From the NCBI GenBank assembly GCA_019118935.1, contig DWXY01000070.1, positions 1 to 49,186 of the forward strand: 49,186 nt of DNA, given 5' to 3'. The notes under the pieces are model-generated. The model searched no databases, had not been told where the DNA came from, and was given only the letters and a program-made list of their open reading frames with translations. Position numbers and translations under genes: made by a program. This document shows positions 1 through 49,186 of the stretch, in pieces (position 1 is the stretch's first letter; each line of letters starts with the position of its first letter). The DNA is from Candidatus Oscillibacter pullicola (GTDB lineage Bacteria > Bacillota > Clostridia > Oscillospirales > Oscillospiraceae).

Positions 1-1129
1 GCCCCGCGTCCACGGCTCTGGCCTGTTCACCCGCGGCCAGACCCAGGTGCTCTCCGTCTGCACCCTGGACACCCTCTCCGCCAACCAGAAGCTGGACACC
101 ATCTGGGAGGAGACGGAGAAGCGGTATATGCACCACTACAACTTCCCCGGCTACTCCGTGGGCGAGGCCAAGCCCGCCCGTTCCCCCGGCCGCCGGGAGA
201 TCGGCCACGGCGCCCTGGCGGAGCGGGCCCTGGTGCCCGTGCTTCCCTCCGTGGAGGAGTTCCCCTACGCCATCCGTGTGGTGTCTGAGGTGCTGAGCTC
301 CAACGGCTCCACCTCCCAGGGCTCCATCTGCGGCTCCACCCTGGCCCTGATGGACGCCGGCGTGCCCATCAAGGCCCCTGTGGCCGGCATCTCCTGCGGC
401 CTGATCCAGGACGACGACGGCTCCTTCACCACCTTCATCGACATCCAGGGCGTGGAGGATTTCCACGGTGAGATGGACTTCAAGGTGGGCGGCACCAAGA
501 AGGGCATCACCGCCATCCAGATGGACCTGAAGAACGACGGCCTCACCATGGAGATCATCAAGGAGGCCCTGGACATCACCTATGACGCCCGGTGCGAGAT
601 CCTGGACCAGATCATGCTGCCCGCCATCTCGGAGCCCCGCAAGGAGGTCAGCAAGTACGCGCCCAAGATGCTGACCATGCACATCGACCCCTCCAAGATC
701 CGGGAGGTCATCGGCTCCGGCGGCAAGGTCATCCAGAAGATCGTGGCCGACACCGGCGCCAAGATCGACATCAACGACGACGGCTCCATCTTCATCGCCG
801 GCGTGGACGCCGCCAGCTGCGACGCCGCCAAGAAGTGCATCGACGACATCGTGTTCGTCCCCGAGGTGGGTGCGCTGTACTACGGCCGCGTGGTGCGGCT
901 GATGACCTTCGGCGCCTTCGTGGAGCTGGCCCCCGGCAAGGACGGCCTGGTCCACATCTCCAAGCTGGCCGACCACCGGATCGAGAAGGTGGAGGACGCC
1001 TGCAAGGTGGGCGACATGATGTGGGTGAAGGTCACCGACATCGACGAGAAGGGCCGTGTCAACCTCTCTCACAAGGACGCCGTGAAGGAGATCAAGGCCA
1101 AGGAAGCCGCAGGCGAGCGGATCAAGTAA
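1..1129 (+). CDS. pnp: Polyribonucleotide nucleotidyltransferase (PNPase), C-terminal part
   Basis: Partial gene; the 5' end lies before the window, and the reading frame is open from base 2. PNPase degrades RNA 3' to 5' by phosphorolysis in the cytoplasm and is part of bulk mRNA turnover. Visible are the second RNase PH domain (the [11 protein letters not shown] motif at the very start, [15 protein letters not shown], and the [18 protein letters not shown] stretch), then a KH domain with the [15 protein letters not shown] core, then a C-terminal S1 domain ([21 protein letters not shown]). The gene ends at TAA with a [14 protein letters not shown] tail. It is followed directly by a hairpin cassette (1131-1276) and a strong intrinsic terminator. 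Identification is secure; only about half of the protein is inside the window. Confidence 0.97.
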
Positions 1130-1130
1130 A

Positions 1131-1276
1131 GAGGGGACTGCGCCCTCCCTTTACGCTCCGGCGGACCGGGAGTCTGCCTCCGCTGTTTCCCCGCCATCAG
1201 TGCCCGCTGTCACTGGTGTGTGCGCCCTGGGCGCACGGGTCGGGGTATTTTCGGCAGGCGCATGTCCTGCCGAAAA
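1131..1276 (+). repeat. Multi-hairpin cassette, copy 1 (after pnp)
   Basis: Four successive inverted repeats: 1131-1135/1043-type small stem GAGGG with CCCTC at 1143-1147; 1195-1202 with 1211-1218 (one G-T pair); 1220-1226 with 1230-1236 (GTGCGCC/GGCGCAC, 3-base loop); and 1248-1258 with 1266-1276 (11 bp, 7-base loop). A second copy with the same order of stems lies after mutL (25805-25918). The segment CACTGGTGTGTGCGCCC is identical in both, while the last stem differs by paired changes (TCGGCAGG/CCTGCCGA here, TCGCCACG/CGTGGCGA there). The cassette therefore looks like a conserved folded element, not coding DNA. Whether it acts as RNA or as a mobile repeat cannot be told from the sequence. 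Confidence 0.75.
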
Positions 1277-1346
1277 GCATGAAAAAGCTGGAGCCCGCTG
1301 CTTGCATAAAAAGGGCGGGCGGATCCAAGAAAGGAACTGAATGTGA

Positions 1347-1376
1347 CCGGGCGGGCAGGATGCCCGCCCGGTTTTT
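1347..1376 (+). terminator. Intrinsic terminator after pnp
   Basis: An 11-bp GC-rich stem (1347-1357 with 1361-1371, 3-base loop GGA) is followed at once by five T residues. It is a textbook rho-independent terminator and closes the pnp transcript, 33 bases before the next gene starts. Confidence 0.9.
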
Positions 1377-1409
1377 CCCTCTGCATAGAAAGGAGCGCAA
1401 CGCATACCC

Positions 1410-2090
1410 ATGCTGATCCCGCTGCCCCTGACGGTCCCGGAGACCGGGGAGGTCCTCTGCCCGGCACTGCTGGCGGACGGGGCGCACCTGGTGCTGGTGG
1501 ACTGCGGCTATCCGGACTCCCTGCCGCTGATCGAGTCCGCCATGGCGAACCTGGGCCTCTCGCCAGCGGAACTGACGGAGGTCTTCATCACCCACCACGA
1601 CAACGACCACATGGGCGCCCTGGCCCGGCTGTGCGCCCGGTATCCCCAGGCCCGGGTGGTGGCGGGGGAGGGAGAGGCTCCCTATCTCACCGGGGCGCAG
1701 AAGTCCCTCCGGCTGTGTCAGGCCGAGGCGCTGCAGCCGACCCTGCCGCCGGAGGCCCGGGCCTGGGGGGAGGCCTTCTGCCGGCGGCTGGCCGCGGTGG
1801 AGCCTGTCCCAGTCCATCAGACGGTGACCGACGGAGATTTGCTGCCCTGGTGCGGCGGCTGCCGGGTGGTGGCCACGCCGGGGCACACCCCGGGTCACTG
1901 CTCCCTGTACCTGCCCGGGCTCCGGGCGGTGGTGACCGGGGACGCGGCTGTTCTGGAGGCAGGGGCGCCTGCGGTGGCGAATCCCCACTTCACCCTGGAT
2001 CTTCCCCAGGCGGAAGCGTCTCTGCAGAAGCTGCTGGCCCTGGACGCGGACTGCTGGCTCTGCTATCACGGCGGCCTGCTCCGCCGGTGA
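1410..2090 (+). CDS. Metallo-beta-lactamase-fold hydrolase
   Basis: 226 residues. The metal-binding signature THHDNDHMG (about residues 65-73, the HxHxDH type with Asn in the middle), a later GHTPGH motif and a GDAA metal ligand segment near residue 178 identify the MBL fold. Such enzymes are usually binuclear zinc or iron hydrolases (thioesterases, lactonases, glyoxalase-like). The substrate is not evident; no second domain, signal peptide or membrane segment is visible. The AAAGGAG ribosome site lies 14 bases before the ATG, rather far, but no better in-frame start exists. It stands alone between two strong hairpins, so it is probably a monocistronic unit. Function beyond fold is unknown. 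Confidence 0.85.
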   Translation: MLIPLPLTVPETGEVLCPALLADGAHLVLVDCGYPDSLPLIESAMANLGLSPAELTEVFITHHDNDHMGALARLCARYPQARVVAGEGEAPYLTGAQKSLRLCQAEALQPTLPPEARAWGEAFCRRLAAVEPVPVHQTVTDGDLLPWCGGCRVVATPGHTPGHCSLYLPGLRAVVTGDAAVLEAGAPAVANPHFTLDLPQAEASLQKLLALDADCWLCYHGGLLRR

Positions 2091-2116
2091 CTCCGGACGC
2101 CGGGGCGGAGCTGCAG

Positions 2117-2152
2117 CAGAAGGGGGAGCGCCCCAGGGCGCTCCCCCTTCTG
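2117..2152. terminator. Bidirectional terminator between convergent genes
   Basis: A 16-bp stem with 4-base loop (2117-2132 with 2137-2152) sits between the metallo-hydrolase (+) and the flavoprotein gene (-). T-rich bases (TGTTTACA) follow on the + side. Its position between convergent genes suggests it stops both transcripts. Confidence 0.75.
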
Positions 2153-2166
2153 TTTACATGCTGTCT

Positions 2167-2724
2167 TTACAGCGCCGCGCCCAGCTGCCGGGCAGCCTCC
2201 AGCTGCTCCGGGTGGGACTGGATATCCCCGGCGGCCATGTTGCCGCCGGCGTAGACGATGCCCGCATCCTTCCAGCCCAGGCAGTCCCGCAGCGCTTTGT
2301 AATAGGCCCGCACCGGGGCGAAATTCTCCTCCGTGTCGCCTTCCGCCGCCATCAAAAGCACCGCGTCCTTGACCGGATTTGCCAGATTGGGGTCCAGTTC
2401 CGCCACCGCGAACAGCCGGTCAAAGGCACATTTCAGCTGGCCGGAAATGCTCCAATAATACATGGGCGAGGCCAGCACCACCACATCCGCGGCCATGTAG
2501 GCCGGATACACGGCGTCCATGCCGTCCCGCTGGACACAGGGGTGCCGGGGATCCTTTCCGCCGCCCAGGCAGCCCCGGCAGCCGTGGATGTCCAGAGCGG
2601 CCAGATCGAACCGGGTGACGGTGTGGCCCGCCGCCTCCGCCCCGGCGGTAAACGCGTCGATCAGCGCCGCAGTGTTTCCGTGGATGCGGGGGCTGCCGTT
2701 GAGAATCAGAATCTGCTTTGACAT
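2167..2724 (-). CDS. Flavodoxin-like NAD(P)H-dependent reductase
   Basis: 185 residues. The N-terminal ILNGSPRIHGNT motif is the phosphate-binding loop of the flavodoxin / NADPH-dependent FMN reductase fold. A DIHGCRGCLGG segment near residue 48 carries two cysteines in C-x2-C spacing, followed by a further C in HPCVQRDGM, as in iron-sulfur flavoprotein-like and related quinone reductases; MYYWSISGQLKCAFDR is the usual FMN-contact region. It should be a cytoplasmic FMN-binding oxidoreductase; the substrate is unknown. It is divergent from an HxlR regulator with overlapping promoters, the common arrangement for redox-responsive control of such reductases. Start ATG with a GGAGCG ribosome site on the minus strand. 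Confidence 0.88.
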   Translation of the reverse strand: MSKQILILNGSPRIHGNTAALIDAFTAGAEAAGHTVTRFDLAALDIHGCRGCLGGGKDPRHPCVQRDGMDAVYPAYMAADVVVLASPMYYWSISGQLKCAFDRLFAVAELDPNLANPVKDAVLLMAAEGDTEENFAPVRAYYKALRDCLGWKDAGIVYAGGNMAAGDIQSHPEQLEAARQLGAAL

Positions 2725-2754
2725 CAGAATCGCTCCTTTTTTCTTGATGTCTCC

Positions 2755-2804
2755 AGTATCCTATGATATTCTCTGTTTGTAAAGTACGCACATTGGTGTA
2801 AGAT
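2755..2804. promoter_or_regulatory. Overlapping divergent promoters, flavoprotein / hxlR
   Basis: Plus strand, toward hxlR: TTTGTA (2776-2781), 17 bases, TAAGAT (2799-2804). Minus strand, toward the flavoprotein: TTTACA (complement of 2778-2783), 17 bases, GATACT (complement of 2755-2760). The -35 boxes overlap, so one bound regulator could control both. The repeated GTA-x-AGTAC / GTAAGATAC half-sites are candidate HxlR contacts. Assigned by eye. Confidence 0.6.
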
Positions 2805-2827
2805 ACTAACCAAAAGGAGAGCATAAA

Positions 2828-3175
2828 ATGGAACCATGCATCACGGCGGGCACCGGGATTGAAGAGACGGGCTTCGGCTACACCATGTCCCTGGTGAGCG
2901 GCAAGTACAAGATGATTATTCTCTACTGGCTGGCGGAGTACGGCGTCCTGCGGTACAACGAGCTGAAGCGGCGCCTGGGGGCCATCTCCCACAAGACGCT
3001 GAGCCTCTCCCTGAAGGAGCTGGAGGCGGACGGCCTGGTGCGGCGGGAGGAGTATCCCCAGATCCCGCCCAAGGTGGAGTACAGCCTTTCGGAGCGGGGG
3101 AGGTCCCTCATCCCCATTTTGGACGCCATGTGCACCTGGGGCGAGGAGAACCGCCCCGGTGGGAAGGGAGCGTGA
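2828..3175 (+). CDS. HxlR-family winged-helix transcription regulator
   Basis: 115 residues, the usual length of the family. The segment GKYKMIILYWLAEYGVLRYNELKRRLGAISHKTLSLSLKELEADGLVRREEY is the winged helix-turn-helix, and VEYSLSERGRSL is the family hallmark of the wing. HxlR proteins bind DNA as dimers and often sense thiol-reactive electrophiles. Here Cys4 lies close to the N terminus, the position used as redox sensor in some members (YodB, HypR), and another Cys sits near residue 102. It is divergent from the flavoprotein gene, which is its likely target (inference). mnmE starts only 5 bases after the stop, so read-through into mnmE is likely. Start chosen by AAAAGGAGAG ribosome site. 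Confidence 0.88.
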   Translation: MEPCITAGTGIEETGFGYTMSLVSGKYKMIILYWLAEYGVLRYNELKRRLGAISHKTLSLSLKELEADGLVRREEYPQIPPKVEYSLSERGRSLIPILDAMCTWGEENRPGGKGA

Positions 3176-3180
3176 GGCAG

Positions 3181-4563
3181 ATGGATGTGATCGCGGCAAT
3201 CGCCACTGGAGGCGCCGCCACTGCCATCGGAATCGTCCGGGTGTCGGGAGACGGGTGCTTTGCCCTGTGCGAGCGGGTATTCCGGGCGGCCAACGGCCGC
3301 CCCTTTGCTGATCAGGCACCCCGGAAGATGATCTTCGGAGAAATGCTGGACCGGGAGGGCCGGGTCATTGACCGGGGCCTGGCGGTGCGGTTCCCGGGGC
3401 CGGGCAGCTACACCGGGGAGGACTGCGCGGAGTTCCACTGCCACGGCTCCCCCGTGGTGCTGCGGGAGCTGCTGTCTGCTCTCTTCGCCGCCGGGGCCCG
3501 GCAGGCCCAGGCGGGGGAGTTCACCAAGCGGGCCTTTTTGAACGGCCGGATGGACTTGACCCAGGCGGAGGCGGTGGTGGACCTGATCGACGCGGAGACC
3601 GCCGCCGTGGCCCGAAACGCCGCCGCCCAGCTGGACGGCGGTCTGCGCCGGGTGCTGGAGCCGATCCAGGAGGAGCTGCTGGAGGTCACCTCCCGGTTCT
3701 ACGCGGTGGTGGACTACCCGGACGAGGACATTCAGGATGTGCGGCCGGAGGAGATCGCCGCCGCCCTCCGGGACGCCGCCGGGCGGCTGGACCGGCTGCT
3801 GGACACCTGCCGCCGGGGACAGGTGCTGAAATCCGGCGTCCGCACCGCTATTGTGGGTCGGCCCAACGCGGGCAAGTCCTCGCTGCTCAACGCCCTGGCG
3901 GGGTATGAGCGGGCCATCGTCACCGACATCCCCGGCACCACCCGGGACACGGTGGAGGAGTCCGTGCTCTGCGGCGGGGTGCTGCTGCGGCTCATCGACA
4001 CTGCCGGTATCCGGGCCACGAAGGACCCGGTGGAACAGCTGGGGGTGGAGCGGAGCCGGAGGGCCATCGCCTCCGCGGAGCTGGTGATCGTGCTGATCGA
4101 TGGCACCGGGGACATCACGGCGGAGGACCGGGAGATCCTGGAACTGGCACGGACTGCTCCCCACTATATCGTGGCCGACAGCAAGAGCGACTTGCTGTCC
4201 CCCGGTGAGGCCCGTGTCCTCTCCCTGCCCCGGGGCGTCCGGGGGCCGGATGCATATCTCTCCGTCAGCTCTGTGGCGCCCAGCGGCCTGCGCCTTCTGG
4301 AGGAAGCCGTGGCAGAGATCTTCCCCGCCGGGGACCCGGGGGAGGCGGGCAGCCTGCTGACCGACCGGCGTCAGGAGGACGCCGCCCGCCGGGCGCTGGA
4401 CGCGGTCCGCCGGGCTTTGGAGGCCCTGGAGGCCGGAATGACCCCGGATGCGGTGCTCACAGATGGGGAGGAGGCCCTGGACGCCCTGGGGGAGCTGACG
4501 GGCCGCACGGCGAAGGAGGAGATCGTCTCCCGCATCTTTTCCCGGTTCTGTGTGGGGAAATAA
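3181..4563 (+). CDS. mnmE: tRNA modification GTPase MnmE (TrmE)
   Basis: 460 residues. With MnmG, MnmE builds the (carboxymethyl)aminomethyl group on uridine 34 of certain tRNAs, using tetrahydrofolate and GTP hydrolysis. The N-terminal folate-binding domain begins IAAIATGGAATAIGIVRVSG and contains FPGPGSYTGED; the G domain shows GRPNAGKSSLLNAL (G1, about residue 225), DIPGTTRD (G2) and DTAGIR (G3); the protein ends with CVGK, the invariant C-x-G-K motif carrying the catalytic cysteine. The first Met with a ribosome site just inside the hxlR end was chosen because it matches the family N terminus. mnmG is not adjacent here, unlike in many Firmicutes. Confidence 0.96.
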   Translation: MDVIAAIATGGAATAIGIVRVSGDGCFALCERVFRAANGRPFADQAPRKMIFGEMLDREGRVIDRGLAVRFPGPGSYTGEDCAEFHCHGSPVVLRELLSALFAAGARQAQAGEFTKRAFLNGRMDLTQAEAVVDLIDAETAAVARNAAAQLDGGLRRVLEPIQEELLEVTSRFYAVVDYPDEDIQDVRPEEIAAALRDAAGRLDRLLDTCRRGQVLKSGVRTAIVGRPNAGKSSLLNALAGYERAIVTDIPGTTRDTVEESVLCGGVLLRLIDTAGIRATKDPVEQLGVERSRRAIASAELVIVLIDGTGDITAEDREILELARTAPHYIVADSKSDLLSPGEARVLSLPRGVRGPDAYLSVSSVAPSGLRLLEEAVAEIFPAGDPGEAGSLLTDRRQEDAARRALDAVRRALEALEAGMTPDAVLTDGEEALDALGELTGRTAKEEIVSRIFSRFCVGK

Positions 4564-4604
4564 CTGCTAACAGAAAATGCGATACCGGACCCCGGAAAAC
4601 GTGA

Positions 4605-4633
4605 TTTACAAAATCAGATTTGCGTGGTATACT
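4605..4633 (+). promoter_or_regulatory. Promoter upstream of the DUF1836 gene
   Basis: TTTACA (4605-4610), 17-base spacer, TATACT (4628-4633), a close match to the housekeeping consensus in an A/T-rich island just after mnmE. It would start a transcript about 40 bases before the DUF1836 ATG. Confidence 0.75.
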
Positions 4634-4679
4634 ACCTCTGAATGAGAGCCGTGCCGCACGGCGGAAGGAGTGTGCCCGC

Positions 4680-5267
4680 ATGTATGATCTGACGGCCCTG
4701 CGGGAGAGGCTGCGGACCCAGCGCCCGGTGCCCTGGGAGCAGCTGCCGGATTTCTCCCTGTATATGGACCAGGTGCTCAGCTATATGGACCGGCAGGTGA
4801 TCCGGTTCGACGAGGATGACGGCCTCACCGCCGCCATGGTGAACAACTACACGAAGAGCGGCCTGGTGCCCCGGGCGGAGGGGAAGAAGTACAGCCGGGA
4901 CCACCTGGCCTACCTCACCGCCATCTGCGTGTTGAAGCGGGTGATGTCCACCCGGGACATGGACCTGCTGATCCGGGAGGAGCTGCAGGGGGACCGGCCC
5001 ATCTCGGACGGGTACGCCGCCTTTTGCTCCAGCCTGGATAAGGCGCTGAACGCTGTGGCCGATGAGATGGAGGACCGCACCGGGGAGGGTGAGCTGGCGG
5101 ACGCTGCCATCCACTTCGCCCTGATGAGCTACGCCGCCGGCGTGGCCAGCAGCCGGTATGTGACGCTGCTGCGCCAGCGGCAGGAGGCCCGGGAGGAGGC
5201 GGCAAGCGCCGCCCACGCCAAGAGCAAAGAACGGGCCAAAAAGGAAAAGGAGAAGGAGAGGGACTGA
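4680..5267 (+). CDS. DUF1836 domain-containing protein
   Basis: 195 residues. Recognised from the YMDQVLSYMDRQV...ITAAMVNNYTKSGLV-type pattern (about residues 30-60) followed by KYSRDHLAYLTAICVLKRVMS, characteristic of the DUF1836 family common in clostridia. That pattern resembles a MerR-like helix-turn-helix, so a DNA-binding role is possible but unproven. The C terminus is a charged, Lys/Glu/Ala-rich helix (about residues 160-195). It has its own promoter and is followed two bases later by degV, so both are likely co-transcribed. The start with GGAAGGAG eight bases upstream was chosen. Biological function unknown. Confidence 0.85.
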   Translation: MYDLTALRERLRTQRPVPWEQLPDFSLYMDQVLSYMDRQVIRFDEDDGLTAAMVNNYTKSGLVPRAEGKKYSRDHLAYLTAICVLKRVMSTRDMDLLIREELQGDRPISDGYAAFCSSLDKALNAVADEMEDRTGEGELADAAIHFALMSYAAGVASSRYVTLLRQRQEAREEAASAAHAKSKERAKKEKEKERD

Positions 5268-5269
5268 GC

Positions 5270-6142
5270 ATGGATGATTTTGTGATCCTGACAGACAGCT
5301 GCTGCGACATGACCGCCCGGATGGCGGCGGATCTGGAGCTGGAGGTGCTGCCCCTGAGCCTGAATATGGGGGACCGGGTGTACCACAACTACCTGGACGG
5401 CCGGGAGATCGGCTTCCAGGACTTCTATGTCCAGCTCCGCGCCGGCGCCCTGGCCACCACCTCCGCCATCAACGTGGGTGTGTTTGACGAGGCCATGCGG
5501 AAGATCCTGGACAGCGGCAGGGACGTGCTGTATCTGGCCTTTTCCTCCGCCCTCTCCACCACCTACCAGTCGGCGGTGATCGCCGCCGACGACCTGCGGG
5601 AGGCATACCCCGGCCGGAAGATCTTTGTGGTGGACACCCTCAGCGCCTCTCTGGGCCAGGGGCTGCTGGTATACCTCTGCGTTCAGGAGAAGCGGAAGGG
5701 GAAGACCATCGACCAGGTCCACGCCTTTGCGGAGGAGACCAAGGGGAAGGTGTGCCACTGGTTCACCGTGGACGACCTGAATCACCTGAAGCGGGGCGGC
5801 CGGGTCAGCGCCGCGGCGGCCCTGTTCGGCACCATGCTGTCCATCAAGCCGGTGCTGCATGTGGACGACACGGGCCATCTGGTGCCCGTCAGCAAGACCC
5901 GGGGACGGAAGGCGTCCCTGCTGGCCCTGGTGGACCGCATGGCGGAGAGCGCCATCGACCCGGCGGGGCAGACCATCTTCATCAGCCACGGGGACTGCCA
6001 GGCGGACGCTGAGTTTGTGGCGGACGAGGTGCGCCGCCGCTTCGGCGTCAAGGACATCTATATCAACTACGTGGGGCCGGTGATCGGCAACCACTCCGGC
6101 CCCGGCACGCTGGCCCTGTTCTTCCTGGGCGGCCATCGGTGA
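5270..6142 (+). CDS. DegV family fatty-acid-binding protein
   Basis: 290 residues, normal for the family. DegV/FakB proteins bind a fatty acid and present it to the kinase FakA for phosphorylation. Family marks: LTDSCCDM at the N terminus, TTSAIN near residue 64 (Thr/Ser contact to the fatty acid carboxylate), FSSALSTTYQSA near 95, the VDTLSASLGQG stretch, the HLKRGGRVSAAAALFGTMLSIKPVL block and GPVIGNHSGPGTLALFF at the C terminus. Cytoplasmic. Directly downstream of DUF1836 and ended by a terminator hairpin. No fakA (DAK domain) gene is in the window. Confidence 0.92.
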   Translation: MDDFVILTDSCCDMTARMAADLELEVLPLSLNMGDRVYHNYLDGREIGFQDFYVQLRAGALATTSAINVGVFDEAMRKILDSGRDVLYLAFSSALSTTYQSAVIAADDLREAYPGRKIFVVDTLSASLGQGLLVYLCVQEKRKGKTIDQVHAFAEETKGKVCHWFTVDDLNHLKRGGRVSAAAALFGTMLSIKPVLHVDDTGHLVPVSKTRGRKASLLALVDRMAESAIDPAGQTIFISHGDCQADAEFVADEVRRRFGVKDIYINYVGPVIGNHSGPGTLALFFLGGHR

Positions 6143-6151
6143 GGCCGGGCC

Positions 6152-6183
6152 GGAAAAGCGCCCCATCAGAGGGGCGCTTTTCC
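6152..6183 (+). terminator. Intrinsic terminator after degV
   Basis: A 13-bp stem (6152-6164 with 6171-6183, 6-base loop) whose 3' arm ends in CTTTTCC. It lies between the degV stop and the prmA start and probably ends the DUF1836-degV transcript. Confidence 0.7.
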
Positions 6184-6231
6184 CTGGAGATCAAAATCAT
6201 TCCGCTCCGGCGGAGAGATGAGGTGACGGCC

Positions 6232-7206
6232 GTGAAATGGCTGGAGGTACATATCGACACAAACCACACCGGGCTGGAGCCGGTGGAGACGATGCTCTCC
6301 GCCCTGGGCATCGACGGCGTGGTGATCGACGACGAGACGGAGTTTGAGGACTTCCTGGAGAACAACCGGCAGTACTGGGACTATGTGGACGAGGATCTGC
6401 GGCGGGAGATGGAGGGCCGGTCCCGGATCACCTTCTATCTGGAGGCGGGGGACGAGGGCTTTGCCAAGCTGGGGGAGGTCCGCATTGCCCTAGAGGAGCT
6501 GAAAAAGACCCGGGACGACTGCGGCACCCTGCTGATGACCCTGGACGACCTGGAGGACGCCGACTGGGAGAACAACTGGAAGCAGTATTACAAGCCCATG
6601 GAGATCGGGGACCGGCTGCTGGTGGTGCCGGAGTGGCTGCGGGAGGACCCCAAGGTCCGGGCGGGCCTTGCCGCCGGGCGGGTGGCCCTGGTGCTGGACC
6701 CGGGCCTCACCTTCGGCACCGGCAGCCACGCCACCACCCGCCTGTGCCTGACGGCGCTGGAGAAGACCATCCGCGGCGGCGAGCGGGTGCTGGACCTGGG
6801 CTGCGGCAGCGGCATCCTCTCCATCGCGGCGCTGAAGCTGGGGGCGGCCTCCGCCGCGGCGGTGGACATCGACGACAAATGCCGGGACGTGGCATATGAG
6901 AACGCCGCCCTCAACGGCATCGGGCAGGACACCTACACCGTCCGGATCGGGGACGTGCTGGGGGACGAGGCCCTGCGGGCGGAGCTGGGCGGCGGCTGGC
7001 AGATGGTGGTGGCCAACATCGTGGCGGACGTCATCATCGGCCTTTCTCCGCTGGTGCGGCCCATGCTGGCCCCGGGCGGGCTGTTCCTCTGCTCCGGCAT
7101 CATTGACGACCGGGCGCAGGAGGTGGCGGACCGCCTGCGGGAAAACGGCTGGGAGATTCTGGAGACGCGGAGCGCCGAGGGCTGGTTTTCCTATCTCTGC
7201 CGCTGA
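6232..7206 (+). CDS. prmA: Ribosomal protein L11 methyltransferase PrmA
   Basis: 324 residues. PrmA methylates lysines and the N terminus of ribosomal protein L11 with S-adenosylmethionine. The N-terminal substrate-recognition domain contains the WENNWKQYYKP family motif; the catalytic domain has LDPGLTFGTGSHATTRLCL and the SAM-binding VLDLGCGSGILSIAA (about residue 185), followed by the AVDID acidic loop. The GTG at 6232 is preferred because GAGGTG lies six bases upstream and the resulting N terminus (MKWLEVHIDT) matches the family; an upstream in-frame ATG inside the terminator region is unlikely. Probably co-transcribed with the transporter gene that follows. Confidence 0.94.
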   Translation: MKWLEVHIDTNHTGLEPVETMLSALGIDGVVIDDETEFEDFLENNRQYWDYVDEDLRREMEGRSRITFYLEAGDEGFAKLGEVRIALEELKKTRDDCGTLLMTLDDLEDADWENNWKQYYKPMEIGDRLLVVPEWLREDPKVRAGLAAGRVALVLDPGLTFGTGSHATTRLCLTALEKTIRGGERVLDLGCGSGILSIAALKLGAASAAAVDIDDKCRDVAYENAALNGIGQDTYTVRIGDVLGDEALRAELGGGWQMVVANIVADVIIGLSPLVRPMLAPGGLFLCSGIIDDRAQEVADRLRENGWEILETRSAEGWFSYLCR

Positions 7207-7234
7207 GAACGGACCGGAAAGAGGAGGGGTGGAC

Positions 7235-8230
7235 GTGAAAACGCTCAGCCGGCTGGATGACTTTCTGAGCGGACACATGGCGCCGGTGGTGCTCTGCTGC
7301 GTGGCGCTGGGCATTGCCTTTCCGGAGGGACTCTCCCACCTGAACGGGGTGACGGTGGGGCTATTCGCCTTCATGACCTTTTCCAACAGCCTGGGCGGCG
7401 GCTTCCGGGAGCTGGCGCAGGTGGTCCGCCACCCCCTGCCGGTGGCGGTGATTTTCGGTCTGCTCCACGTGGTGATGCCCCTGATGACCCTGGGGCTGGG
7501 GACGCTGTGCTTTCCGGACGCGCCGCTGTTCACCATCGGGCTGGTGCTGGAGTACGCGGTGCCCACCGGCGTGGCGTCCCTCATGTGGGTGGGCATGAGC
7601 CGGGGCAACACCGCCCTGTGCCTCTCGGTGGTGCTGCTGGATACGCTCCTCTCCCCGGTGGTGATCCCCCTGACCATGAAGCTGCTGGTGGGCTCGGTGG
7701 TGGAGCTGGACACCTGGGGCATGATGCGGGACCTGCTGCTGATGGTGGCGCTTCCGGCTCTGGCGGCCATGGTGCTGTACCAGCTGACGAAGGGCGCCGT
7801 GGCGGTCACGCTGAAGCCGAAGCTGTCCCTGCCCGCCAAGGCGTCCCTGCTGCTCATCATCACCGCCAATGCCACCGGCTGCGCGCCCTTCCTCCGGAAC
7901 CTGACGCCCACTCTGGTGCGGGTGATGATCGTGGTGTTCTTCCTGTGCCTGCTGGGCTTTTTCCTGGGGTATTGGGCAGGGCGGCTGCTGAAGCTGGACT
8001 TCCCCACGGTGCAGACCGTCGCCCTCAACGCCGGGATGCGGAACATCAGCGCGGGGGCGGTGCTGGCCGAGGCCTATTTCCCCGGGGACGTGCTGTTTCC
8101 GGTGGCTTTTTCCCCGGTGTTCCTCCAGGCCACCACGGCCCTGATCGTGAAGGCCCTGCGGGCCACCAAGCCCGGCCGGGCGGACCAGGCGGCCTACGAA
8201 GCGCGCCTGGCGGAGGAACAGTCCCGGTAA
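7235..8230 (+). CDS. Bile acid:sodium symporter (BASS) superfamily transporter
   Basis: 331 residues, almost entirely hydrophobic, with about nine to ten membrane segments. The VLEYAVPTGVASLMWVGMSRGN segment and the later VQTVALNAGMRNISAGAVLAEAYFP segment (the conserved TxxxxxGMRNxxxA-type motif) place it in the BASS/SBF superfamily of inner-membrane carriers for organic anions. The substrate cannot be inferred. The GTG start at 7235 is chosen for GAGGAGGGG five bases upstream; an in-frame GTG at 7229 would overlap that site. It follows prmA by 28 bases and ends before a strong terminator. Confidence 0.82.
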   Translation: MKTLSRLDDFLSGHMAPVVLCCVALGIAFPEGLSHLNGVTVGLFAFMTFSNSLGGGFRELAQVVRHPLPVAVIFGLLHVVMPLMTLGLGTLCFPDAPLFTIGLVLEYAVPTGVASLMWVGMSRGNTALCLSVVLLDTLLSPVVIPLTMKLLVGSVVELDTWGMMRDLLLMVALPALAAMVLYQLTKGAVAVTLKPKLSLPAKASLLLIITANATGCAPFLRNLTPTLVRVMIVVFFLCLLGFFLGYWAGRLLKLDFPTVQTVALNAGMRNISAGAVLAEAYFPGDVLFPVAFSPVFLQATTALIVKALRATKPGRADQAAYEARLAEEQSR

Positions 8231-8252
8231 TGGAATACGCAGTGTTCACACG

Positions 8253-8279
8253 GCGGCCGCCCATTGGGCGGCCGCTTTT
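8253..8279 (+). terminator. Intrinsic terminator after the BASS transporter
   Basis: A 10-bp GCGGCCGCCC stem (8253-8262 with 8266-8275, loop ATT) directly followed by TTTT. Confidence 0.88.
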
Positions 8280-8367
8280 CCTGCGGAGAGGGGGCGCCTC
8301 GACAGATTCCCCCTGCCTTTTTGGGACAGGGCCTGTAAAATAAAGGAAATAAAAAGGAGGTGGTCCC

Positions 8368-9168
8368 ATGGACAGGCCGGAACGGAAGGTGCTGTGGCTC
8401 CCGGCGGCGGAGATCCGCCCCAATCCCATGCAGCCCCGGCGGACCTTTGAGGAGACGGGGCTCCGGGAGCTGGCGGAATCCATCCGCCGCCACGGCATCC
8501 TCCAGCCCCTGACGGTGCGCCGGACCGCGGCGGGCTGGGAGCTGGTGGCGGGGGAGCGGCGGCTGCGGGCCGCCGTGCTGGCGGGGCTGGAGACCGTCCC
8601 CTGCCTGGAGGCGGAGGTGGACGGCCGGGCCTCGGCCCTGCTGGCCCTGGTGGAGAACTTGCAGCGCAAGGACCTGCATTACCTGGAGGAGGCGGAGGCC
8701 ATCGCCGCCTTTCTCCACCAGACGGGCATGACCCAGGAGGCGGTGGCGGCCCAGCTGGGCATGTCTCCCTCGGCTCTGGCCAACAAGCTGCGGCTGCTGC
8801 GGCTGTCCCCGGCCTGCCGGGCGCTGCTGGTGGAGCACGGCCTGACGGAGCGCCACGCCCGCTGCCTGCTGCGGCTGGAGGATGAGGGCGAGCGGCTGAC
8901 GGCCCTGCGCCAGGCGGCGGCGAAGCACTGGAACGTGGCCCAGACGGAGCAGTATGTGGAGCGGCGGCTGGCAGCCCTCCAGACCGCGCCGCCCGCAGGA
9001 CGGCGGACGTACATCATCAAGGACGTGCGATTGTTTTTGAACAGCGTGGACCGGGGGCTGCGGCTGATCCGGGACGCGGGCGTGGACGCCCGGACGGAGC
9101 GGGAGGAGACGGAGGACGAGATTGTTTTGACGCTCCGCATTCCGAAACAGCGGCGGAAAGAGGCCTGA
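8368..9168 (+). CDS. ParB/Noc/Spo0J-family DNA-binding protein
   Basis: 266 residues. The N-terminal CTP-binding ParB domain shows EIRPNPMQPRRTF, LAESIRRHGILQPLTVR and the GERRLRAAVLAGL (GxRR) motif; then VENLQRKDLHYLEEAEAI and a helix-turn-helix (TQEAVAAQLGMSPSALANKLRLLRL) that would bind a parS-like site; a short C-terminal dimerisation region follows. Such proteins load on parS and slide as CTP clamps to organise the chromosome (Spo0J) or block septation (Noc). No parA, gidB or mnmG neighbours and no obvious parS palindrome are in the window, so I cannot choose between Spo0J, Noc or an accessory paralog. The N terminus lacks the amphipathic membrane helix typical of Noc. Start has an AAGGAGG site. 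Confidence 0.88.
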   Translation: MDRPERKVLWLPAAEIRPNPMQPRRTFEETGLRELAESIRRHGILQPLTVRRTAAGWELVAGERRLRAAVLAGLETVPCLEAEVDGRASALLALVENLQRKDLHYLEEAEAIAAFLHQTGMTQEAVAAQLGMSPSALANKLRLLRLSPACRALLVEHGLTERHARCLLRLEDEGERLTALRQAAAKHWNVAQTEQYVERRLAALQTAPPAGRRTYIIKDVRLFLNSVDRGLRLIRDAGVDARTEREETEDEIVLTLRIPKQRRKEA

Positions 9169-9295
9169 AACTTCTGATTGTTACGGGATTGTAATCCATT
9201 TTCCAGAAAAAACGTGCTAAAATAAAAGCCTGAACGCATAAGCTAGGACAGCACGGCTTGTCTGGGCGATCCGACAGAACAACAGGAGGGGCTTC

Positions 9296-11194
9296 ATGGA
9301 ACCGAATACGAACGAAGCCACCGCGCCGAAGCGGCTGAAAACCGGCGGCAAAAAGCCACTGGTCATCATAGGGGTCATTGTGGCGGTACTCGCTGCCGCC
9401 TACGTGGCTTTGTGTGCTTATGCCAATTCGCTGGATACCTTCTACCCAAACACCACCATCAACGGCGTGGACGTGGCGGGGCTTACGCCGGAGCAGGCGG
9501 CGGAGCGGCTGCGGCAGGAAGTTCCGGCGGAGACGGTGGAGTTCTATCTGCTGTTGACCGACGAGACCGGGAACGGCGAATCCGTGCCTGAAGAGGTCAC
9601 GCTGTACGAAGAGACCCCTGCCGCTGTATGCACCTACCAGGAGCTGGGCGTTACGGAGAACCTGGACTATGAGACCAGTGCCCAGTTCGCCTTTGACACA
9701 ACCCAGGGCCGGAGCAACTTTTTAGCAAAGGGTTGGGAGTATCTTGCCTGTCTAATCGGAGCTGACGGCCGCCTAGGCGTTGTGCTGGAGCCGGAGGAGG
9801 CTGTTTTCCAGGCAAAGATGAAGGAGCTCAGTGAACAGTTCTCTCGGGAGGTCCAGGATGCCTCCTATGAGGTGACGGAGAACGCAATTCAAATTACGAA
9901 AGCTCGGAACGGGCTGTCCGTGTCTGCCGCCGGCCTGACAGAAAGTGTACAAGCAAGATGGAATGGCACCGGTGACGGCGAAGCGGTCAGCATCCAGGTG
10001 GACAGCGTCCAGATCCTCCCAGCCCAGACCCTCACCGCCCAGGAGATCTACGACGACTGCTCCGGCGTGGTGAAGAACGCCTCCTATGACAAGGAGACCG
10101 GCGCCATCGTGCCGGAGGAGGCCGGAGCGGACTTCGACGTGGACGAGGCCCAGCGGCTGCTGGACGCGGCGGAGCCCGGCGAGACCGTCACCGTCCCCGC
10201 CCAGGTGGAGCTGCCCGCCGTCACGGCGGAGGAGCTGGAGCAGGTGCTGTTCCGGGACGTGCTGGGCGAGGCCCGCACCCATGTGGGCGGCACCTCCGCC
10301 CGCCGGTCCAATGTGAAGCTGTCCGCCGCATCCATCAACGAATATGTGATGAACAGCGGCGATGTGTTCTCCTACAATGACGTGGTGGGCCAGCGGACCG
10401 CCGCCCGGGGCTATCAGGCGGCCCCCGCCTATGTCCAGGGGGAGACGGTGGACGAGATCGGCGGCGGCATCTGCCAGACCTCCTCCACGCTGTACCTGGC
10501 CTGCCTGCGGTCCAACCTGGAGATCACGGAGCGGTACGCCCACCGCTACGTCCCCGCCTACATCACCGCGGGCATGGACGCCACGGTGTCCTGGGGCGGG
10601 CCGGACTACAAGTTCACCAACAACTCCCTGTACCCCATCAAGATCGTCACCATCTATGAGAACAACTACCTGACCGTCCGGATCCTGGGCACCAACGTGG
10701 ACGGCACCAGCGTGAAGATGACCAACGAGCACCTCTCCACCACGCCCTATGAGACGGTGTACGAAGATGACCCCACCCTGGCGCCGGGCACGGAGCAGGT
10801 GAAGACCACCCCCTACACTGGATACAAGTACCGGACCTACCGCAACGTCTATGACGCGGACGGCAAGCTGATCTCCTCCACCTACGAGGCCACCAGCGAC
10901 TACAAATCCCGCAACAAGGTGATCCTGCGGGGCCCCGCGGTGGAGCCCGCCGGCGGCGGTGCCCAGATCCCAACGGACACCACTGATCCCACCACGCCCA
11001 CAGAGCCCACGGAGCCCCAGGACCCCAGCGTCCCCACGGAACCCGCGGAGCCCGGCGCGCCTGACGGCGGCTGGACCATCCAGACGCCGGAGCAGGGCGG
11101 ACAGCAGACATCGGAAGGGCAGACCGGCACCGGGACCACTGGGGAGTCCGGACTTCCCACGGACGTCCTGCCCCAGGACGAACCCTTTGTGTGA
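9296..11194 (+). CDS. VanW-domain peptidoglycan-binding-like exported protein
   Basis: 632 residues. A single N-terminal membrane anchor (about residues 22-44) follows a Lys-rich cytoplasmic tip. Residues about 50-300 resemble the repeated PG_binding_4-type modules (INGVDVAGLTPEQAAERL), and residues about 322-455 are the VanW domain (GGTSARRSNVKLSAASIN, NSGDVFSYNDVVGQRTAARGY, GGGICQTSSTLYLACLRSNLEITERYAHRYV). After a short beta-rich segment the C terminus (from about 555) is a low-complexity Pro/Thr/Gly tail, likely wall-spanning. VanW proteins are widespread in clostridia; their function is unknown despite the association with vancomycin-resistance loci. Codon choice in roughly the first 240 codons is less G/C-biased than in the rest, as if the gene were a mosaic. 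A terminator follows. Confidence 0.9.
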   Translation: MEPNTNEATAPKRLKTGGKKPLVIIGVIVAVLAAAYVALCAYANSLDTFYPNTTINGVDVAGLTPEQAAERLRQEVPAETVEFYLLLTDETGNGESVPEEVTLYEETPAAVCTYQELGVTENLDYETSAQFAFDTTQGRSNFLAKGWEYLACLIGADGRLGVVLEPEEAVFQAKMKELSEQFSREVQDASYEVTENAIQITKARNGLSVSAAGLTESVQARWNGTGDGEAVSIQVDSVQILPAQTLTAQEIYDDCSGVVKNASYDKETGAIVPEEAGADFDVDEAQRLLDAAEPGETVTVPAQVELPAVTAEELEQVLFRDVLGEARTHVGGTSARRSNVKLSAASINEYVMNSGDVFSYNDVVGQRTAARGYQAAPAYVQGETVDEIGGGICQTSSTLYLACLRSNLEITERYAHRYVPAYITAGMDATVSWGGPDYKFTNNSLYPIKIVTIYENNYLTVRILGTNVDGTSVKMTNEHLSTTPYETVYEDDPTLAPGTEQVKTTPYTGYKYRTYRNVYDADGKLISSTYEATSDYKSRNKVILRGPAVEPAGGGAQIPTDTTDPTTPTEPTEPQDPSVPTEPAEPGAPDGGWTIQTPEQGGQQTSEGQTGTGTTGESGLPTDVLPQDEPFV

Positions 11195-11227
11195 CCGCCA
11201 GGGGAATTCTGTCACCATTTGCAGAAA

Positions 11228-11260
11228 GAGGCAGCCGGAAATCCGGCTGCCTCTTCGTCT
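11228..11260 (+). terminator. Intrinsic terminator after the VanW gene
   Basis: An 11-bp stem (11228-11238 with 11243-11253) followed by TTCGTCTTTTT. The stop codon of the VanW gene is about 33 bases upstream. Confidence 0.85.
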
Positions 11261-11313
11261 TTTTCCGCCCGTCGCATATACTAGCCCTATCTGACGCGGG
11301 CGGGAGGACGGCC

Positions 11314-11973
11314 ATGGAAAAACATGCCTTTCATGTCTGGCGGTACGGGGCGCCGCTGCTGGTGCTGGCGGCGGGAGCCGCTGCCCTCTGGCCGTTCCGC
11401 CACCAGCTGACGGCGGAGGCCATCGCCGCCTTTTCCCCCAGGCAGACGCTTCTGGCGGCGTCGTTCCTGGTGGGGCTGTACGCCCTCAAGAGCCTCTCCG
11501 TCTGCTTTCCCATGTCTGCCCTCACGGCGGCGGGGGGACTGCTGTTCCCGTTCCCCCTGGCGCTGGCGGTGAACCTCTGCGGGACCGGGTTGGCCCAGAC
11601 CATCCCCTTTTTCCTGGGGCGGCGGGAGCAGGGGGGACTGGAGGCCCTGGCGGAGCGGATTCCCCGGGTGGCGGGCGTCTGCCGGGCCCAGGCGGAGAAC
11701 CCGTGGCTGTCCGTCTTTCTGCTGCGGCTGGCGGGGGCATCGCCGGGGGACGTGGTGAGTCTCTATCTGGGGGCCTCCGGCACGCCCTACGGCACGTATC
11801 TCTCCGCCGGGCTGCTGGGGGGCCTGCCCCGGATTGCCTGCGCCACCGTGCTGGGCGGCGCGCTGTGGCAGCCGGGGAGCGGGCGCTTCTGGCTGTCCCT
11901 GGCGGCGGGCGGGGCGCTGACGGCCCTCTCCGGCGTCATATGGCTTCTGTGGCGGCGCCGCAGGAGAGCCTGA
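11314..11973 (+). CDS. TVP38/TMEM64 (VTT/DedA-like) membrane protein
   Basis: 219 residues with about five to six membrane segments. The PMSALTAAGGLLFPFPLALAVNLCGTGLAQTIPFFLGRRE segment is the conserved VTT-domain core (F/P-x-x-G-x-x-F-G type, followed by a G-x-x-x-G and an R in the re-entrant loop), and NPWLSVFLLRLAGASPGDVVSLYLGASG matches its second half. DedA/VTT proteins are thought to move lipids between membrane leaflets. The ATG at 11314 was chosen for GGGAGG seven bases upstream and because the longer frame would begin inside the preceding terminator. A weak TATACT lies at 11277-11282. The exact substrate is unknown. Confidence 0.82.
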   Translation: MEKHAFHVWRYGAPLLVLAAGAAALWPFRHQLTAEAIAAFSPRQTLLAASFLVGLYALKSLSVCFPMSALTAAGGLLFPFPLALAVNLCGTGLAQTIPFFLGRREQGGLEALAERIPRVAGVCRAQAENPWLSVFLLRLAGASPGDVVSLYLGASGTPYGTYLSAGLLGGLPRIACATVLGGALWQPGSGRFWLSLAAGGALTALSGVIWLLWRRRRRA

Positions 11974-11981
11974 AGCGGCGG

Positions 11982-12010
11982 TTGCTTTTTTCTGCCAAAC
12001 CGTGTACACT
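11982..12010 (+). promoter_or_regulatory. Promoter upstream of the acyltransferase gene
   Basis: TTGCTT (11982-11987), 17-base spacer, TACACT (12005-12010), placed directly after the VTT stop codon. It would give a 5' leader of about 35 bases. Confidence 0.65.
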
Positions 12011-12052
12011 GTTGTCGGAAAGTTCGATCTGTCCAATGAGGGAGATGGTCAG

Positions 12053-13114
12053 ATGCAGACGCTGACACAGCGCCGCAGCGTGCCGGTGGACGCGGCCAAG
12101 ACGGCGGCGATCTTCGGCACGCTGCTGATCCACGCCTCCGCCGCCGGGGGCTTTGCCGGGGCGCCGGGGTCCTTCGGGTGGACGTCCGCCCTGTTCTGGA
12201 ACTGCCTGCTGCGCAGCGCGGTGCCGGTGTTCTTCCTGTGCAGCGGCGCGCTGCTGCTGCCGCCGGAGAAGGAGGTCACCGTCCGGCGGGTGTGGACGAA
12301 GTACATCCCCCGCATCCTGGCGGCCCTGTTTTTCTGGGCCGCGGCCTATGAGGGCGTGGAGCTGCTGCGGGGCTGGCGCGCCGCGGGCGTGCTGGAGCTG
12401 GCGGCCCTCCGGCAGGCGGTGGTGAATCTGGTGCTGTTCCATCACAAGAACCATCTCTATTACCTCCACATCATCCTGCTGGTGTACGCGGTGCTGCCCC
12501 TGGCCCGCCGCCTTGTGGCGGCGGCGGACCGGCGGCTGCTGGCCTATGGGCTGGGGATCTGGTTCGTGCTGGGGTGTCTGGCCCCCACGCTGAAGTTCTT
12601 CCCGCCCCTGTCCCTCATTGGCGGCATCCCTGCCCAGTACCCCATCAATCTGACCTGGGGCGCCGTGGGCTACGGCGTGCTGGGCTATGTCCTGACCCGG
12701 GAGGCGCCCCGCCACAGGCCCCGGACCTTCGTCTGGCTGTACATAGCCGGAACGGCGCTGACCTTCGGCCTGACGCTGGCGGCCTCCCTCAAAACCGGGG
12801 GGCTGTATCAGGTGTTCCTCCAGGGGAATTCCCCCGGCGTCTGTCTGCAGGCGGCGGGACTGTACGGCTTCTGCGTCTCCCGGTGGCAGGACCGGGACCG
12901 CTGGCCCGTGGCGGAGACCGTTTCCAAGGCGTCCTTCTGCATCTACTTAACGCACCTGTTCTTCCTGGACTTCCTGGCGGGCAGGGGCCTCTCCGCCGGG
13001 ACGCTGCCGCCCGTCTGGGGCGTGCCGGTGCTGGTGGCCGCGGCCTTCGGGGGCGGCTTTCTGGTGTGGCTGGTCCTCCGGCGGGTGCCGGTGGTGAAAA
13101 CCTATCTGATTTGA
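12053..13114 (+). CDS. Acyltransferase family 3 membrane protein (surface glycan O-acylation type)
   Basis: 353 residues with about ten membrane segments. The N-terminal pattern RRSVPVDAAKTAAIFGTLLIHAS has the conserved Arg and the His of the first helix characteristic of the acyltransferase-3/OafA family, followed by SAVPVFFLCSGALLL. These integral enzymes move acetyl or succinyl groups onto extracellular glycans or lipids. No SGNH partner domain is fused. The ATG at 12053 (GAGGGAGATGG upstream) is preferred over an upstream in-frame ATG lying almost at the predicted transcription start. lspA follows by 10 bases and may be co-transcribed. The acceptor molecule is unknown. Confidence 0.85.
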   Translation: MQTLTQRRSVPVDAAKTAAIFGTLLIHASAAGGFAGAPGSFGWTSALFWNCLLRSAVPVFFLCSGALLLPPEKEVTVRRVWTKYIPRILAALFFWAAAYEGVELLRGWRAAGVLELAALRQAVVNLVLFHHKNHLYYLHIILLVYAVLPLARRLVAAADRRLLAYGLGIWFVLGCLAPTLKFFPPLSLIGGIPAQYPINLTWGAVGYGVLGYVLTREAPRHRPRTFVWLYIAGTALTFGLTLAASLKTGGLYQVFLQGNSPGVCLQAAGLYGFCVSRWQDRDRWPVAETVSKASFCIYLTHLFFLDFLAGRGLSAGTLPPVWGVPVLVAAAFGGGFLVWLVLRRVPVVKTYLI

Positions 13115-13124
13115 GGAGAAAACT

Positions 13125-13631
13125 ATGCTGTATGCCCTTTGCGCCGCGCTGTCCCTGGCCCTGCTGGGCCTGGACCAGTGGGTGAAGCACTATGTCACCG
13201 TCAACATTCCCCTGGGCGAGGCCCAGCCCTTTCTGCCCGGGCTGGTAGAGCTGCGGACCGTCCACAACTACGGGGCGGCCTGGTCCAGCTTCTCCGGTAT
13301 GCGGTGGCTGCTGGTGGCGGTCACCTCCGTCATTGTGATCGCGGTGGCGGCGGTCCTGATCCGCCGGGTCGTCCGGCACCCCCTGGGGGTCGCGGCGGGA
13401 TTCCTGATCCTGTCCGGCGGCGTGGGGAACATCATCGACCGGGTGCGGCTGGGCTATGTGGTGGACATGTTCCACCTGGAGTTCTGGCCCTCCTATCCGG
13501 TGTTCAACGTGGCGGACATCTGCGTGGTGTGCGGCGCCGTGCTGGGAGCCGTCTACTACTTGTGGTTCTATGAGAAATACGACAGGAAGGGCGGAGACCA
13601 TGGAGACGCGGACGCTCCAAGTGAATCCTGA
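13125..13631 (+). CDS. lspA: Lipoprotein signal peptidase LspA
   Basis: 168 residues, four membrane helices. LspA is the aspartyl protease that removes the signal peptide from diacylglyceryl-modified prolipoproteins at the membrane surface. The family blocks are visible: DQWVKHYV (residue about 17), VHNYGAAWSSF (N-x-G-A-x-F type), the GNIIDRVRLGYVVDMF catalytic segment and FNVADICVVCG, which holds the second catalytic Asp. A hydrophilic tail follows. It overlaps the start of rluD by 32 bases, the classic lspA-rluD pair of Firmicutes. Confidence 0.96.
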   Translation: MLYALCAALSLALLGLDQWVKHYVTVNIPLGEAQPFLPGLVELRTVHNYGAAWSSFSGMRWLLVAVTSVIVIAVAAVLIRRVVRHPLGVAAGFLILSGGVGNIIDRVRLGYVVDMFHLEFWPSYPVFNVADICVVCGAVLGAVYYLWFYEKYDRKGGDHGDADAPSES

Positions 13632-14517
13632 GGACGCCGGCGGGCGGCTGGACGCCTGGCTGGCCGGGCAGCTGCCGGACGTGACCCGCTCCGCCGCCGC
13701 CCGGCTGTGCGAGGAGGGGCGGGTCACCCTGGCGGGAAAGCCCCTGGCGAAAAACTACCGCCTGGGCGGGGGAGAGGCCGTGTCCGTCACCCTGCCGGAT
13801 CCGGAACCGGTGGACGTGGCGCCCCAGGACATCCCCCTGGATGTGGTGTACGAGGACGCCGACGTGATCGTGGTGAACAAGCCCAAGGGGCTGGTGGTCC
13901 ACCCGGCACCCGGCCACCCGGATGGCACGCTGGTGAACGCCCTGCTCCACCACTGCGGGGACTCCCTCTCCGGCATCGGCGGGGAGCTGCGGCCCGGCAT
14001 CGTCCACCGGATCGACCGGGACACCTCCGGCCTCATCATCGCGGCGAAAAACGACTTCGCCCACCAGAAACTGGCAGCCCAGCTCCAGGACCACACCCTG
14101 GCCCGGATCTACCGGTGCATCGTGATCGGGAATCTCCGGGAGGACAGCGGCACCGTGGACGCCCCCATCGGCCGCCACCCGGCGGACCGGAAGAAGATGG
14201 CGGTGGTGGCGGGCGGCCGGAGCGCGGTGACCCACTGGTCCGTGCTGGAGCGGTTCCCCGGCTATACCTATGTGGAGTGCCGACTGGAGACCGGGCGCAC
14301 CCACCAGATCCGGGTCCACATGGCGCACATCGGCCACCCCATTCTGGGGGACACGGTGTACGGGGCGAAAAAGCCCGTGCCGGGTCTCCAGGGCCAGTGC
14401 CTCCACGCGGTGGGGCTGCGGTTCCTCCACCCCCGGACCGGGGAGCTGGTGGAGCTGTGGTGCGACCTGCCGGAGGAGTTCCAGACCCAGCTGCGGAAGC
14501 TGGAGAACCGAGGATAG
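13600..14517 (+). CDS. RluD-type 23S rRNA pseudouridine synthase
   Basis: 305 residues. An N-terminal S4-like RNA-binding domain (RLDAWLAGQLPDVTRSAAARLCEEGRV) is followed by the RluA-family catalytic domain: DVIVVNKPKGLVVHPAPGHPDGTLVNAL, the catalytic HRIDRDTSGLI (Asp in R-x-D-R-D), and the GRTHQIRVHM motif. It isomerises uridine in structured RNA, probably in 23S rRNA; the exact target within the RluD/RluC/YlyB group cannot be assigned. The gene starts inside the 3' end of lspA, with GGAG in GGGCGGAGACC before the ATG, so the two are translationally linked. Confidence 0.92.
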   Translation: METRTLQVNPEDAGGRLDAWLAGQLPDVTRSAAARLCEEGRVTLAGKPLAKNYRLGGGEAVSVTLPDPEPVDVAPQDIPLDVVYEDADVIVVNKPKGLVVHPAPGHPDGTLVNALLHHCGDSLSGIGGELRPGIVHRIDRDTSGLIIAAKNDFAHQKLAAQLQDHTLARIYRCIVIGNLREDSGTVDAPIGRHPADRKKMAVVAGGRSAVTHWSVLERFPGYTYVECRLETGRTHQIRVHMAHIGHPILGDTVYGAKKPVPGLQGQCLHAVGLRFLHPRTGELVELWCDLPEEFQTQLRKLENRG

Positions 14518-14535
14518 AACAACGCCGGGCCGCTC

Positions 14536-14793
14536 TCAGCGGTCCGGCGCGTTTGCACCCGGCAGCCGGGTGTCCGGCGGGTCCTGGTCCGGGGTGCGGG
14601 GGATCCACAGGGGGCAGGACTGATCCTCCCGCCGGTCCTTCATGCGGGGATGGGCGCAGTGGCCCAGGCTCAGGGGCAGAAAGCACCCGTTGGGGGCGTT
14701 CCGGGCCTGCCGCCCGTCCCGCCAGATGTAGTGCCGGGTAAAGTGGCCGCAGGAGCCGCAGTACACGTCATCCCGCCGTTCATAAACGGACAT
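14536..14793 (-). CDS. Small cysteine-rich (zinc-ribbon-like) hypothetical protein
   Basis: 85 residues if started at 14793, where GAGGTG lies six bases upstream (longer starts at 14799 or 14823 would put the ribosome site inside the gene). The N-terminal half has YCGSCGHFTRHYI, a C-x2-C knuckle, then GCFLPLSLGHCAHPRMKDRREDQSCPLW with more Cys and His in spacing compatible with a second zinc site. The C-terminal tail is Pro/Asp-rich and looks disordered. I do not recognise a named family. It converges with rluD (18-base gap) and is divergent from an XRE regulator. Small zinc-ribbon proteins of this kind are often nucleic-acid-binding, but that is only a possibility. Confidence 0.7.
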   Translation of the reverse strand: MSVYERRDDVYCGSCGHFTRHYIWRDGRQARNAPNGCFLPLSLGHCAHPRMKDRREDQSCPLWIPRTPDQDPPDTRLPGANAPDR

Positions 14794-14843
14794 ATTCATC
14801 ACCTCGGGGGCATTGTAACACATCTCATTTCACAAGATGCGAT

Positions 14844-14923
14844 TTTATCGGTAACACCGATAAAAAATTTCGTATGCGTGTTACGACGAAAGTTTTTGCC
14901 CGCTGCCCGGCTTGGTGTATACT
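14844..14923 (+). promoter_or_regulatory. Operator and promoter in front of the XRE gene
   Basis: A perfect 9-bp inverted repeat TTTATCGGT-AAC-ACCGATAAA at 14844-14864 and a second short one, TCGTA ... TACGA, at 14870-14888 lie before TTTGCC (14895-14900), 17 bases, TATACT (14918-14923). The palindrome between two divergent genes is a candidate binding site for the XRE protein. The predicted transcript start is only about 12 bases before the XRE start codon. Confidence 0.55.
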
Positions 14924-14941
14924 TGCCATGAGGGGATGAGC

Positions 14942-15145
14942 ATGAGACTGGAGGGGCTTCAAATGCTCCGAGAAGAACGGGGGTGGAAACAGAGCGACAT
15001 GGCCCGGCGGCTTTGGGTGAGCCAGAGCACCTACTCCGGGTATGAGACCGGCAAGATCCAAGTGCCGGTAGATACGCTGTTGAAGCTGGCCGATATTTAT
15101 GATGTCAGCATGGATTATTTAATGGGCCGCACAGACAAGCGGTAG
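14942..15145 (+). CDS. XRE-family helix-turn-helix regulator
   Basis: 67 residues, essentially only a Cro/CI-type helix-turn-helix: LQMLREERGWKQSDMARRLWVSQSTYSGYETGKIQVPVDTLLKLADIYDVSMDYLMGRTDKR. The DYLMGR ending is typical of short clostridial regulators. The start at 14942 is preferred because GAGGGG lies six bases upstream; the ATG at 14936 would abut it. It probably represses its own promoter and the divergent cysteine-rich gene through the 14844-14864 palindrome (inference). A HAD phosphatase gene follows by 12 bases. Confidence 0.88.
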   Translation: MRLEGLQMLREERGWKQSDMARRLWVSQSTYSGYETGKIQVPVDTLLKLADIYDVSMDYLMGRTDKR

Positions 15146-15157
15146 AAGGGGGCACCC

Positions 15158-15862
15158 ATGTTCACAGCCATTCTCTGGGACTACGACGGCACCCTGGCCA
15201 ACACGCCGGTGAAGAACATCGCCGTCACCAGGGCCGTCCTGCGCCGCCTGGACCCGGCCCTGCTGGACCCGCTGCCGGAGGCGCTTTCCTCCCTGGCCGC
15301 CTATCAGGCCGCCAACTACCGCTGGCGCAACTGGCGGGAGCTGTACCAGTACGCCCTGCACGTCCCGGCGGACCGGCTGGACGAGGCCGGCGCCCTGTGG
15401 GGCCCCTGCCAGCTGGCGGACCGGACCCTGCCGCCCCTCTTCGGCGGGCTTTTGGAGGTTCTGCCCCGTCTGGCCGCCCTGGCCCCCATGGGCATCTGCT
15501 CCCAGAACGACAGCGGCAACATCCGCGCCGCCCTGGCCGCCCACGGCGCGGCGGACTGCTTTGCCGCCGTGGTGGGCCACGCCGACGTGGACTTTGCCCA
15601 TCAGAAGCCGGACCCCGCCGCCTTCCTGGCCTGCCTGGACCGGCTGGGGCTCCGGGAGGGGCGCTTTGCCTACATCGGGGACCACGCCGGGGACATCGCA
15701 TTCGGCCGCAATGCCCAGGCGGCCCTGCGGGCCATGGGCCGGGCGGCGGAGGTGGTCTGCGTGGCCGCCGCCTGGGGCGGCGCCCCGCCGGCGGATCTCG
15801 CGGGGGCGGACGCCGTGGCCGCCCGCCCGGCGGACCTGCCGGACCTGCTGGCAGACCTGTGA
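15158..15862 (+). CDS. HAD-superfamily phosphatase (phosphoglycolate phosphatase-like)
   Basis: 234 residues. Motif I LWDYDGTLANT carries the nucleophile and acid/base Asp; a helical cap follows; motif II is the ICSQND segment, motif III the Lys in HQKPDP, and motif IV YIGDHAGDI. This is the subfamily I HAD fold, close to Gph/PGPase-like enzymes that hydrolyse small phosphate esters. The substrate is not determinable. It lies 12 bases after the XRE gene and is closed by a very strong hairpin, so the two likely form a small operon. Confidence 0.85.
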   Translation: MFTAILWDYDGTLANTPVKNIAVTRAVLRRLDPALLDPLPEALSSLAAYQAANYRWRNWRELYQYALHVPADRLDEAGALWGPCQLADRTLPPLFGGLLEVLPRLAALAPMGICSQNDSGNIRAALAAHGAADCFAAVVGHADVDFAHQKPDPAAFLACLDRLGLREGRFAYIGDHAGDIAFGRNAQAALRAMGRAAEVVCVAAAWGGAPPADLAGADAVAARPADLPDLLADL

Positions 15863-15867
15863 CACAA

Positions 15868-15904
15868 CAGCGGCCCCGCCGGGAAGCTCCCGGCGGGGCC
15901 GCTG
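15868..15904 (+). terminator. Strong hairpin after the HAD gene
   Basis: A 17-bp uninterrupted stem (15868-15884 with 15888-15904, loop AGC) directly after the stop codon. Only CGCTTT follows, so the U-tract is weak, but position and stability suit a terminator. Confidence 0.75.
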
Positions 15905-15968
15905 CGCTTTCCCAAAAGCCTCGCAGAGTTTGCGGCGTGGCCGCCGTCTGCCTGCCGGAGGTTTCTGC

Positions 15969-15997
15969 TTGTGCTTTGTTTCCTGGTGTGCTATGAT
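15969..15997 (+). promoter_or_regulatory. miaB promoter
   Basis: TTGTGC (15969-15974), 17-base spacer, TATGAT (15992-15997) with a TG one base before the -10 box (extended -10). It decides the miaB start: the ATG at 15971 lies upstream of transcription start and cannot be used. Confidence 0.75.
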
Positions 15998-16033
15998 ATT
16001 TTAGTTAAAGTATCTGCATTTGGAGGAACTGAT

Positions 16034-17446
16034 TTGGAACGCGAAAACGTATTGATCCCCCAGGCGGACCTGGACCGCCAGCGGGAGTTTGAGGAGAAGA
16101 TCCGCCGCCTGTTCGCCGCCCGGGAGGCCCACCCGGCGGCCTGCGTGGACACCTTCGGCTGCCAGCAGAACGTGGCCGACGGCCAGAAGCTCATGGGGAT
16201 GCTGGAGGCAAGCGGCTTCACCCTCACCCAGGACCCGAAGGAGGCCGATCTGGTGCTCCTGAACACCTGCGCCATCCGGGAGCACGCGGAGGACCGGGTG
16301 TTCGGCAACCTGGGCGCCCTGACCCACACCAAGAAGGAGAATCCGGAGCAGGTGATCTGCCTGTGCGGCTGCATGGCCCAGGAGCCCCGGGTGTCGGAGC
16401 GGATCAAAAAGTCCTATCCCCATGTGGACCTGGTGTTCGGCCCCCAGGCCCTGTGGAAGTTCCCGGAGCTTTTGTGGCAGGTGTATGAGACGAAGAAGCG
16501 GGTCTTCTCCGTCCAGGACGAGCACGGCACCATCGCCGAGGGCATCCCCGTGGTGCGGGAGAAGGGCGTGAAGGCCTGGGTCTCCATCATGTACGGGTGC
16601 AACAACTTCTGCTCCTACTGCATCGTGCCCTACGTCCGGGGCCGGGAGCGGAGCCGGGACCCCCAGGCCGTGCTGGCGGAGGTCCGGCAGCTGGTGGAGG
16701 CGGGGTACAAGGACATCACCCTGCTGGGCCAGAACGTGAACTCCTACGGCAATGACCTGGATCTGGGCTACCACTTCCCGGACCTGCTGGCGGACATCGA
16801 CCAGATCCCGGGGGAATATCTCATCCGCTTCATGTCCAGCCACCCCAAGGACGCCACGCCCCGGCTGTTTGACGTGATGGCCGCAAGCTCTCATGTGGCC
16901 AAGCAGCTGCATCTGCCCTTCCAGTCCGGCAATGACCGGGTCCTGAAAGAGATGAACCGCCGCTACACCCGGCAGCAGTACCTGGACCTGGTGAACTACG
17001 CCAAGCGGGTCATGCCCGGGCTGGTATTGACCTCCGACGTCATCATCGGCTTCCCCGGCGAGACGGAGGAGGAGGCCATGGACACCGTGTCCCTGGTGGA
17101 GGAGGTGGGGTTTGACGCCCTGTTCACCTTCATCTACTCCCCCCGCCCCGGCACCAAGGCCGCGGTCATGCCGGACCCGGCCACCCGGGCGGAGAAGCAG
17201 AAGTGGTTCGACAAGCTCCTGGAGGTCCAGAACAACATGTCCGCCAAGCTCCACGCCGCCTATGTGGGCAAAACGGTGCGGGTGCTGGTGGACGGCGAGA
17301 GCGACGACCCGGAGTACCCCCTGACCTCCCGGACGGAGGGCAACCGCCTGGTGCGGCTGAAGGGGGACAAAGCCTTGATCGGGCAGTTCGCGGACGTGGC
17401 CGTCACCGGCAGCAACACCTGGGCGCTGTACGGCGAGGCGATTTAA
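16034..17446 (+). CDS. miaB: tRNA-2-methylthio-N6-dimethylallyladenosine synthase MiaB
   Basis: 470 residues. MiaB is a radical-SAM enzyme that adds a methylthio group to i6A37 of tRNAs; the i6A substrate is made by MiaA, encoded downstream. The N-terminal MTTase domain has its three auxiliary-cluster cysteines in TFGCQQNVADG, NTCAIREHAEDR and CLCGCMAQEPRV; the radical-SAM motif is YGCNNFCSYCIVPYVRGRERSR; a TRAM domain closes the protein (VRVLVDGESDD ... VTGSNTWALYGEA). The TTG at 16034 is the chosen start: GGAGGA lies six bases before it and the mapped promoter excludes the longer frame. It begins the miaB-mutS-mutL-miaA-hfq block. The 3' end overlaps the next gene on the opposite strand by 4 bases. 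Confidence 0.95.
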   Translation: MERENVLIPQADLDRQREFEEKIRRLFAAREAHPAACVDTFGCQQNVADGQKLMGMLEASGFTLTQDPKEADLVLLNTCAIREHAEDRVFGNLGALTHTKKENPEQVICLCGCMAQEPRVSERIKKSYPHVDLVFGPQALWKFPELLWQVYETKKRVFSVQDEHGTIAEGIPVVREKGVKAWVSIMYGCNNFCSYCIVPYVRGRERSRDPQAVLAEVRQLVEAGYKDITLLGQNVNSYGNDLDLGYHFPDLLADIDQIPGEYLIRFMSSHPKDATPRLFDVMAASSHVAKQLHLPFQSGNDRVLKEMNRRYTRQQYLDLVNYAKRVMPGLVLTSDVIIGFPGETEEEAMDTVSLVEEVGFDALFTFIYSPRPGTKAAVMPDPATRAEKQKWFDKLLEVQNNMSAKLHAAYVGKTVRVLVDGESDDPEYPLTSRTEGNRLVRLKGDKALIGQFADVAVTGSNTWALYGEAI

Positions 17447-17688
17447 CGGTAGACCTCCCGCGCGAGGAGGAAGGCCCGGCGGGCGTAGGCGTCCTGATAG
17501 GCGCTGCCTGCGGCGGCGGAGGCGTCCTCATAGGAATCCAGCAGCGTGCGCTGCTGATCGGTGAGGGTGGCGGAAAGCGCGGTCAAGGCGTCGTTCGCCT
17601 GCTGGAGGGAGAGGAAGTAGTCCTTGCCCAGAGAGGGGAACAGCTCGTCCTCCAGGGCGGCGAGCAGGATGTCGATGTAATCGGACAT
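17443..17688 (-). CDS. Small helical hypothetical protein divergent from XRE regulator
   Basis: 81 residues, acidic and mainly alpha-helical (YIDILLAALEDELFPSLGKDYFLSLQQANDALTALSATL...), with no cysteine, signal peptide or membrane segment. I do not recognise the family; some clostridial small proteins of similar size and composition occur beside XRE regulators. The reading frame is supported by AGGAGTG seven bases before the ATG and by a near-consensus promoter on the minus strand (17744-17772). It faces the XRE gene across a symmetric operator, so it is probably the regulated partner. The 3' end overlaps the miaB stop by 4 bases. Confidence 0.75.
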   Translation of the reverse strand: MSDYIDILLAALEDELFPSLGKDYFLSLQQANDALTALSATLTDQQRTLLDSYEDASAAAGSAYQDAYARRAFLLAREVYR

Positions 17689-17710
17689 AGGGGATCACTC
17701 CTGAATTTGT

Positions 17711-17772
17711 TTGACAGACACGATTGTGTCTTTTATAGTACGTATCATAGCAGACATATTTGTGTCTGTCAA
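17711..17772. promoter_or_regulatory. Symmetric divergent promoters with palindromic operator
   Basis: The arms TTGACAGACAC (17711-17721) and GTGTCTGTCAA (17762-17772) are perfect inverted copies. Each contains a consensus TTGACA: on the + strand TTGACA, 17 bases, TATAGT (17734-17739) for the XRE gene; on the - strand TTGACA, 17 bases, TATGAT (complement of 17744-17749) for the small hypothetical. Inner palindromes AGACAC-N4-GTGTCT (17717-17730 region) and AGACA...TGTCT overlap the -35 boxes and are the likely repressor sites. Confidence 0.8.
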
Positions 17773-17788
17773 GAGCGGAAGAGGAATT

Positions 17789-17989
17789 ATGACGTTTGCA
17801 GAACACCTTCTTCAACTGAGAAAGCAAAGGGGCCTGAAACAAACCGAGCTGGCAAAAATCATCGGCATCGGTTGGCGGGCCTATCAGACGTATGAGCGTG
17901 GAGAGCGGGAACCGACCCTGTCTACGCTGATCGCCCTGGCGGATTTCTATGACCTGTCGCTGGATGAGCTGGTCTGCCGGGATCGGTAG
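17789..17989 (+). CDS. XRE-family helix-turn-helix regulator
   Basis: 66 residues, one helix-turn-helix domain (EHLLQLRKQRGLKQTELAKIIGIGWRAYQTYERGEREPTLSTLIALADFYDLSLDEL). The start at 17789 with AGAGG upstream is required by the promoter, which lies across the longer in-frame extension. It likely binds the GACAC/GTGTC palindromes between itself and the divergent small gene and represses both. Downstream, starting at its stop codon, is the 858-base inverted-repeat element. Confidence 0.85.
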   Translation: MTFAEHLLQLRKQRGLKQTELAKIIGIGWRAYQTYERGEREPTLSTLIALADFYDLSLDELVCRDR

Positions 17990-18847
17990 GGGCCGCCGGA
18001 CGGCGGCCGCGGGGGTGCTGGCTCCCGCCAGAGGGCTTGTCCAGCGGGGATGCACCCCCCATTTTCTTTTCGGTCTTGGCCGAAAAGAAAACGGACCGTG
18101 CACGGTCCAAAAGAAAAGACCGCTTTGACGCGCTCCGGTGCAGTGGCCCTCCGCGCGACGGGGGTCGGCGGATCGGTGCCTGCTCCGATTTTTCCTGGCC
18201 TTCGGGCACGCTTGGGCCTTCTGTGAGGTCGATACTGCCGTCCCGTGGCGGATGGTGCGGAGGGGGTCGGGGTGGTTGTCGCATGGAATTGCTTCTCTTT
18301 TCGCTGCCGCTGGCTGTCCCGCGCGGGAGCCGATGCAGCGGGCCGATGAAGGCATCGGCCCCTACGGAGATACCGTCGGCCTTGTGCATTTTGTAGGGGC
18401 CGACCTGCGTGTCGGCCCTTGCGAGGGTGACGAAGGCCTCAAGCTCAGTGTAGGGGCGGACGCCCTCGTCCGCCCGCCAGCACAAGCTGCCACAACCGCC
18501 CAGGCAGCGTGTAGCGAAGCGGAACGCGCGGAAAGAGGAGCTGGTCAAATGCGGTTTTGCACCCCAACCCAAGACGCACCCGCGCCGCGGGAATCCGCCA
18601 TCAAGCCTGTATCGTACCCCGCCGCGCCTGTCGGCCGGCCCTCGCAAACACGCAGGCACCATCTCACGCCGACCCCCGTACAGCGCGGAGGCGCGAACGC
18701 GCCGGAGCGCGTCTAAGCGGTCTTTTCTTTTGGACCGTGCACGGCCCGTTTTCTTTTCCACAAGAGGGAAAAGAAAATGGGGGGTGCATCCCGCTGGACC
18801 AGCCCCCTGCGGGAGCAGAATCTCCTGTGGCCGCCGTTCGGCGGCCC
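17990..18847. mobile_element. Inverted-repeat-bounded non-coding element (MITE-like)
   Basis: The left end (17991 to about 18186) and the right end (about 18652 to 18846) are imperfect inverted copies of each other. Outermost on each side is the same small hairpin GGCCGCCG-NN-CGGCGGCC (17991-18008; 18829-18846). Inside it both arms share, in inverted order, GTCCAGCGGG, ATGCACCCCCCATTTTC, a TTTTC...GAAAA stem, CCGTGCACGG (a perfect 16-base palindrome at 18093-18108 on the left), AAAAGAAAAGACCGCTT, GACGCGCTCCGG and GGGGGTCGGCG. The centre carries three short hairpins (18340-18475). Open frames exist on both strands but have no ribosome site or recognisable domain. No transposase; it would be a non-autonomous element or a large structured transcript. 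It fills the whole miaB/XRE to mutS gap. Confidence 0.75.
18340..18475. repeat. Three short TAGGGGC-type hairpin repeats
   Basis: Stems 18340-18348/18353-18361 (9 bp), 18397-18404/18411-18418 (8 bp) and 18454-18462/18467-18475 (9 bp). Each has the edge sequence GTAGGGGC(C/G)GA or its complement, the first in the opposite orientation to the other two. The stem bases differ between units (GGGCCGATG, GGGCCGAC, GGGCGGACG) while pairing is kept. Similar REP-like hairpins are, from general knowledge, dispersed in Oscillospiraceae genomes. Confidence 0.65.
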
Positions 18848-18950
18848 GCCCCGCCCAGCCATCCACATGGCTGATTTCCCGCGTCCCATGGGACGCACCC
18901 CCATAAAACGAATCCAAATCCTTCGATAGAAAGAGAATGAGGTGACCCTT

Positions 18951-21557
18951 TTGGCCGAACTCACCCCCATGATGAAGCAGTACCTGGAGATCAAGAAGGA
19001 CAATCCGGACTCCATCCTGTTCTTCCGGCTGGGCGACTTCTACGAGATGTTCGCCGACGACGCGAAGCTGGCCTCCCGGGAGCTGGACCTGACCCTCACC
19101 TCCCGGGACCACGGCAAGCACGCCAAGCCCGAGGAGGAGCGGGTGCCCATGTGCGGCATCCCCTACCACGCCAGCGAGGCCTATATCGCCCGGCTCATCG
19201 CCAAGGGCTACAAGGTGGCCATCTGCGAGCAGATGGAGGACCCGGCAACGGCCAAGGGACTGGTGAAGCGGGACATCATCCGGGTGGTGACCCCCGGCAC
19301 GGTCATCGACGCCGCCTGCCTGGAGGAGAAGGCCAGCAACTTCCTCTGCGGCATCTACATCGACAGCCAGAACGCCGGCGCGGCCTTCTGCGACATCTCC
19401 ACCGGCAAGACCCACCTGACGGCCTTCTCCGGCCCGGACCGGGTGGAGCACGTCGTCAACGAGCTGGGCCGCTTCTCCCCGGCGGAGGCGGTGGTGAACG
19501 ACGGGGCCGCCTCGGAAAAGGCCCTGACCGACGCCCTGACGGAGAAGTTCCGCTGCCGGGTGGAAAACGGCGGCGAGGGCCGCTTCCGCTTGGCGGAGGC
19601 GGAGCGAAACATCCGCCGCCAGTTCGGGGAGGAGGCATTTGACCGCCTGCCCAGGACCAACCCGGCGGCGGCCATGGCTCTGGGCGGGCTGCTCCACTAT
19701 CTGTACGAGACCCAGAAAACGGACCTCTCCCACATCAACGACCTGGACTACTACGAGCAGGGCCGGTTCATGGAGCTGGACCTGACCGCCCGGCGGAACC
19801 TGGAGCTGACGGAGACCCTCCGGGACCGGGAGAAGAGAGGCTCCCTCCTGTGGGTGCTGGACAAAACCAGGACGCCCATGGGCGGGCGGCTGCTCCGCAG
19901 CTGGCTGGAGCGGCCGCTGCTGTCCGTCACCGCCATCGCCAAGCGCAATGCCGCCGTGGCCGCCCTGGTGGAGAGCACCATGGCGCGGGAGGAGCTCATC
20001 GCCGCCCTGACGGGCCTGGGAGACATGGAGCGGCTCATCGGCCGCATCGTCTACGGCACCGCCGGGGGACGGGACATGGTGTCCCTCCGCTCCGCCATCG
20101 ATCGGCTGCCCGCCCTCCGGGCCCAGCTGGCGGCCTTCTCCGGCGGACGGCTGGCGGAGCTGGCCGGGGAGCTGGACGACCTGACGGAGATCGGGGCACA
20201 CATCGGCGCGGCCATCTGCGACGAGCCGCCGTTCTCCGTCCGGGAGGGCGGCTTCATCCGGGACGGCTACAACGAGGAAGTGGACCGCCTGCGCCACATC
20301 ATGAACGGCGGCAAGGGCGTCCTGGCGGAGATCGAGGCCAAGGAGAAGGAGCGCACCGGCATCCGAACCCTGAAGATCGGCTACAACAAGGTCTTCGGCT
20401 ATTACATCGAGGTGTCCAACTCCTTCAAGGACCAGGTGCCGGACACCTACATCCGCAAGCAGACCCTGGTGAACGGGGAGCGGTACATCACCCAGGAGCT
20501 GAAGGACCTGGAGCACGAGATCCTCACCGCCTCGGACCGGGTAGTGGCATTGGAGTATGAGCTCTTCACGGCGCTGCGGCAGGAGATCTCCGCCCAGAGC
20601 GCCCGCATCCAGCGGACCGCCGCCGCGGTGGCGGAGGTGGATGCCCTGGTGTCCTTCGCGGCGGTGGCGGTGCGGAACCACTACTGCCGCCCCACGGTGG
20701 ACGAGTCCGGGGTCATCGAGATCCACGACGGCCGCCATCCGGTGGTGGAGCAGATGCTCAAGGACAGCCTCTTCGTCCCCAACGACACCTTCATGGGGGA
20801 GAAGGAGGACCGGGTGGCCATCATCACCGGCCCCAACATGGCGGGCAAGTCCACCTACATGCGCCAGGTGGCGCTGATCGTCCTCATGGCCCAGATGGGC
20901 TCCTTCGTCCCAGCGGCCAGCGCCCGCATCGGCGTGGTGGACCGGATCTTCACCCGCATCGGCGCCAGCGACGACCTGTCCGCAGGCCAGTCCACCTTCA
21001 TGGTGGAGATGACGGAGGTGGCGGACATCCTGCGCCATGCCACGAAGCACTCCCTGCTGATTCTGGACGAGATCGGCCGCGGCACCAGCACCTTTGACGG
21101 CATGTCCATCGCCCGGGCGGTGCTGGAGTACTGCGCGGACAAGAAGCTGCTGGGGGCCAAGACCCTGTTCGCCACCCACTACCACGAGCTGACGGAGCTG
21201 GAGAACACCCTGCCCGGCACGGTCAACTACAACATCGCCGTCAAGACCCGGGGAGAGGACATCATCTTCCTGCGGAAGATCCTCCCCGGCGGGGCGGACC
21301 GCAGCTACGGCATCGAGGTGGCCAAGCTGGCGGGGCTGCCGGACAAGGTGGTCCAGCGGGCCAAAACGGTCCTGAAGGAGCTGGAGGAGGAGAACGGCGT
21401 CCAGTATGTGGCGGCCCGGAAAGAGGAGGACCAGGTGTCCCTCACCGCCATCGGCGAGGGGGAGGTGCTGGACGCCCTCCGCCGCTGCCAGCCGGACACG
21501 CTGACGCCCATTGAGGCGATGAGCCTGATTTACGAGTGGAAGCAGAAGCTCAACTGA
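18951..21557 (+). CDS. mutS: DNA mismatch repair protein MutS
   Basis: 868 residues from the TTG at 18951, which has GAGGTG six bases upstream and gives the family N terminus (xAELTPMMKQYLEIK); a GTG nine bases earlier would overlap the ribosome site. MutS recognises mismatches as a dimer clamp. The mismatch-reading FYEMF motif (Phe-x-Glu) is at about residues 35-40, the connector and lever domains follow, and the ATPase has GPNMAGKSTYMRQ (Walker A, about residue 630), the LSAGQSTFMVEM signature, DEIGRGTSTFDG (Walker B) and the FATHYHELTELE switch. Full length. In the usual order it would be followed directly by mutL, but two membrane-protein genes and repeats intervene here. Confidence 0.97.
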   Translation: MAELTPMMKQYLEIKKDNPDSILFFRLGDFYEMFADDAKLASRELDLTLTSRDHGKHAKPEEERVPMCGIPYHASEAYIARLIAKGYKVAICEQMEDPATAKGLVKRDIIRVVTPGTVIDAACLEEKASNFLCGIYIDSQNAGAAFCDISTGKTHLTAFSGPDRVEHVVNELGRFSPAEAVVNDGAASEKALTDALTEKFRCRVENGGEGRFRLAEAERNIRRQFGEEAFDRLPRTNPAAAMALGGLLHYLYETQKTDLSHINDLDYYEQGRFMELDLTARRNLELTETLRDREKRGSLLWVLDKTRTPMGGRLLRSWLERPLLSVTAIAKRNAAVAALVESTMAREELIAALTGLGDMERLIGRIVYGTAGGRDMVSLRSAIDRLPALRAQLAAFSGGRLAELAGELDDLTEIGAHIGAAICDEPPFSVREGGFIRDGYNEEVDRLRHIMNGGKGVLAEIEAKEKERTGIRTLKIGYNKVFGYYIEVSNSFKDQVPDTYIRKQTLVNGERYITQELKDLEHEILTASDRVVALEYELFTALRQEISAQSARIQRTAAAVAEVDALVSFAAVAVRNHYCRPTVDESGVIEIHDGRHPVVEQMLKDSLFVPNDTFMGEKEDRVAIITGPNMAGKSTYMRQVALIVLMAQMGSFVPAASARIGVVDRIFTRIGASDDLSAGQSTFMVEMTEVADILRHATKHSLLILDEIGRGTSTFDGMSIARAVLEYCADKKLLGAKTLFATHYHELTELENTLPGTVNYNIAVKTRGEDIIFLRKILPGGADRSYGIEVAKLAGLPDKVVQRAKTVLKELEEENGVQYVAARKEEDQVSLTAIGEGEVLDALRRCQPDTLTPIEAMSLIYEWKQKLN

Positions 21558-21795
21558 GCACCCGGCGGGGCAGGCACAGCGGGATGTGTTCTCTGCCGCT
21601 GGGGACCGGACGGTCTGACAACGCCCGGAGAGCGGCGCTCAGGCCGGGACAGGGCGTTCCAAGGAAATGAGGCCCCCGGCGGCGGGCGGACGCACGCCGC
21701 CCAAGCCCAGCGGATCAAAAGAAGACCCCGGCGGATCCGTCCGCCGGGAAAAACGAGCTGAAACAGAAGCCGGACAAAAACCGGGAGGGAACGAG
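21558..21795 (+). repeat. Non-coding gap after mutS with a decayed hairpin element
   Basis: This 238-base gap has no gene. The stretch about 21627-21690 matches the hfq element closely in two blocks: GCGGCGCTCAGGCCG (here about 21633, there 28710) and GGAAATGAGG (here about 21664, there 28784). At 21753-21775 a segment resembles the mutS 3' end (21533-21555) at 17 of 23 bases, offset 220, close to the 224-base offset of the hfq and lepA duplications. Farther on is a hairpin CCCGGCGGA/TCCGCCGGG (about 21727-21748). I read it as an eroded fourth member of the gene-end-duplicating family; the mutS match is short and could be chance. Confidence 0.4.
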
Positions 21796-22506
21796 ATGCC
21801 AAGAAGAAAGAGCGCCGCCTATATGTCGGCGGGAGAACAGATCGCGGGCACGGTGCTCTTTGTGATCTACCTGCTGGTGCTGCCCTTTGTCACAGCCCCG
21901 CTGTTCCGCCTGATCGGCGGACTGCTGGGAGTGACCATCAGCGCCGGACTGCAGAATATCCTGTATTACTACATTCTCTTCGCCGCGACGGTCATCATTT
22001 TCCACGGCTTTCTGGGCCGGACCTCCCGGCACTTTGCGGAGAACCTGGGCGGGGCCTGCAAGTTCATGGCCATCGGACTGGTGGCCCTGTACGGCCTGAA
22101 CGAGCTGGTGTACCGCCTGACAAGACTGGTGGTGTCCAACCAGACCAACCTGAACGACACCACCATCTCCGCCCAGATCGAGGACGCGCCCCACATGACG
22201 CTGCTGATCGTCATTTTCCTGGCGCCCTTTGTGGAGGAGGTACTCTTCCGGGGGCTGGTATTCGGGAATCTCCGGCGCAAGAGCGCGGCGGTGGGATACC
22301 TGGTCAGCTGCCTGCTGTTCGCCCTGCTGCACGTGTGGCAGTTCGCGGTGGTGAACCGGGACATCACGTATTTCCTGCTGATGCTCCAGTATCTGGTGCC
22401 CGGGCTGGTGCTGGCGTGGGTCTATGACCGCACCGGCACCCTGTGGACGTCCATCGGCCTCCATGCGGCGGCCAACGCCCTCTCCGCCTGGACCATTGTG
22501 GCATAA
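21796..22506 (+). CDS. CPBP-family intramembrane metalloprotease
   Basis: 236 residues with about six to seven membrane helices. The three Abi/CPBP (CaaX protease and bacteriocin-processing) motifs are present: EEVLFRGLVFGNL (EExxxR, about residue 145), LLFALLHVWQF (FxxxH) and GLHAAANAL (HxxxN), forming the catalytic metal site. Such proteases process membrane peptides or, in some bacteria, confer bacteriocin immunity; the substrate here is unknown. The ATG at 21796 with GGGAGGG seven bases upstream is chosen; the longer open frame runs into repeat-like DNA. It sits between mutS and mutL, an insertion relative to the usual order. Confidence 0.9.
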   Translation: MPRRKSAAYMSAGEQIAGTVLFVIYLLVLPFVTAPLFRLIGGLLGVTISAGLQNILYYYILFAATVIIFHGFLGRTSRHFAENLGGACKFMAIGLVALYGLNELVYRLTRLVVSNQTNLNDTTISAQIEDAPHMTLLIVIFLAPFVEEVLFRGLVFGNLRRKSAAVGYLVSCLLFALLHVWQFAVVNRDITYFLLMLQYLVPGLVLAWVYDRTGTLWTSIGLHAAANALSAWTIVA

Positions 22507-22547
22507 GGGCGGGATTCCGGAACGATGACGAGGGGAGAAAGCGACAG

Positions 22548-23465
22548 ATGAATTTTTGGGACGTATTCGGCGAGATGCTGGTCATCCTGTTCGCTATTGC
22601 GGCGGGCTATGCGGCCAACCGGCTGGGGTACCTGGGCGGGGAGACGGACCAGAAGGTCTCCAAGCTGCTGCTGAACATCACCATGCCCGCCATGATCGTG
22701 GCGGCGGTGATCACCGGCGAGGAGCTGCCGGAGCTGGGGGTCATCCTCTCCATCCTGGAGGTGGGCGTGGTGTTCTACCTGCTGGAGGCGGTCTTTGCCC
22801 TGGTGGTGCCCCGGTTCCTGCCGGGCACGCCGGGGCAGAAGGGCGTGTGGCGGTATGCCCTGGCCTTCCCCAATGTGGGGTTCATCGGCTATCCCGTGGC
22901 GGTGGCCCTGTTTGGAGACGGCGCGCTGTTCTACGCCGCCATCCTGGCGCTGCCCTTCAATCTCCTGTCTTACAGCCTGGGCCCGCTGCTGCTGGCAGGC
23001 GCCGCCCGGTTCCGCTGGAAGCAGCTGTTCACCCCCTGCATCGTGGCCTCTGTCCTGGGACTGGTGCTGGCGCTGACCCGGCTGCGGCCGCCGGCCCTGG
23101 TGGGAGAGATGCTGGACTTTGTGGGGGACATCACCGTGCCGCTGTCCCTGCTGGTGGTGGGGTCCCTGCTGGCGGGCATGTCCGCCGGACAGGTGCTGCG
23201 CTCTCCCAAGCTGTGGCTGCTGACGGCCATCCGCCTGCTGTTGCTGCCGGTGGCCCTGTGCCTGGTCCTCCGGGCGCTGGGGATCGACTCCCTGGTGCTG
23301 GGGATCGCCGTCACCCAGATGGCCATGCCCGTAGCGGTGAACGGGACGCTGCTGAGCATGGAGTACGGCGGAGACACCGAGTGCATGGCACAGATCACGT
23401 TCCTGACCACGGCAGCCTCCATTGTGACCATTCCCATCGTCGCCGTGCTGCTGCTCTGGGCTTAG
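22548..23465 (+). CDS. Auxin efflux carrier (AEC) family transporter
   Basis: 305 residues, ten predicted membrane segments in two halves. Typical marks: FAIAAGYAANRLGYL at the start, LLLNITMPAMIVAAVITGEEL (conserved N-x-x-x-P in helix 2), FPNVGFIGYPVAVALFGDGALFYAAI, and the second-half VGSLLAGMSAGQVLRSPKLWLLTAIRLLLLPVAL and QMAMPVAVNGTLLSMEYGGD. AEC carriers export or import small organic acids (malate, malonate and others). The start has GAGGGGAGAAAG upstream. The stop lies 13 bases before the duplicated mutL start. Substrate unknown. Confidence 0.88.
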   Translation: MNFWDVFGEMLVILFAIAAGYAANRLGYLGGETDQKVSKLLLNITMPAMIVAAVITGEELPELGVILSILEVGVVFYLLEAVFALVVPRFLPGTPGQKGVWRYALAFPNVGFIGYPVAVALFGDGALFYAAILALPFNLLSYSLGPLLLAGAARFRWKQLFTPCIVASVLGLVLALTRLRPPALVGEMLDFVGDITVPLSLLVVGSLLAGMSAGQVLRSPKLWLLTAIRLLLLPVALCLVLRALGIDSLVLGIAVTQMAMPVAVNGTLLSMEYGGDTECMAQITFLTTAASIVTIPIVAVLLLWA

Positions 23466-23478
23466 AAAGGAAACCGAT

Positions 23479-23709
23479 ATGCCTCACATTCAACAATTAG
23501 ATTCCCACGCAGCGGACCTGATCGCCGCTGGTGAAGTGGTGGAGTGGACCCCGGCGAGGCACCGCTTCGCCGGGGACCCCGATTGGATTTTTGCGTGCCA
23601 GGCAGAGCCCGGCACACCCAAGGTTTTGCTGCGCAAAACGCTTGTACGCCGCTGGCGCGGCGGCTCGCCGGTGGCTCGCATGGCGGGCCGCTCCAGGAAG
23701 GGAGAATAA
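23479..23709 (+). pseudogene. Duplicated 5' end of mutL running into a repeat element
   Basis: The first 22 codons (23479-23544) repeat the start of mutL (23711-23776): both encode MPHIQQLDSH(A/V)ADLIAAGEVVE. Seven of 66 bases differ; six of the seven changes are silent, including a Ser codon change TCC/AGC. After codon 22 the frame passes into the hairpin element (23545-23710) and stays open for 54 more meaningless codons, stopping at TAA one base before the real mutL ATG. It has its own ribosome site (AAAGGAAACC). It cannot make a working MutL; it may be translated and hand ribosomes on to mutL. Confidence 0.8.
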
Positions 23710-23710
23710 C
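23545..23710 (-). repeat. Gene-end-duplicating hairpin element, mutL copy
   Basis: 166 bases between the duplicated and the true mutL start. Read on the minus strand it has the same order of parts as the lepA and hfq elements: H1 CGCCGC/GCGGCG (23647-23652 and 23657-23662), a CAAGCGTTTT linker, H2 GTTTTGC/GCAAAAC (23623-23629, 23633-23639), a CCTTGGG box (complement of 23617-23623), H3 (23595-23603 with 23607-23615, one mismatch), and H4 CCCCGGCGA/TCGCCGGGG (23549-23557, 23567-23575). H1 faces the intact mutL and H4 the truncated copy. ATTGGAT (23582-23588) lies between H3 and H4. No coding content of its own is evident. Confidence 0.75.
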
Positions 23711-25795
23711 ATGCCACACATTCAACAATTGGACAGCCACGTAGCGGACCTGATCGCCGCCGGTGAAGTGGTGGAGCGGCCTGCCAGCGTGGTGAAGGAG
23801 CTGGTGGAAAACGCCGTCGATGCCGGCAGCTCTGCCGTGGTGGTGGAGATCCGCCGGGGCGGCATGGGCATGATCCGGGTGACGGACAACGGCTGCGGCA
23901 TCGCGCCGGAGGAGCTTCCCACCGCCTTCCTGCGCCACGCCACCTCCAAGCTGCGGACGGAGGAGGACCTGGGGAAGATCGGCACCCTGGGGTTCCGGGG
24001 CGAGGCCCTGGCCGCCATCTCCGCCGTCAGCCGGGTGGACATCCTCACCCGCCAAACCGGCACGACGGAGGGCGCCGCCCTCCATCTGGAGGGCGGCGTT
24101 CCCGGCGCAGTGGAGCCCGCTGGTGCGCCGGAGGGCACCACCATCACGGTCCGGGATCTGTTTTACAACACCCCCGCCCGGCTGAAGTTCATGCGCAAGG
24201 ACAGCGCGGAGACCGCGGCGGTGAACGGCCTGATGCAGCATCTGGCCCTGTCCCATCCGGATATCTCCTTCAAGTTCATCAAGGACGGGGTGGAGGCCCT
24301 GCTGACCCCCGGCGACGGAAAGATGGATTCCGCCGTCTACGCCGCCCTGGGCCGGGACTTCGCCCGGGGGCTGGTGCCGGTGTCCGGCAGCGGAGGGGAC
24401 ATCACGGTCTCCGGCTTTGTCACTGCGCCGCTGATGGGCCGGGGCTCCCGGTCCATGCAGGTGTTCTTCGTCAACGGCCGGTTCATCAAGTCCCAGCTGC
24501 TGACGGCGGCGCTGGAGGAGGGCTACCGCAACCAGATCATGAAGGGCAAGTTCCCCGGCTGCGTCCTGTCTGTCACCCTGCCGGTGACGGCGGTGGACGT
24601 GAACGTCCACCCCGCCAAAACCCAGGTGAAGTTCGCCCGGGAGCACGATGTGTTCGACGCCGTCTACCACACGGTGCTGGACGCCCTGGACAAGGCCGGC
24701 GCCCCCGCCGGTGCCGCTCCCGCGCAGGAGACGCCGCTTCCGGCGGCCTCCCGGCAGGACTTCTTCCAGACCATGGACGCCAAGACGTTCCGCCAGGGCG
24801 GAGCAAAGCCGGCGCCCCAGCCCACGGCCCCGGCCCGGCCCGCCTGGAACACCGAGCTGCGGGCGCCCGCCCGGGTGGCGGACAGCGGGCAGGCCTCTTT
24901 TTACCAGACCAAGCGCGCAGAGTCCCCGGCCCAGAGCGCTCTGGGAAGGGCGACCGCCTCTGTGGCGGCACCGCCGGACGCGCAGCAAAGCAGCCCGCCT
25001 GCGTCCTCCTACAACAGAGGTGCGCTGGGCAGGCCGCCTGCCTCCGTGACTGCCCAGGCGGCGGAGCGGACGGCTCCCTCCGCCCCCTGGTCCTCTGCCC
25101 CAGCGTCCGCCCCTGCGGAAAAGACGTCCCCGCCGGAATCTGCTCCCCGGCCTTTCGTGCCCGCCATCCCGCCGGAGCGGCTGAAGCTGACGGAGGATCT
25201 GCCGGGCCAGACCACCGTTCTGGAGACGAAAGAAGCCCCCTGGCGGATCGCCGGGGAGGTGCTGCGGACCTACATCATCTGCGAGAGCGAGGACGGCAGC
25301 GTCTGGCTCATCGACAAGCACGCCGCCCACGAGCGGATGAATTTTGACAAGCTGAAAAATGCTCAGGAGCCCCCCATGCGGCAGACGCTGCTGGCCCCCA
25401 TCGCGGCGGAGCTGAGCCGGGAGGACGGGGCGCTGCTGCTGGAGAACCTGCCTCTGCTGGAGCAGTTCGGCTTTGCCTGCGAGGACTTCGGGGACGGCGC
25501 CCTGCTGGTGCGGGAGGTGCCGGCGGACATCGACGCCGCCGACACGGTGCCCACTCTGGAGGAGTTTGCCGAGCGCCTGCGGACCGGCCGCTCTCCGGAG
25601 GAGAGGCGGGAGGCGCTGCTGCATACCATGGCCTGCAAGGCGGCCATCAAGGGCGGCTGGGTCAGCGACCCGGCGGAGCTGCGGGTGCTGGTGGACCGGG
25701 TGCAGAGCGGAGAGATCAAATACTGCCCCCACGGCCGCCCAGTGGCGGTGAAGCTGACGAAGTACGAGCTGGAGAAGATGTTCAAGCGGGCGTGA
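23711..25795 (+). CDS. mutL: DNA mismatch repair protein MutL
   Basis: 694 residues from the ATG at 23711 (GGAAGGGAGAATAAC upstream). The GHKL ATPase shows ELVENAVDAGS (catalytic Glu33, Asn), DNGCGI, and TLGFRGEALAAISAV; the transducer domain follows. Residues about 340-480 are a Pro/Ala/Ser-rich linker. The C-terminal domain has the nicking-endonuclease site DKHAAHERMNFD, equivalent to DQHAxxExxxxE but with Lys for Gln and Asp for the last Glu, plus ACKAAIKGG and CPHGRP, which complete the metal site. MutL should therefore nick DNA on instruction from MutS. The upstream gene end is duplicated (23479-23544). A multi-hairpin cassette follows the stop. Confidence 0.97.
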   Translation: MPHIQQLDSHVADLIAAGEVVERPASVVKELVENAVDAGSSAVVVEIRRGGMGMIRVTDNGCGIAPEELPTAFLRHATSKLRTEEDLGKIGTLGFRGEALAAISAVSRVDILTRQTGTTEGAALHLEGGVPGAVEPAGAPEGTTITVRDLFYNTPARLKFMRKDSAETAAVNGLMQHLALSHPDISFKFIKDGVEALLTPGDGKMDSAVYAALGRDFARGLVPVSGSGGDITVSGFVTAPLMGRGSRSMQVFFVNGRFIKSQLLTAALEEGYRNQIMKGKFPGCVLSVTLPVTAVDVNVHPAKTQVKFAREHDVFDAVYHTVLDALDKAGAPAGAAPAQETPLPAASRQDFFQTMDAKTFRQGGAKPAPQPTAPARPAWNTELRAPARVADSGQASFYQTKRAESPAQSALGRATASVAAPPDAQQSSPPASSYNRGALGRPPASVTAQAAERTAPSAPWSSAPASAPAEKTSPPESAPRPFVPAIPPERLKLTEDLPGQTTVLETKEAPWRIAGEVLRTYIICESEDGSVWLIDKHAAHERMNFDKLKNAQEPPMRQTLLAPIAAELSREDGALLLENLPLLEQFGFACEDFGDGALLVREVPADIDAADTVPTLEEFAERLRTGRSPEERREALLHTMACKAAIKGGWVSDPAELRVLVDRVQSGEIKYCPHGRPVAVKLTKYELEKMFKRA

Positions 25796-25804
25796 GACTT
25801 CGAA

Positions 25805-25918
25805 GGGGGACTGCGTCCCCCCTCGACCTCCCCCCTCACCAGTGACGTCGGTCACTGGTGTGTGCGCCCAAGGCGCACGGGTCAAGGGATTTTCGCCACG
25901 TACACGCCGTGGCGAAAA
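25805..25918 (+). repeat. Multi-hairpin cassette, copy 2 (after mutL)
   Basis: Stems 25805-25811/25815-25821 (GGGGGAC/GTCCCCC), 25837-25846/25851-25860 (10 bp), 25862-25868/25872-25878 (GTGCGCC/GGCGCAC), and 25890-25900/25908-25918 (11 bp, 7-base loop). Order, spacing and several unpaired stretches match the cassette after pnp (1131-1276), and the last stem keeps pairing through compensating changes. Both cassettes begin within about ten bases of a stop codon. Confidence 0.75.
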
Positions 25919-25956
25919 TGATTAAAATTTCTTCGTTCGCCCGCAGCAAACGAACT

Positions 25957-25979
25957 GGGAAAAACCGCAGGTTTTTCCC
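25957..25979. terminator. Hairpin closing the mutL transcript
   Basis: A 10-bp stem GGGAAAAACC/GGTTTTTCCC (25957-25966, 25970-25979; loop GCA) followed a few bases later by CCCTTTTT. It lies just past the multi-hairpin cassette and 55 bases before the next gene. A-rich and T-rich arms would suit termination in either direction. Confidence 0.65.
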
Positions 25980-26034
25980 TAGCCCTTTTTCCTGGCGGAG
26001 ACGGGAGTGATGAATTTTTCGGGAGGTTTCCTAT

Positions 26035-26229
26035 ATGGCAAAAAAGGAAAAACGGTTTGTGCGGACCAGTGTGGAGAGTACCAGCTTTGAGGAAAACTCT
26101 GTCTGGGTGGACCGGGAGACCGGGGTCAACTACCTGTGGCATTCCACCGGCCATGCCGGCGGGATGACGCCGCTGCTGGACCGGGAGGGGAAACCCATCA
26201 TCACTACTGTGCTGGATGAGGAGGAGTAA
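26035..26229 (+). CDS. DUF6440 family small protein
   Basis: 64 residues. The pattern RFVRTSVESTSFEENSVWVDRETGVNYLWHSTGHAGGMTPLLDREGKPI is characteristic of small clostridial proteins annotated as DUF6440, recognised by the VDxETGVNYL...GxAGGxTPLLDxxGKP core. It is soluble, without cysteines or membrane segments, and probably folds as a small beta structure. Function unknown. GGGAGG lies nine bases before the ATG. The next gene starts four bases after the stop, so it is likely co-transcribed with the azoreductase-like gene. Confidence 0.85.
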   Translation: MAKKEKRFVRTSVESTSFEENSVWVDRETGVNYLWHSTGHAGGMTPLLDREGKPIITTVLDEEE

Positions 26230-26232
26230 CAG

Positions 26233-26826
26233 ATGAAACTGCTGTTTGTGAACGGCTGCATCAGCCAGCGGGGGGAGGAATCCCGCACCCTGGCGCTGGC
26301 CAGGGCGTTTCTGGAGACTTGGAAGGACCTCCATCCCGAGGCGGAGGTGGAGACCGTGGAACCGGAGGCCCTGCTGGCGCTGAAGCCCTTTGCGCCGGAG
26401 ATGCTGAACGACCGGGACGCTCTGGCGGGGATCCGGTGCTTCGACGCGCCGGTGTTCGATCTGGCCCGCCAGTTCCGGGCGGCGGACCGGGTCGTGGTGG
26501 CGGCGCCCTTCTGGGACCTGACCTTCCCGGCGGCCCTGCGGACATATATCGAGTACATCTCCGCCAACGGCCTGACCTACCACTACGAGGCCGACGGCTG
26601 CCACGGGGACTGCCGGGCCGAGAAGCTGGTGTACCTCACCTCCGGCGGCGATGCGGAGCGGCCCGAGAGTTTGGGGATCCTGTACTGGAAGCAGCTGTGC
26701 GCCATGTTCGGCATCCCGGCGTTCAGCTATGTGTTTGCCGGCGGGCTGGACCTGGATCCCGCCAAGACGGAGGAGATTTTGACGGAGGCCTGTGAGAAGG
26801 CCCGCAGGCTGGCGGAGGACTTCTGA
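26233..26826 (+). CDS. FMN-dependent NADH-azoreductase-like flavoprotein
   Basis: 197 residues, flavodoxin-like fold of the AzoR/AcpD type. Visible are LLFVNGCISQRGEESRTLALARAFL (phosphate loop region), VVVAAPFWDLTFPAALRTYIEYISANGLTYHY (the PMxNFxxPxxLKxYID-like core around the flavin) and YLTSGGD. These dimeric FMN enzymes reduce quinones and azo compounds with NAD(P)H. The loop has Glu-Glu-Ser rather than the more usual Ser-rich form, so cofactor binding may be atypical. Four bases after DUF6440 and followed by a lipoprotein gene with a ribosome site only one base past the stop. Confidence 0.85.
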   Translation: MKLLFVNGCISQRGEESRTLALARAFLETWKDLHPEAEVETVEPEALLALKPFAPEMLNDRDALAGIRCFDAPVFDLARQFRAADRVVVAAPFWDLTFPAALRTYIEYISANGLTYHYEADGCHGDCRAEKLVYLTSGGDAERPESLGILYWKQLCAMFGIPAFSYVFAGGLDLDPAKTEEILTEACEKARRLAEDF

Positions 26827-26842
26827 AAAGGAGGCGACTGCC

Positions 26843-27397
26843 GTGAGGGGGAGAATGCCGGCTGCGCTGGCGCTGGTGCTTCTGCTGTCCGCCTGCGGTG
26901 AGCCGGAGATCTCTCTGGAGGAGCTGCGGCAGCAGGCGGAGGATGGCGTGTGCGTGCTGAGCGTGGATGCGGATGTGGAAGCCGGCAGGGACACCTGGAT
27001 GCGCTTTTATGAGGCGACCCAGGCGGAGGAGGATGCCGAGGTCACCCTGGTGTCCTGGTATTCCGGTGACCCATTCGGCGTCAGCCGTGAGGACAGGTTC
27101 TATACATACCATCTGTCGTTCACGGACGGAGTTTATACCCTGACAGCAGAAGGGGCGGAGGGCGAGACGGTGTCGGAGCAGTATGCGCACCTGCTCCGCT
27201 TTGAAGAAGAACCGGATGTGGATTCCGGGGCCCGGTATCAGAAGGTGATCGCCTGTGTGCTGACGGACGATGCGGACCTGACATGGAGAGAGGTGATCGG
27301 GAATATGGGGAGATCACCGGTGGACGGTCCCCTTTACATCCGGGAGCGGATCGTATACAGTGAGTATATCGATGCATCAGAAGCGGAACAACCTTGA
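26843..27397 (+). CDS. Putative lipoprotein of unknown function
   Basis: 184 residues from the GTG at 26843, which has AAAGGAGG eight bases upstream; an ATG four codons on is also possible. The N terminus is a lipoprotein signal (positively charged tip, AALALVLLLSAC lipobox with Cys at about residue 20), so it should be anchored outside the membrane after LspA cleavage. The mature part is acidic, beta-rich and about 160 residues long (ARDTWMRFYEATQ, VTLVSWYSG, FYTYHLSFTDGVYTL). I do not recognise a named domain. It lies between the azoreductase-like gene and miaA, 21 bases before the latter, and is an insertion in the usual mutL-miaA order. Confidence 0.78.
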   Translation: MRGRMPAALALVLLLSACGEPEISLEELRQQAEDGVCVLSVDADVEAGRDTWMRFYEATQAEEDAEVTLVSWYSGDPFGVSREDRFYTYHLSFTDGVYTLTAEGAEGETVSEQYAHLLRFEEEPDVDSGARYQKVIACVLTDDADLTWREVIGNMGRSPVDGPLYIRERIVYSEYIDASEAEQP

Positions 27398-27418
27398 TCG
27401 GCGAGAGGAGGGACGGCG

Positions 27419-28363
27419 ATGCCGGAGAAGATCATCTGTGTGGTGGGGCCCACGGCCTGCGGCAAAACGAAGCTGGGCGTCCTGCTGGCAAAGCGGTATG
27501 ACGGGGAGGTGGTCTCCGCCGACTCCATGCAGATCTACCGGGGCATGACCATCGGCACCGCCGCCCCCACCGCCCAGGAGATGGAGGGCGTGCCCCACCA
27601 TATGATCGCCGTGGCGGACCCGGCGGAGCAGTGGTCCGCCGCCCGGTACGCCCAGGCGGCCGTCCCCATTGTGGACGACATTCTGCGGCGGGGAAAGCGG
27701 CCCATCCTGGTGGGTGGCACCGGGCTGTGGCTGGACGCGGTGGTGCAGGGCCGGACCTTTGCCGGGGGCCACGCCGGCGGCGCCGTCCGCAGGGAGCTCC
27801 AGGAGCGGCTGGCCCGGGAGGGCATCGGCCCGCTTCTGGAGGAGCTGCGGCAGGTGGACCCGGAGGCGGCGGAACGCCTTCACCCGGCGGATGAGAAGCG
27901 CATCCTCCGGGCGCTGGAGGTCTACCGGGAGACGGGGAAGACCATCTCCGCCCACAACGCGGAGACAAGAGCCCTGCCGCCCCGGTACGACGCCGTGTGG
28001 ATCGGCCTCCAGTTCCGGGACCGGGCGGACATGAAGGCCCTGATCGACCGCCGGGTGGACGCCATGGTGGCGGCGGGCCTGCTGGAGGAGGTGGGGCAGT
28101 TGCTGGAAAGCGGCCTGCCCCGAGAGGCCACGGCCCTCCAGGCCATCGGGTACAAGGAGTTCCTGGGGGTCCTGGACGGCACCGCCACGGTGGAGGAGGC
28201 CGTGGCGGAGGTGAAGCTCCGCTCCCGGCAATACGCAAAGCGCCAGCTGACCTGGCTGCGGCGAAATCCGGACATCCATTGGATCTGGTGGGAAAAAGAC
28301 CGGGATTTTGCCCGGGCCCTCCAGGTTTCGACGGAAATCCTGACCGCCGCTGGCGTATTCTAG
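27419..28363 (+). CDS. miaA: tRNA dimethylallyltransferase MiaA
   Basis: 314 residues, normal length. MiaA transfers the dimethylallyl group from dimethylallyl diphosphate to A37 of tRNAs reading codons that begin with U, giving i6A, which MiaB then methylthiolates. Seen: the P-loop [13 protein letters not shown] (residues about 8-20), [23 protein letters not shown], the [18 protein letters not shown] substrate-binding segment, [13 protein letters not shown] and the C-terminal [15 protein letters not shown]-like tRNA-contact motif (here [15 protein letters not shown]). Start by GAGAGGAGGGACGG. hfq follows 62 bases later, the typical miaA-hfq order. Confidence 0.96.
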
Positions 28364-28425
28364 CGGTGAGCGGACGGGAGACAGGGAAATCGTCCGACTC
28401 ATACAGAAAAAAGGAGCGGACATAT

Positions 28426-28671
28426 ATGCAGACAAAAGCGAATTTACAGGACCTGTTTCTCCTCCGGGCCAGACGGGACAAGCTGCCCGTCACCATGTTT
28501 CTGATGAACGGCTTCCAGATGCGGGGCACCATCGCGGGGTTTGACGCCTTTGTGGTGGTGCTGGACAGCGACGGCCGGCAGCAGATCATTTACAAACACG
28601 CGATCTCCACCATCGCGCCGGTGCGGCCGGTGGATCTGGAGGGTGAGGAGCCGGCCGTCGCGGGCGCGTGA
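28426..28671 (+). CDS. hfq: RNA-binding protein Hfq
   Basis: 81 residues. Hfq is the hexameric Sm-like chaperone of small RNAs. The Sm1 region [40 protein letters not shown] and Sm2 region [18 protein letters not shown] are intact, with the proximal-face Gln, the YKH motif and FLMNGF. AAAGGAG lies eight bases before the ATG. From Gly-Glu-Glu near the end, the last six residues (PAVAGA) are encoded beyond the point where a duplicated copy of the hfq 3' part joins, so the C-terminal tail may have been altered by the element that follows. Confidence 0.95.
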
Positions 28672-28798
28672 GCGGCCTGCGGGCCTGTTTCGAGGCCCAC
28701 CGCCCGAAGGGCGGCGCTCAGGCCGAGATCCCGTTTTGCGGATCAAGACCTTGGGCACGGCGGGCTTTGCCCGCCGTGCCTGGGGAAATGAGGGCCCG
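28651..28798 (+). repeat. Gene-end-duplicating hairpin element, hfq copy
   Basis: 148 bases between the intact hfq arm (28575-28650) and its partial copy (28799-28874). Parts in order: a GGGCCT/AGGCCC stem (28681-28686, 28693-28698), H1 CCGCCC/GGGCGG (28700-28705, 28709-28714), CGTTTTGCGGATCAAG linker, CCTTGGG box (28749-28755), H3 with a perfect 12-bp stem (28754-28765, 28769-28780; loop TTT, apex GGGC...GCCC as in lepA). The H4 region is degenerate (GGGGAAATGAGGG). The H1 side faces the intact gene, as in lepA and mutL. Confidence 0.7.
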
Positions 28799-28874
28799 CC
28801 GGCAGAAAATCATTTACAGGCACACGACCTCCACCATCGCGCCGGTGCGGCCGGCGGAGCTGGAGGTTGAGGAG
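28799..28874 (+). pseudogene. Duplicated 3' part of hfq
   Basis: 76 bases repeat hfq 28575-28650 at an offset of exactly 224, with 9 differences. The frame encodes [25 protein letters not shown] against [25 protein letters not shown] in Hfq; all changed codons alter the residue, and the YKH motif is lost, so this is a scrap, not a gene. It is followed by about 70 bases of GC-rich DNA leading to the next ribosome site. Confidence 0.8.
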
Positions 28875-28944
28875 GCCTGCGCCTCCGCAGAGGGCCCCGC
28901 GTGGGGCCGGGAAGGCTTCGCGGACAGAGACAAAGAGGTAACCC

Positions 28945-30228
28945 ATGAAAGAGAAAACCCTTGGCACAAAACTTTTGCTGGCGGCGGTGACGCTGGGCGT
29001 GCTGGCCTATTTTGTGATTCAGGCCGTGCGCTATTTCGGCGACCCGCTGACCACCACCATCGCCTATCAGTATCAGGTGGAGATGTCCACGGCGCTGTCC
29101 GGCTATGTGGTGCGGGACGAGGCGATCCTGACGGACGACACCAGCGGCCTGCTGCAGCTGCAGCGGGCGGAGGGCGAGCGGGTCAGCGACGGCGGCGTAG
29201 TGGCGCTGGTCTATGCGGACCAGGCGACGCTGGACCGCCAGAAGGAGATCCAGTCCCTCCAGACCCAGATCGAGCAGCTGCAGTACGCGGAGGAGGCGGC
29301 GCTGGGGGCGGAGGTCTCTCTGCGTCTGGACGCCCAGATCCTCCAGACGATCCGCGACTACCGGGGCGCCCTGGCGGCGGACCGGCTGGACACGGCGGAG
29401 GACTGCGGGGCCGAGCTGCGGAGCCTGGTGATGAAGCGGGACTACACGTATTCCGACACGGAGGACCTGTCCGCCCAAATGGCGGAGCTCCGGAGCCAGC
29501 TGAGCAGCCTGCGGGCCCAGGCGGGAAGCTCTGTCCGGCAGATCACCGCGCCGCAGGCGGGGCTCTACTCCGCCGTGGTGGACGGATATGAGAACATCCT
29601 GACGCCGGAGAGTCTGGAGACGCTGACGCCCAGGACCCTGGCGGCCCTGGAGCCGGACGAGTCCCTGCGCTCCAACCGGGTGGGCAAGCTGGTGCTGGGG
29701 GACACCTGGTACTATGTGACGACCCTGGAGGAGAGCGAGGCCCAGACCCTGCAGGAGAGCGGGGGACTGAAGCTGCGCTTTGCCAAGGGCGTGGGCCGGG
29801 ATCTGAGCGTGAAGCTGACCCACGTCAGCGAGGCGGAGGGCGGCCGGGTGGTGGCGGTGTTCCAGGGGGACACCTATCTGTCGGAGCTGACGCTGCTGCG
29901 CCAGCAGAGCGCCGAGGTCATCCGGCAGACCACCACAGGCATCCGGGTGCCCAAGGAGGCCCTGCGGGTGCGGGAGCAGACGGTTACGGACGAGGACGGG
30001 AACGAGTCTGTGGTGAGTGAGACCGGCGTCTACTGCATGGTGGGCATGAAGGCCCGCTTTAAGCCGGTGGACGTGCTGTACAGCGGAGACGACTTCGCCC
30101 TGGTGCGCTCCACGCTGGACACGGCGGAGGAGGTCAGCGAGACCCAGGAGCAGATCCGCCTCCGGGCGGGGGACGAGGTGATCATCACCGCCTATGACCT
30201 GTATGACGGAAAAGTGATCGGCAGCTGA
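28945..30228 (+). CDS. HlyD-like membrane-anchored adaptor protein
   Basis: 427 residues with one N-terminal membrane segment (about residues 8-27). Residues about 45-75 and 200-235 resemble the two halves of a biotinyl-lipoyl-like domain (STALSGYVVRDEAILTDDTSGLLQLQRAEGERVSDGGVVALVY; ITAPQAGLYSAVVDGYE), separated by a coiled coil (about 85-195). This is the plan of HlyD/MFP adaptors. No ABC or MFS exporter gene is adjacent; in clostridia such genes commonly stand before yggS-sepF-divIVA, as here, which suggests an envelope or division-related task rather than export (inference). AAAGAGG-type ribosome site. Confidence 0.82.
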   Translation: MKEKTLGTKLLLAAVTLGVLAYFVIQAVRYFGDPLTTTIAYQYQVEMSTALSGYVVRDEAILTDDTSGLLQLQRAEGERVSDGGVVALVYADQATLDRQKEIQSLQTQIEQLQYAEEAALGAEVSLRLDAQILQTIRDYRGALAADRLDTAEDCGAELRSLVMKRDYTYSDTEDLSAQMAELRSQLSSLRAQAGSSVRQITAPQAGLYSAVVDGYENILTPESLETLTPRTLAALEPDESLRSNRVGKLVLGDTWYYVTTLEESEAQTLQESGGLKLRFAKGVGRDLSVKLTHVSEAEGGRVVAVFQGDTYLSELTLLRQQSAEVIRQTTTGIRVPKEALRVREQTVTDEDGNESVVSETGVYCMVGMKARFKPVDVLYSGDDFALVRSTLDTAEEVSETQEQIRLRAGDEVIITAYDLYDGKVIGS

Positions 30229-30277
30229 CAGAGAGATGGCCGCAGGGCGGCCGCTGGAAAGGAGTATTGGAACGCTG

Positions 30278-30970
30278 ATGACAATTGCGGAGAACATTGC
30301 CCGGATCCGGGCGAACATGGCCGCGGCGGCCCGGGAGGCCGGCCGGGACCCGAAGGAGATCCTGCTGGTGGGCGCCAGCAAGATGAACGATGCCGCCGCC
30401 TGCCGGGAGGCCGTGGCCGCCGGCATCGACGCCCTGGGGGAGAACCGGGTGCAGGAGATGGTGCAGAAGCTGGAGCAGCACGCCTACGACGGCGCGCCCC
30501 TGCACTTCATCGGCCACCTGCAACGCAACAAGGTCAAGCAGGTGGTGGGCCATGTGGCCCTGATCCAGTCCGTGGGCTCTCTGGAGCTGCTGGACGAGAT
30601 CGAGAAGGTGGCCGCGGCCCGGGATCTGGTGCAGGACATCCTGTTGGAGGTGAACATCGGCCGGGAGGCCGCCAAGAGCGGCTTTGCGCCGGAGGAGGTC
30701 CTCTCCGGAGCGGAGGCCGCCCTGGAGCGGACCCATGTCCGGGTGCGGGGACTGATGACGATTCCCCCGGCGGATGCGGACCGGGATGCCAATTTCCGGT
30801 ATTTTCAGGAAGTTCAGGCACTTTATGTTGACATGAACCAAAAATTGTTTCATAATGAATTAGAATACCTGTCCATGGGCATGAGCGGCGACTATGAGGA
30901 TGCGATCCGCGCCGGCGCCACCATGGTGCGGGTGGGCAGCGCCATCTTCGGCGCCCGCCATTACAACTGA
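30278..30970 (+). CDS. YggS family pyridoxal phosphate homeostasis protein
   Basis: 230 residues. The fold-III PLP-binding barrel is recognised by LLVGASKMNDAAACREAVAAG (PLP-binding Lys in SK), LGENRVQEMVQKLE, HFIGHLQRNKVKQVV, and the phosphate-binding LSMGMSGDYEDAIRAGATMVRVGSAIFGAR. YggS/YlmE balances PLP pools and has no known catalytic activity. The ribosome site GAAAGGAG is 13 bases before the chosen ATG, long but without a better ATG/GTG/TTG in frame. It is the usual neighbour of sepF and divIVA in Gram-positive division clusters. Confidence 0.93.
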   Translation: MTIAENIARIRANMAAAAREAGRDPKEILLVGASKMNDAAACREAVAAGIDALGENRVQEMVQKLEQHAYDGAPLHFIGHLQRNKVKQVVGHVALIQSVGSLELLDEIEKVAAARDLVQDILLEVNIGREAAKSGFAPEEVLSGAEAALERTHVRVRGLMTIPPADADRDANFRYFQEVQALYVDMNQKLFHNELEYLSMGMSGDYEDAIRAGATMVRVGSAIFGARHYN

Positions 30971-31005
30971 AAAACACCGGAGCGCGGCTCCGACGGGAGG
31001 CTATT

Positions 31006-31440
31006 ATGAGCTTATTGGACGAACTGAAGAAGTGGACCCACCCCTACGAGGATGAGGACGAGGAGTATGACGACTTTGAGGAGCCGGTGCGGCAGAACGC
31101 CTTTGAGGACCGGAAGCTCAAGGTGGAGGACCGCCGCAACAAGGTGGTGAATATCCACGCCACCACCCAGCTGAAGGTGGTGCTGGTGAAGCCGGAGCGG
31201 TTCGAGAACGCCTCCGAGATCGCGGACCACCTGAAGGACAAGCGGACCGTGGTGCTGAACCTGGAGTCCACCAACAAGGACATCGCCCGGCGGCTGATCG
31301 ACTTCCTGTCTGGCGTGGCCTATGCCGGCGAGGGCAAGATCAAGAAGGTGGCCGCCAATACATACATCATCACGCCCTACCATGTGGACATCGAGGGCGA
31401 CCTGATCGACGAGCTGGAGAACAACGGTCTCTATTTCTGA
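31006..31440 (+). CDS. sepF: Cell division protein SepF
   Basis: 144 residues. SepF bundles FtsZ filaments and anchors the Z ring to the membrane. The short amphipathic N terminus (MSLLDELKKW) is the membrane-targeting helix; an acidic linker (DEDEEYDDFEE) follows; the folded C-terminal domain has VVLVKPERFENASEIADHLKDKRTVVLNLESTNKDIARRLIDFLSGVAYAGEGKIKKVAANTYIITP, the family core. GGGAGG ribosome site. Next comes divIVA after 27 bases, conforming to the Firmicute yggS-sepF-divIVA order. Confidence 0.96.
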   Translation: MSLLDELKKWTHPYEDEDEEYDDFEEPVRQNAFEDRKLKVEDRRNKVVNIHATTQLKVVLVKPERFENASEIADHLKDKRTVVLNLESTNKDIARRLIDFLSGVAYAGEGKIKKVAANTYIITPYHVDIEGDLIDELENNGLYF

Positions 31441-31467
31441 GCGGACACGAGGGGGTAACATCGCACT

Positions 31468-32178
31468 ATGCTGACACCGCAGGAAGTTTCCACCCACGCC
31501 TTTTCCAAGGCGGTGATGGGCGGATATAACATGGCCATGGTCGATGAGTTTCTGGACGAGCTCACCGATGATTACACCGCGCTCTACAAGGAGAACGCGG
31601 CGCTGAAGGCCAAGCTGAAGGTCCTGGTGGAGAAGGTGGAGGACTACCGCGCCACCGAGGACTCCATGCGCGCCACCCTGCTGACCGCCCAGAAGATGGC
31701 GGACTCCATCGTCCACGAGGCGGAGGCCAAGCGGGACGAGATCCTGGCCCAGGCGGAGACCAGCGCCCGGGAGAAGATCGGCCAGCTGCGCCAGGAGGTG
31801 GAGGCCGCTGAGGAGCGGCTGCGCCAGGGCCAGCGGGATCTGGCCCAGTTCATTGCCGCCAGCCGGGAGATCTGCGAGAAGGAACTGAAATTCCTGGAGC
31901 AGCTGCCCGATCTGCCGGTGGAGGCGGCGGAACCGGTCTCCCGGCAGGAGCCGGAGGAGGCCGTCCAGCAGATCGAGGAAAAGGTGCTGGCCGCCTTCGG
32001 CGAGCAGAGCGTGGAGGAGGAAGCGGCCCCGGCGGAAGCGGAAGAGGTGTCTCCGGCGGCGGAGGACGACTATCCGGAGGGGGACCCCTTTGCGACCGAT
32101 CCTGTGGATGAGCCCACCCGCCGCATCAATCTCAGCGATCTGAAGTTCGGCCGCAACTACTCCGGCGGCGACGACTGA
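31468..32178 (+). CDS. divIVA: DivIVA-domain cell division/polarity protein
   Basis: 236 residues. The N-terminal lipid-binding domain LTPQEVSTHAFSKAVMGGYNMAMVDEFLDELTDDY is the DivIVA signature; a long coiled coil follows (about residues 35-140), and an acidic, probably disordered tail ends with IDP-like RRINLSDLKFGRNYSGGDD. DivIVA recognises negatively curved membrane at the septum and poles and recruits division and growth factors. Last gene of the division cluster, closed by a strong terminator. Confidence 0.93.
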   Translation: MLTPQEVSTHAFSKAVMGGYNMAMVDEFLDELTDDYTALYKENAALKAKLKVLVEKVEDYRATEDSMRATLLTAQKMADSIVHEAEAKRDEILAQAETSAREKIGQLRQEVEAAEERLRQGQRDLAQFIAASREICEKELKFLEQLPDLPVEAAEPVSRQEPEEAVQQIEEKVLAAFGEQSVEEEAAPAEAEEVSPAAEDDYPEGDPFATDPVDEPTRRINLSDLKFGRNYSGGDD

Positions 32179-32184
32179 ACGATC

Positions 32185-32211
32185 AAAGCGGCTCGCAGGA
32201 GCCGCTTTTTT
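32185..32211 (+). terminator. Intrinsic terminator after divIVA
   Basis: A 10-bp stem AAAGCGGCTC/GAGCCGCTTT (32185-32194, 32199-32208; loop GCAG) running into a T tract (32206-32211). Confidence 0.92.
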
Positions 32212-32258
32212 CTTTCCCGTCCCCGGCGCCCAACGTCTTTTGATTGGAGGAGCCAGCC

Positions 32259-33137
32259 ATGAAGCAGCAGCCCATTGTGGCCTTTCTGTACGACTTTGAC
32301 AAGACCCTCTGCACCACCGATATGCAGGACTACGCCTTCATCCCCTCCCTGGGGATGACCCCCGCGGAGTTCTGGGCGGAGGCCAACGGCTTCGGCCGCC
32401 GGAACCGGATGGACGGCATCCTGGCCTATATGTACACCATGCTGCGGGAGGCGGCGCGGCGGAACCGTCCCTTTACCCGGGCGGACCTGGTGGAGAAGGG
32501 GCGGAGCATCGTGCTATTCCCCGGTGTGGAGGACTGGTTCCGGCGGATCAACGAATTCGGCGCCGGCCAGGGTGTCCAGGTGGAGCACTACATCATCTCC
32601 TCCGGCCTGCGGGAGATCATCGAGGGCTCGTCCATCAGCGGGGAGTTCAAGGAGATCTATGCCAGCGAGTTTTACTATGATGAGAGCGGCGTGCCCGTGT
32701 GGCCCAAGCTGGCGGTGAACTTCACCGCCAAGACCCAGTTCGTCTACCGGATCAACAAGGGCGTGCTGGACGTGTCCAACGACCGGGATCTGAACGCCTC
32801 CATGCCTGACGACAGCAAGCGGGTGCCCTTCACCAGCATGATCTACATGGGGGACGGACTCTCCGACGTACCCTGCATGAAGATGATGCGGGCCTACGGC
32901 GGCCAGGCCATCGCCGTGTACCAGGCCAGCAACCGCGCCGGTGTGGAGGACCTGCTGGCCAAGGGCCGGGTGGATTATATCTTCCAGGCGGACTACCGGG
33001 CCGGGTCTGCGCTGGAGGCCACGGTGCAGGACATCATCCGCAAGATGGCGGTGACGGACCGCCTGTGGGAGGAGAATGCCCGCCAGGTGCGCAGCATCGG
33101 GGGAGATGTGCTGCTGGGGCAGGTGGGTCTGTTCTGA
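32259..33137 (+). CDS. HAD-superfamily hydrolase (phosphoserine phosphatase-like subfamily)
   Basis: 292 residues. Motif I is AFLYDFDKTLCTTDMQ with the DxDxT core; motif II lies in YIISSGLREIIEGS (the S/T of motif II), and motifs III/IV in the Lys of VPFTS region and IYMGDGLSDVPCMK (GDGxxD). The cap between motif I and II is about 90 helical residues. The SSGL and GDGLSD segments resemble SerB-type HAD enzymes, but the substrate is not certain. Start by GGAGG eight bases upstream; a TTG inside that site is rejected. It stands alone between two hairpins. Confidence 0.85.
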   Translation: MKQQPIVAFLYDFDKTLCTTDMQDYAFIPSLGMTPAEFWAEANGFGRRNRMDGILAYMYTMLREAARRNRPFTRADLVEKGRSIVLFPGVEDWFRRINEFGAGQGVQVEHYIISSGLREIIEGSSISGEFKEIYASEFYYDESGVPVWPKLAVNFTAKTQFVYRINKGVLDVSNDRDLNASMPDDSKRVPFTSMIYMGDGLSDVPCMKMMRAYGGQAIAVYQASNRAGVEDLLAKGRVDYIFQADYRAGSALEATVQDIIRKMAVTDRLWEENARQVRSIGGDVLLGQVGLF

Positions 33138-33157
33138 GTTGGACGGCAAGAAAACAG

Positions 33158-33187
33158 CGGGGGAAGGCGCCGCAGCGCCTTCCCCCG
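33158..33187. terminator. Hairpin after the HAD gene
   Basis: A 13-bp GC-rich stem (33158-33170 with 33175-33187, loop CGCA) 21 bases after the stop codon. Only GAAAAATG follows on the + strand, so the U tract is missing; still the likeliest transcript end. Confidence 0.65.
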
Positions 33188-33215
33188 AAAAATGTCTGAA
33201 CCGGTGGGATTTTTC

Positions 33216-33249
33216 TTTACAATCCGTATCGTATTTGTTAAACTATACG
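33216..33249 (+). promoter_or_regulatory. Promoter and possible operator of the XRE-MBOAT-SGNH operon
   Basis: TTTACA (33216-33221), 17 bases, TAAACT (33239-33244), in a strikingly A/T-rich island. CGTAT at 33225-33229 (repeated at 33230-33234) and ATACG at 33245-33249 bracket the -10 box as an inverted repeat, a plausible site for the XRE protein encoded just downstream. Confidence 0.65.
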
Positions 33250-33280
33250 TTATGTATTTGATCCTGAAGGAGAGAGAACG

Positions 33281-33970
33281 ATGGCTTCCACAACTGAATT
33301 TTCACGGACCCTGTCCCTGCTGCGGCAGGAGCGGGGCGTCTCTCAGCGGACTGCCGCCGCGGACCTGGGAATCTCCCAGGCCCTGCTGAGCCACTATGAA
33401 AACGGCATCCGGGAACCGGGCCTGGCCTTTGTGGTGAAGGCCTGTGATTACTACCACGTCTCCGCGGACTTCATCCTGGGCAGGACCCTGTCCCGGGAGG
33501 GGAACATGCTGACGGAGCAGGAGATCCTGAACGCCGCGGAGCCGGGGAACATCCTCCAGGGCAGCGTGCTGGCCACGCTCCAGAGCAAGCTGCTCTCCGG
33601 TGCCGTGGGGGTGCTGTTCGGCCTGCTGGGCAAGCTGAACGACAAGGCGGCCATCAACGCGGCCGCCGGATATCTGGGCAGCGCGGTGTACCAGCTGTAC
33701 CGCCACCTGTACCGCACCGCCGGCGCCAATGAGGCGTACTTCTCCCTGGACCCGGCCGCCTGCACCATGGGCACGGCGGAGGCGGACATGAAGCTCTCGG
33801 AGATCCAGTACACCCGGAGCCTGCGCTCCCTGGCGGCCAAAAAGGCGGCGTTCCCGGATCTGTCCAACGAGGCCCTGACCGCCGCGTATCCCGGCCGGTG
33901 CCAGAGCCTGACCCAGGTGCTGAGCACCGCAGACGCCCGCCTCAGCGGCCTGACGGAGAAGACCAGATGA
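33281..33970 (+). CDS. XRE-family regulator with a C-terminal helical domain
   Basis: 229 residues. Residues about 6-65 form the helix-turn-helix (TLSLLRQERGVSQRTAAADLGISQALLSHYENGIREPGLAFVVKACDYYHVSADFILGR). The remaining 160 residues are mainly helical with a moderately hydrophobic stretch (SKLLSGAVGVLFGLLGKLNDKAAINAAAGYLGSAVYQLYRHLY), which might be a ligand-binding or oligomerisation unit; I do not recognise it. AAGGAG lies eight bases before the ATG. Its TGA overlaps the ATG of the MBOAT gene (ATGA), so the regulator and the acyltransferase are translationally coupled. Confidence 0.87.
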   Translation: MASTTEFSRTLSLLRQERGVSQRTAAADLGISQALLSHYENGIREPGLAFVVKACDYYHVSADFILGRTLSREGNMLTEQEILNAAEPGNILQGSVLATLQSKLLSGAVGVLFGLLGKLNDKAAINAAAGYLGSAVYQLYRHLYRTAGANEAYFSLDPAACTMGTAEADMKLSEIQYTRSLRSLAAKKAAFPDLSNEALTAAYPGRCQSLTQVLSTADARLSGLTEKTR

Positions 33971-35403
33971 GCTTTCAGTCTCTGGCCTTTTTCGGCTTTC
34001 TGGCGGCAGCGCTGGCGGTGTGCCTGACAGCGGGGCGGCGCAGCCCCCGGATGGGCGCGGCGCTGCTGGCGGCGGCCTCCGCGGTTTTCTACCTTCTTGG
34101 CCCCGGCGGACCGGCAGTGGTGCTGGGAGGGCTCGCCTGCCTGCTGCTGGGCATCGCCGTGACGGCATGGGCCCTCCGGCACATGGGACGGGCCGGCGCG
34201 GACCGCCGCCGGACCATGGCGCTGGCCTGCTGCTATCACATCGCCGTGCTGGTGGGATTCAAGTATACGGAGTTCCTCACCGGCGGCGCGGTGGAGGTGG
34301 GCTGGGCCCCGCTGGGGCTGAGCTTTTTCACCTTCCAGCAGCTGTGGCTGCTGAAGGAGGCCTATACGGGGGAATATGTCCCCGCGCCAGGGGATTCCCT
34401 CCTGCTCTACGGGCTGTTTTTTCCCACCGTCACCTCCGGTCCCATCCTGCGGCCCGGAACCTTTTTTCCCCAGCTGCGGGAAAAGGGATTCCTGCATCCG
34501 GACTGGTCCGACGCTGCGGCGGGTGTCTACGCCATCTGCTGCGGCACCATCAAGAAAGTGCTGCTGGCGGACGCCTTTGGCACCGTGGTGAACAACGGCT
34601 GGGCACATCTGGGAGAGCTCAGCGCTCCGGCGGCCTGGCTGGTGATTTTGGGGTATACGCTCCAGCTGTATTTTGACTTCTCCGGCTACTGCGACATCGC
34701 AGCCGGCGTGGCCCGGCTCTTCGGCATCCGCCTGCCGGTGAACTTCGACTCCCCGTACCGCAGCGCCTCTGTGACGGAGTTCTGGAAGCGGTGGCACATC
34801 ACGCTCACCACCTTCCTGCGGGAATGCCTGTATTTCCCCCTGGGCGGCAGCCGCCGGGGCACGGTCCGGACGTATCTGAACATCCTCATCATCTTTCTGG
34901 TCAGCGGCTTCTGGCACGGGGCCGGGTGGACCTTCCTGGTGTGGGGCGCCCTCCACGGGCTGGCCCAGGTGGCGGAGCGGGCCTGGGGAAAGGGCCGGGA
35001 CCGGCTGCCCTTTGTCCTCCGGTGGGGGCTGACCTTTCTCTTTGTCAACATCGCCTGGGTGTTCTTCCGGGCGCCTGACTGCGCCGGGGCCCTGGAGCTG
35101 CTGGGCCGGGCCGTCACCGGCGGCTTTGCCAAACCGGAGGCCTGGCTGCTGGAGGGCCTTTTCGCCGAGGAGACCAGCGCGGTGCAGATGCTGATTCCCG
35201 CCTTCACACCCTGGAAAAACATCCTGCGGGTGGCGCTGCTGTATGGGGCGGGGATGGTCGCCGTCCTCTGGCCCCGGAACACCATCCGCCGGATGGAGGA
35301 CTTCCGGCCCACGCTCTGGCGGGGCGCGGCCCTCACGGTGCTGACGCTTTGGTGCGTGCTGTCCTTTACCGGCGTCACCACCTTCATCTATTCCAATTTC
35401 TGA
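33967..35403 (+). CDS. MBOAT-family membrane O-acyltransferase (AlgI/DltB-like)
   Basis: 478 residues with about eleven to twelve membrane segments. The MBOAT core is clear: YTLQLYFDFSGYCDIAAGVARLFGIRLPVNFDSPYRSASVTEFWKRWHITLTTFLRECLYFPLGG, then NILIIFLVSGFWHGAGWTFLVWGALHG, which holds the catalytic His (SGFWHG). Such enzymes move an acyl group across the membrane to an extracellular polymer, as in alginate acetylation or teichoic acid D-alanylation. It is paired with an SGNH-like gene 10 bases downstream, the standard two-component arrangement. No dltA/dltC is present, so acetylation of a surface glycan is likelier than D-alanylation (inference). Start by overlap with the regulator stop. Confidence 0.92.
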   Translation: MSFQSLAFFGFLAAALAVCLTAGRRSPRMGAALLAAASAVFYLLGPGGPAVVLGGLACLLLGIAVTAWALRHMGRAGADRRRTMALACCYHIAVLVGFKYTEFLTGGAVEVGWAPLGLSFFTFQQLWLLKEAYTGEYVPAPGDSLLLYGLFFPTVTSGPILRPGTFFPQLREKGFLHPDWSDAAAGVYAICCGTIKKVLLADAFGTVVNNGWAHLGELSAPAAWLVILGYTLQLYFDFSGYCDIAAGVARLFGIRLPVNFDSPYRSASVTEFWKRWHITLTTFLRECLYFPLGGSRRGTVRTYLNILIIFLVSGFWHGAGWTFLVWGALHGLAQVAERAWGKGRDRLPFVLRWGLTFLFVNIAWVFFRAPDCAGALELLGRAVTGGFAKPEAWLLEGLFAEETSAVQMLIPAFTPWKNILRVALLYGAGMVAVLWPRNTIRRMEDFRPTLWRGAALTVLTLWCVLSFTGVTTFIYSNF

Positions 35404-35413
35404 GGAGGGCCGT

Positions 35414-36499
35414 ATGAAGCAAGCATATCGACGCTGGGTCTGCGGCCTTCTGGCGTGTATTCTGGCGCTGCTGGCGGTCTGCGGGGCCGTGGTGTACGTG
35501 GTGGACCCCTGCCTGTATTACCGGGTGCCGGACAAGTGGCAGCCGGTGCTGTTCAACGAGCGGTACCAGATGGCGGGTCTGGCGAAGAATGTGGAGGCGG
35601 ACACCGTGCTGGTGGGCACCTCCATGGCGGCCAACTACCGCTCCAGCTGGATCCAGGAGACTTTCGGCACCTCCGCGGTGCGGCTCACCATCCCGGACGG
35701 GTATTACAGCGAGTTCGACCAGGTGATGAACGTCCTCTTCCAGGCGCAGGAGCCGGAGCGGGTGATCTTCGGACTGGATGTGAACACCCTGATCCGGGAT
35801 GAGAGCGGCGTGACCGCGGCCATGCCGGACTACCTCTACAACGCCAATCCGCTGGACGACATCCAATATCTGCTGAACAAGGACACGCTGTATTACAGCG
35901 CCTACACCCTGCTCTCCAACCACTGGGGAGAGGGCGACACCATCGACGAGGGATTCACCTGGGACCGGAACGAGTGGTGGAACCACATCTCCGCCCTGGA
36001 GAACTATGACCGGCCGGAGATCGCGTCGGAGGAGCTGCCCTCCGACGCCTATCGGGATGACGTGGCCGCCAATCTGGCGGTGGCGGAGGGCTGGGTCACA
36101 GAGCATCCGGATACGGAATTCGATTTCTTCCTGCCCCCGTACAGCATTCTCTTCTGGGACAAGGTCATCCGGGAGGGGAGGACGGAGGCGGTGTTTGCGG
36201 CCATCCGCCAGGCGGGGCAGACGCTGCTGCGGTACGACAATGTGAAGCTCTACGGCTATCTCATGGACGCGGAGATCGTCACGAATCTGGACAACTACTG
36301 CGACTACATCCACCACTCCGGCGGCGTCTGCCGGGAGATTCTCGCCATGCTCCAAAGGGAGGAGGGCCGGCTGACAGAGGAAAATCTGGAGGAGACCCTC
36401 GCCAACTGGCGGGAATTTGTGGTACACTATGACTATGACAAGTTCTGGGACGAGGGCTTCTGGATTCAGTGGAACGCAGAGCATGCCGCGGCCCCATAA
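35414..36499 (+). CDS. SGNH-like partner of the MBOAT acyltransferase
   Basis: 361 residues with one N-terminal membrane anchor (about residues 8-28) and an extracellular domain. VLVGTSMAANYRSSWIQETFG (about residues 72-92) has the GTS nucleophile position of SGNH/GDSL-type enzymes, and DYIHHSGGVCREIL (about residue 297) has the Asp-x-x-His catalytic pair. This fits AlgX/AlgJ- or DltD-like proteins that receive an acyl group from the MBOAT protein and place it on the polymer. The gene follows the MBOAT gene by 10 bases with GAGGAGGG before its ATG and ends the operon. Polymer unknown. Confidence 0.82.
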   Translation: MKQAYRRWVCGLLACILALLAVCGAVVYVVDPCLYYRVPDKWQPVLFNERYQMAGLAKNVEADTVLVGTSMAANYRSSWIQETFGTSAVRLTIPDGYYSEFDQVMNVLFQAQEPERVIFGLDVNTLIRDESGVTAAMPDYLYNANPLDDIQYLLNKDTLYYSAYTLLSNHWGEGDTIDEGFTWDRNEWWNHISALENYDRPEIASEELPSDAYRDDVAANLAVAEGWVTEHPDTEFDFFLPPYSILFWDKVIREGRTEAVFAAIRQAGQTLLRYDNVKLYGYLMDAEIVTNLDNYCDYIHHSGGVCREILAMLQREEGRLTEENLEETLANWREFVVHYDYDKFWDEGFWIQWNAEHAAAP

Positions 36500-36515
36500 A
36501 GCGGCGGCCTTGAGA

Positions 36516-36622
36516 GGAGCCCTGTGACAGGAGGCTCCCGGGCGGAGCAGAACCGCCCGGCGGCGAAAGCTGCATCCGCTCCCTTGCGCCTTCTCTCCCC
36601 ATAAAATCTCGGATTTTATGGG
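36516..36622 (+). other. Hairpin-rich gap between the SGNH gene and lepA
   Basis: The 209-base gap holds three clear stems: GGAGCC/GGCTCC with an inner CTG/CAG (36516-36538), CGGGCGG/CCGCCCG (36539-36545, 36553-36559) and CCCATAAAATC/GATTTTATGGG (36598-36608, 36612-36622, loop TCG). A small GGCGC-TTC-GCGCC stem follows near 36644. One of these presumably terminates the acyltransferase operon; none has a good T tract. I found no promoter of convincing quality for lepA here. Confidence 0.55.
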
Positions 36623-36708
36623 CCCCCATTCCGATTGAAAGAACGGCGCTTCGCGCCGGGTCCGCGATGCGGGCCTTGCGTGGACCTGCCGATGGAGGAA
36701 AATCCGAT

Positions 36709-38514
36709 ATGACAAAACAGAGCAACATCCGAAATTTCAGCATCATTGCCCATATCGACCACGGCAAGTCCACGCTGGCGGACCGGCTGCTGGAGAAGTG
36801 CAACGCCGTCTCCGCCCGGGAGATGGAGTCCCAGCTGCTGGACAACATGGACCTGGAGCGGGAGCGGGGCATCACCATCAAGGCCCGGGCCGTCCGGCTG
36901 ACCTACCACGCCCGGGACGGGGAGGACTACGAGCTGAACCTCATCGACACCCCGGGCCATGTGGACTTCAACTATGAAGTCTCCCGCTCCCTGGCCGCCT
37001 GCGAGGGCGCCGTGCTGGTGGTGGACTCCACCCAGGGCGTGGAGGCCCAGACCCTGGCAAACACGTATCTGGCCATGGAGCACGACCTGGAGATCCTGCC
37101 GGTGTTCAACAAGATCGACCTGCCGGCGGCGGACCCCGCCAAGGCCAAGCAGGAGGTGGAGGACATCATCGGCCTGCCCGCCATGGACGCGCCGGAGATC
37201 TCCGCCAAGATGGGCACCAACATCGAAGCGGTGCTGGAGGACATCGTGAAGAACGTACCGCCCCCCAAGGGGGACCCTGCGGCGCCCCTGAAGGCGCTGA
37301 TCTTCGACAGCCAGTATGACTCGTACCGCGGCGTCATCGTCTACTTCCGGGTCATGGAGGGCACCCTCCGCACGGGCCAGCAGGTGAAGATGATGGCCTC
37401 CGGCGCCACCTATCCGGTCATCGAGTGCGGCCATCTGCTGCCCCTGGGCATGGAGCCCTGCGACAGCCTCCAGGCCGGCGAGGTGGGCTACTTCACCGCC
37501 TCCATCAAGAACGTGAAGGACACCCGGGTGGGCGACACCGTCACCGATGCCGCCAATCCCACGGCCGGGGCCCTGCCCGGCTACCGGCCCGTGCAGCCCA
37601 TGGTCTACTGCGGCATCTACACGGAGGACGGATCCAAGTACCCGGACCTGCGGGACGCGCTGGAAAAGCTCCAGCTGAACGACGCCTCGTTGAGCTTTGA
37701 GCCGGAGAGCTCCGTGGCCCTGGGTTTCGGCTTCCGGTGCGGCTTTTTGGGCATGCTCCACATGGAGGTCATCCAGGAGCGGCTGGAGCGGGAGTTCGAC
37801 CTGGACCTGGTGACCACCCTGCCCTCCGTCATCTACCACGTGTACAAGACCGACGGCACCATGGTCACGGTGGACAATCCCCACAATTACCCGGACCCGG
37901 CGGTGATCGAGCACGCGGAGGAGCCCTACGTCAAGGTGAACATCATCGCCCCCAACGAGTTTGTGGGCAACATCATGCCCATGTGCCAGGACCGCCGGGG
38001 GGAGTTCAAGGACATGCAGTACCTGGACACCAACCTGGTGGAGCTCCACTACCAGATGCCCCTGAACGAGATCATCTACGACTTCTTCGACGCCCTGAAG
38101 GCCAACACCAAGGGCTATGCCTCTCTGGACTATGAGCTCTCCGGCTACCGGCCCAGCGAGCTGGTGAAGGTGGACCTGAAGCTGAACGGGGAGATGGTGG
38201 ATGCCCTGAGCTTCATTGCCCACAGGGACAAGGCGTACCCCCGGGCCCGGCGGCTGTGCGAGAAGCTGAAGGAGAACATCCCCCGGCAGCTGTTCGAGGT
38301 GCCGGTCCAGGCGGCCATCGGCGGCCGGGTCATCGCCCGGGAGACCGTCAAGGCCATGCGGAAGGACGTGCTGGCCAAGTGCTACGGCGGCGATATCAGC
38401 CGCAAGAAGAAGCTGCTGGAAAAGCAGAAGGAGGGCAAGAAAAAGATGCGCTCCCTGGGATCGGTGCAGATCCCGACGGAGGCGTTCCTGGCGGTGCTCA
38501 AGCTGGACGAGTGA
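36709..38514 (+). CDS. lepA: Elongation factor 4 (LepA), back-translocating GTPase
   Basis: 601 residues, normal length. The G domain begins [24 protein letters not shown] (G1) and shows [13 protein letters not shown] (G2), [10 protein letters not shown] (G3) and [11 protein letters not shown] (G4); the EF-G-like domains II, III and V follow, and the LepA-specific C-terminal domain contains [26 protein letters not shown] and [29 protein letters not shown]. LepA acts on ribosomes, probably in biogenesis or stalled elongation. The ATG at 36709 with GGAGG upstream matches the family start. The last 81 bases are repeated twice more downstream (38658-38738 and 38881-38952). Confidence 0.97.
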
Positions 38515-38952
38515 GCCCTCCTTCCCGGGCCAGCGGCCTGGCGCCGCGGAAGCGGCGTCAAGCGGTTTCGGAGGGAAACCCTTGGAGCGGGCGGGCTTAG
38601 CCTGCCCGCTCTGATTGGATGGGGGGACCCCGCAGGACCAGAGGTCCTGTGGGGTGCGGCAAAAAGAAGATGCGCTCTCTGGGAAGTGTGCAGATCCCGA
38701 CGGAGGCGTTCCTGGCGGTGCGCAAGCTGGACGAGTGAGCCCTCCTTCCCGGGCCAGCGGCCCGGTGCCGCGGAAGCGGCGTCAAGCGGTTTCGGAGGGA
38801 GACCCTTGGAGCGGGCGGGCTTAGCCTGCCCGCTCTGATTGGATGGGGGTCCCCGCAGGACCAGAGGTCCTGTGGGGTGGGGCAAAAAGAAGATGCGCTC
38901 CCTGGGAAGTGTGCAGATCCCAACGGAGGCGTTCCTGGCGGTGCGCAAGCTG
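38434..38952 (+). repeat. Tandem array of lepA 3' ends and hairpin elements
   Basis: Unit of 224/223 bases. The last 81 bases of lepA (38434-38514) recur at 38658-38738 and, cut short, at 38881-38952; the two spacers (38515-38657 and 38739-38880) are almost identical hairpin elements. Each element has H1 CGCCGC/GCGGCG (38542-38547, 38552-38557), H2 GGTTTC/GAAACC (38564-38569, 38575-38580), a CCTTGG box (38580-38585), H3 with a 12-bp stem (38585-38596, 38600-38611; loop TTA), ATTGGAT (38614-38620) and an H4 stem near 38622-38655. Copies 2 and 3 resemble each other more than the gene (both have AGT for Ser where lepA has TCG). Copy 2 keeps the stop codon; copy 3 loses homology after AAGCTG. Confidence 0.88.
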
Positions 38953-38963
38953 CGTCGTGCATG

Positions 38964-39001
38964 GAAGACCCGCCACGGGCGACAGCCTGCGGCGGGTCTT
39001 C
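38964..39001. terminator. Hairpin between the lepA repeats and the PAS gene
   Basis: An 11-bp stem GAAGACCCGCC/GGCGGGTCTTC (38964-38974, 38991-39001; 16-base loop) just beyond the stop codon of the minus-strand PAS gene. It may end both converging transcripts. Confidence 0.6.
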
Positions 39002-39006
39002 TGCGT

Positions 39007-41310
39007 TTATGGAGCGGGGGGCGGCGTGTCGGCCGGAAGGCGGCGGCAGGTCACCAGCAGCACGCCGGGCATCCTCTCCAGCGGGGAACACCGCAGATGG
39101 TAAGGCTCTCCTTCCGGAGCGGGGAGGACCAGCTCCACAGAGGGAACCGCTTTCAGCTGGGACAAGACGGCCTCCAGGGAGAGGGCCTTCCGCAGGGCGG
39201 TCCGCCGGGGGGAGGGCGGCAGCTGCTGGAAATACCAGGCGGCCAGGGACCGGCAGGTGGCATTCTCCGGCAGACGGTCTGCGGACGGTCCGTGGGCGCG
39301 GCAGGCGCCGGAGCGGGTGTCCACCGTCAGGACCAGCTCGTAATCCTGCCCGGCCAGGGCGTCCAGCAGAGCGCTTTGCAGCCTGCGGAAGCTCCGGTCC
39401 CGCAGCTGGAAAAAGACCTCCAGATGCAGCGTGTCCGGGTTTTCCGCCACCTCCGCCTCCGTCCGGACCCAGGACGGGCCGCCCTTTCCGGTGGAGATCC
39501 AGTGGTCCATGGAGAATTGAAACACGCCCTCTGCAAAGGCATCCGACAGGGCCTCCGGGGAGAAGAGCGCCTGGAACCGCGCCTGCTCCTCTGCCTCCGG
39601 CAGGGCAGAGGCCATCTGCTGGAGGCAGGCGCCTGCGGCGCGGTCGAACAGCGTGCGCAGCAGGTGCCGGGACGCGGCCTTGGCGTCCAGCGTCTGTCCG
39701 GCGGTCAGATCCAGCCGGGCGGAGGCCAGACAGGTCCTGGCCTGCCGGCGGTGCCGGGCTGCCAGCCGCCGGAAGTGTTCCGCAGCGGCCCGTCGGCCGG
39801 TCACATCCTCCGCTTTGCCCAGCAGACGGTAGACATTTCCGTCTCCATCGAACAGGCTCATCCAGGACACCTGATAGCGACGCCAGCCGCTGCCCTCATA
39901 ATCGGCCCGATAGGTGCAGGAGACCGTCCCGGGATGCGTGATGGCCCGGCGGACCGCGCCTGCCAGCCGCCGCCGGTCCTCCGGGTGGAGGTAGGATACG
40001 GTGAGCAGGCTCTTCAGATAGCCGGAGACAGTGCGGGAGGTCCTGCGGCCGCTGGTGCTGTGCCGCTGGATCTGGGCCAGGTCCCGGGCGGGGTCATAGT
40101 CCAGTGTCAAGAGGGAGGTGTGCTCCAGCAGCAGGTCGCACATCCGGGAGCGGATCTGATGCTCCGCCTGGGCCGCGGCCTCCTGGGAGATATCGGCGCA
40201 GGCGACGTACGCCAGCCAGGAGCCGTCCGGCTGTTCCACCCAGGACATGTGGAGGGAGAGGCAGAGCTCCCGTCCGCCGCCCGGGCAGACCCGGCAGGCC
40301 CGGCGCAGGGGAAGGCCGCATTCCCGGGACCGAACGGCCGCGGCCAGCAGTTCCTCCCGCTCTCCCGCCGGCAGGCCGCTGCCCGGGTCTTCCGCCAGGC
40401 GGCGGGCCAGAGCCGCGGGCGAGAGGCCCAGCAGCCGGGAGAGGGCCTGATTGGCCCGCAGCAGCTCCACACCGCCGTCAGGCCGGCGGCGCAGCAGGCA
40501 GAGGCCCACCGGCATCCGGTCCAGCAGCGTCTCCGCATCCCGCAGGGCCGTCTCCCGCCGGGAAAGGGCCGCCTGCAGGTCCAGCTCCTCCCGCCGGAGG
40601 CGGTCGATGTCCAGGAAGATGCCGCGGAAGACCGTGGTCCCCTGGCGGGCCGACAGGATTTCCGCCCGGAGATTCACCCAGACCGCCCCGCCGTCCCGCC
40701 GCAGCAGGCGGAAGTCGTGATCCACGGCCCGTTTCTCCCGCGCCGCGTCCAGCAGCTCCTGGAGCAGCGCCGGCCAGTCCGCCGGATCCACCAGAGCGGA
40801 AAAGGCGCGGCCGCCCCGGTCCAGCAGCGCCCGCCGGGACCACTGGGTCAGCTGGCACAGCTGCCGGCTGCAGGCAAGACACCGCAGCCCCTCCCGGCTC
40901 AGCTCCAGATCCGCGCCGGGCAGGAGCTCCGGCAGCGCGCCGCTCTGGGCGCTGGCCGCCGGCCGGGGATCCAGCAGGCAGGCCACCGTGCCGTACATCA
41001 CCTGATAGCAGGTGACGGTGAGGGCTTGGCCCCCGGCGGTCACACAGGGGAAGGAGGCGGCGGAGCCGGAAAAGGCCACGGCCTGCAGGGGTGCCAGTTG
41101 CTCCACCGTCCGCTCCGGCCCGAGCTGGGACAGGCGGCGGCCCTGCACCTCCTCCGGGGAGAGCCCCAGCAGCGCCGCCGCGGCAGGATTCAGAAAGCGG
41201 CACACCAGATCCACCATCTCCCCGCTGCCGTTGGTCAGCACCTCCGCCAGCGCGAAGGGGATGGAGCTGTCCCGGAAGGGCCGGGTGAACTTGTCCAGAT
41301 GCTTTGCCAC
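39007..41310 (-). CDS. Multi-PAS-domain protein without a recognised output domain
   Basis: 767 residues from a GTG at 41310 (AGGGAGGAGG eight bases upstream); the open frame reaches 41406 but lacks a ribosome site there. Four PAS-like segments are discernible: about 25-115 (RFLNPAAAALLGLSPEEVQGR), 165-240 (FRLLRRDGGAVWVNLRAEIL ... VFRGIFLDID), 265-375 (MPVGLCLLRRRPDGGVELLRANQALSRLLGLSP) and 390-500 (YLHPEDRRRLAGAV ... WRRYQVSWMSLFDGDGNVYRLLGKAEDVT). The last 250 residues contain two weakly similar segments (LASARLDLTAGQT; YELVLTVDTRSGACRAHG) seen between PAS and GGDEF domains in gut clostridia, but no GGDEF, EAL, HD, kinase or HTH motif. Soluble, cysteine-containing. Likely a sensor; output unknown. 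Confidence 0.75.
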   Translation of the reverse strand: MAKHLDKFTRPFRDSSIPFALAEVLTNGSGEMVDLVCRFLNPAAAALLGLSPEEVQGRRLSQLGPERTVEQLAPLQAVAFSGSAASFPCVTAGGQALTVTCYQVMYGTVACLLDPRPAASAQSGALPELLPGADLELSREGLRCLACSRQLCQLTQWSRRALLDRGGRAFSALVDPADWPALLQELLDAAREKRAVDHDFRLLRRDGGAVWVNLRAEILSARQGTTVFRGIFLDIDRLRREELDLQAALSRRETALRDAETLLDRMPVGLCLLRRRPDGGVELLRANQALSRLLGLSPAALARRLAEDPGSGLPAGEREELLAAAVRSRECGLPLRRACRVCPGGGRELCLSLHMSWVEQPDGSWLAYVACADISQEAAAQAEHQIRSRMCDLLLEHTSLLTLDYDPARDLAQIQRHSTSGRRTSRTVSGYLKSLLTVSYLHPEDRRRLAGAVRRAITHPGTVSCTYRADYEGSGWRRYQVSWMSLFDGDGNVYRLLGKAEDVTGRRAAAEHFRRLAARHRRQARTCLASARLDLTAGQTLDAKAASRHLLRTLFDRAAGACLQQMASALPEAEEQARFQALFSPEALSDAFAEGVFQFSMDHWISTGKGGPSWVRTEAEVAENPDTLHLEVFFQLRDRSFRRLQSALLDALAGQDYELVLTVDTRSGACRAHGPSADRLPENATCRSLAAWYFQQLPPSPRRTALRKALSLEAVLSQLKAVPSVELVLPAPEGEPYHLRCSPLERMPGVLLVTCRRLPADTPPPAP

Positions 41311-41438
41311 AGGACGCGCCTCCTCCCTGGTTTTGCTGTCTTTATTATAAATGGCGGGCCGCCGCATGACAACGGCGAGAGAGGAATTTCTCCGCCCCGC
41401 AGTCAAAAAACACGCCGCGGCCCGGCCGCGGCGTGTTT

Positions 41439-42314
41439 TCAGGTGGCGTGGAAGTCCGCCTCCCGCTCCCGAAAGAACGCCCGGTAGACCCGCACGTTCT
41501 CCAGCTCTGTCCAGGGGCGGGGCCGGGGCGGCGTCTGGTCCAGGTCATAGATCTTCGCCCCGGCCATGGAGAGCAGGAAGGGCGAATGGGTGGAGAGGAC
41601 CAGCTGGCACCCGAAGAACCGGACGGAGTCCTCCAGAAACCGTTTCAGCTCCAGCTGCAGAGCGGCGGAGAGGCTGTTCTCCGGCTCGTCCAGAAGATAC
41701 AGGGCGTTTTCCCTGATGGACTGGGTGAAATACGCCAGAGCGCTCTCCCCGTTGGAGCGCTCCGCCACGTTTTCCATCAGATGCTCCCGCAGGAAGCGGG
41801 ACTGGGACATGGACTGGGCGTCGGCGCGGCGGCGCCAGGCCTCATAGTCCTCCAGGGACTTGAGGGGATGATGGGTATGGCGGTCGGTCACATACTGCTC
41901 CAGCAGGCGGACCCGGGCGGTGTCGATGCCGTCGTTGATGCAGCGGACGTCCAGCAGGTGGTCGAAGACATCGTCGCTGGTGATGATCCGGCTCCCCTTG
42001 GGAATGGGGCGGTGGGTGCTGCGGCAGAGGGCGGTGTAGTCCCCGAAAAAGTCGCTGCGGTTGTATACTGCGCCCCGCCGCAGGTGCAGGGACTCCGCCA
42101 TGACATTGAGGATGGTGGACTTCCCGCTGCCGTTGCCGCCGTATAAAATGGTCACCGGTTCAAAGGTGAATTCCGGCAGCTGGCGGTAGCGGAATACATG
42201 AAAGGGGTATTTGGTGGTATAGCAGGTCCGCTGGTTCCGGGGGTCGGTGGGATCGGAGAAGAAGGACTCCTCGTCCTCCCGGGCGGGCATCCGGAATGTC
42301 TGCAGATAGATCAT
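41439..42314 (-). CDS. COG3910-like AAA/ABC-type ATPase
   Basis: 291 residues. ITILYGGNGSGKSTILNVMAESL-type Walker A (here VTILYGGNGSGKST, about residue 58), the ABC signature-like RSNGESALAYF (about 190), Walker B ALYLLDEPENSLS with catalytic Glu, and the LVLSTHSPFLLSMAGAKIYDLD H-loop/D-loop region show an SMC/ABC-like nucleotide-binding domain of the kind listed as predicted ATPases (COG3910/AAA_23). No TOPRIM, HNH or other effector is fused and no effector gene adjoins, so a defence role cannot be claimed. Own near-consensus promoter, divergent from carA. Start chosen with AGGAGCGC upstream. Confidence 0.85.
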   Translation of the reverse strand: MIYLQTFRMPAREDEESFFSDPTDPRNQRTCYTTKYPFHVFRYRQLPEFTFEPVTILYGGNGSGKSTILNVMAESLHLRRGAVYNRSDFFGDYTALCRSTHRPIPKGSRIITSDDVFDHLLDVRCINDGIDTARVRLLEQYVTDRHTHHPLKSLEDYEAWRRRADAQSMSQSRFLREHLMENVAERSNGESALAYFTQSIRENALYLLDEPENSLSAALQLELKRFLEDSVRFFGCQLVLSTHSPFLLSMAGAKIYDLDQTPPRPRPWTELENVRVYRAFFREREADFHAT

Positions 42315-42373
42315 AGGCGCGCTCCTTTGCCGGAGCGGCTCTTCCGCCTGTGCAGCCGAGCCGCTTTTCCTGT

Positions 42374-42402
42374 ATCATATCCCATCGGTTGATGCTTTGC
42401 AA
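42374..42402 (-). promoter_or_regulatory. Promoter of the COG3910-like ATPase gene
   Basis: On the minus strand TTGCAA (42397-42402), 17-base spacer, TATGAT (42374-42379). The transcript would begin about 55 bases before the start codon at 42314. Confidence 0.7.
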
Positions 42403-42504
42403 GAGAGGCGGCGCGGCGGAAAATAGATCGACCTTTGCGAAAATGCACAAAAAGTAATACCTTTACCCCTGGAAAAGTCTACTGCGCCGCACCGCGCGGG
42501 GGGA

Positions 42505-42533
42505 TTGACTGCTTCACAAAAAAACCGCATAAT
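42505..42533 (+). promoter_or_regulatory. Promoter of the carA-carB/dapF operon
   Basis: TTGACT (42505-42510), 17-base spacer, CATAAT (42528-42533). The expected start is about 43 bases before the carA ATG, too short for a PyrR attenuator; none is seen in the leader. Confidence 0.7.
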
Positions 42534-42582
42534 AACATCTAATAGGGATTTTCCGGTCGATGCGCCGGAGAGGGAGGACGAC

Positions 42583-43646
42583 ATGAAGAAGGGATATCTG
42601 GTATTACAGGACGGCCAGGTGTTTGAGGGCTTCCGGTTCGGAGGTCCGGCGGACGCCGTGGGCGAGCTGGTGTTCACCACCGGCATGTGCGGCTATCTGG
42701 AGACACTGACGGATCCCAGCTATGCTGGACAGATCGTGATGCAGACCTATCCTCTGATCGGCAATTATGGGATCATTCCGGAGGATTTTGAAGGCGCGTG
42801 TTGCGTCCGGGGCTACGTGGTGCGGGAGTGGTGTGAAGAGCCATCCAATTTCCGCTGCCAGGGAGACCTGGACGCTTTTTTGCGGGATCGGGGCGTGCCG
42901 GGGCTCTGGGGGGTGGACACCCGGGAGCTGACCCGGATCATCCGGGAGCACGGCGTCATGAACGCCGCGATCTGCGATGAGGTCCCGGCGGACCTGACAG
43001 TGGTGAAGACCTACGCCGTCACCGGCGTGGTGGAGGCGGTGACCTGCAAAGAGTCCTCCATTCACCCGGCGGCGGGGGAGGAGCGGTTCCGCGTCAGCCT
43101 GCTGGACTACGGCGCCAAGCGGAATATCGTCCGGGAGCTGCAAAAGCGCGGCTGCACCGTCACCGTCCTGCCCGCGGACACCAGTGCGGAGGAGGTGCTG
43201 GCGGCCAAGCCTGACGGGGTCATGCTCTCCAACGGCCCCGGAGACCCGGCGGAAAACACCTGCCAGATTGAGCAGATCAAAACCCTCCTGGGCAGGGTGC
43301 CCCTGTTCGGCATCTGCCTGGGCCACCAGCTGACGGCCCTGGCGGCGGGGGGCAGCACCTACAAGCTGAAATACGGGCACCGGGGCGTCAACCAGCCCGT
43401 CCGGGACCTGAACGGCGTCCGCACCTACATCACCAGCCAGAACCACGGCTACGCCGTGGACGGCGACAGCGTGAAGGTGGGGAAGGTACGCTTCGTCAAC
43501 GCCAACGACGGCACCTGCGAGGGCATCGACTATCCGGACCTGCGGGCCTTCACGGTCCAGTTCCATCCGGAGGCCTGCACCGGGCCCAAGGACACATCGT
43601 TCCTGTTCGACCAATTTGTAGACCTGATGAAAGGGGGTGACCGGTA

Positions 43647-43647
<1 letters not shown>
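42583..43647 (+). CDS. carA: Carbamoyl-phosphate synthase small (glutaminase) subunit
   Basis: 354 residues. CarA hydrolyses glutamine and channels ammonia to CarB for carbamoyl phosphate, precursor of arginine and pyrimidines. The N-terminal domain starts GYLVLQDGQVFEGFRFG and has VFTTGMCGYLETLTDPSYAGQIV; the class I amidotransferase domain has SNGPGDP, FGICLGHQLTALA with the nucleophilic Cys, and a C-terminal QFHPEACTGPKD with His and Glu of the triad. GGGAGGACGAC precedes the ATG. The stop overlaps the start of the carB-dapF gene by one base (TAATG), so translation of the two subunits is coupled. Confidence 0.97.
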
Positions 43648-47678
<4,031 letters not shown>

Positions 47679-47685
47679 GCGGAAA

Positions 47686-47719
47686 ACAGCCCCGGCATCC
47701 GCACGGATGCCGGGGCTGT
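47686..47719 (+). terminator. Terminator of the car operon
   Basis: A 15-bp stem (47686-47700 with 47705-47719, loop GCAC) followed by AAAATTTCTG. It lies eight bases after the fusion-gene stop codon. Confidence 0.85.
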
Positions 47720-47758
47720 AAAATTTCTGTAAGGATCAGGAAAGCTGCCCGGTTTGGA

Positions 47759-47787
47759 TTGACACGGCGCAGCGGCCCCGGTAGAAT
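47759..47787 (+). promoter_or_regulatory. Promoter of the TIGR00266 gene
   Basis: TTGACA (47759-47764), 17-base spacer, TAGAAT (47782-47787); close to consensus in otherwise GC-rich DNA. Confidence 0.8.
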
Positions 47788-47829
47788 GGAGAAAACCGGC
47801 CCCGGGCCGAGAAGAGAAAGGAGCACACC

Positions 47830-48510
47830 ATGGAATATCAGATCGAGGGCGCCCCGCTGCCGGTGGTGATCTGCCAGCTGGAGGCCGGCGAGACCATGAT
47901 TACCGAGCGGGGCAGCATGAGCTGGATGACTCCCAACATGAAGATGGAGACCAGCACCAACGGCGGGCTGGGGAAGGCCCTGGGCCGGATGCTCTCCGGC
48001 GACTCCATCTTCCAGAACCGCTACACCGCCCAGGGCGGCCAGGGGCTGATCGCCTTTGCCTCCAGCTTCCCGGGCAGCATCCGGGCCTTCCAGATCGGTC
48101 CGGGACGGGAACTGGTCATCCAGAAGAGCGGCTTCCTGGCCAGTGAGGCCTCGGTCCAGTTGTCCGTGTTCTTCCAGAAGAAGCTGGGCGCCGGCTTTTT
48201 CGGCGGCGAGGGGTTCATCATGCAGAAGCTCTCCGGCAGCGGCATGGCCTTTGCGGAGTTCGACGGCCACATCGTGGAGTACGACCTGGACCCGGGCGAG
48301 TCCCTGGTGGTGGACACCGGGTATCTCGCGGCCATGGATGCCACCTGCTCCATGGAGATCCAGGCGGTCCCGGGCCTCAAGAACATGGTGTTCGGCGGCG
48401 AGGGCATTTTCAACACCGTCATCACCGGCCCCGGCCACGTCTATCTCCAGACCATGCCCATCTCCCAGGTGGCCGGTGTCCTCCGGCCTTTCATGCCCAC
48501 GGCGAAATAA
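47830..48510 (+). CDS. TIGR00266 / AIM24 family protein
   Basis: 226 residues. The pattern begins YQIEGAPLPVVICQLEAGETMITERGSMSWMTPNMKMET and continues with FASSFPGSIRAFQIGPGRELVIQKSGFLAS, FGGEGFIMQKLSGSGMAFAEFDGHIVEYDLDPGESLVVDTGYLAAMDATCSMEIQ and GPGHVYLQTMPISQ, the trimeric beta-roll family known as TIGR00266 (bacterial YqgA/AIM24-type). It is soluble and without catalytic motifs; function unknown. AAAGGAG nine bases before the ATG, own near-consensus promoter, and terminators on both sides make it monocistronic. Confidence 0.92.
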   Translation: MEYQIEGAPLPVVICQLEAGETMITERGSMSWMTPNMKMETSTNGGLGKALGRMLSGDSIFQNRYTAQGGQGLIAFASSFPGSIRAFQIGPGRELVIQKSGFLASEASVQLSVFFQKKLGAGFFGGEGFIMQKLSGSGMAFAEFDGHIVEYDLDPGESLVVDTGYLAAMDATCSMEIQAVPGLKNMVFGGEGIFNTVITGPGHVYLQTMPISQVAGVLRPFMPTAK

Positions 48511-48526
48511 CAGCTCGGATACATAA

Positions 48527-48555
48527 AACCGGACCGCCCATCGGGCGGTCCGGTT
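48527..48555. terminator. Bidirectional terminator, TIGR00266 gene / ppdK
   Basis: A 13-bp stem AACCGGACCGCCC/GGGCGGTCCGGTT (48527-48539, 48543-48555; loop ATC), followed by GATTTTCC on the + strand and by TTTTATG on the minus strand. It lies between convergent genes. Confidence 0.85.
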
Positions 48556-48578
48556 GATTTTCCGGGGAAAAGAGAGGC

Positions 48579-49186
48579 TTACTTGCTCTCCTTGATGGCG
48601 GCCTGGGCGGCAGCCAGCCGGGCGATGGGCACCCGGAAGGGAGAGCAGGACACGTAGTCGAGGCCCGTGCGGTGGAAGAACTCCACGCTGGAGGGGTCGC
48701 CGCCGTGCTCGCCGCACACGCCCAGATGCAGGTGGGGGTTGGTGCTGCGGCCCAGCTTGCAGGCCATGTCCACCAGCTTGCCCACGCCGGTCTGGTCCAG
48801 CTTGGCGAAGGGGTCGTTCTCGTAGATCTTCTTGTCGTAGTAGGCATCCAGGAACTTGCCCGCGTCGTCACGGCTGAAGCCGAAGGTCATCTGGGTCAGG
48901 TCGTTGGTGCCGAAGGAGAAGAAGTCCGCCTGCTTGGCGATCTCATCGGCGGTCAGCGCGGCCCGGGGGATCTCGATCATGGTGCCCACCAGGTACTTCA
49001 TGCTGGAGTCGGCCTCCTTGATGATGGCGTCGGCGGTCTCCACCACGATCTTCTTCACATAGGACAGCTCCTTGGCCTCGCCCACCAGGGGGATCATGAT
49101 CTCAGGCACCATGGTCCACTCGGGATGGCGGGCCTGGACGTTCAGAGCGGCCTTGATGATGGCGCGGGTCTGCATCACGGCGATCT
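48579..49186 (-). CDS. ppdK: Pyruvate, phosphate dikinase, C-terminal part
   Basis: Partial; about 202 residues are inside the window and the 5' end lies beyond its right edge. PPDK interconverts pyruvate and phosphoenolpyruvate with ATP/AMP + PPi and serves glycolysis or gluconeogenesis in anaerobes. The PEP/pyruvate-binding TIM barrel end is visible: [57 protein letters not shown], then [45 protein letters not shown], with the catalytic Cys in VCGEHGGDP and the SFGTNDLTQ motif that contacts phosphate. Ends IKESK-stop just before a terminator. Confidence 0.96.

Follow-up and report, generated by a model that had tools for sequence, protein, structure and literature searches.

Elements at lepA, mutL and hfq

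The window, a 49,186-nucleotide stretch of DNA from Candidatus Oscillibacter pullicola, contains four elements detected with a covariance model, two in tandem at lepA and one each at mutL and hfq. The intact lepA gene (36667..38514, + strand; Pfam LepA_C) ends with the copy of its gene end that lies on the side of hairpin H1 of the element. This copy (D1, 38434..38514, +) runs through the stop codon and is followed by a short sequence, A′ (38515..38524, +), that is the exact reverse complement of the target A (38427..38436, +), which lies across the duplication boundary at 38433/38434. Core 1, containing hairpins H1-H4 (38540..38659, +; model R1, 114 bits), is followed by a second copy of the gene end (D2, 38658..38738, +), and then by a second tandem unit with its own A′ (38739..38748, +), core 2 (38764..38882, +; covariance model, 105.6 bits) and the outermost truncated gene end (D3, 38881..38952, +).

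At mutL the element lies on the minus strand and involves the gene start. The first codons of the intact gene form D on the H1 side (23711..23779, -), with the target A at 23773..23783 (-), a 9-nt exact A′ at 23686..23694 (-; position read from the sequence), the core at 23549..23664 (-; covariance model, 95.7 bits) and a second partial gene start, D′, at 23479..23547 (-). The hfq gene (28444..28671, +; Pfam Hfq) contains D at 28567..28650 (+), followed by the core at 28699..28809 (+; covariance model, 60.3 bits) and by a drifted D′ at 28791..28874 (+), whose differences, in codons read by eye, are mostly amino-acid changes. This copy looks old, with a repeat that is 86% alike, and on our reading it lacks a proper H4. 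The first-pass annotation had placed gene-end duplications at these three genes with offsets of 232 (mutL), 224 (hfq), and 224 and 223 bases (lepA), and all four offsets were confirmed. It had also begun the feature at position 21533; the region from there has at most a decayed relic, a 31-nt repeat (D14) after mutS, with no model hit and no duplication in the repeat comparison.

Structure, duplication and descent of the family

The core is ~120 nt long and has four hairpins, in the order H1, CAAG(CG)-H2-CCTTG, H3, H4 that had been described from the window, with CAAG and CTTG pairing with each other to form the foot of H2. Covariation is massive and, read on the sense strand, extends to 38 of the 39 pairs. 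The count comes from an alignment fitted to the model, and aligning 12 copies independently with MAFFT gave a consistent result. Paired cells make up 96.3%, and covariation is 0.554 compared with at most 0.094 when the pairing is slid. The stems contain 131 G-U against 20 A-C oppositions, and the structure thus points to the sense strand. The window has no match in Rfam 15, including HEARO and the group I and group II introns, and comparison of two element regions with Rfam at E ≤ 10 returned unrelated weak hits alone, below the gathering score.

The covariance model, built from the window elements and their kin and scanned across related genomes, found 33 copies in the Candidatus Oscillibacter pullicola genome and copies in 45 of the 86 genomes of the genus; among the matches listed, other Oscillospiraceae and two phage contigs also carry the element. 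Cultured carriers include Flavonifractor plautii ATCC 29863 (locus L344) and Oscillibacter valericigenes An860. The observation is real, and the family is far larger than was first reported. Copy number reaches tens per genome in common gut bacteria, and host genes of the family include lepA, mutS, mutL, hfq, and tRNA synthetase and release factor genes. The lepA core had no match in the phage and plasmid collections searched, while part of the core of another copy (L421; 39-52%) is matched by three unannotated gut-phage records. For ten copies, the majority of which have no clear second gene end (L060, L090, L095, L055, L127 and others), ~200 nt of upstream and 260 nt of downstream sequence revealed no larger version with a coding region. 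No description of the family was found in an open-licence library of the literature, and the element matched no catalogued element among those searched.

Most copies lie between two copies of one gene end. In the stretches retrieved, the model had 147 hits (62 + 85). Removing seven that were cut or weak and two that duplicated copies of the window left 138, from 11 genomes; 135 were analysable and three lay too close to an end. This first set is mostly free of contig-edge matches, and its genome matches are mostly those among the matches listed. A flanking direct repeat scored at least 25 in 120 of the 135 loci, leaving a minority of 15 below that score, compared with a control that paired one locus's left flank with another's right flank (median 10, 95th percentile 13, 99th percentile 32.5, maximum 52.5), in which the high tail probably comes from pairing copies at the same gene. 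The family is real, and its duplications go beyond chance. A second set began with 93 hits, from which two cut ones were dropped and nine of the remaining 91 lay too close to an end, giving 82 loci (80 among the matches listed and two viral). It is partly dependent on the first, with loci from the same genus and two (L348, L327) that repeat loci of the first set (L144, L124), and 69 of its 82 loci scored at least 25 (control 95% 12.5, 99% 15.5, maximum 40.5).

The first-pass annotation described the offset between gene-end copies as nearly constant, which does not extend to the family, where it has quartiles of 203, 215 and 225 and a range of 157-410 (n = 98). D itself measures 32-105 nt in 84 strict cases and has no fixed length; the strict sets (84; 80) exclude weaker or tandem-shifted duplications. 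The polarity that was proposed, with H1 toward the intact gene, is by contrast fixed and not random, as the boundary on the H1 side is crossed by a frame of at least 300 nt in 86 of 90 and 47 of 49 sites, a measure that is weak for the H4 side in such GC-rich DNA. Of the six exceptions, two (L089, L143) belong to hfq, a short gene. The unit has the order D, A′, core, in which the carried gene end is in phase and is followed by the module and then by the native end, D′. Codon differences between D and D′ are mostly synonymous (140:63 at 70 sites), with 19 of the 63 amino-acid differences supplied by two loci that may be misframed (L096, L150).

Cores at the same site in different genomes have a median identity of 0.78, compared with 0.60 for different sites in the same genome. 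This grouping by site and not by genome suggests that jumps to new genes are rare. In a close relative (G100), 6 of 23 sites have one gene end and no element, with L156 and L157 left out of the comparison, and G041 is empty at mutS, lepA and mutL. Together, the site grouping and the clean empty alleles argue against a transposon hopping between gene ends. The earlier proposal of a defined mechanism stands, while its non-autonomous element inserting at gene ends genome-wide, with a duplication each time, is not supported. The number of tandem units varies between close strains. In 101 of 114 pairs, D is closer to its own D′ than to the D of the other genome, which speaks against a foreign origin of D and calls for homing within a species, gene conversion or tandem exchange. 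A donor origin of D is not the general rule, and the evidence from empty sites is mixed: among six such comparisons, one (a release-factor site) supports a donor origin, another (L047) shows the reverse, and the remaining ones tie or are indecisive.

A putative address at the insertion point

Directly 5′ of the core lie ~8-19 nt whose complement in the host gene spans the insertion point, the longest being 19 nt in a phage terminase gene. This A′ adjoins H1 and had no place in the earlier description. It is clear, as an ungapped match across the boundary with a score of at least 8, at 59 of 80 sites, the other 21 being without it. In these 59, matching is at least 0.70 at positions -6 to +4 and falls to 0.36 at -7. 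A′ reaches 6 nt upstream, where it stops sharply, and 5-8 nt downstream. A gapped test gave an observed median of 10.5 at the 80 sites versus a control median of 6 (control 95% 9, 99% 11-12). In the second set, A′ scored at least 10 at 44 of 56 sites versus 3.9% of control pairs, or at 43 of 54 once the two repeated loci are removed.

The reading of A′ as a fold-back by-product of insertion is not supported, since A′ is no shorter where D and D′ are more divergent (Spearman -0.13, p 0.15, n = 130; -0.21, p 0.055 for the first set by itself). Its lack of decay suggests that A′ is maintained. Compensated changes between A′ and target occur in 18 of 28 site groups, and as far as the compared sequences tell, the address changes with its target between species. 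At 153 positions where targets differ within one site group, the guide follows the target at 70, fewer than half of them, stays at 51 and does otherwise at 32; where targets agree, the guide differs at 180 of 1191. Where D and D′ differ, A′ matches the two about equally (10 vs 13). A′ looks like a built-in address.

Homing and its alternatives

We tentatively favour, at somewhat below an even chance, a homing element in which D keeps the gene end, A′ recognises the empty allele and repair copies the unit in. The unit would enter a conserved gene close to one of its ends. The carried D would then serve as the end of that gene, and the original end, D′, would be stranded beyond the core; since D would keep the host gene working, the insertion would cost little. 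A single-stranded form of the sense strand, most likely RNA, would recognise an empty allele by means of A′, which would span the insertion point. A trans-acting factor would break or open the allele at this point, and repair with the filled allele as template would copy the unit in. What is seen directly is the anatomy of the unit, the sense-strand structure, the complementarity of A′ and its change together with the target, descent by site, clean empty alleles and a varying tandem number. Counting against homing are the absence of each of four candidate families from most element-rich genomes, the mixed evidence on the origin of D, the sites that have no clear A′, the equal matching of A′ to D and D′, and a guide that follows a changed target in the minority of comparisons. 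We infer that A′ may act as a guide, that the mobile form would be RNA and that cutting and repair would move the unit, which would then behave like a homing element with a rescue gene end, its non-coding, address-bearing module replacing the endonuclease. That this is natural RNA-guided homing by an element without its own protein, in which a 120-nt scaffold RNA and an 8-19 nt address copy themselves into matching empty genes of chromosomes and phages via a host or phage factor, carry a rescue end and re-tune the address, is a possibility that we consider rather doubtful. Should A′ prove to be a guide, bacteria and phages would possess a homing element that is directed by nucleic acid, comes with its own rescue sequence and is smaller than any guide-RNA system known to us. 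A new guided nuclease or recombinase could then be sought, and address evolution would have a natural model. Even if it is not, a structured element without an Rfam entry rewrites the ends of the host genes named above and can confuse their annotation and phylogeny.

Direct repeats at the precise 3′ end of the core and clean single-copy empty sites would also be expected of a transposon with a long target-site duplication, moved by a transposase that makes staggered cuts 40-100 bp apart and surviving where the gene end is left intact. However, D has no fixed length, a transposon gives no reason for A′, and at 133 of 139 sites the boundary falls within a long frame, although intergenic insertion would be most neutral; mainly on the site-specific descent of the cores, we consider this explanation improbable. 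Old insertions might instead be kept by selection on the mRNA, with A-A′ pairing and the hairpins protecting or ending the transcript, tandem exchange keeping D and D′ alike, and palindrome correction making A′ track A. The varying tandem number and the likeness of D and D′ within genomes fit, and A and A′ could form a long mRNA stem, but A′ has its centre at the duplication boundary, a placement that mRNA stability would not call for, and empty alleles are common between close strains, leaving this reading unlikely.

The sense-strand structure and the signs of coding constraint in D′ would suit an intron-like element, in which everything between the left boundary and the end of the core is cut out of the mRNA and A′ pairs with both exons in a P1- and P10-like manner. 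Group I introns have U at base -1, whereas the 59 sites have A 27, G 15, T 11 and C 6; there is no group I or II match in Rfam, and a spliced element has no need of a carried, spare gene end. In the group I guide (PMC3984707), a single short sequence pairs on either side of the insertion point, as at 59 of 80 sites here, and the A′ layout of 6 nt upstream and 5-8 nt downstream is the same. We give the intron-like reading a low probability. Slightly lower is that of an element moving as single-stranded DNA through a Y1 or RAYT transposase, with A′ resembling the IS200/IS605 end guide. Its guide would adjoin a hairpin and one strand is favoured, and Y1 (13 of 21) or RAYT (8 of 21) occurs in 16 of the 21 element-rich genomes; however, neither was found in the draft genomes G041, G008, G068, G086 and G091, and the IS200/IS605 mode is not expected to produce a duplication like D.

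The machinery was sought in the same 21 genomes. The IscB domain PF14239 was found in one and the TnpB zinc ribbon PF07282 over the cut-off in four, and IscB, TnpB, Y1 and RAYT were each rejected as sole mover, each being without a match in some of these genomes. Reverse-transcriptase priming, prompted by the precise 3′ end and variable 5′ end, was set aside as RVT_1 was found in 8 of these genomes (drafts) and not in the other 13. RVT_1, IscB, TnpB and RAYT are thus each absent from most of the 21, and the search of these four candidate families gave no nuclease. The complete relative G100 has eight RVT_1.

The OMEGA RNAs of IscB/IsrB (HEARO) have a 5′ guide followed by a hairpin scaffold, as here, but the present element has no Rfam match, and IscB is nearly lacking from the element-rich genomes. 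Similar in layout are the fungal mitochondrial mobile ORFs with a carboxy-terminal duplication, reported for Allomyces atp6 and Glomus atp6, atp9, cox2 and nad3 (PMC3630166). These also lie inside a gene near its end, with the carried end in phase, the native end downstream and element-free relatives; theirs is an endonuclease gene with a carried end reported as foreign (PMC3630166), whereas here ~120 nt of structured, non-coding core without an endonuclease ORF, plus the address, stands in its place and the end that is carried is for the most part like the native one. REP and REPIN sequences with RAYT are likewise hairpin repeats, many per genome and without a protein of their own, with REPs of 20-40 bp (PMC3733652), but they differ from the site-specific descent, gene-end copy and address seen here, and RAYT is found in a minority of element-rich genomes. 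No element was found in the 16 kb around the RAYT gene of G100, and in G018 and G042 an element lies ~5 kb from a RAYT gene, a proximity that we treat as chance.

Gene ends flanking a four-hairpin core

The unit consists of a carried copy of a gene end (D), an address (A′) and a core of four hairpins (H1–H4), past which lies a second copy of that end (D′). The gene-end repeats that the first-pass annotation described at mutL, hfq and lepA (two tandem units) are present at offsets of 232, 224, 224 and 223 nt. DNA comparison found more copies in the window's own genome (G000), laid out in the order intact gene end, gap, hairpin core and second gene-end copy, the last beginning, when read by eye, directly where the core ends. 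A covariance model of the core (R1) was then built and genomes were scanned, as that annotation had proposed, and the family was recovered in the genus: R1 gives 33 matches in G000 at E ≤ 0.01 (34 in another run), and under stricter filters, with E ≤ 1e-5, 45 of 86 genomes in the genus have matches. It has no match in 15 genomes from other families of the order.

Among 138 listed hits in 11 genomes, 135 were analysable for flanking repeats, and 120 of these have a direct repeat scoring at least 25, where control scores have a median of 10 and 95% and 99% levels of 13 and 32.5. The second copy starts within −8 to +6 of the core end in 98 of the 120, and the duplication aligns over 32–105 nt (84 strict cases). 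The carried copy usually extends to the stop codon or slightly past it. By the longest-open-frame call, gene 3′ ends are involved at 71 of 80 sites, the other nine lying on the opposite strand, as 5′ ends (mutL, for example) or unclear cases. Host genes with Pfam matches encode formate-THF ligase, MutS2, UppP/BacA, phosphoglucose isomerase (PGI), UvrB, an elongation-factor-G-like protein, LeuRS, a class I release factor, DnaB, DUF1934, LepA, Hfq, a class II (D, K, N) tRNA synthetase, a Mur ligase (MurE in our reading) and a class II tRNA synthetase (GlyRS in our reading); the proteins at loci L048 and L047, whose frames are possibly wrong, had no Pfam match. Codon differences between D and D′ at 70 forward sites are synonymous in 140 cases and amino-acid changing in 63, an excess indicating that D′ is recent or else remains in use. 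At mutS site 1 in three genomes (G042, G018 and G004), the carried MutS end is KLS plus a stop codon at the A′ junction, and D′ ends KLK.

The core has no match in Rfam. A MAFFT alignment of 12 copies gave an RNAalifold consensus of 28 pairs, 17 with compensatory changes. In a 93-copy alignment fitted to the model, and so not independent of it, 96.3% of cells hold standard pairs, both sides change somewhere in 38 of 39 pairs, and the covariation score is 0.554 compared to at most 0.094 with partners slid. G-U mismatches outnumber A-C mismatches by 131 to 20 (41 to 20 without two G-U-rich pairs), which points to constraint on the sense strand of genes hit at their 3′ end. Folded as a single strand, one lepA copy reaches −104.9 kcal/mol (z −7.0 against shuffles), with z of −3.5 for the mutL copy and −4.6 for the hfq copy. 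A probable decayed relic of the family follows mutS at 21558–21704 (z −2.2); it has neither a duplication nor an R1 match, shares a 31-nt stretch (D14) with the hfq copy, and corresponds to a diverged version at that position in the relative G100.

An address across the insertion point

Directly 5′ of H1, or ∼15 nt farther upstream with an extra hairpin between, lies A′, the complement of host-gene sequence spanning the duplication boundary; it is clear at 59 of 80 sites. At these 59 sites the match is 0.36 at position −7, then 0.74, 0.71, 0.76, 0.85, 0.92 and 0.90 from −6 to −1, and 0.97, 0.98, 0.95, 0.85, 0.85, 0.69 and 0.59 from 0 to +6; G occupies target position −3 in 42 of them and −2 in 43. 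The median A′ score is 10.5, compared to 6 in controls with other or shifted boundaries. In a second locus set, drawn from viral contigs and a named collection and covering the same and other genera, the score reaches 10 at 44 of 56 sites (43 of 54 without two loci repeating the first set), compared to 3.9% of control pairs.

Address and target were also compared at 118 sites in 66 site groups, 28 with more than one member. Across 153 target differences, in comparisons that are not mutually independent, the guide has changed with its own target in 70, is unchanged in 51 and does otherwise in 32; where targets are identical, 180 of 1191 comparisons still show a different guide. Of the 28 groups, 18 contain one or more compensated changes. 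mutS is a plain example: at site 1, filled in seven genomes, each address matches its own genome's codons except in G086 and G008, which have one mismatch or wobble.

Empty alleles, descent and proposed guided homing

Median core identity between genomes is 0.78 at a shared site and 0.58 at different sites, and different sites within one genome give 0.60; 41 of 67 cores have their closest counterpart in another genome but at the same site. This greater likeness by site than by genome suggests that core lineages tend to be site-specific. D differs from D′ within a genome by 0.041 and from D in other genomes by 0.171, the latter difference being larger in 101 of 114 pairs. Copies so close to their own D′ yet so distant between genomes must be refreshed, whether by loss and regain, conversion or tandem exchange.

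The first-pass annotation had also suggested comparison with an empty-site relative. G100, a single-contig genome with 96.8% identity to the window over 3.6 kb, has no R1 element at 7 of 23 sites, and six of these (mutL, release factor, PGI, class II (D, K, N) synthetase, L047 and L051) show one clean gene end; the seventh, L041, holds an additional unrelated stretch of ∼70 nt. Another genome, G041, lacks the element at mutS, lepA and mutL. At the release-factor site D′ is nearer the native end than D (62 vs. 56 of 67; in G041, 63 vs. 58), as would be expected of a carried foreign end; L047 shows the reverse, and the remaining four comparisons tie or cannot be judged. Tandem number also differs between G000 and G100: one copy vs. 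three at L056 and L057, one vs. two at L052, and two vs. one at lepA, L032 and L049.

In fungal mitochondrial mobile ORFs, an endonuclease element brings in a gene end of foreign origin and leaves the native one behind (PMC3630166). The layout here is the same, but the module is non-coding and carries an address for the empty site. For A′ itself the closest structural idea is the guide of group I introns, where pairing involves both exons (PMC3984707), but for a spliced, intron-like element a spare gene end would be needless. Guided homing, in which the unit would be copied into a matching empty allele with D rescuing the host gene end, is tentatively our best reading, because a mobile-ORF-like layout is joined to a non-coding module holding the empty-site address. 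Candidate machinery was looked for in 21 genomes with at least 10 elements each, mostly drafts, so that gene absence is weak evidence for any single one, and no family occurred throughout: Y1 was found in 13, RAYT in 8, RVT_1 in 8, a TnpB zinc ribbon above the cut-off in 4 and IscB in 1. Longer, weakly scoring variants (∼145 nt) occur at L155 (G018), L157 (G000) and L291:60–201 (G042); a RAYT gene lies ∼5 kb away in G018 and G042, no element was found near the G100 RAYT, and G000 has no RAYT match.

Wider occurrence and phages

The H2 DNA pattern matched at least 118 stretches in an 84,980-species collection; the 80 matches listed belong to named genera of the Oscillospiraceae (among them Flavonifractor, Pseudoflavonifractor, Intestinimonas, Oscillibacter and Dysosmobacter), to related Clostridia or to unclassified bins. 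Tandem arrays are frequent (G091, G092, G043, G008:C17, G013:C42) and have periods of ∼137–266 nt; several elements are located at the ends of contigs, which suggests that draft assemblies break there. In the cultured strain Flavonifractor plautii ATCC 29863, the end of one gene carries a tandem array of three or more units whose address is 12 nt long (L344, 7240–7960); the array contains an assembly gap.

Two IMG/VR contigs with elements are true phages, both encoding portal and head proteins and L421 also a tail sheath. Their elements lie in packaging or structural gene clusters, at 4889–5014 and 8591–8715 in L420 and at 1230–1395 in L421, and phages may carry elements between hosts. The L421 element lies where the terminase gene ends; its address matches perfectly over 19 nt, and its D and D′ have ∼2 differences in 95 positions.
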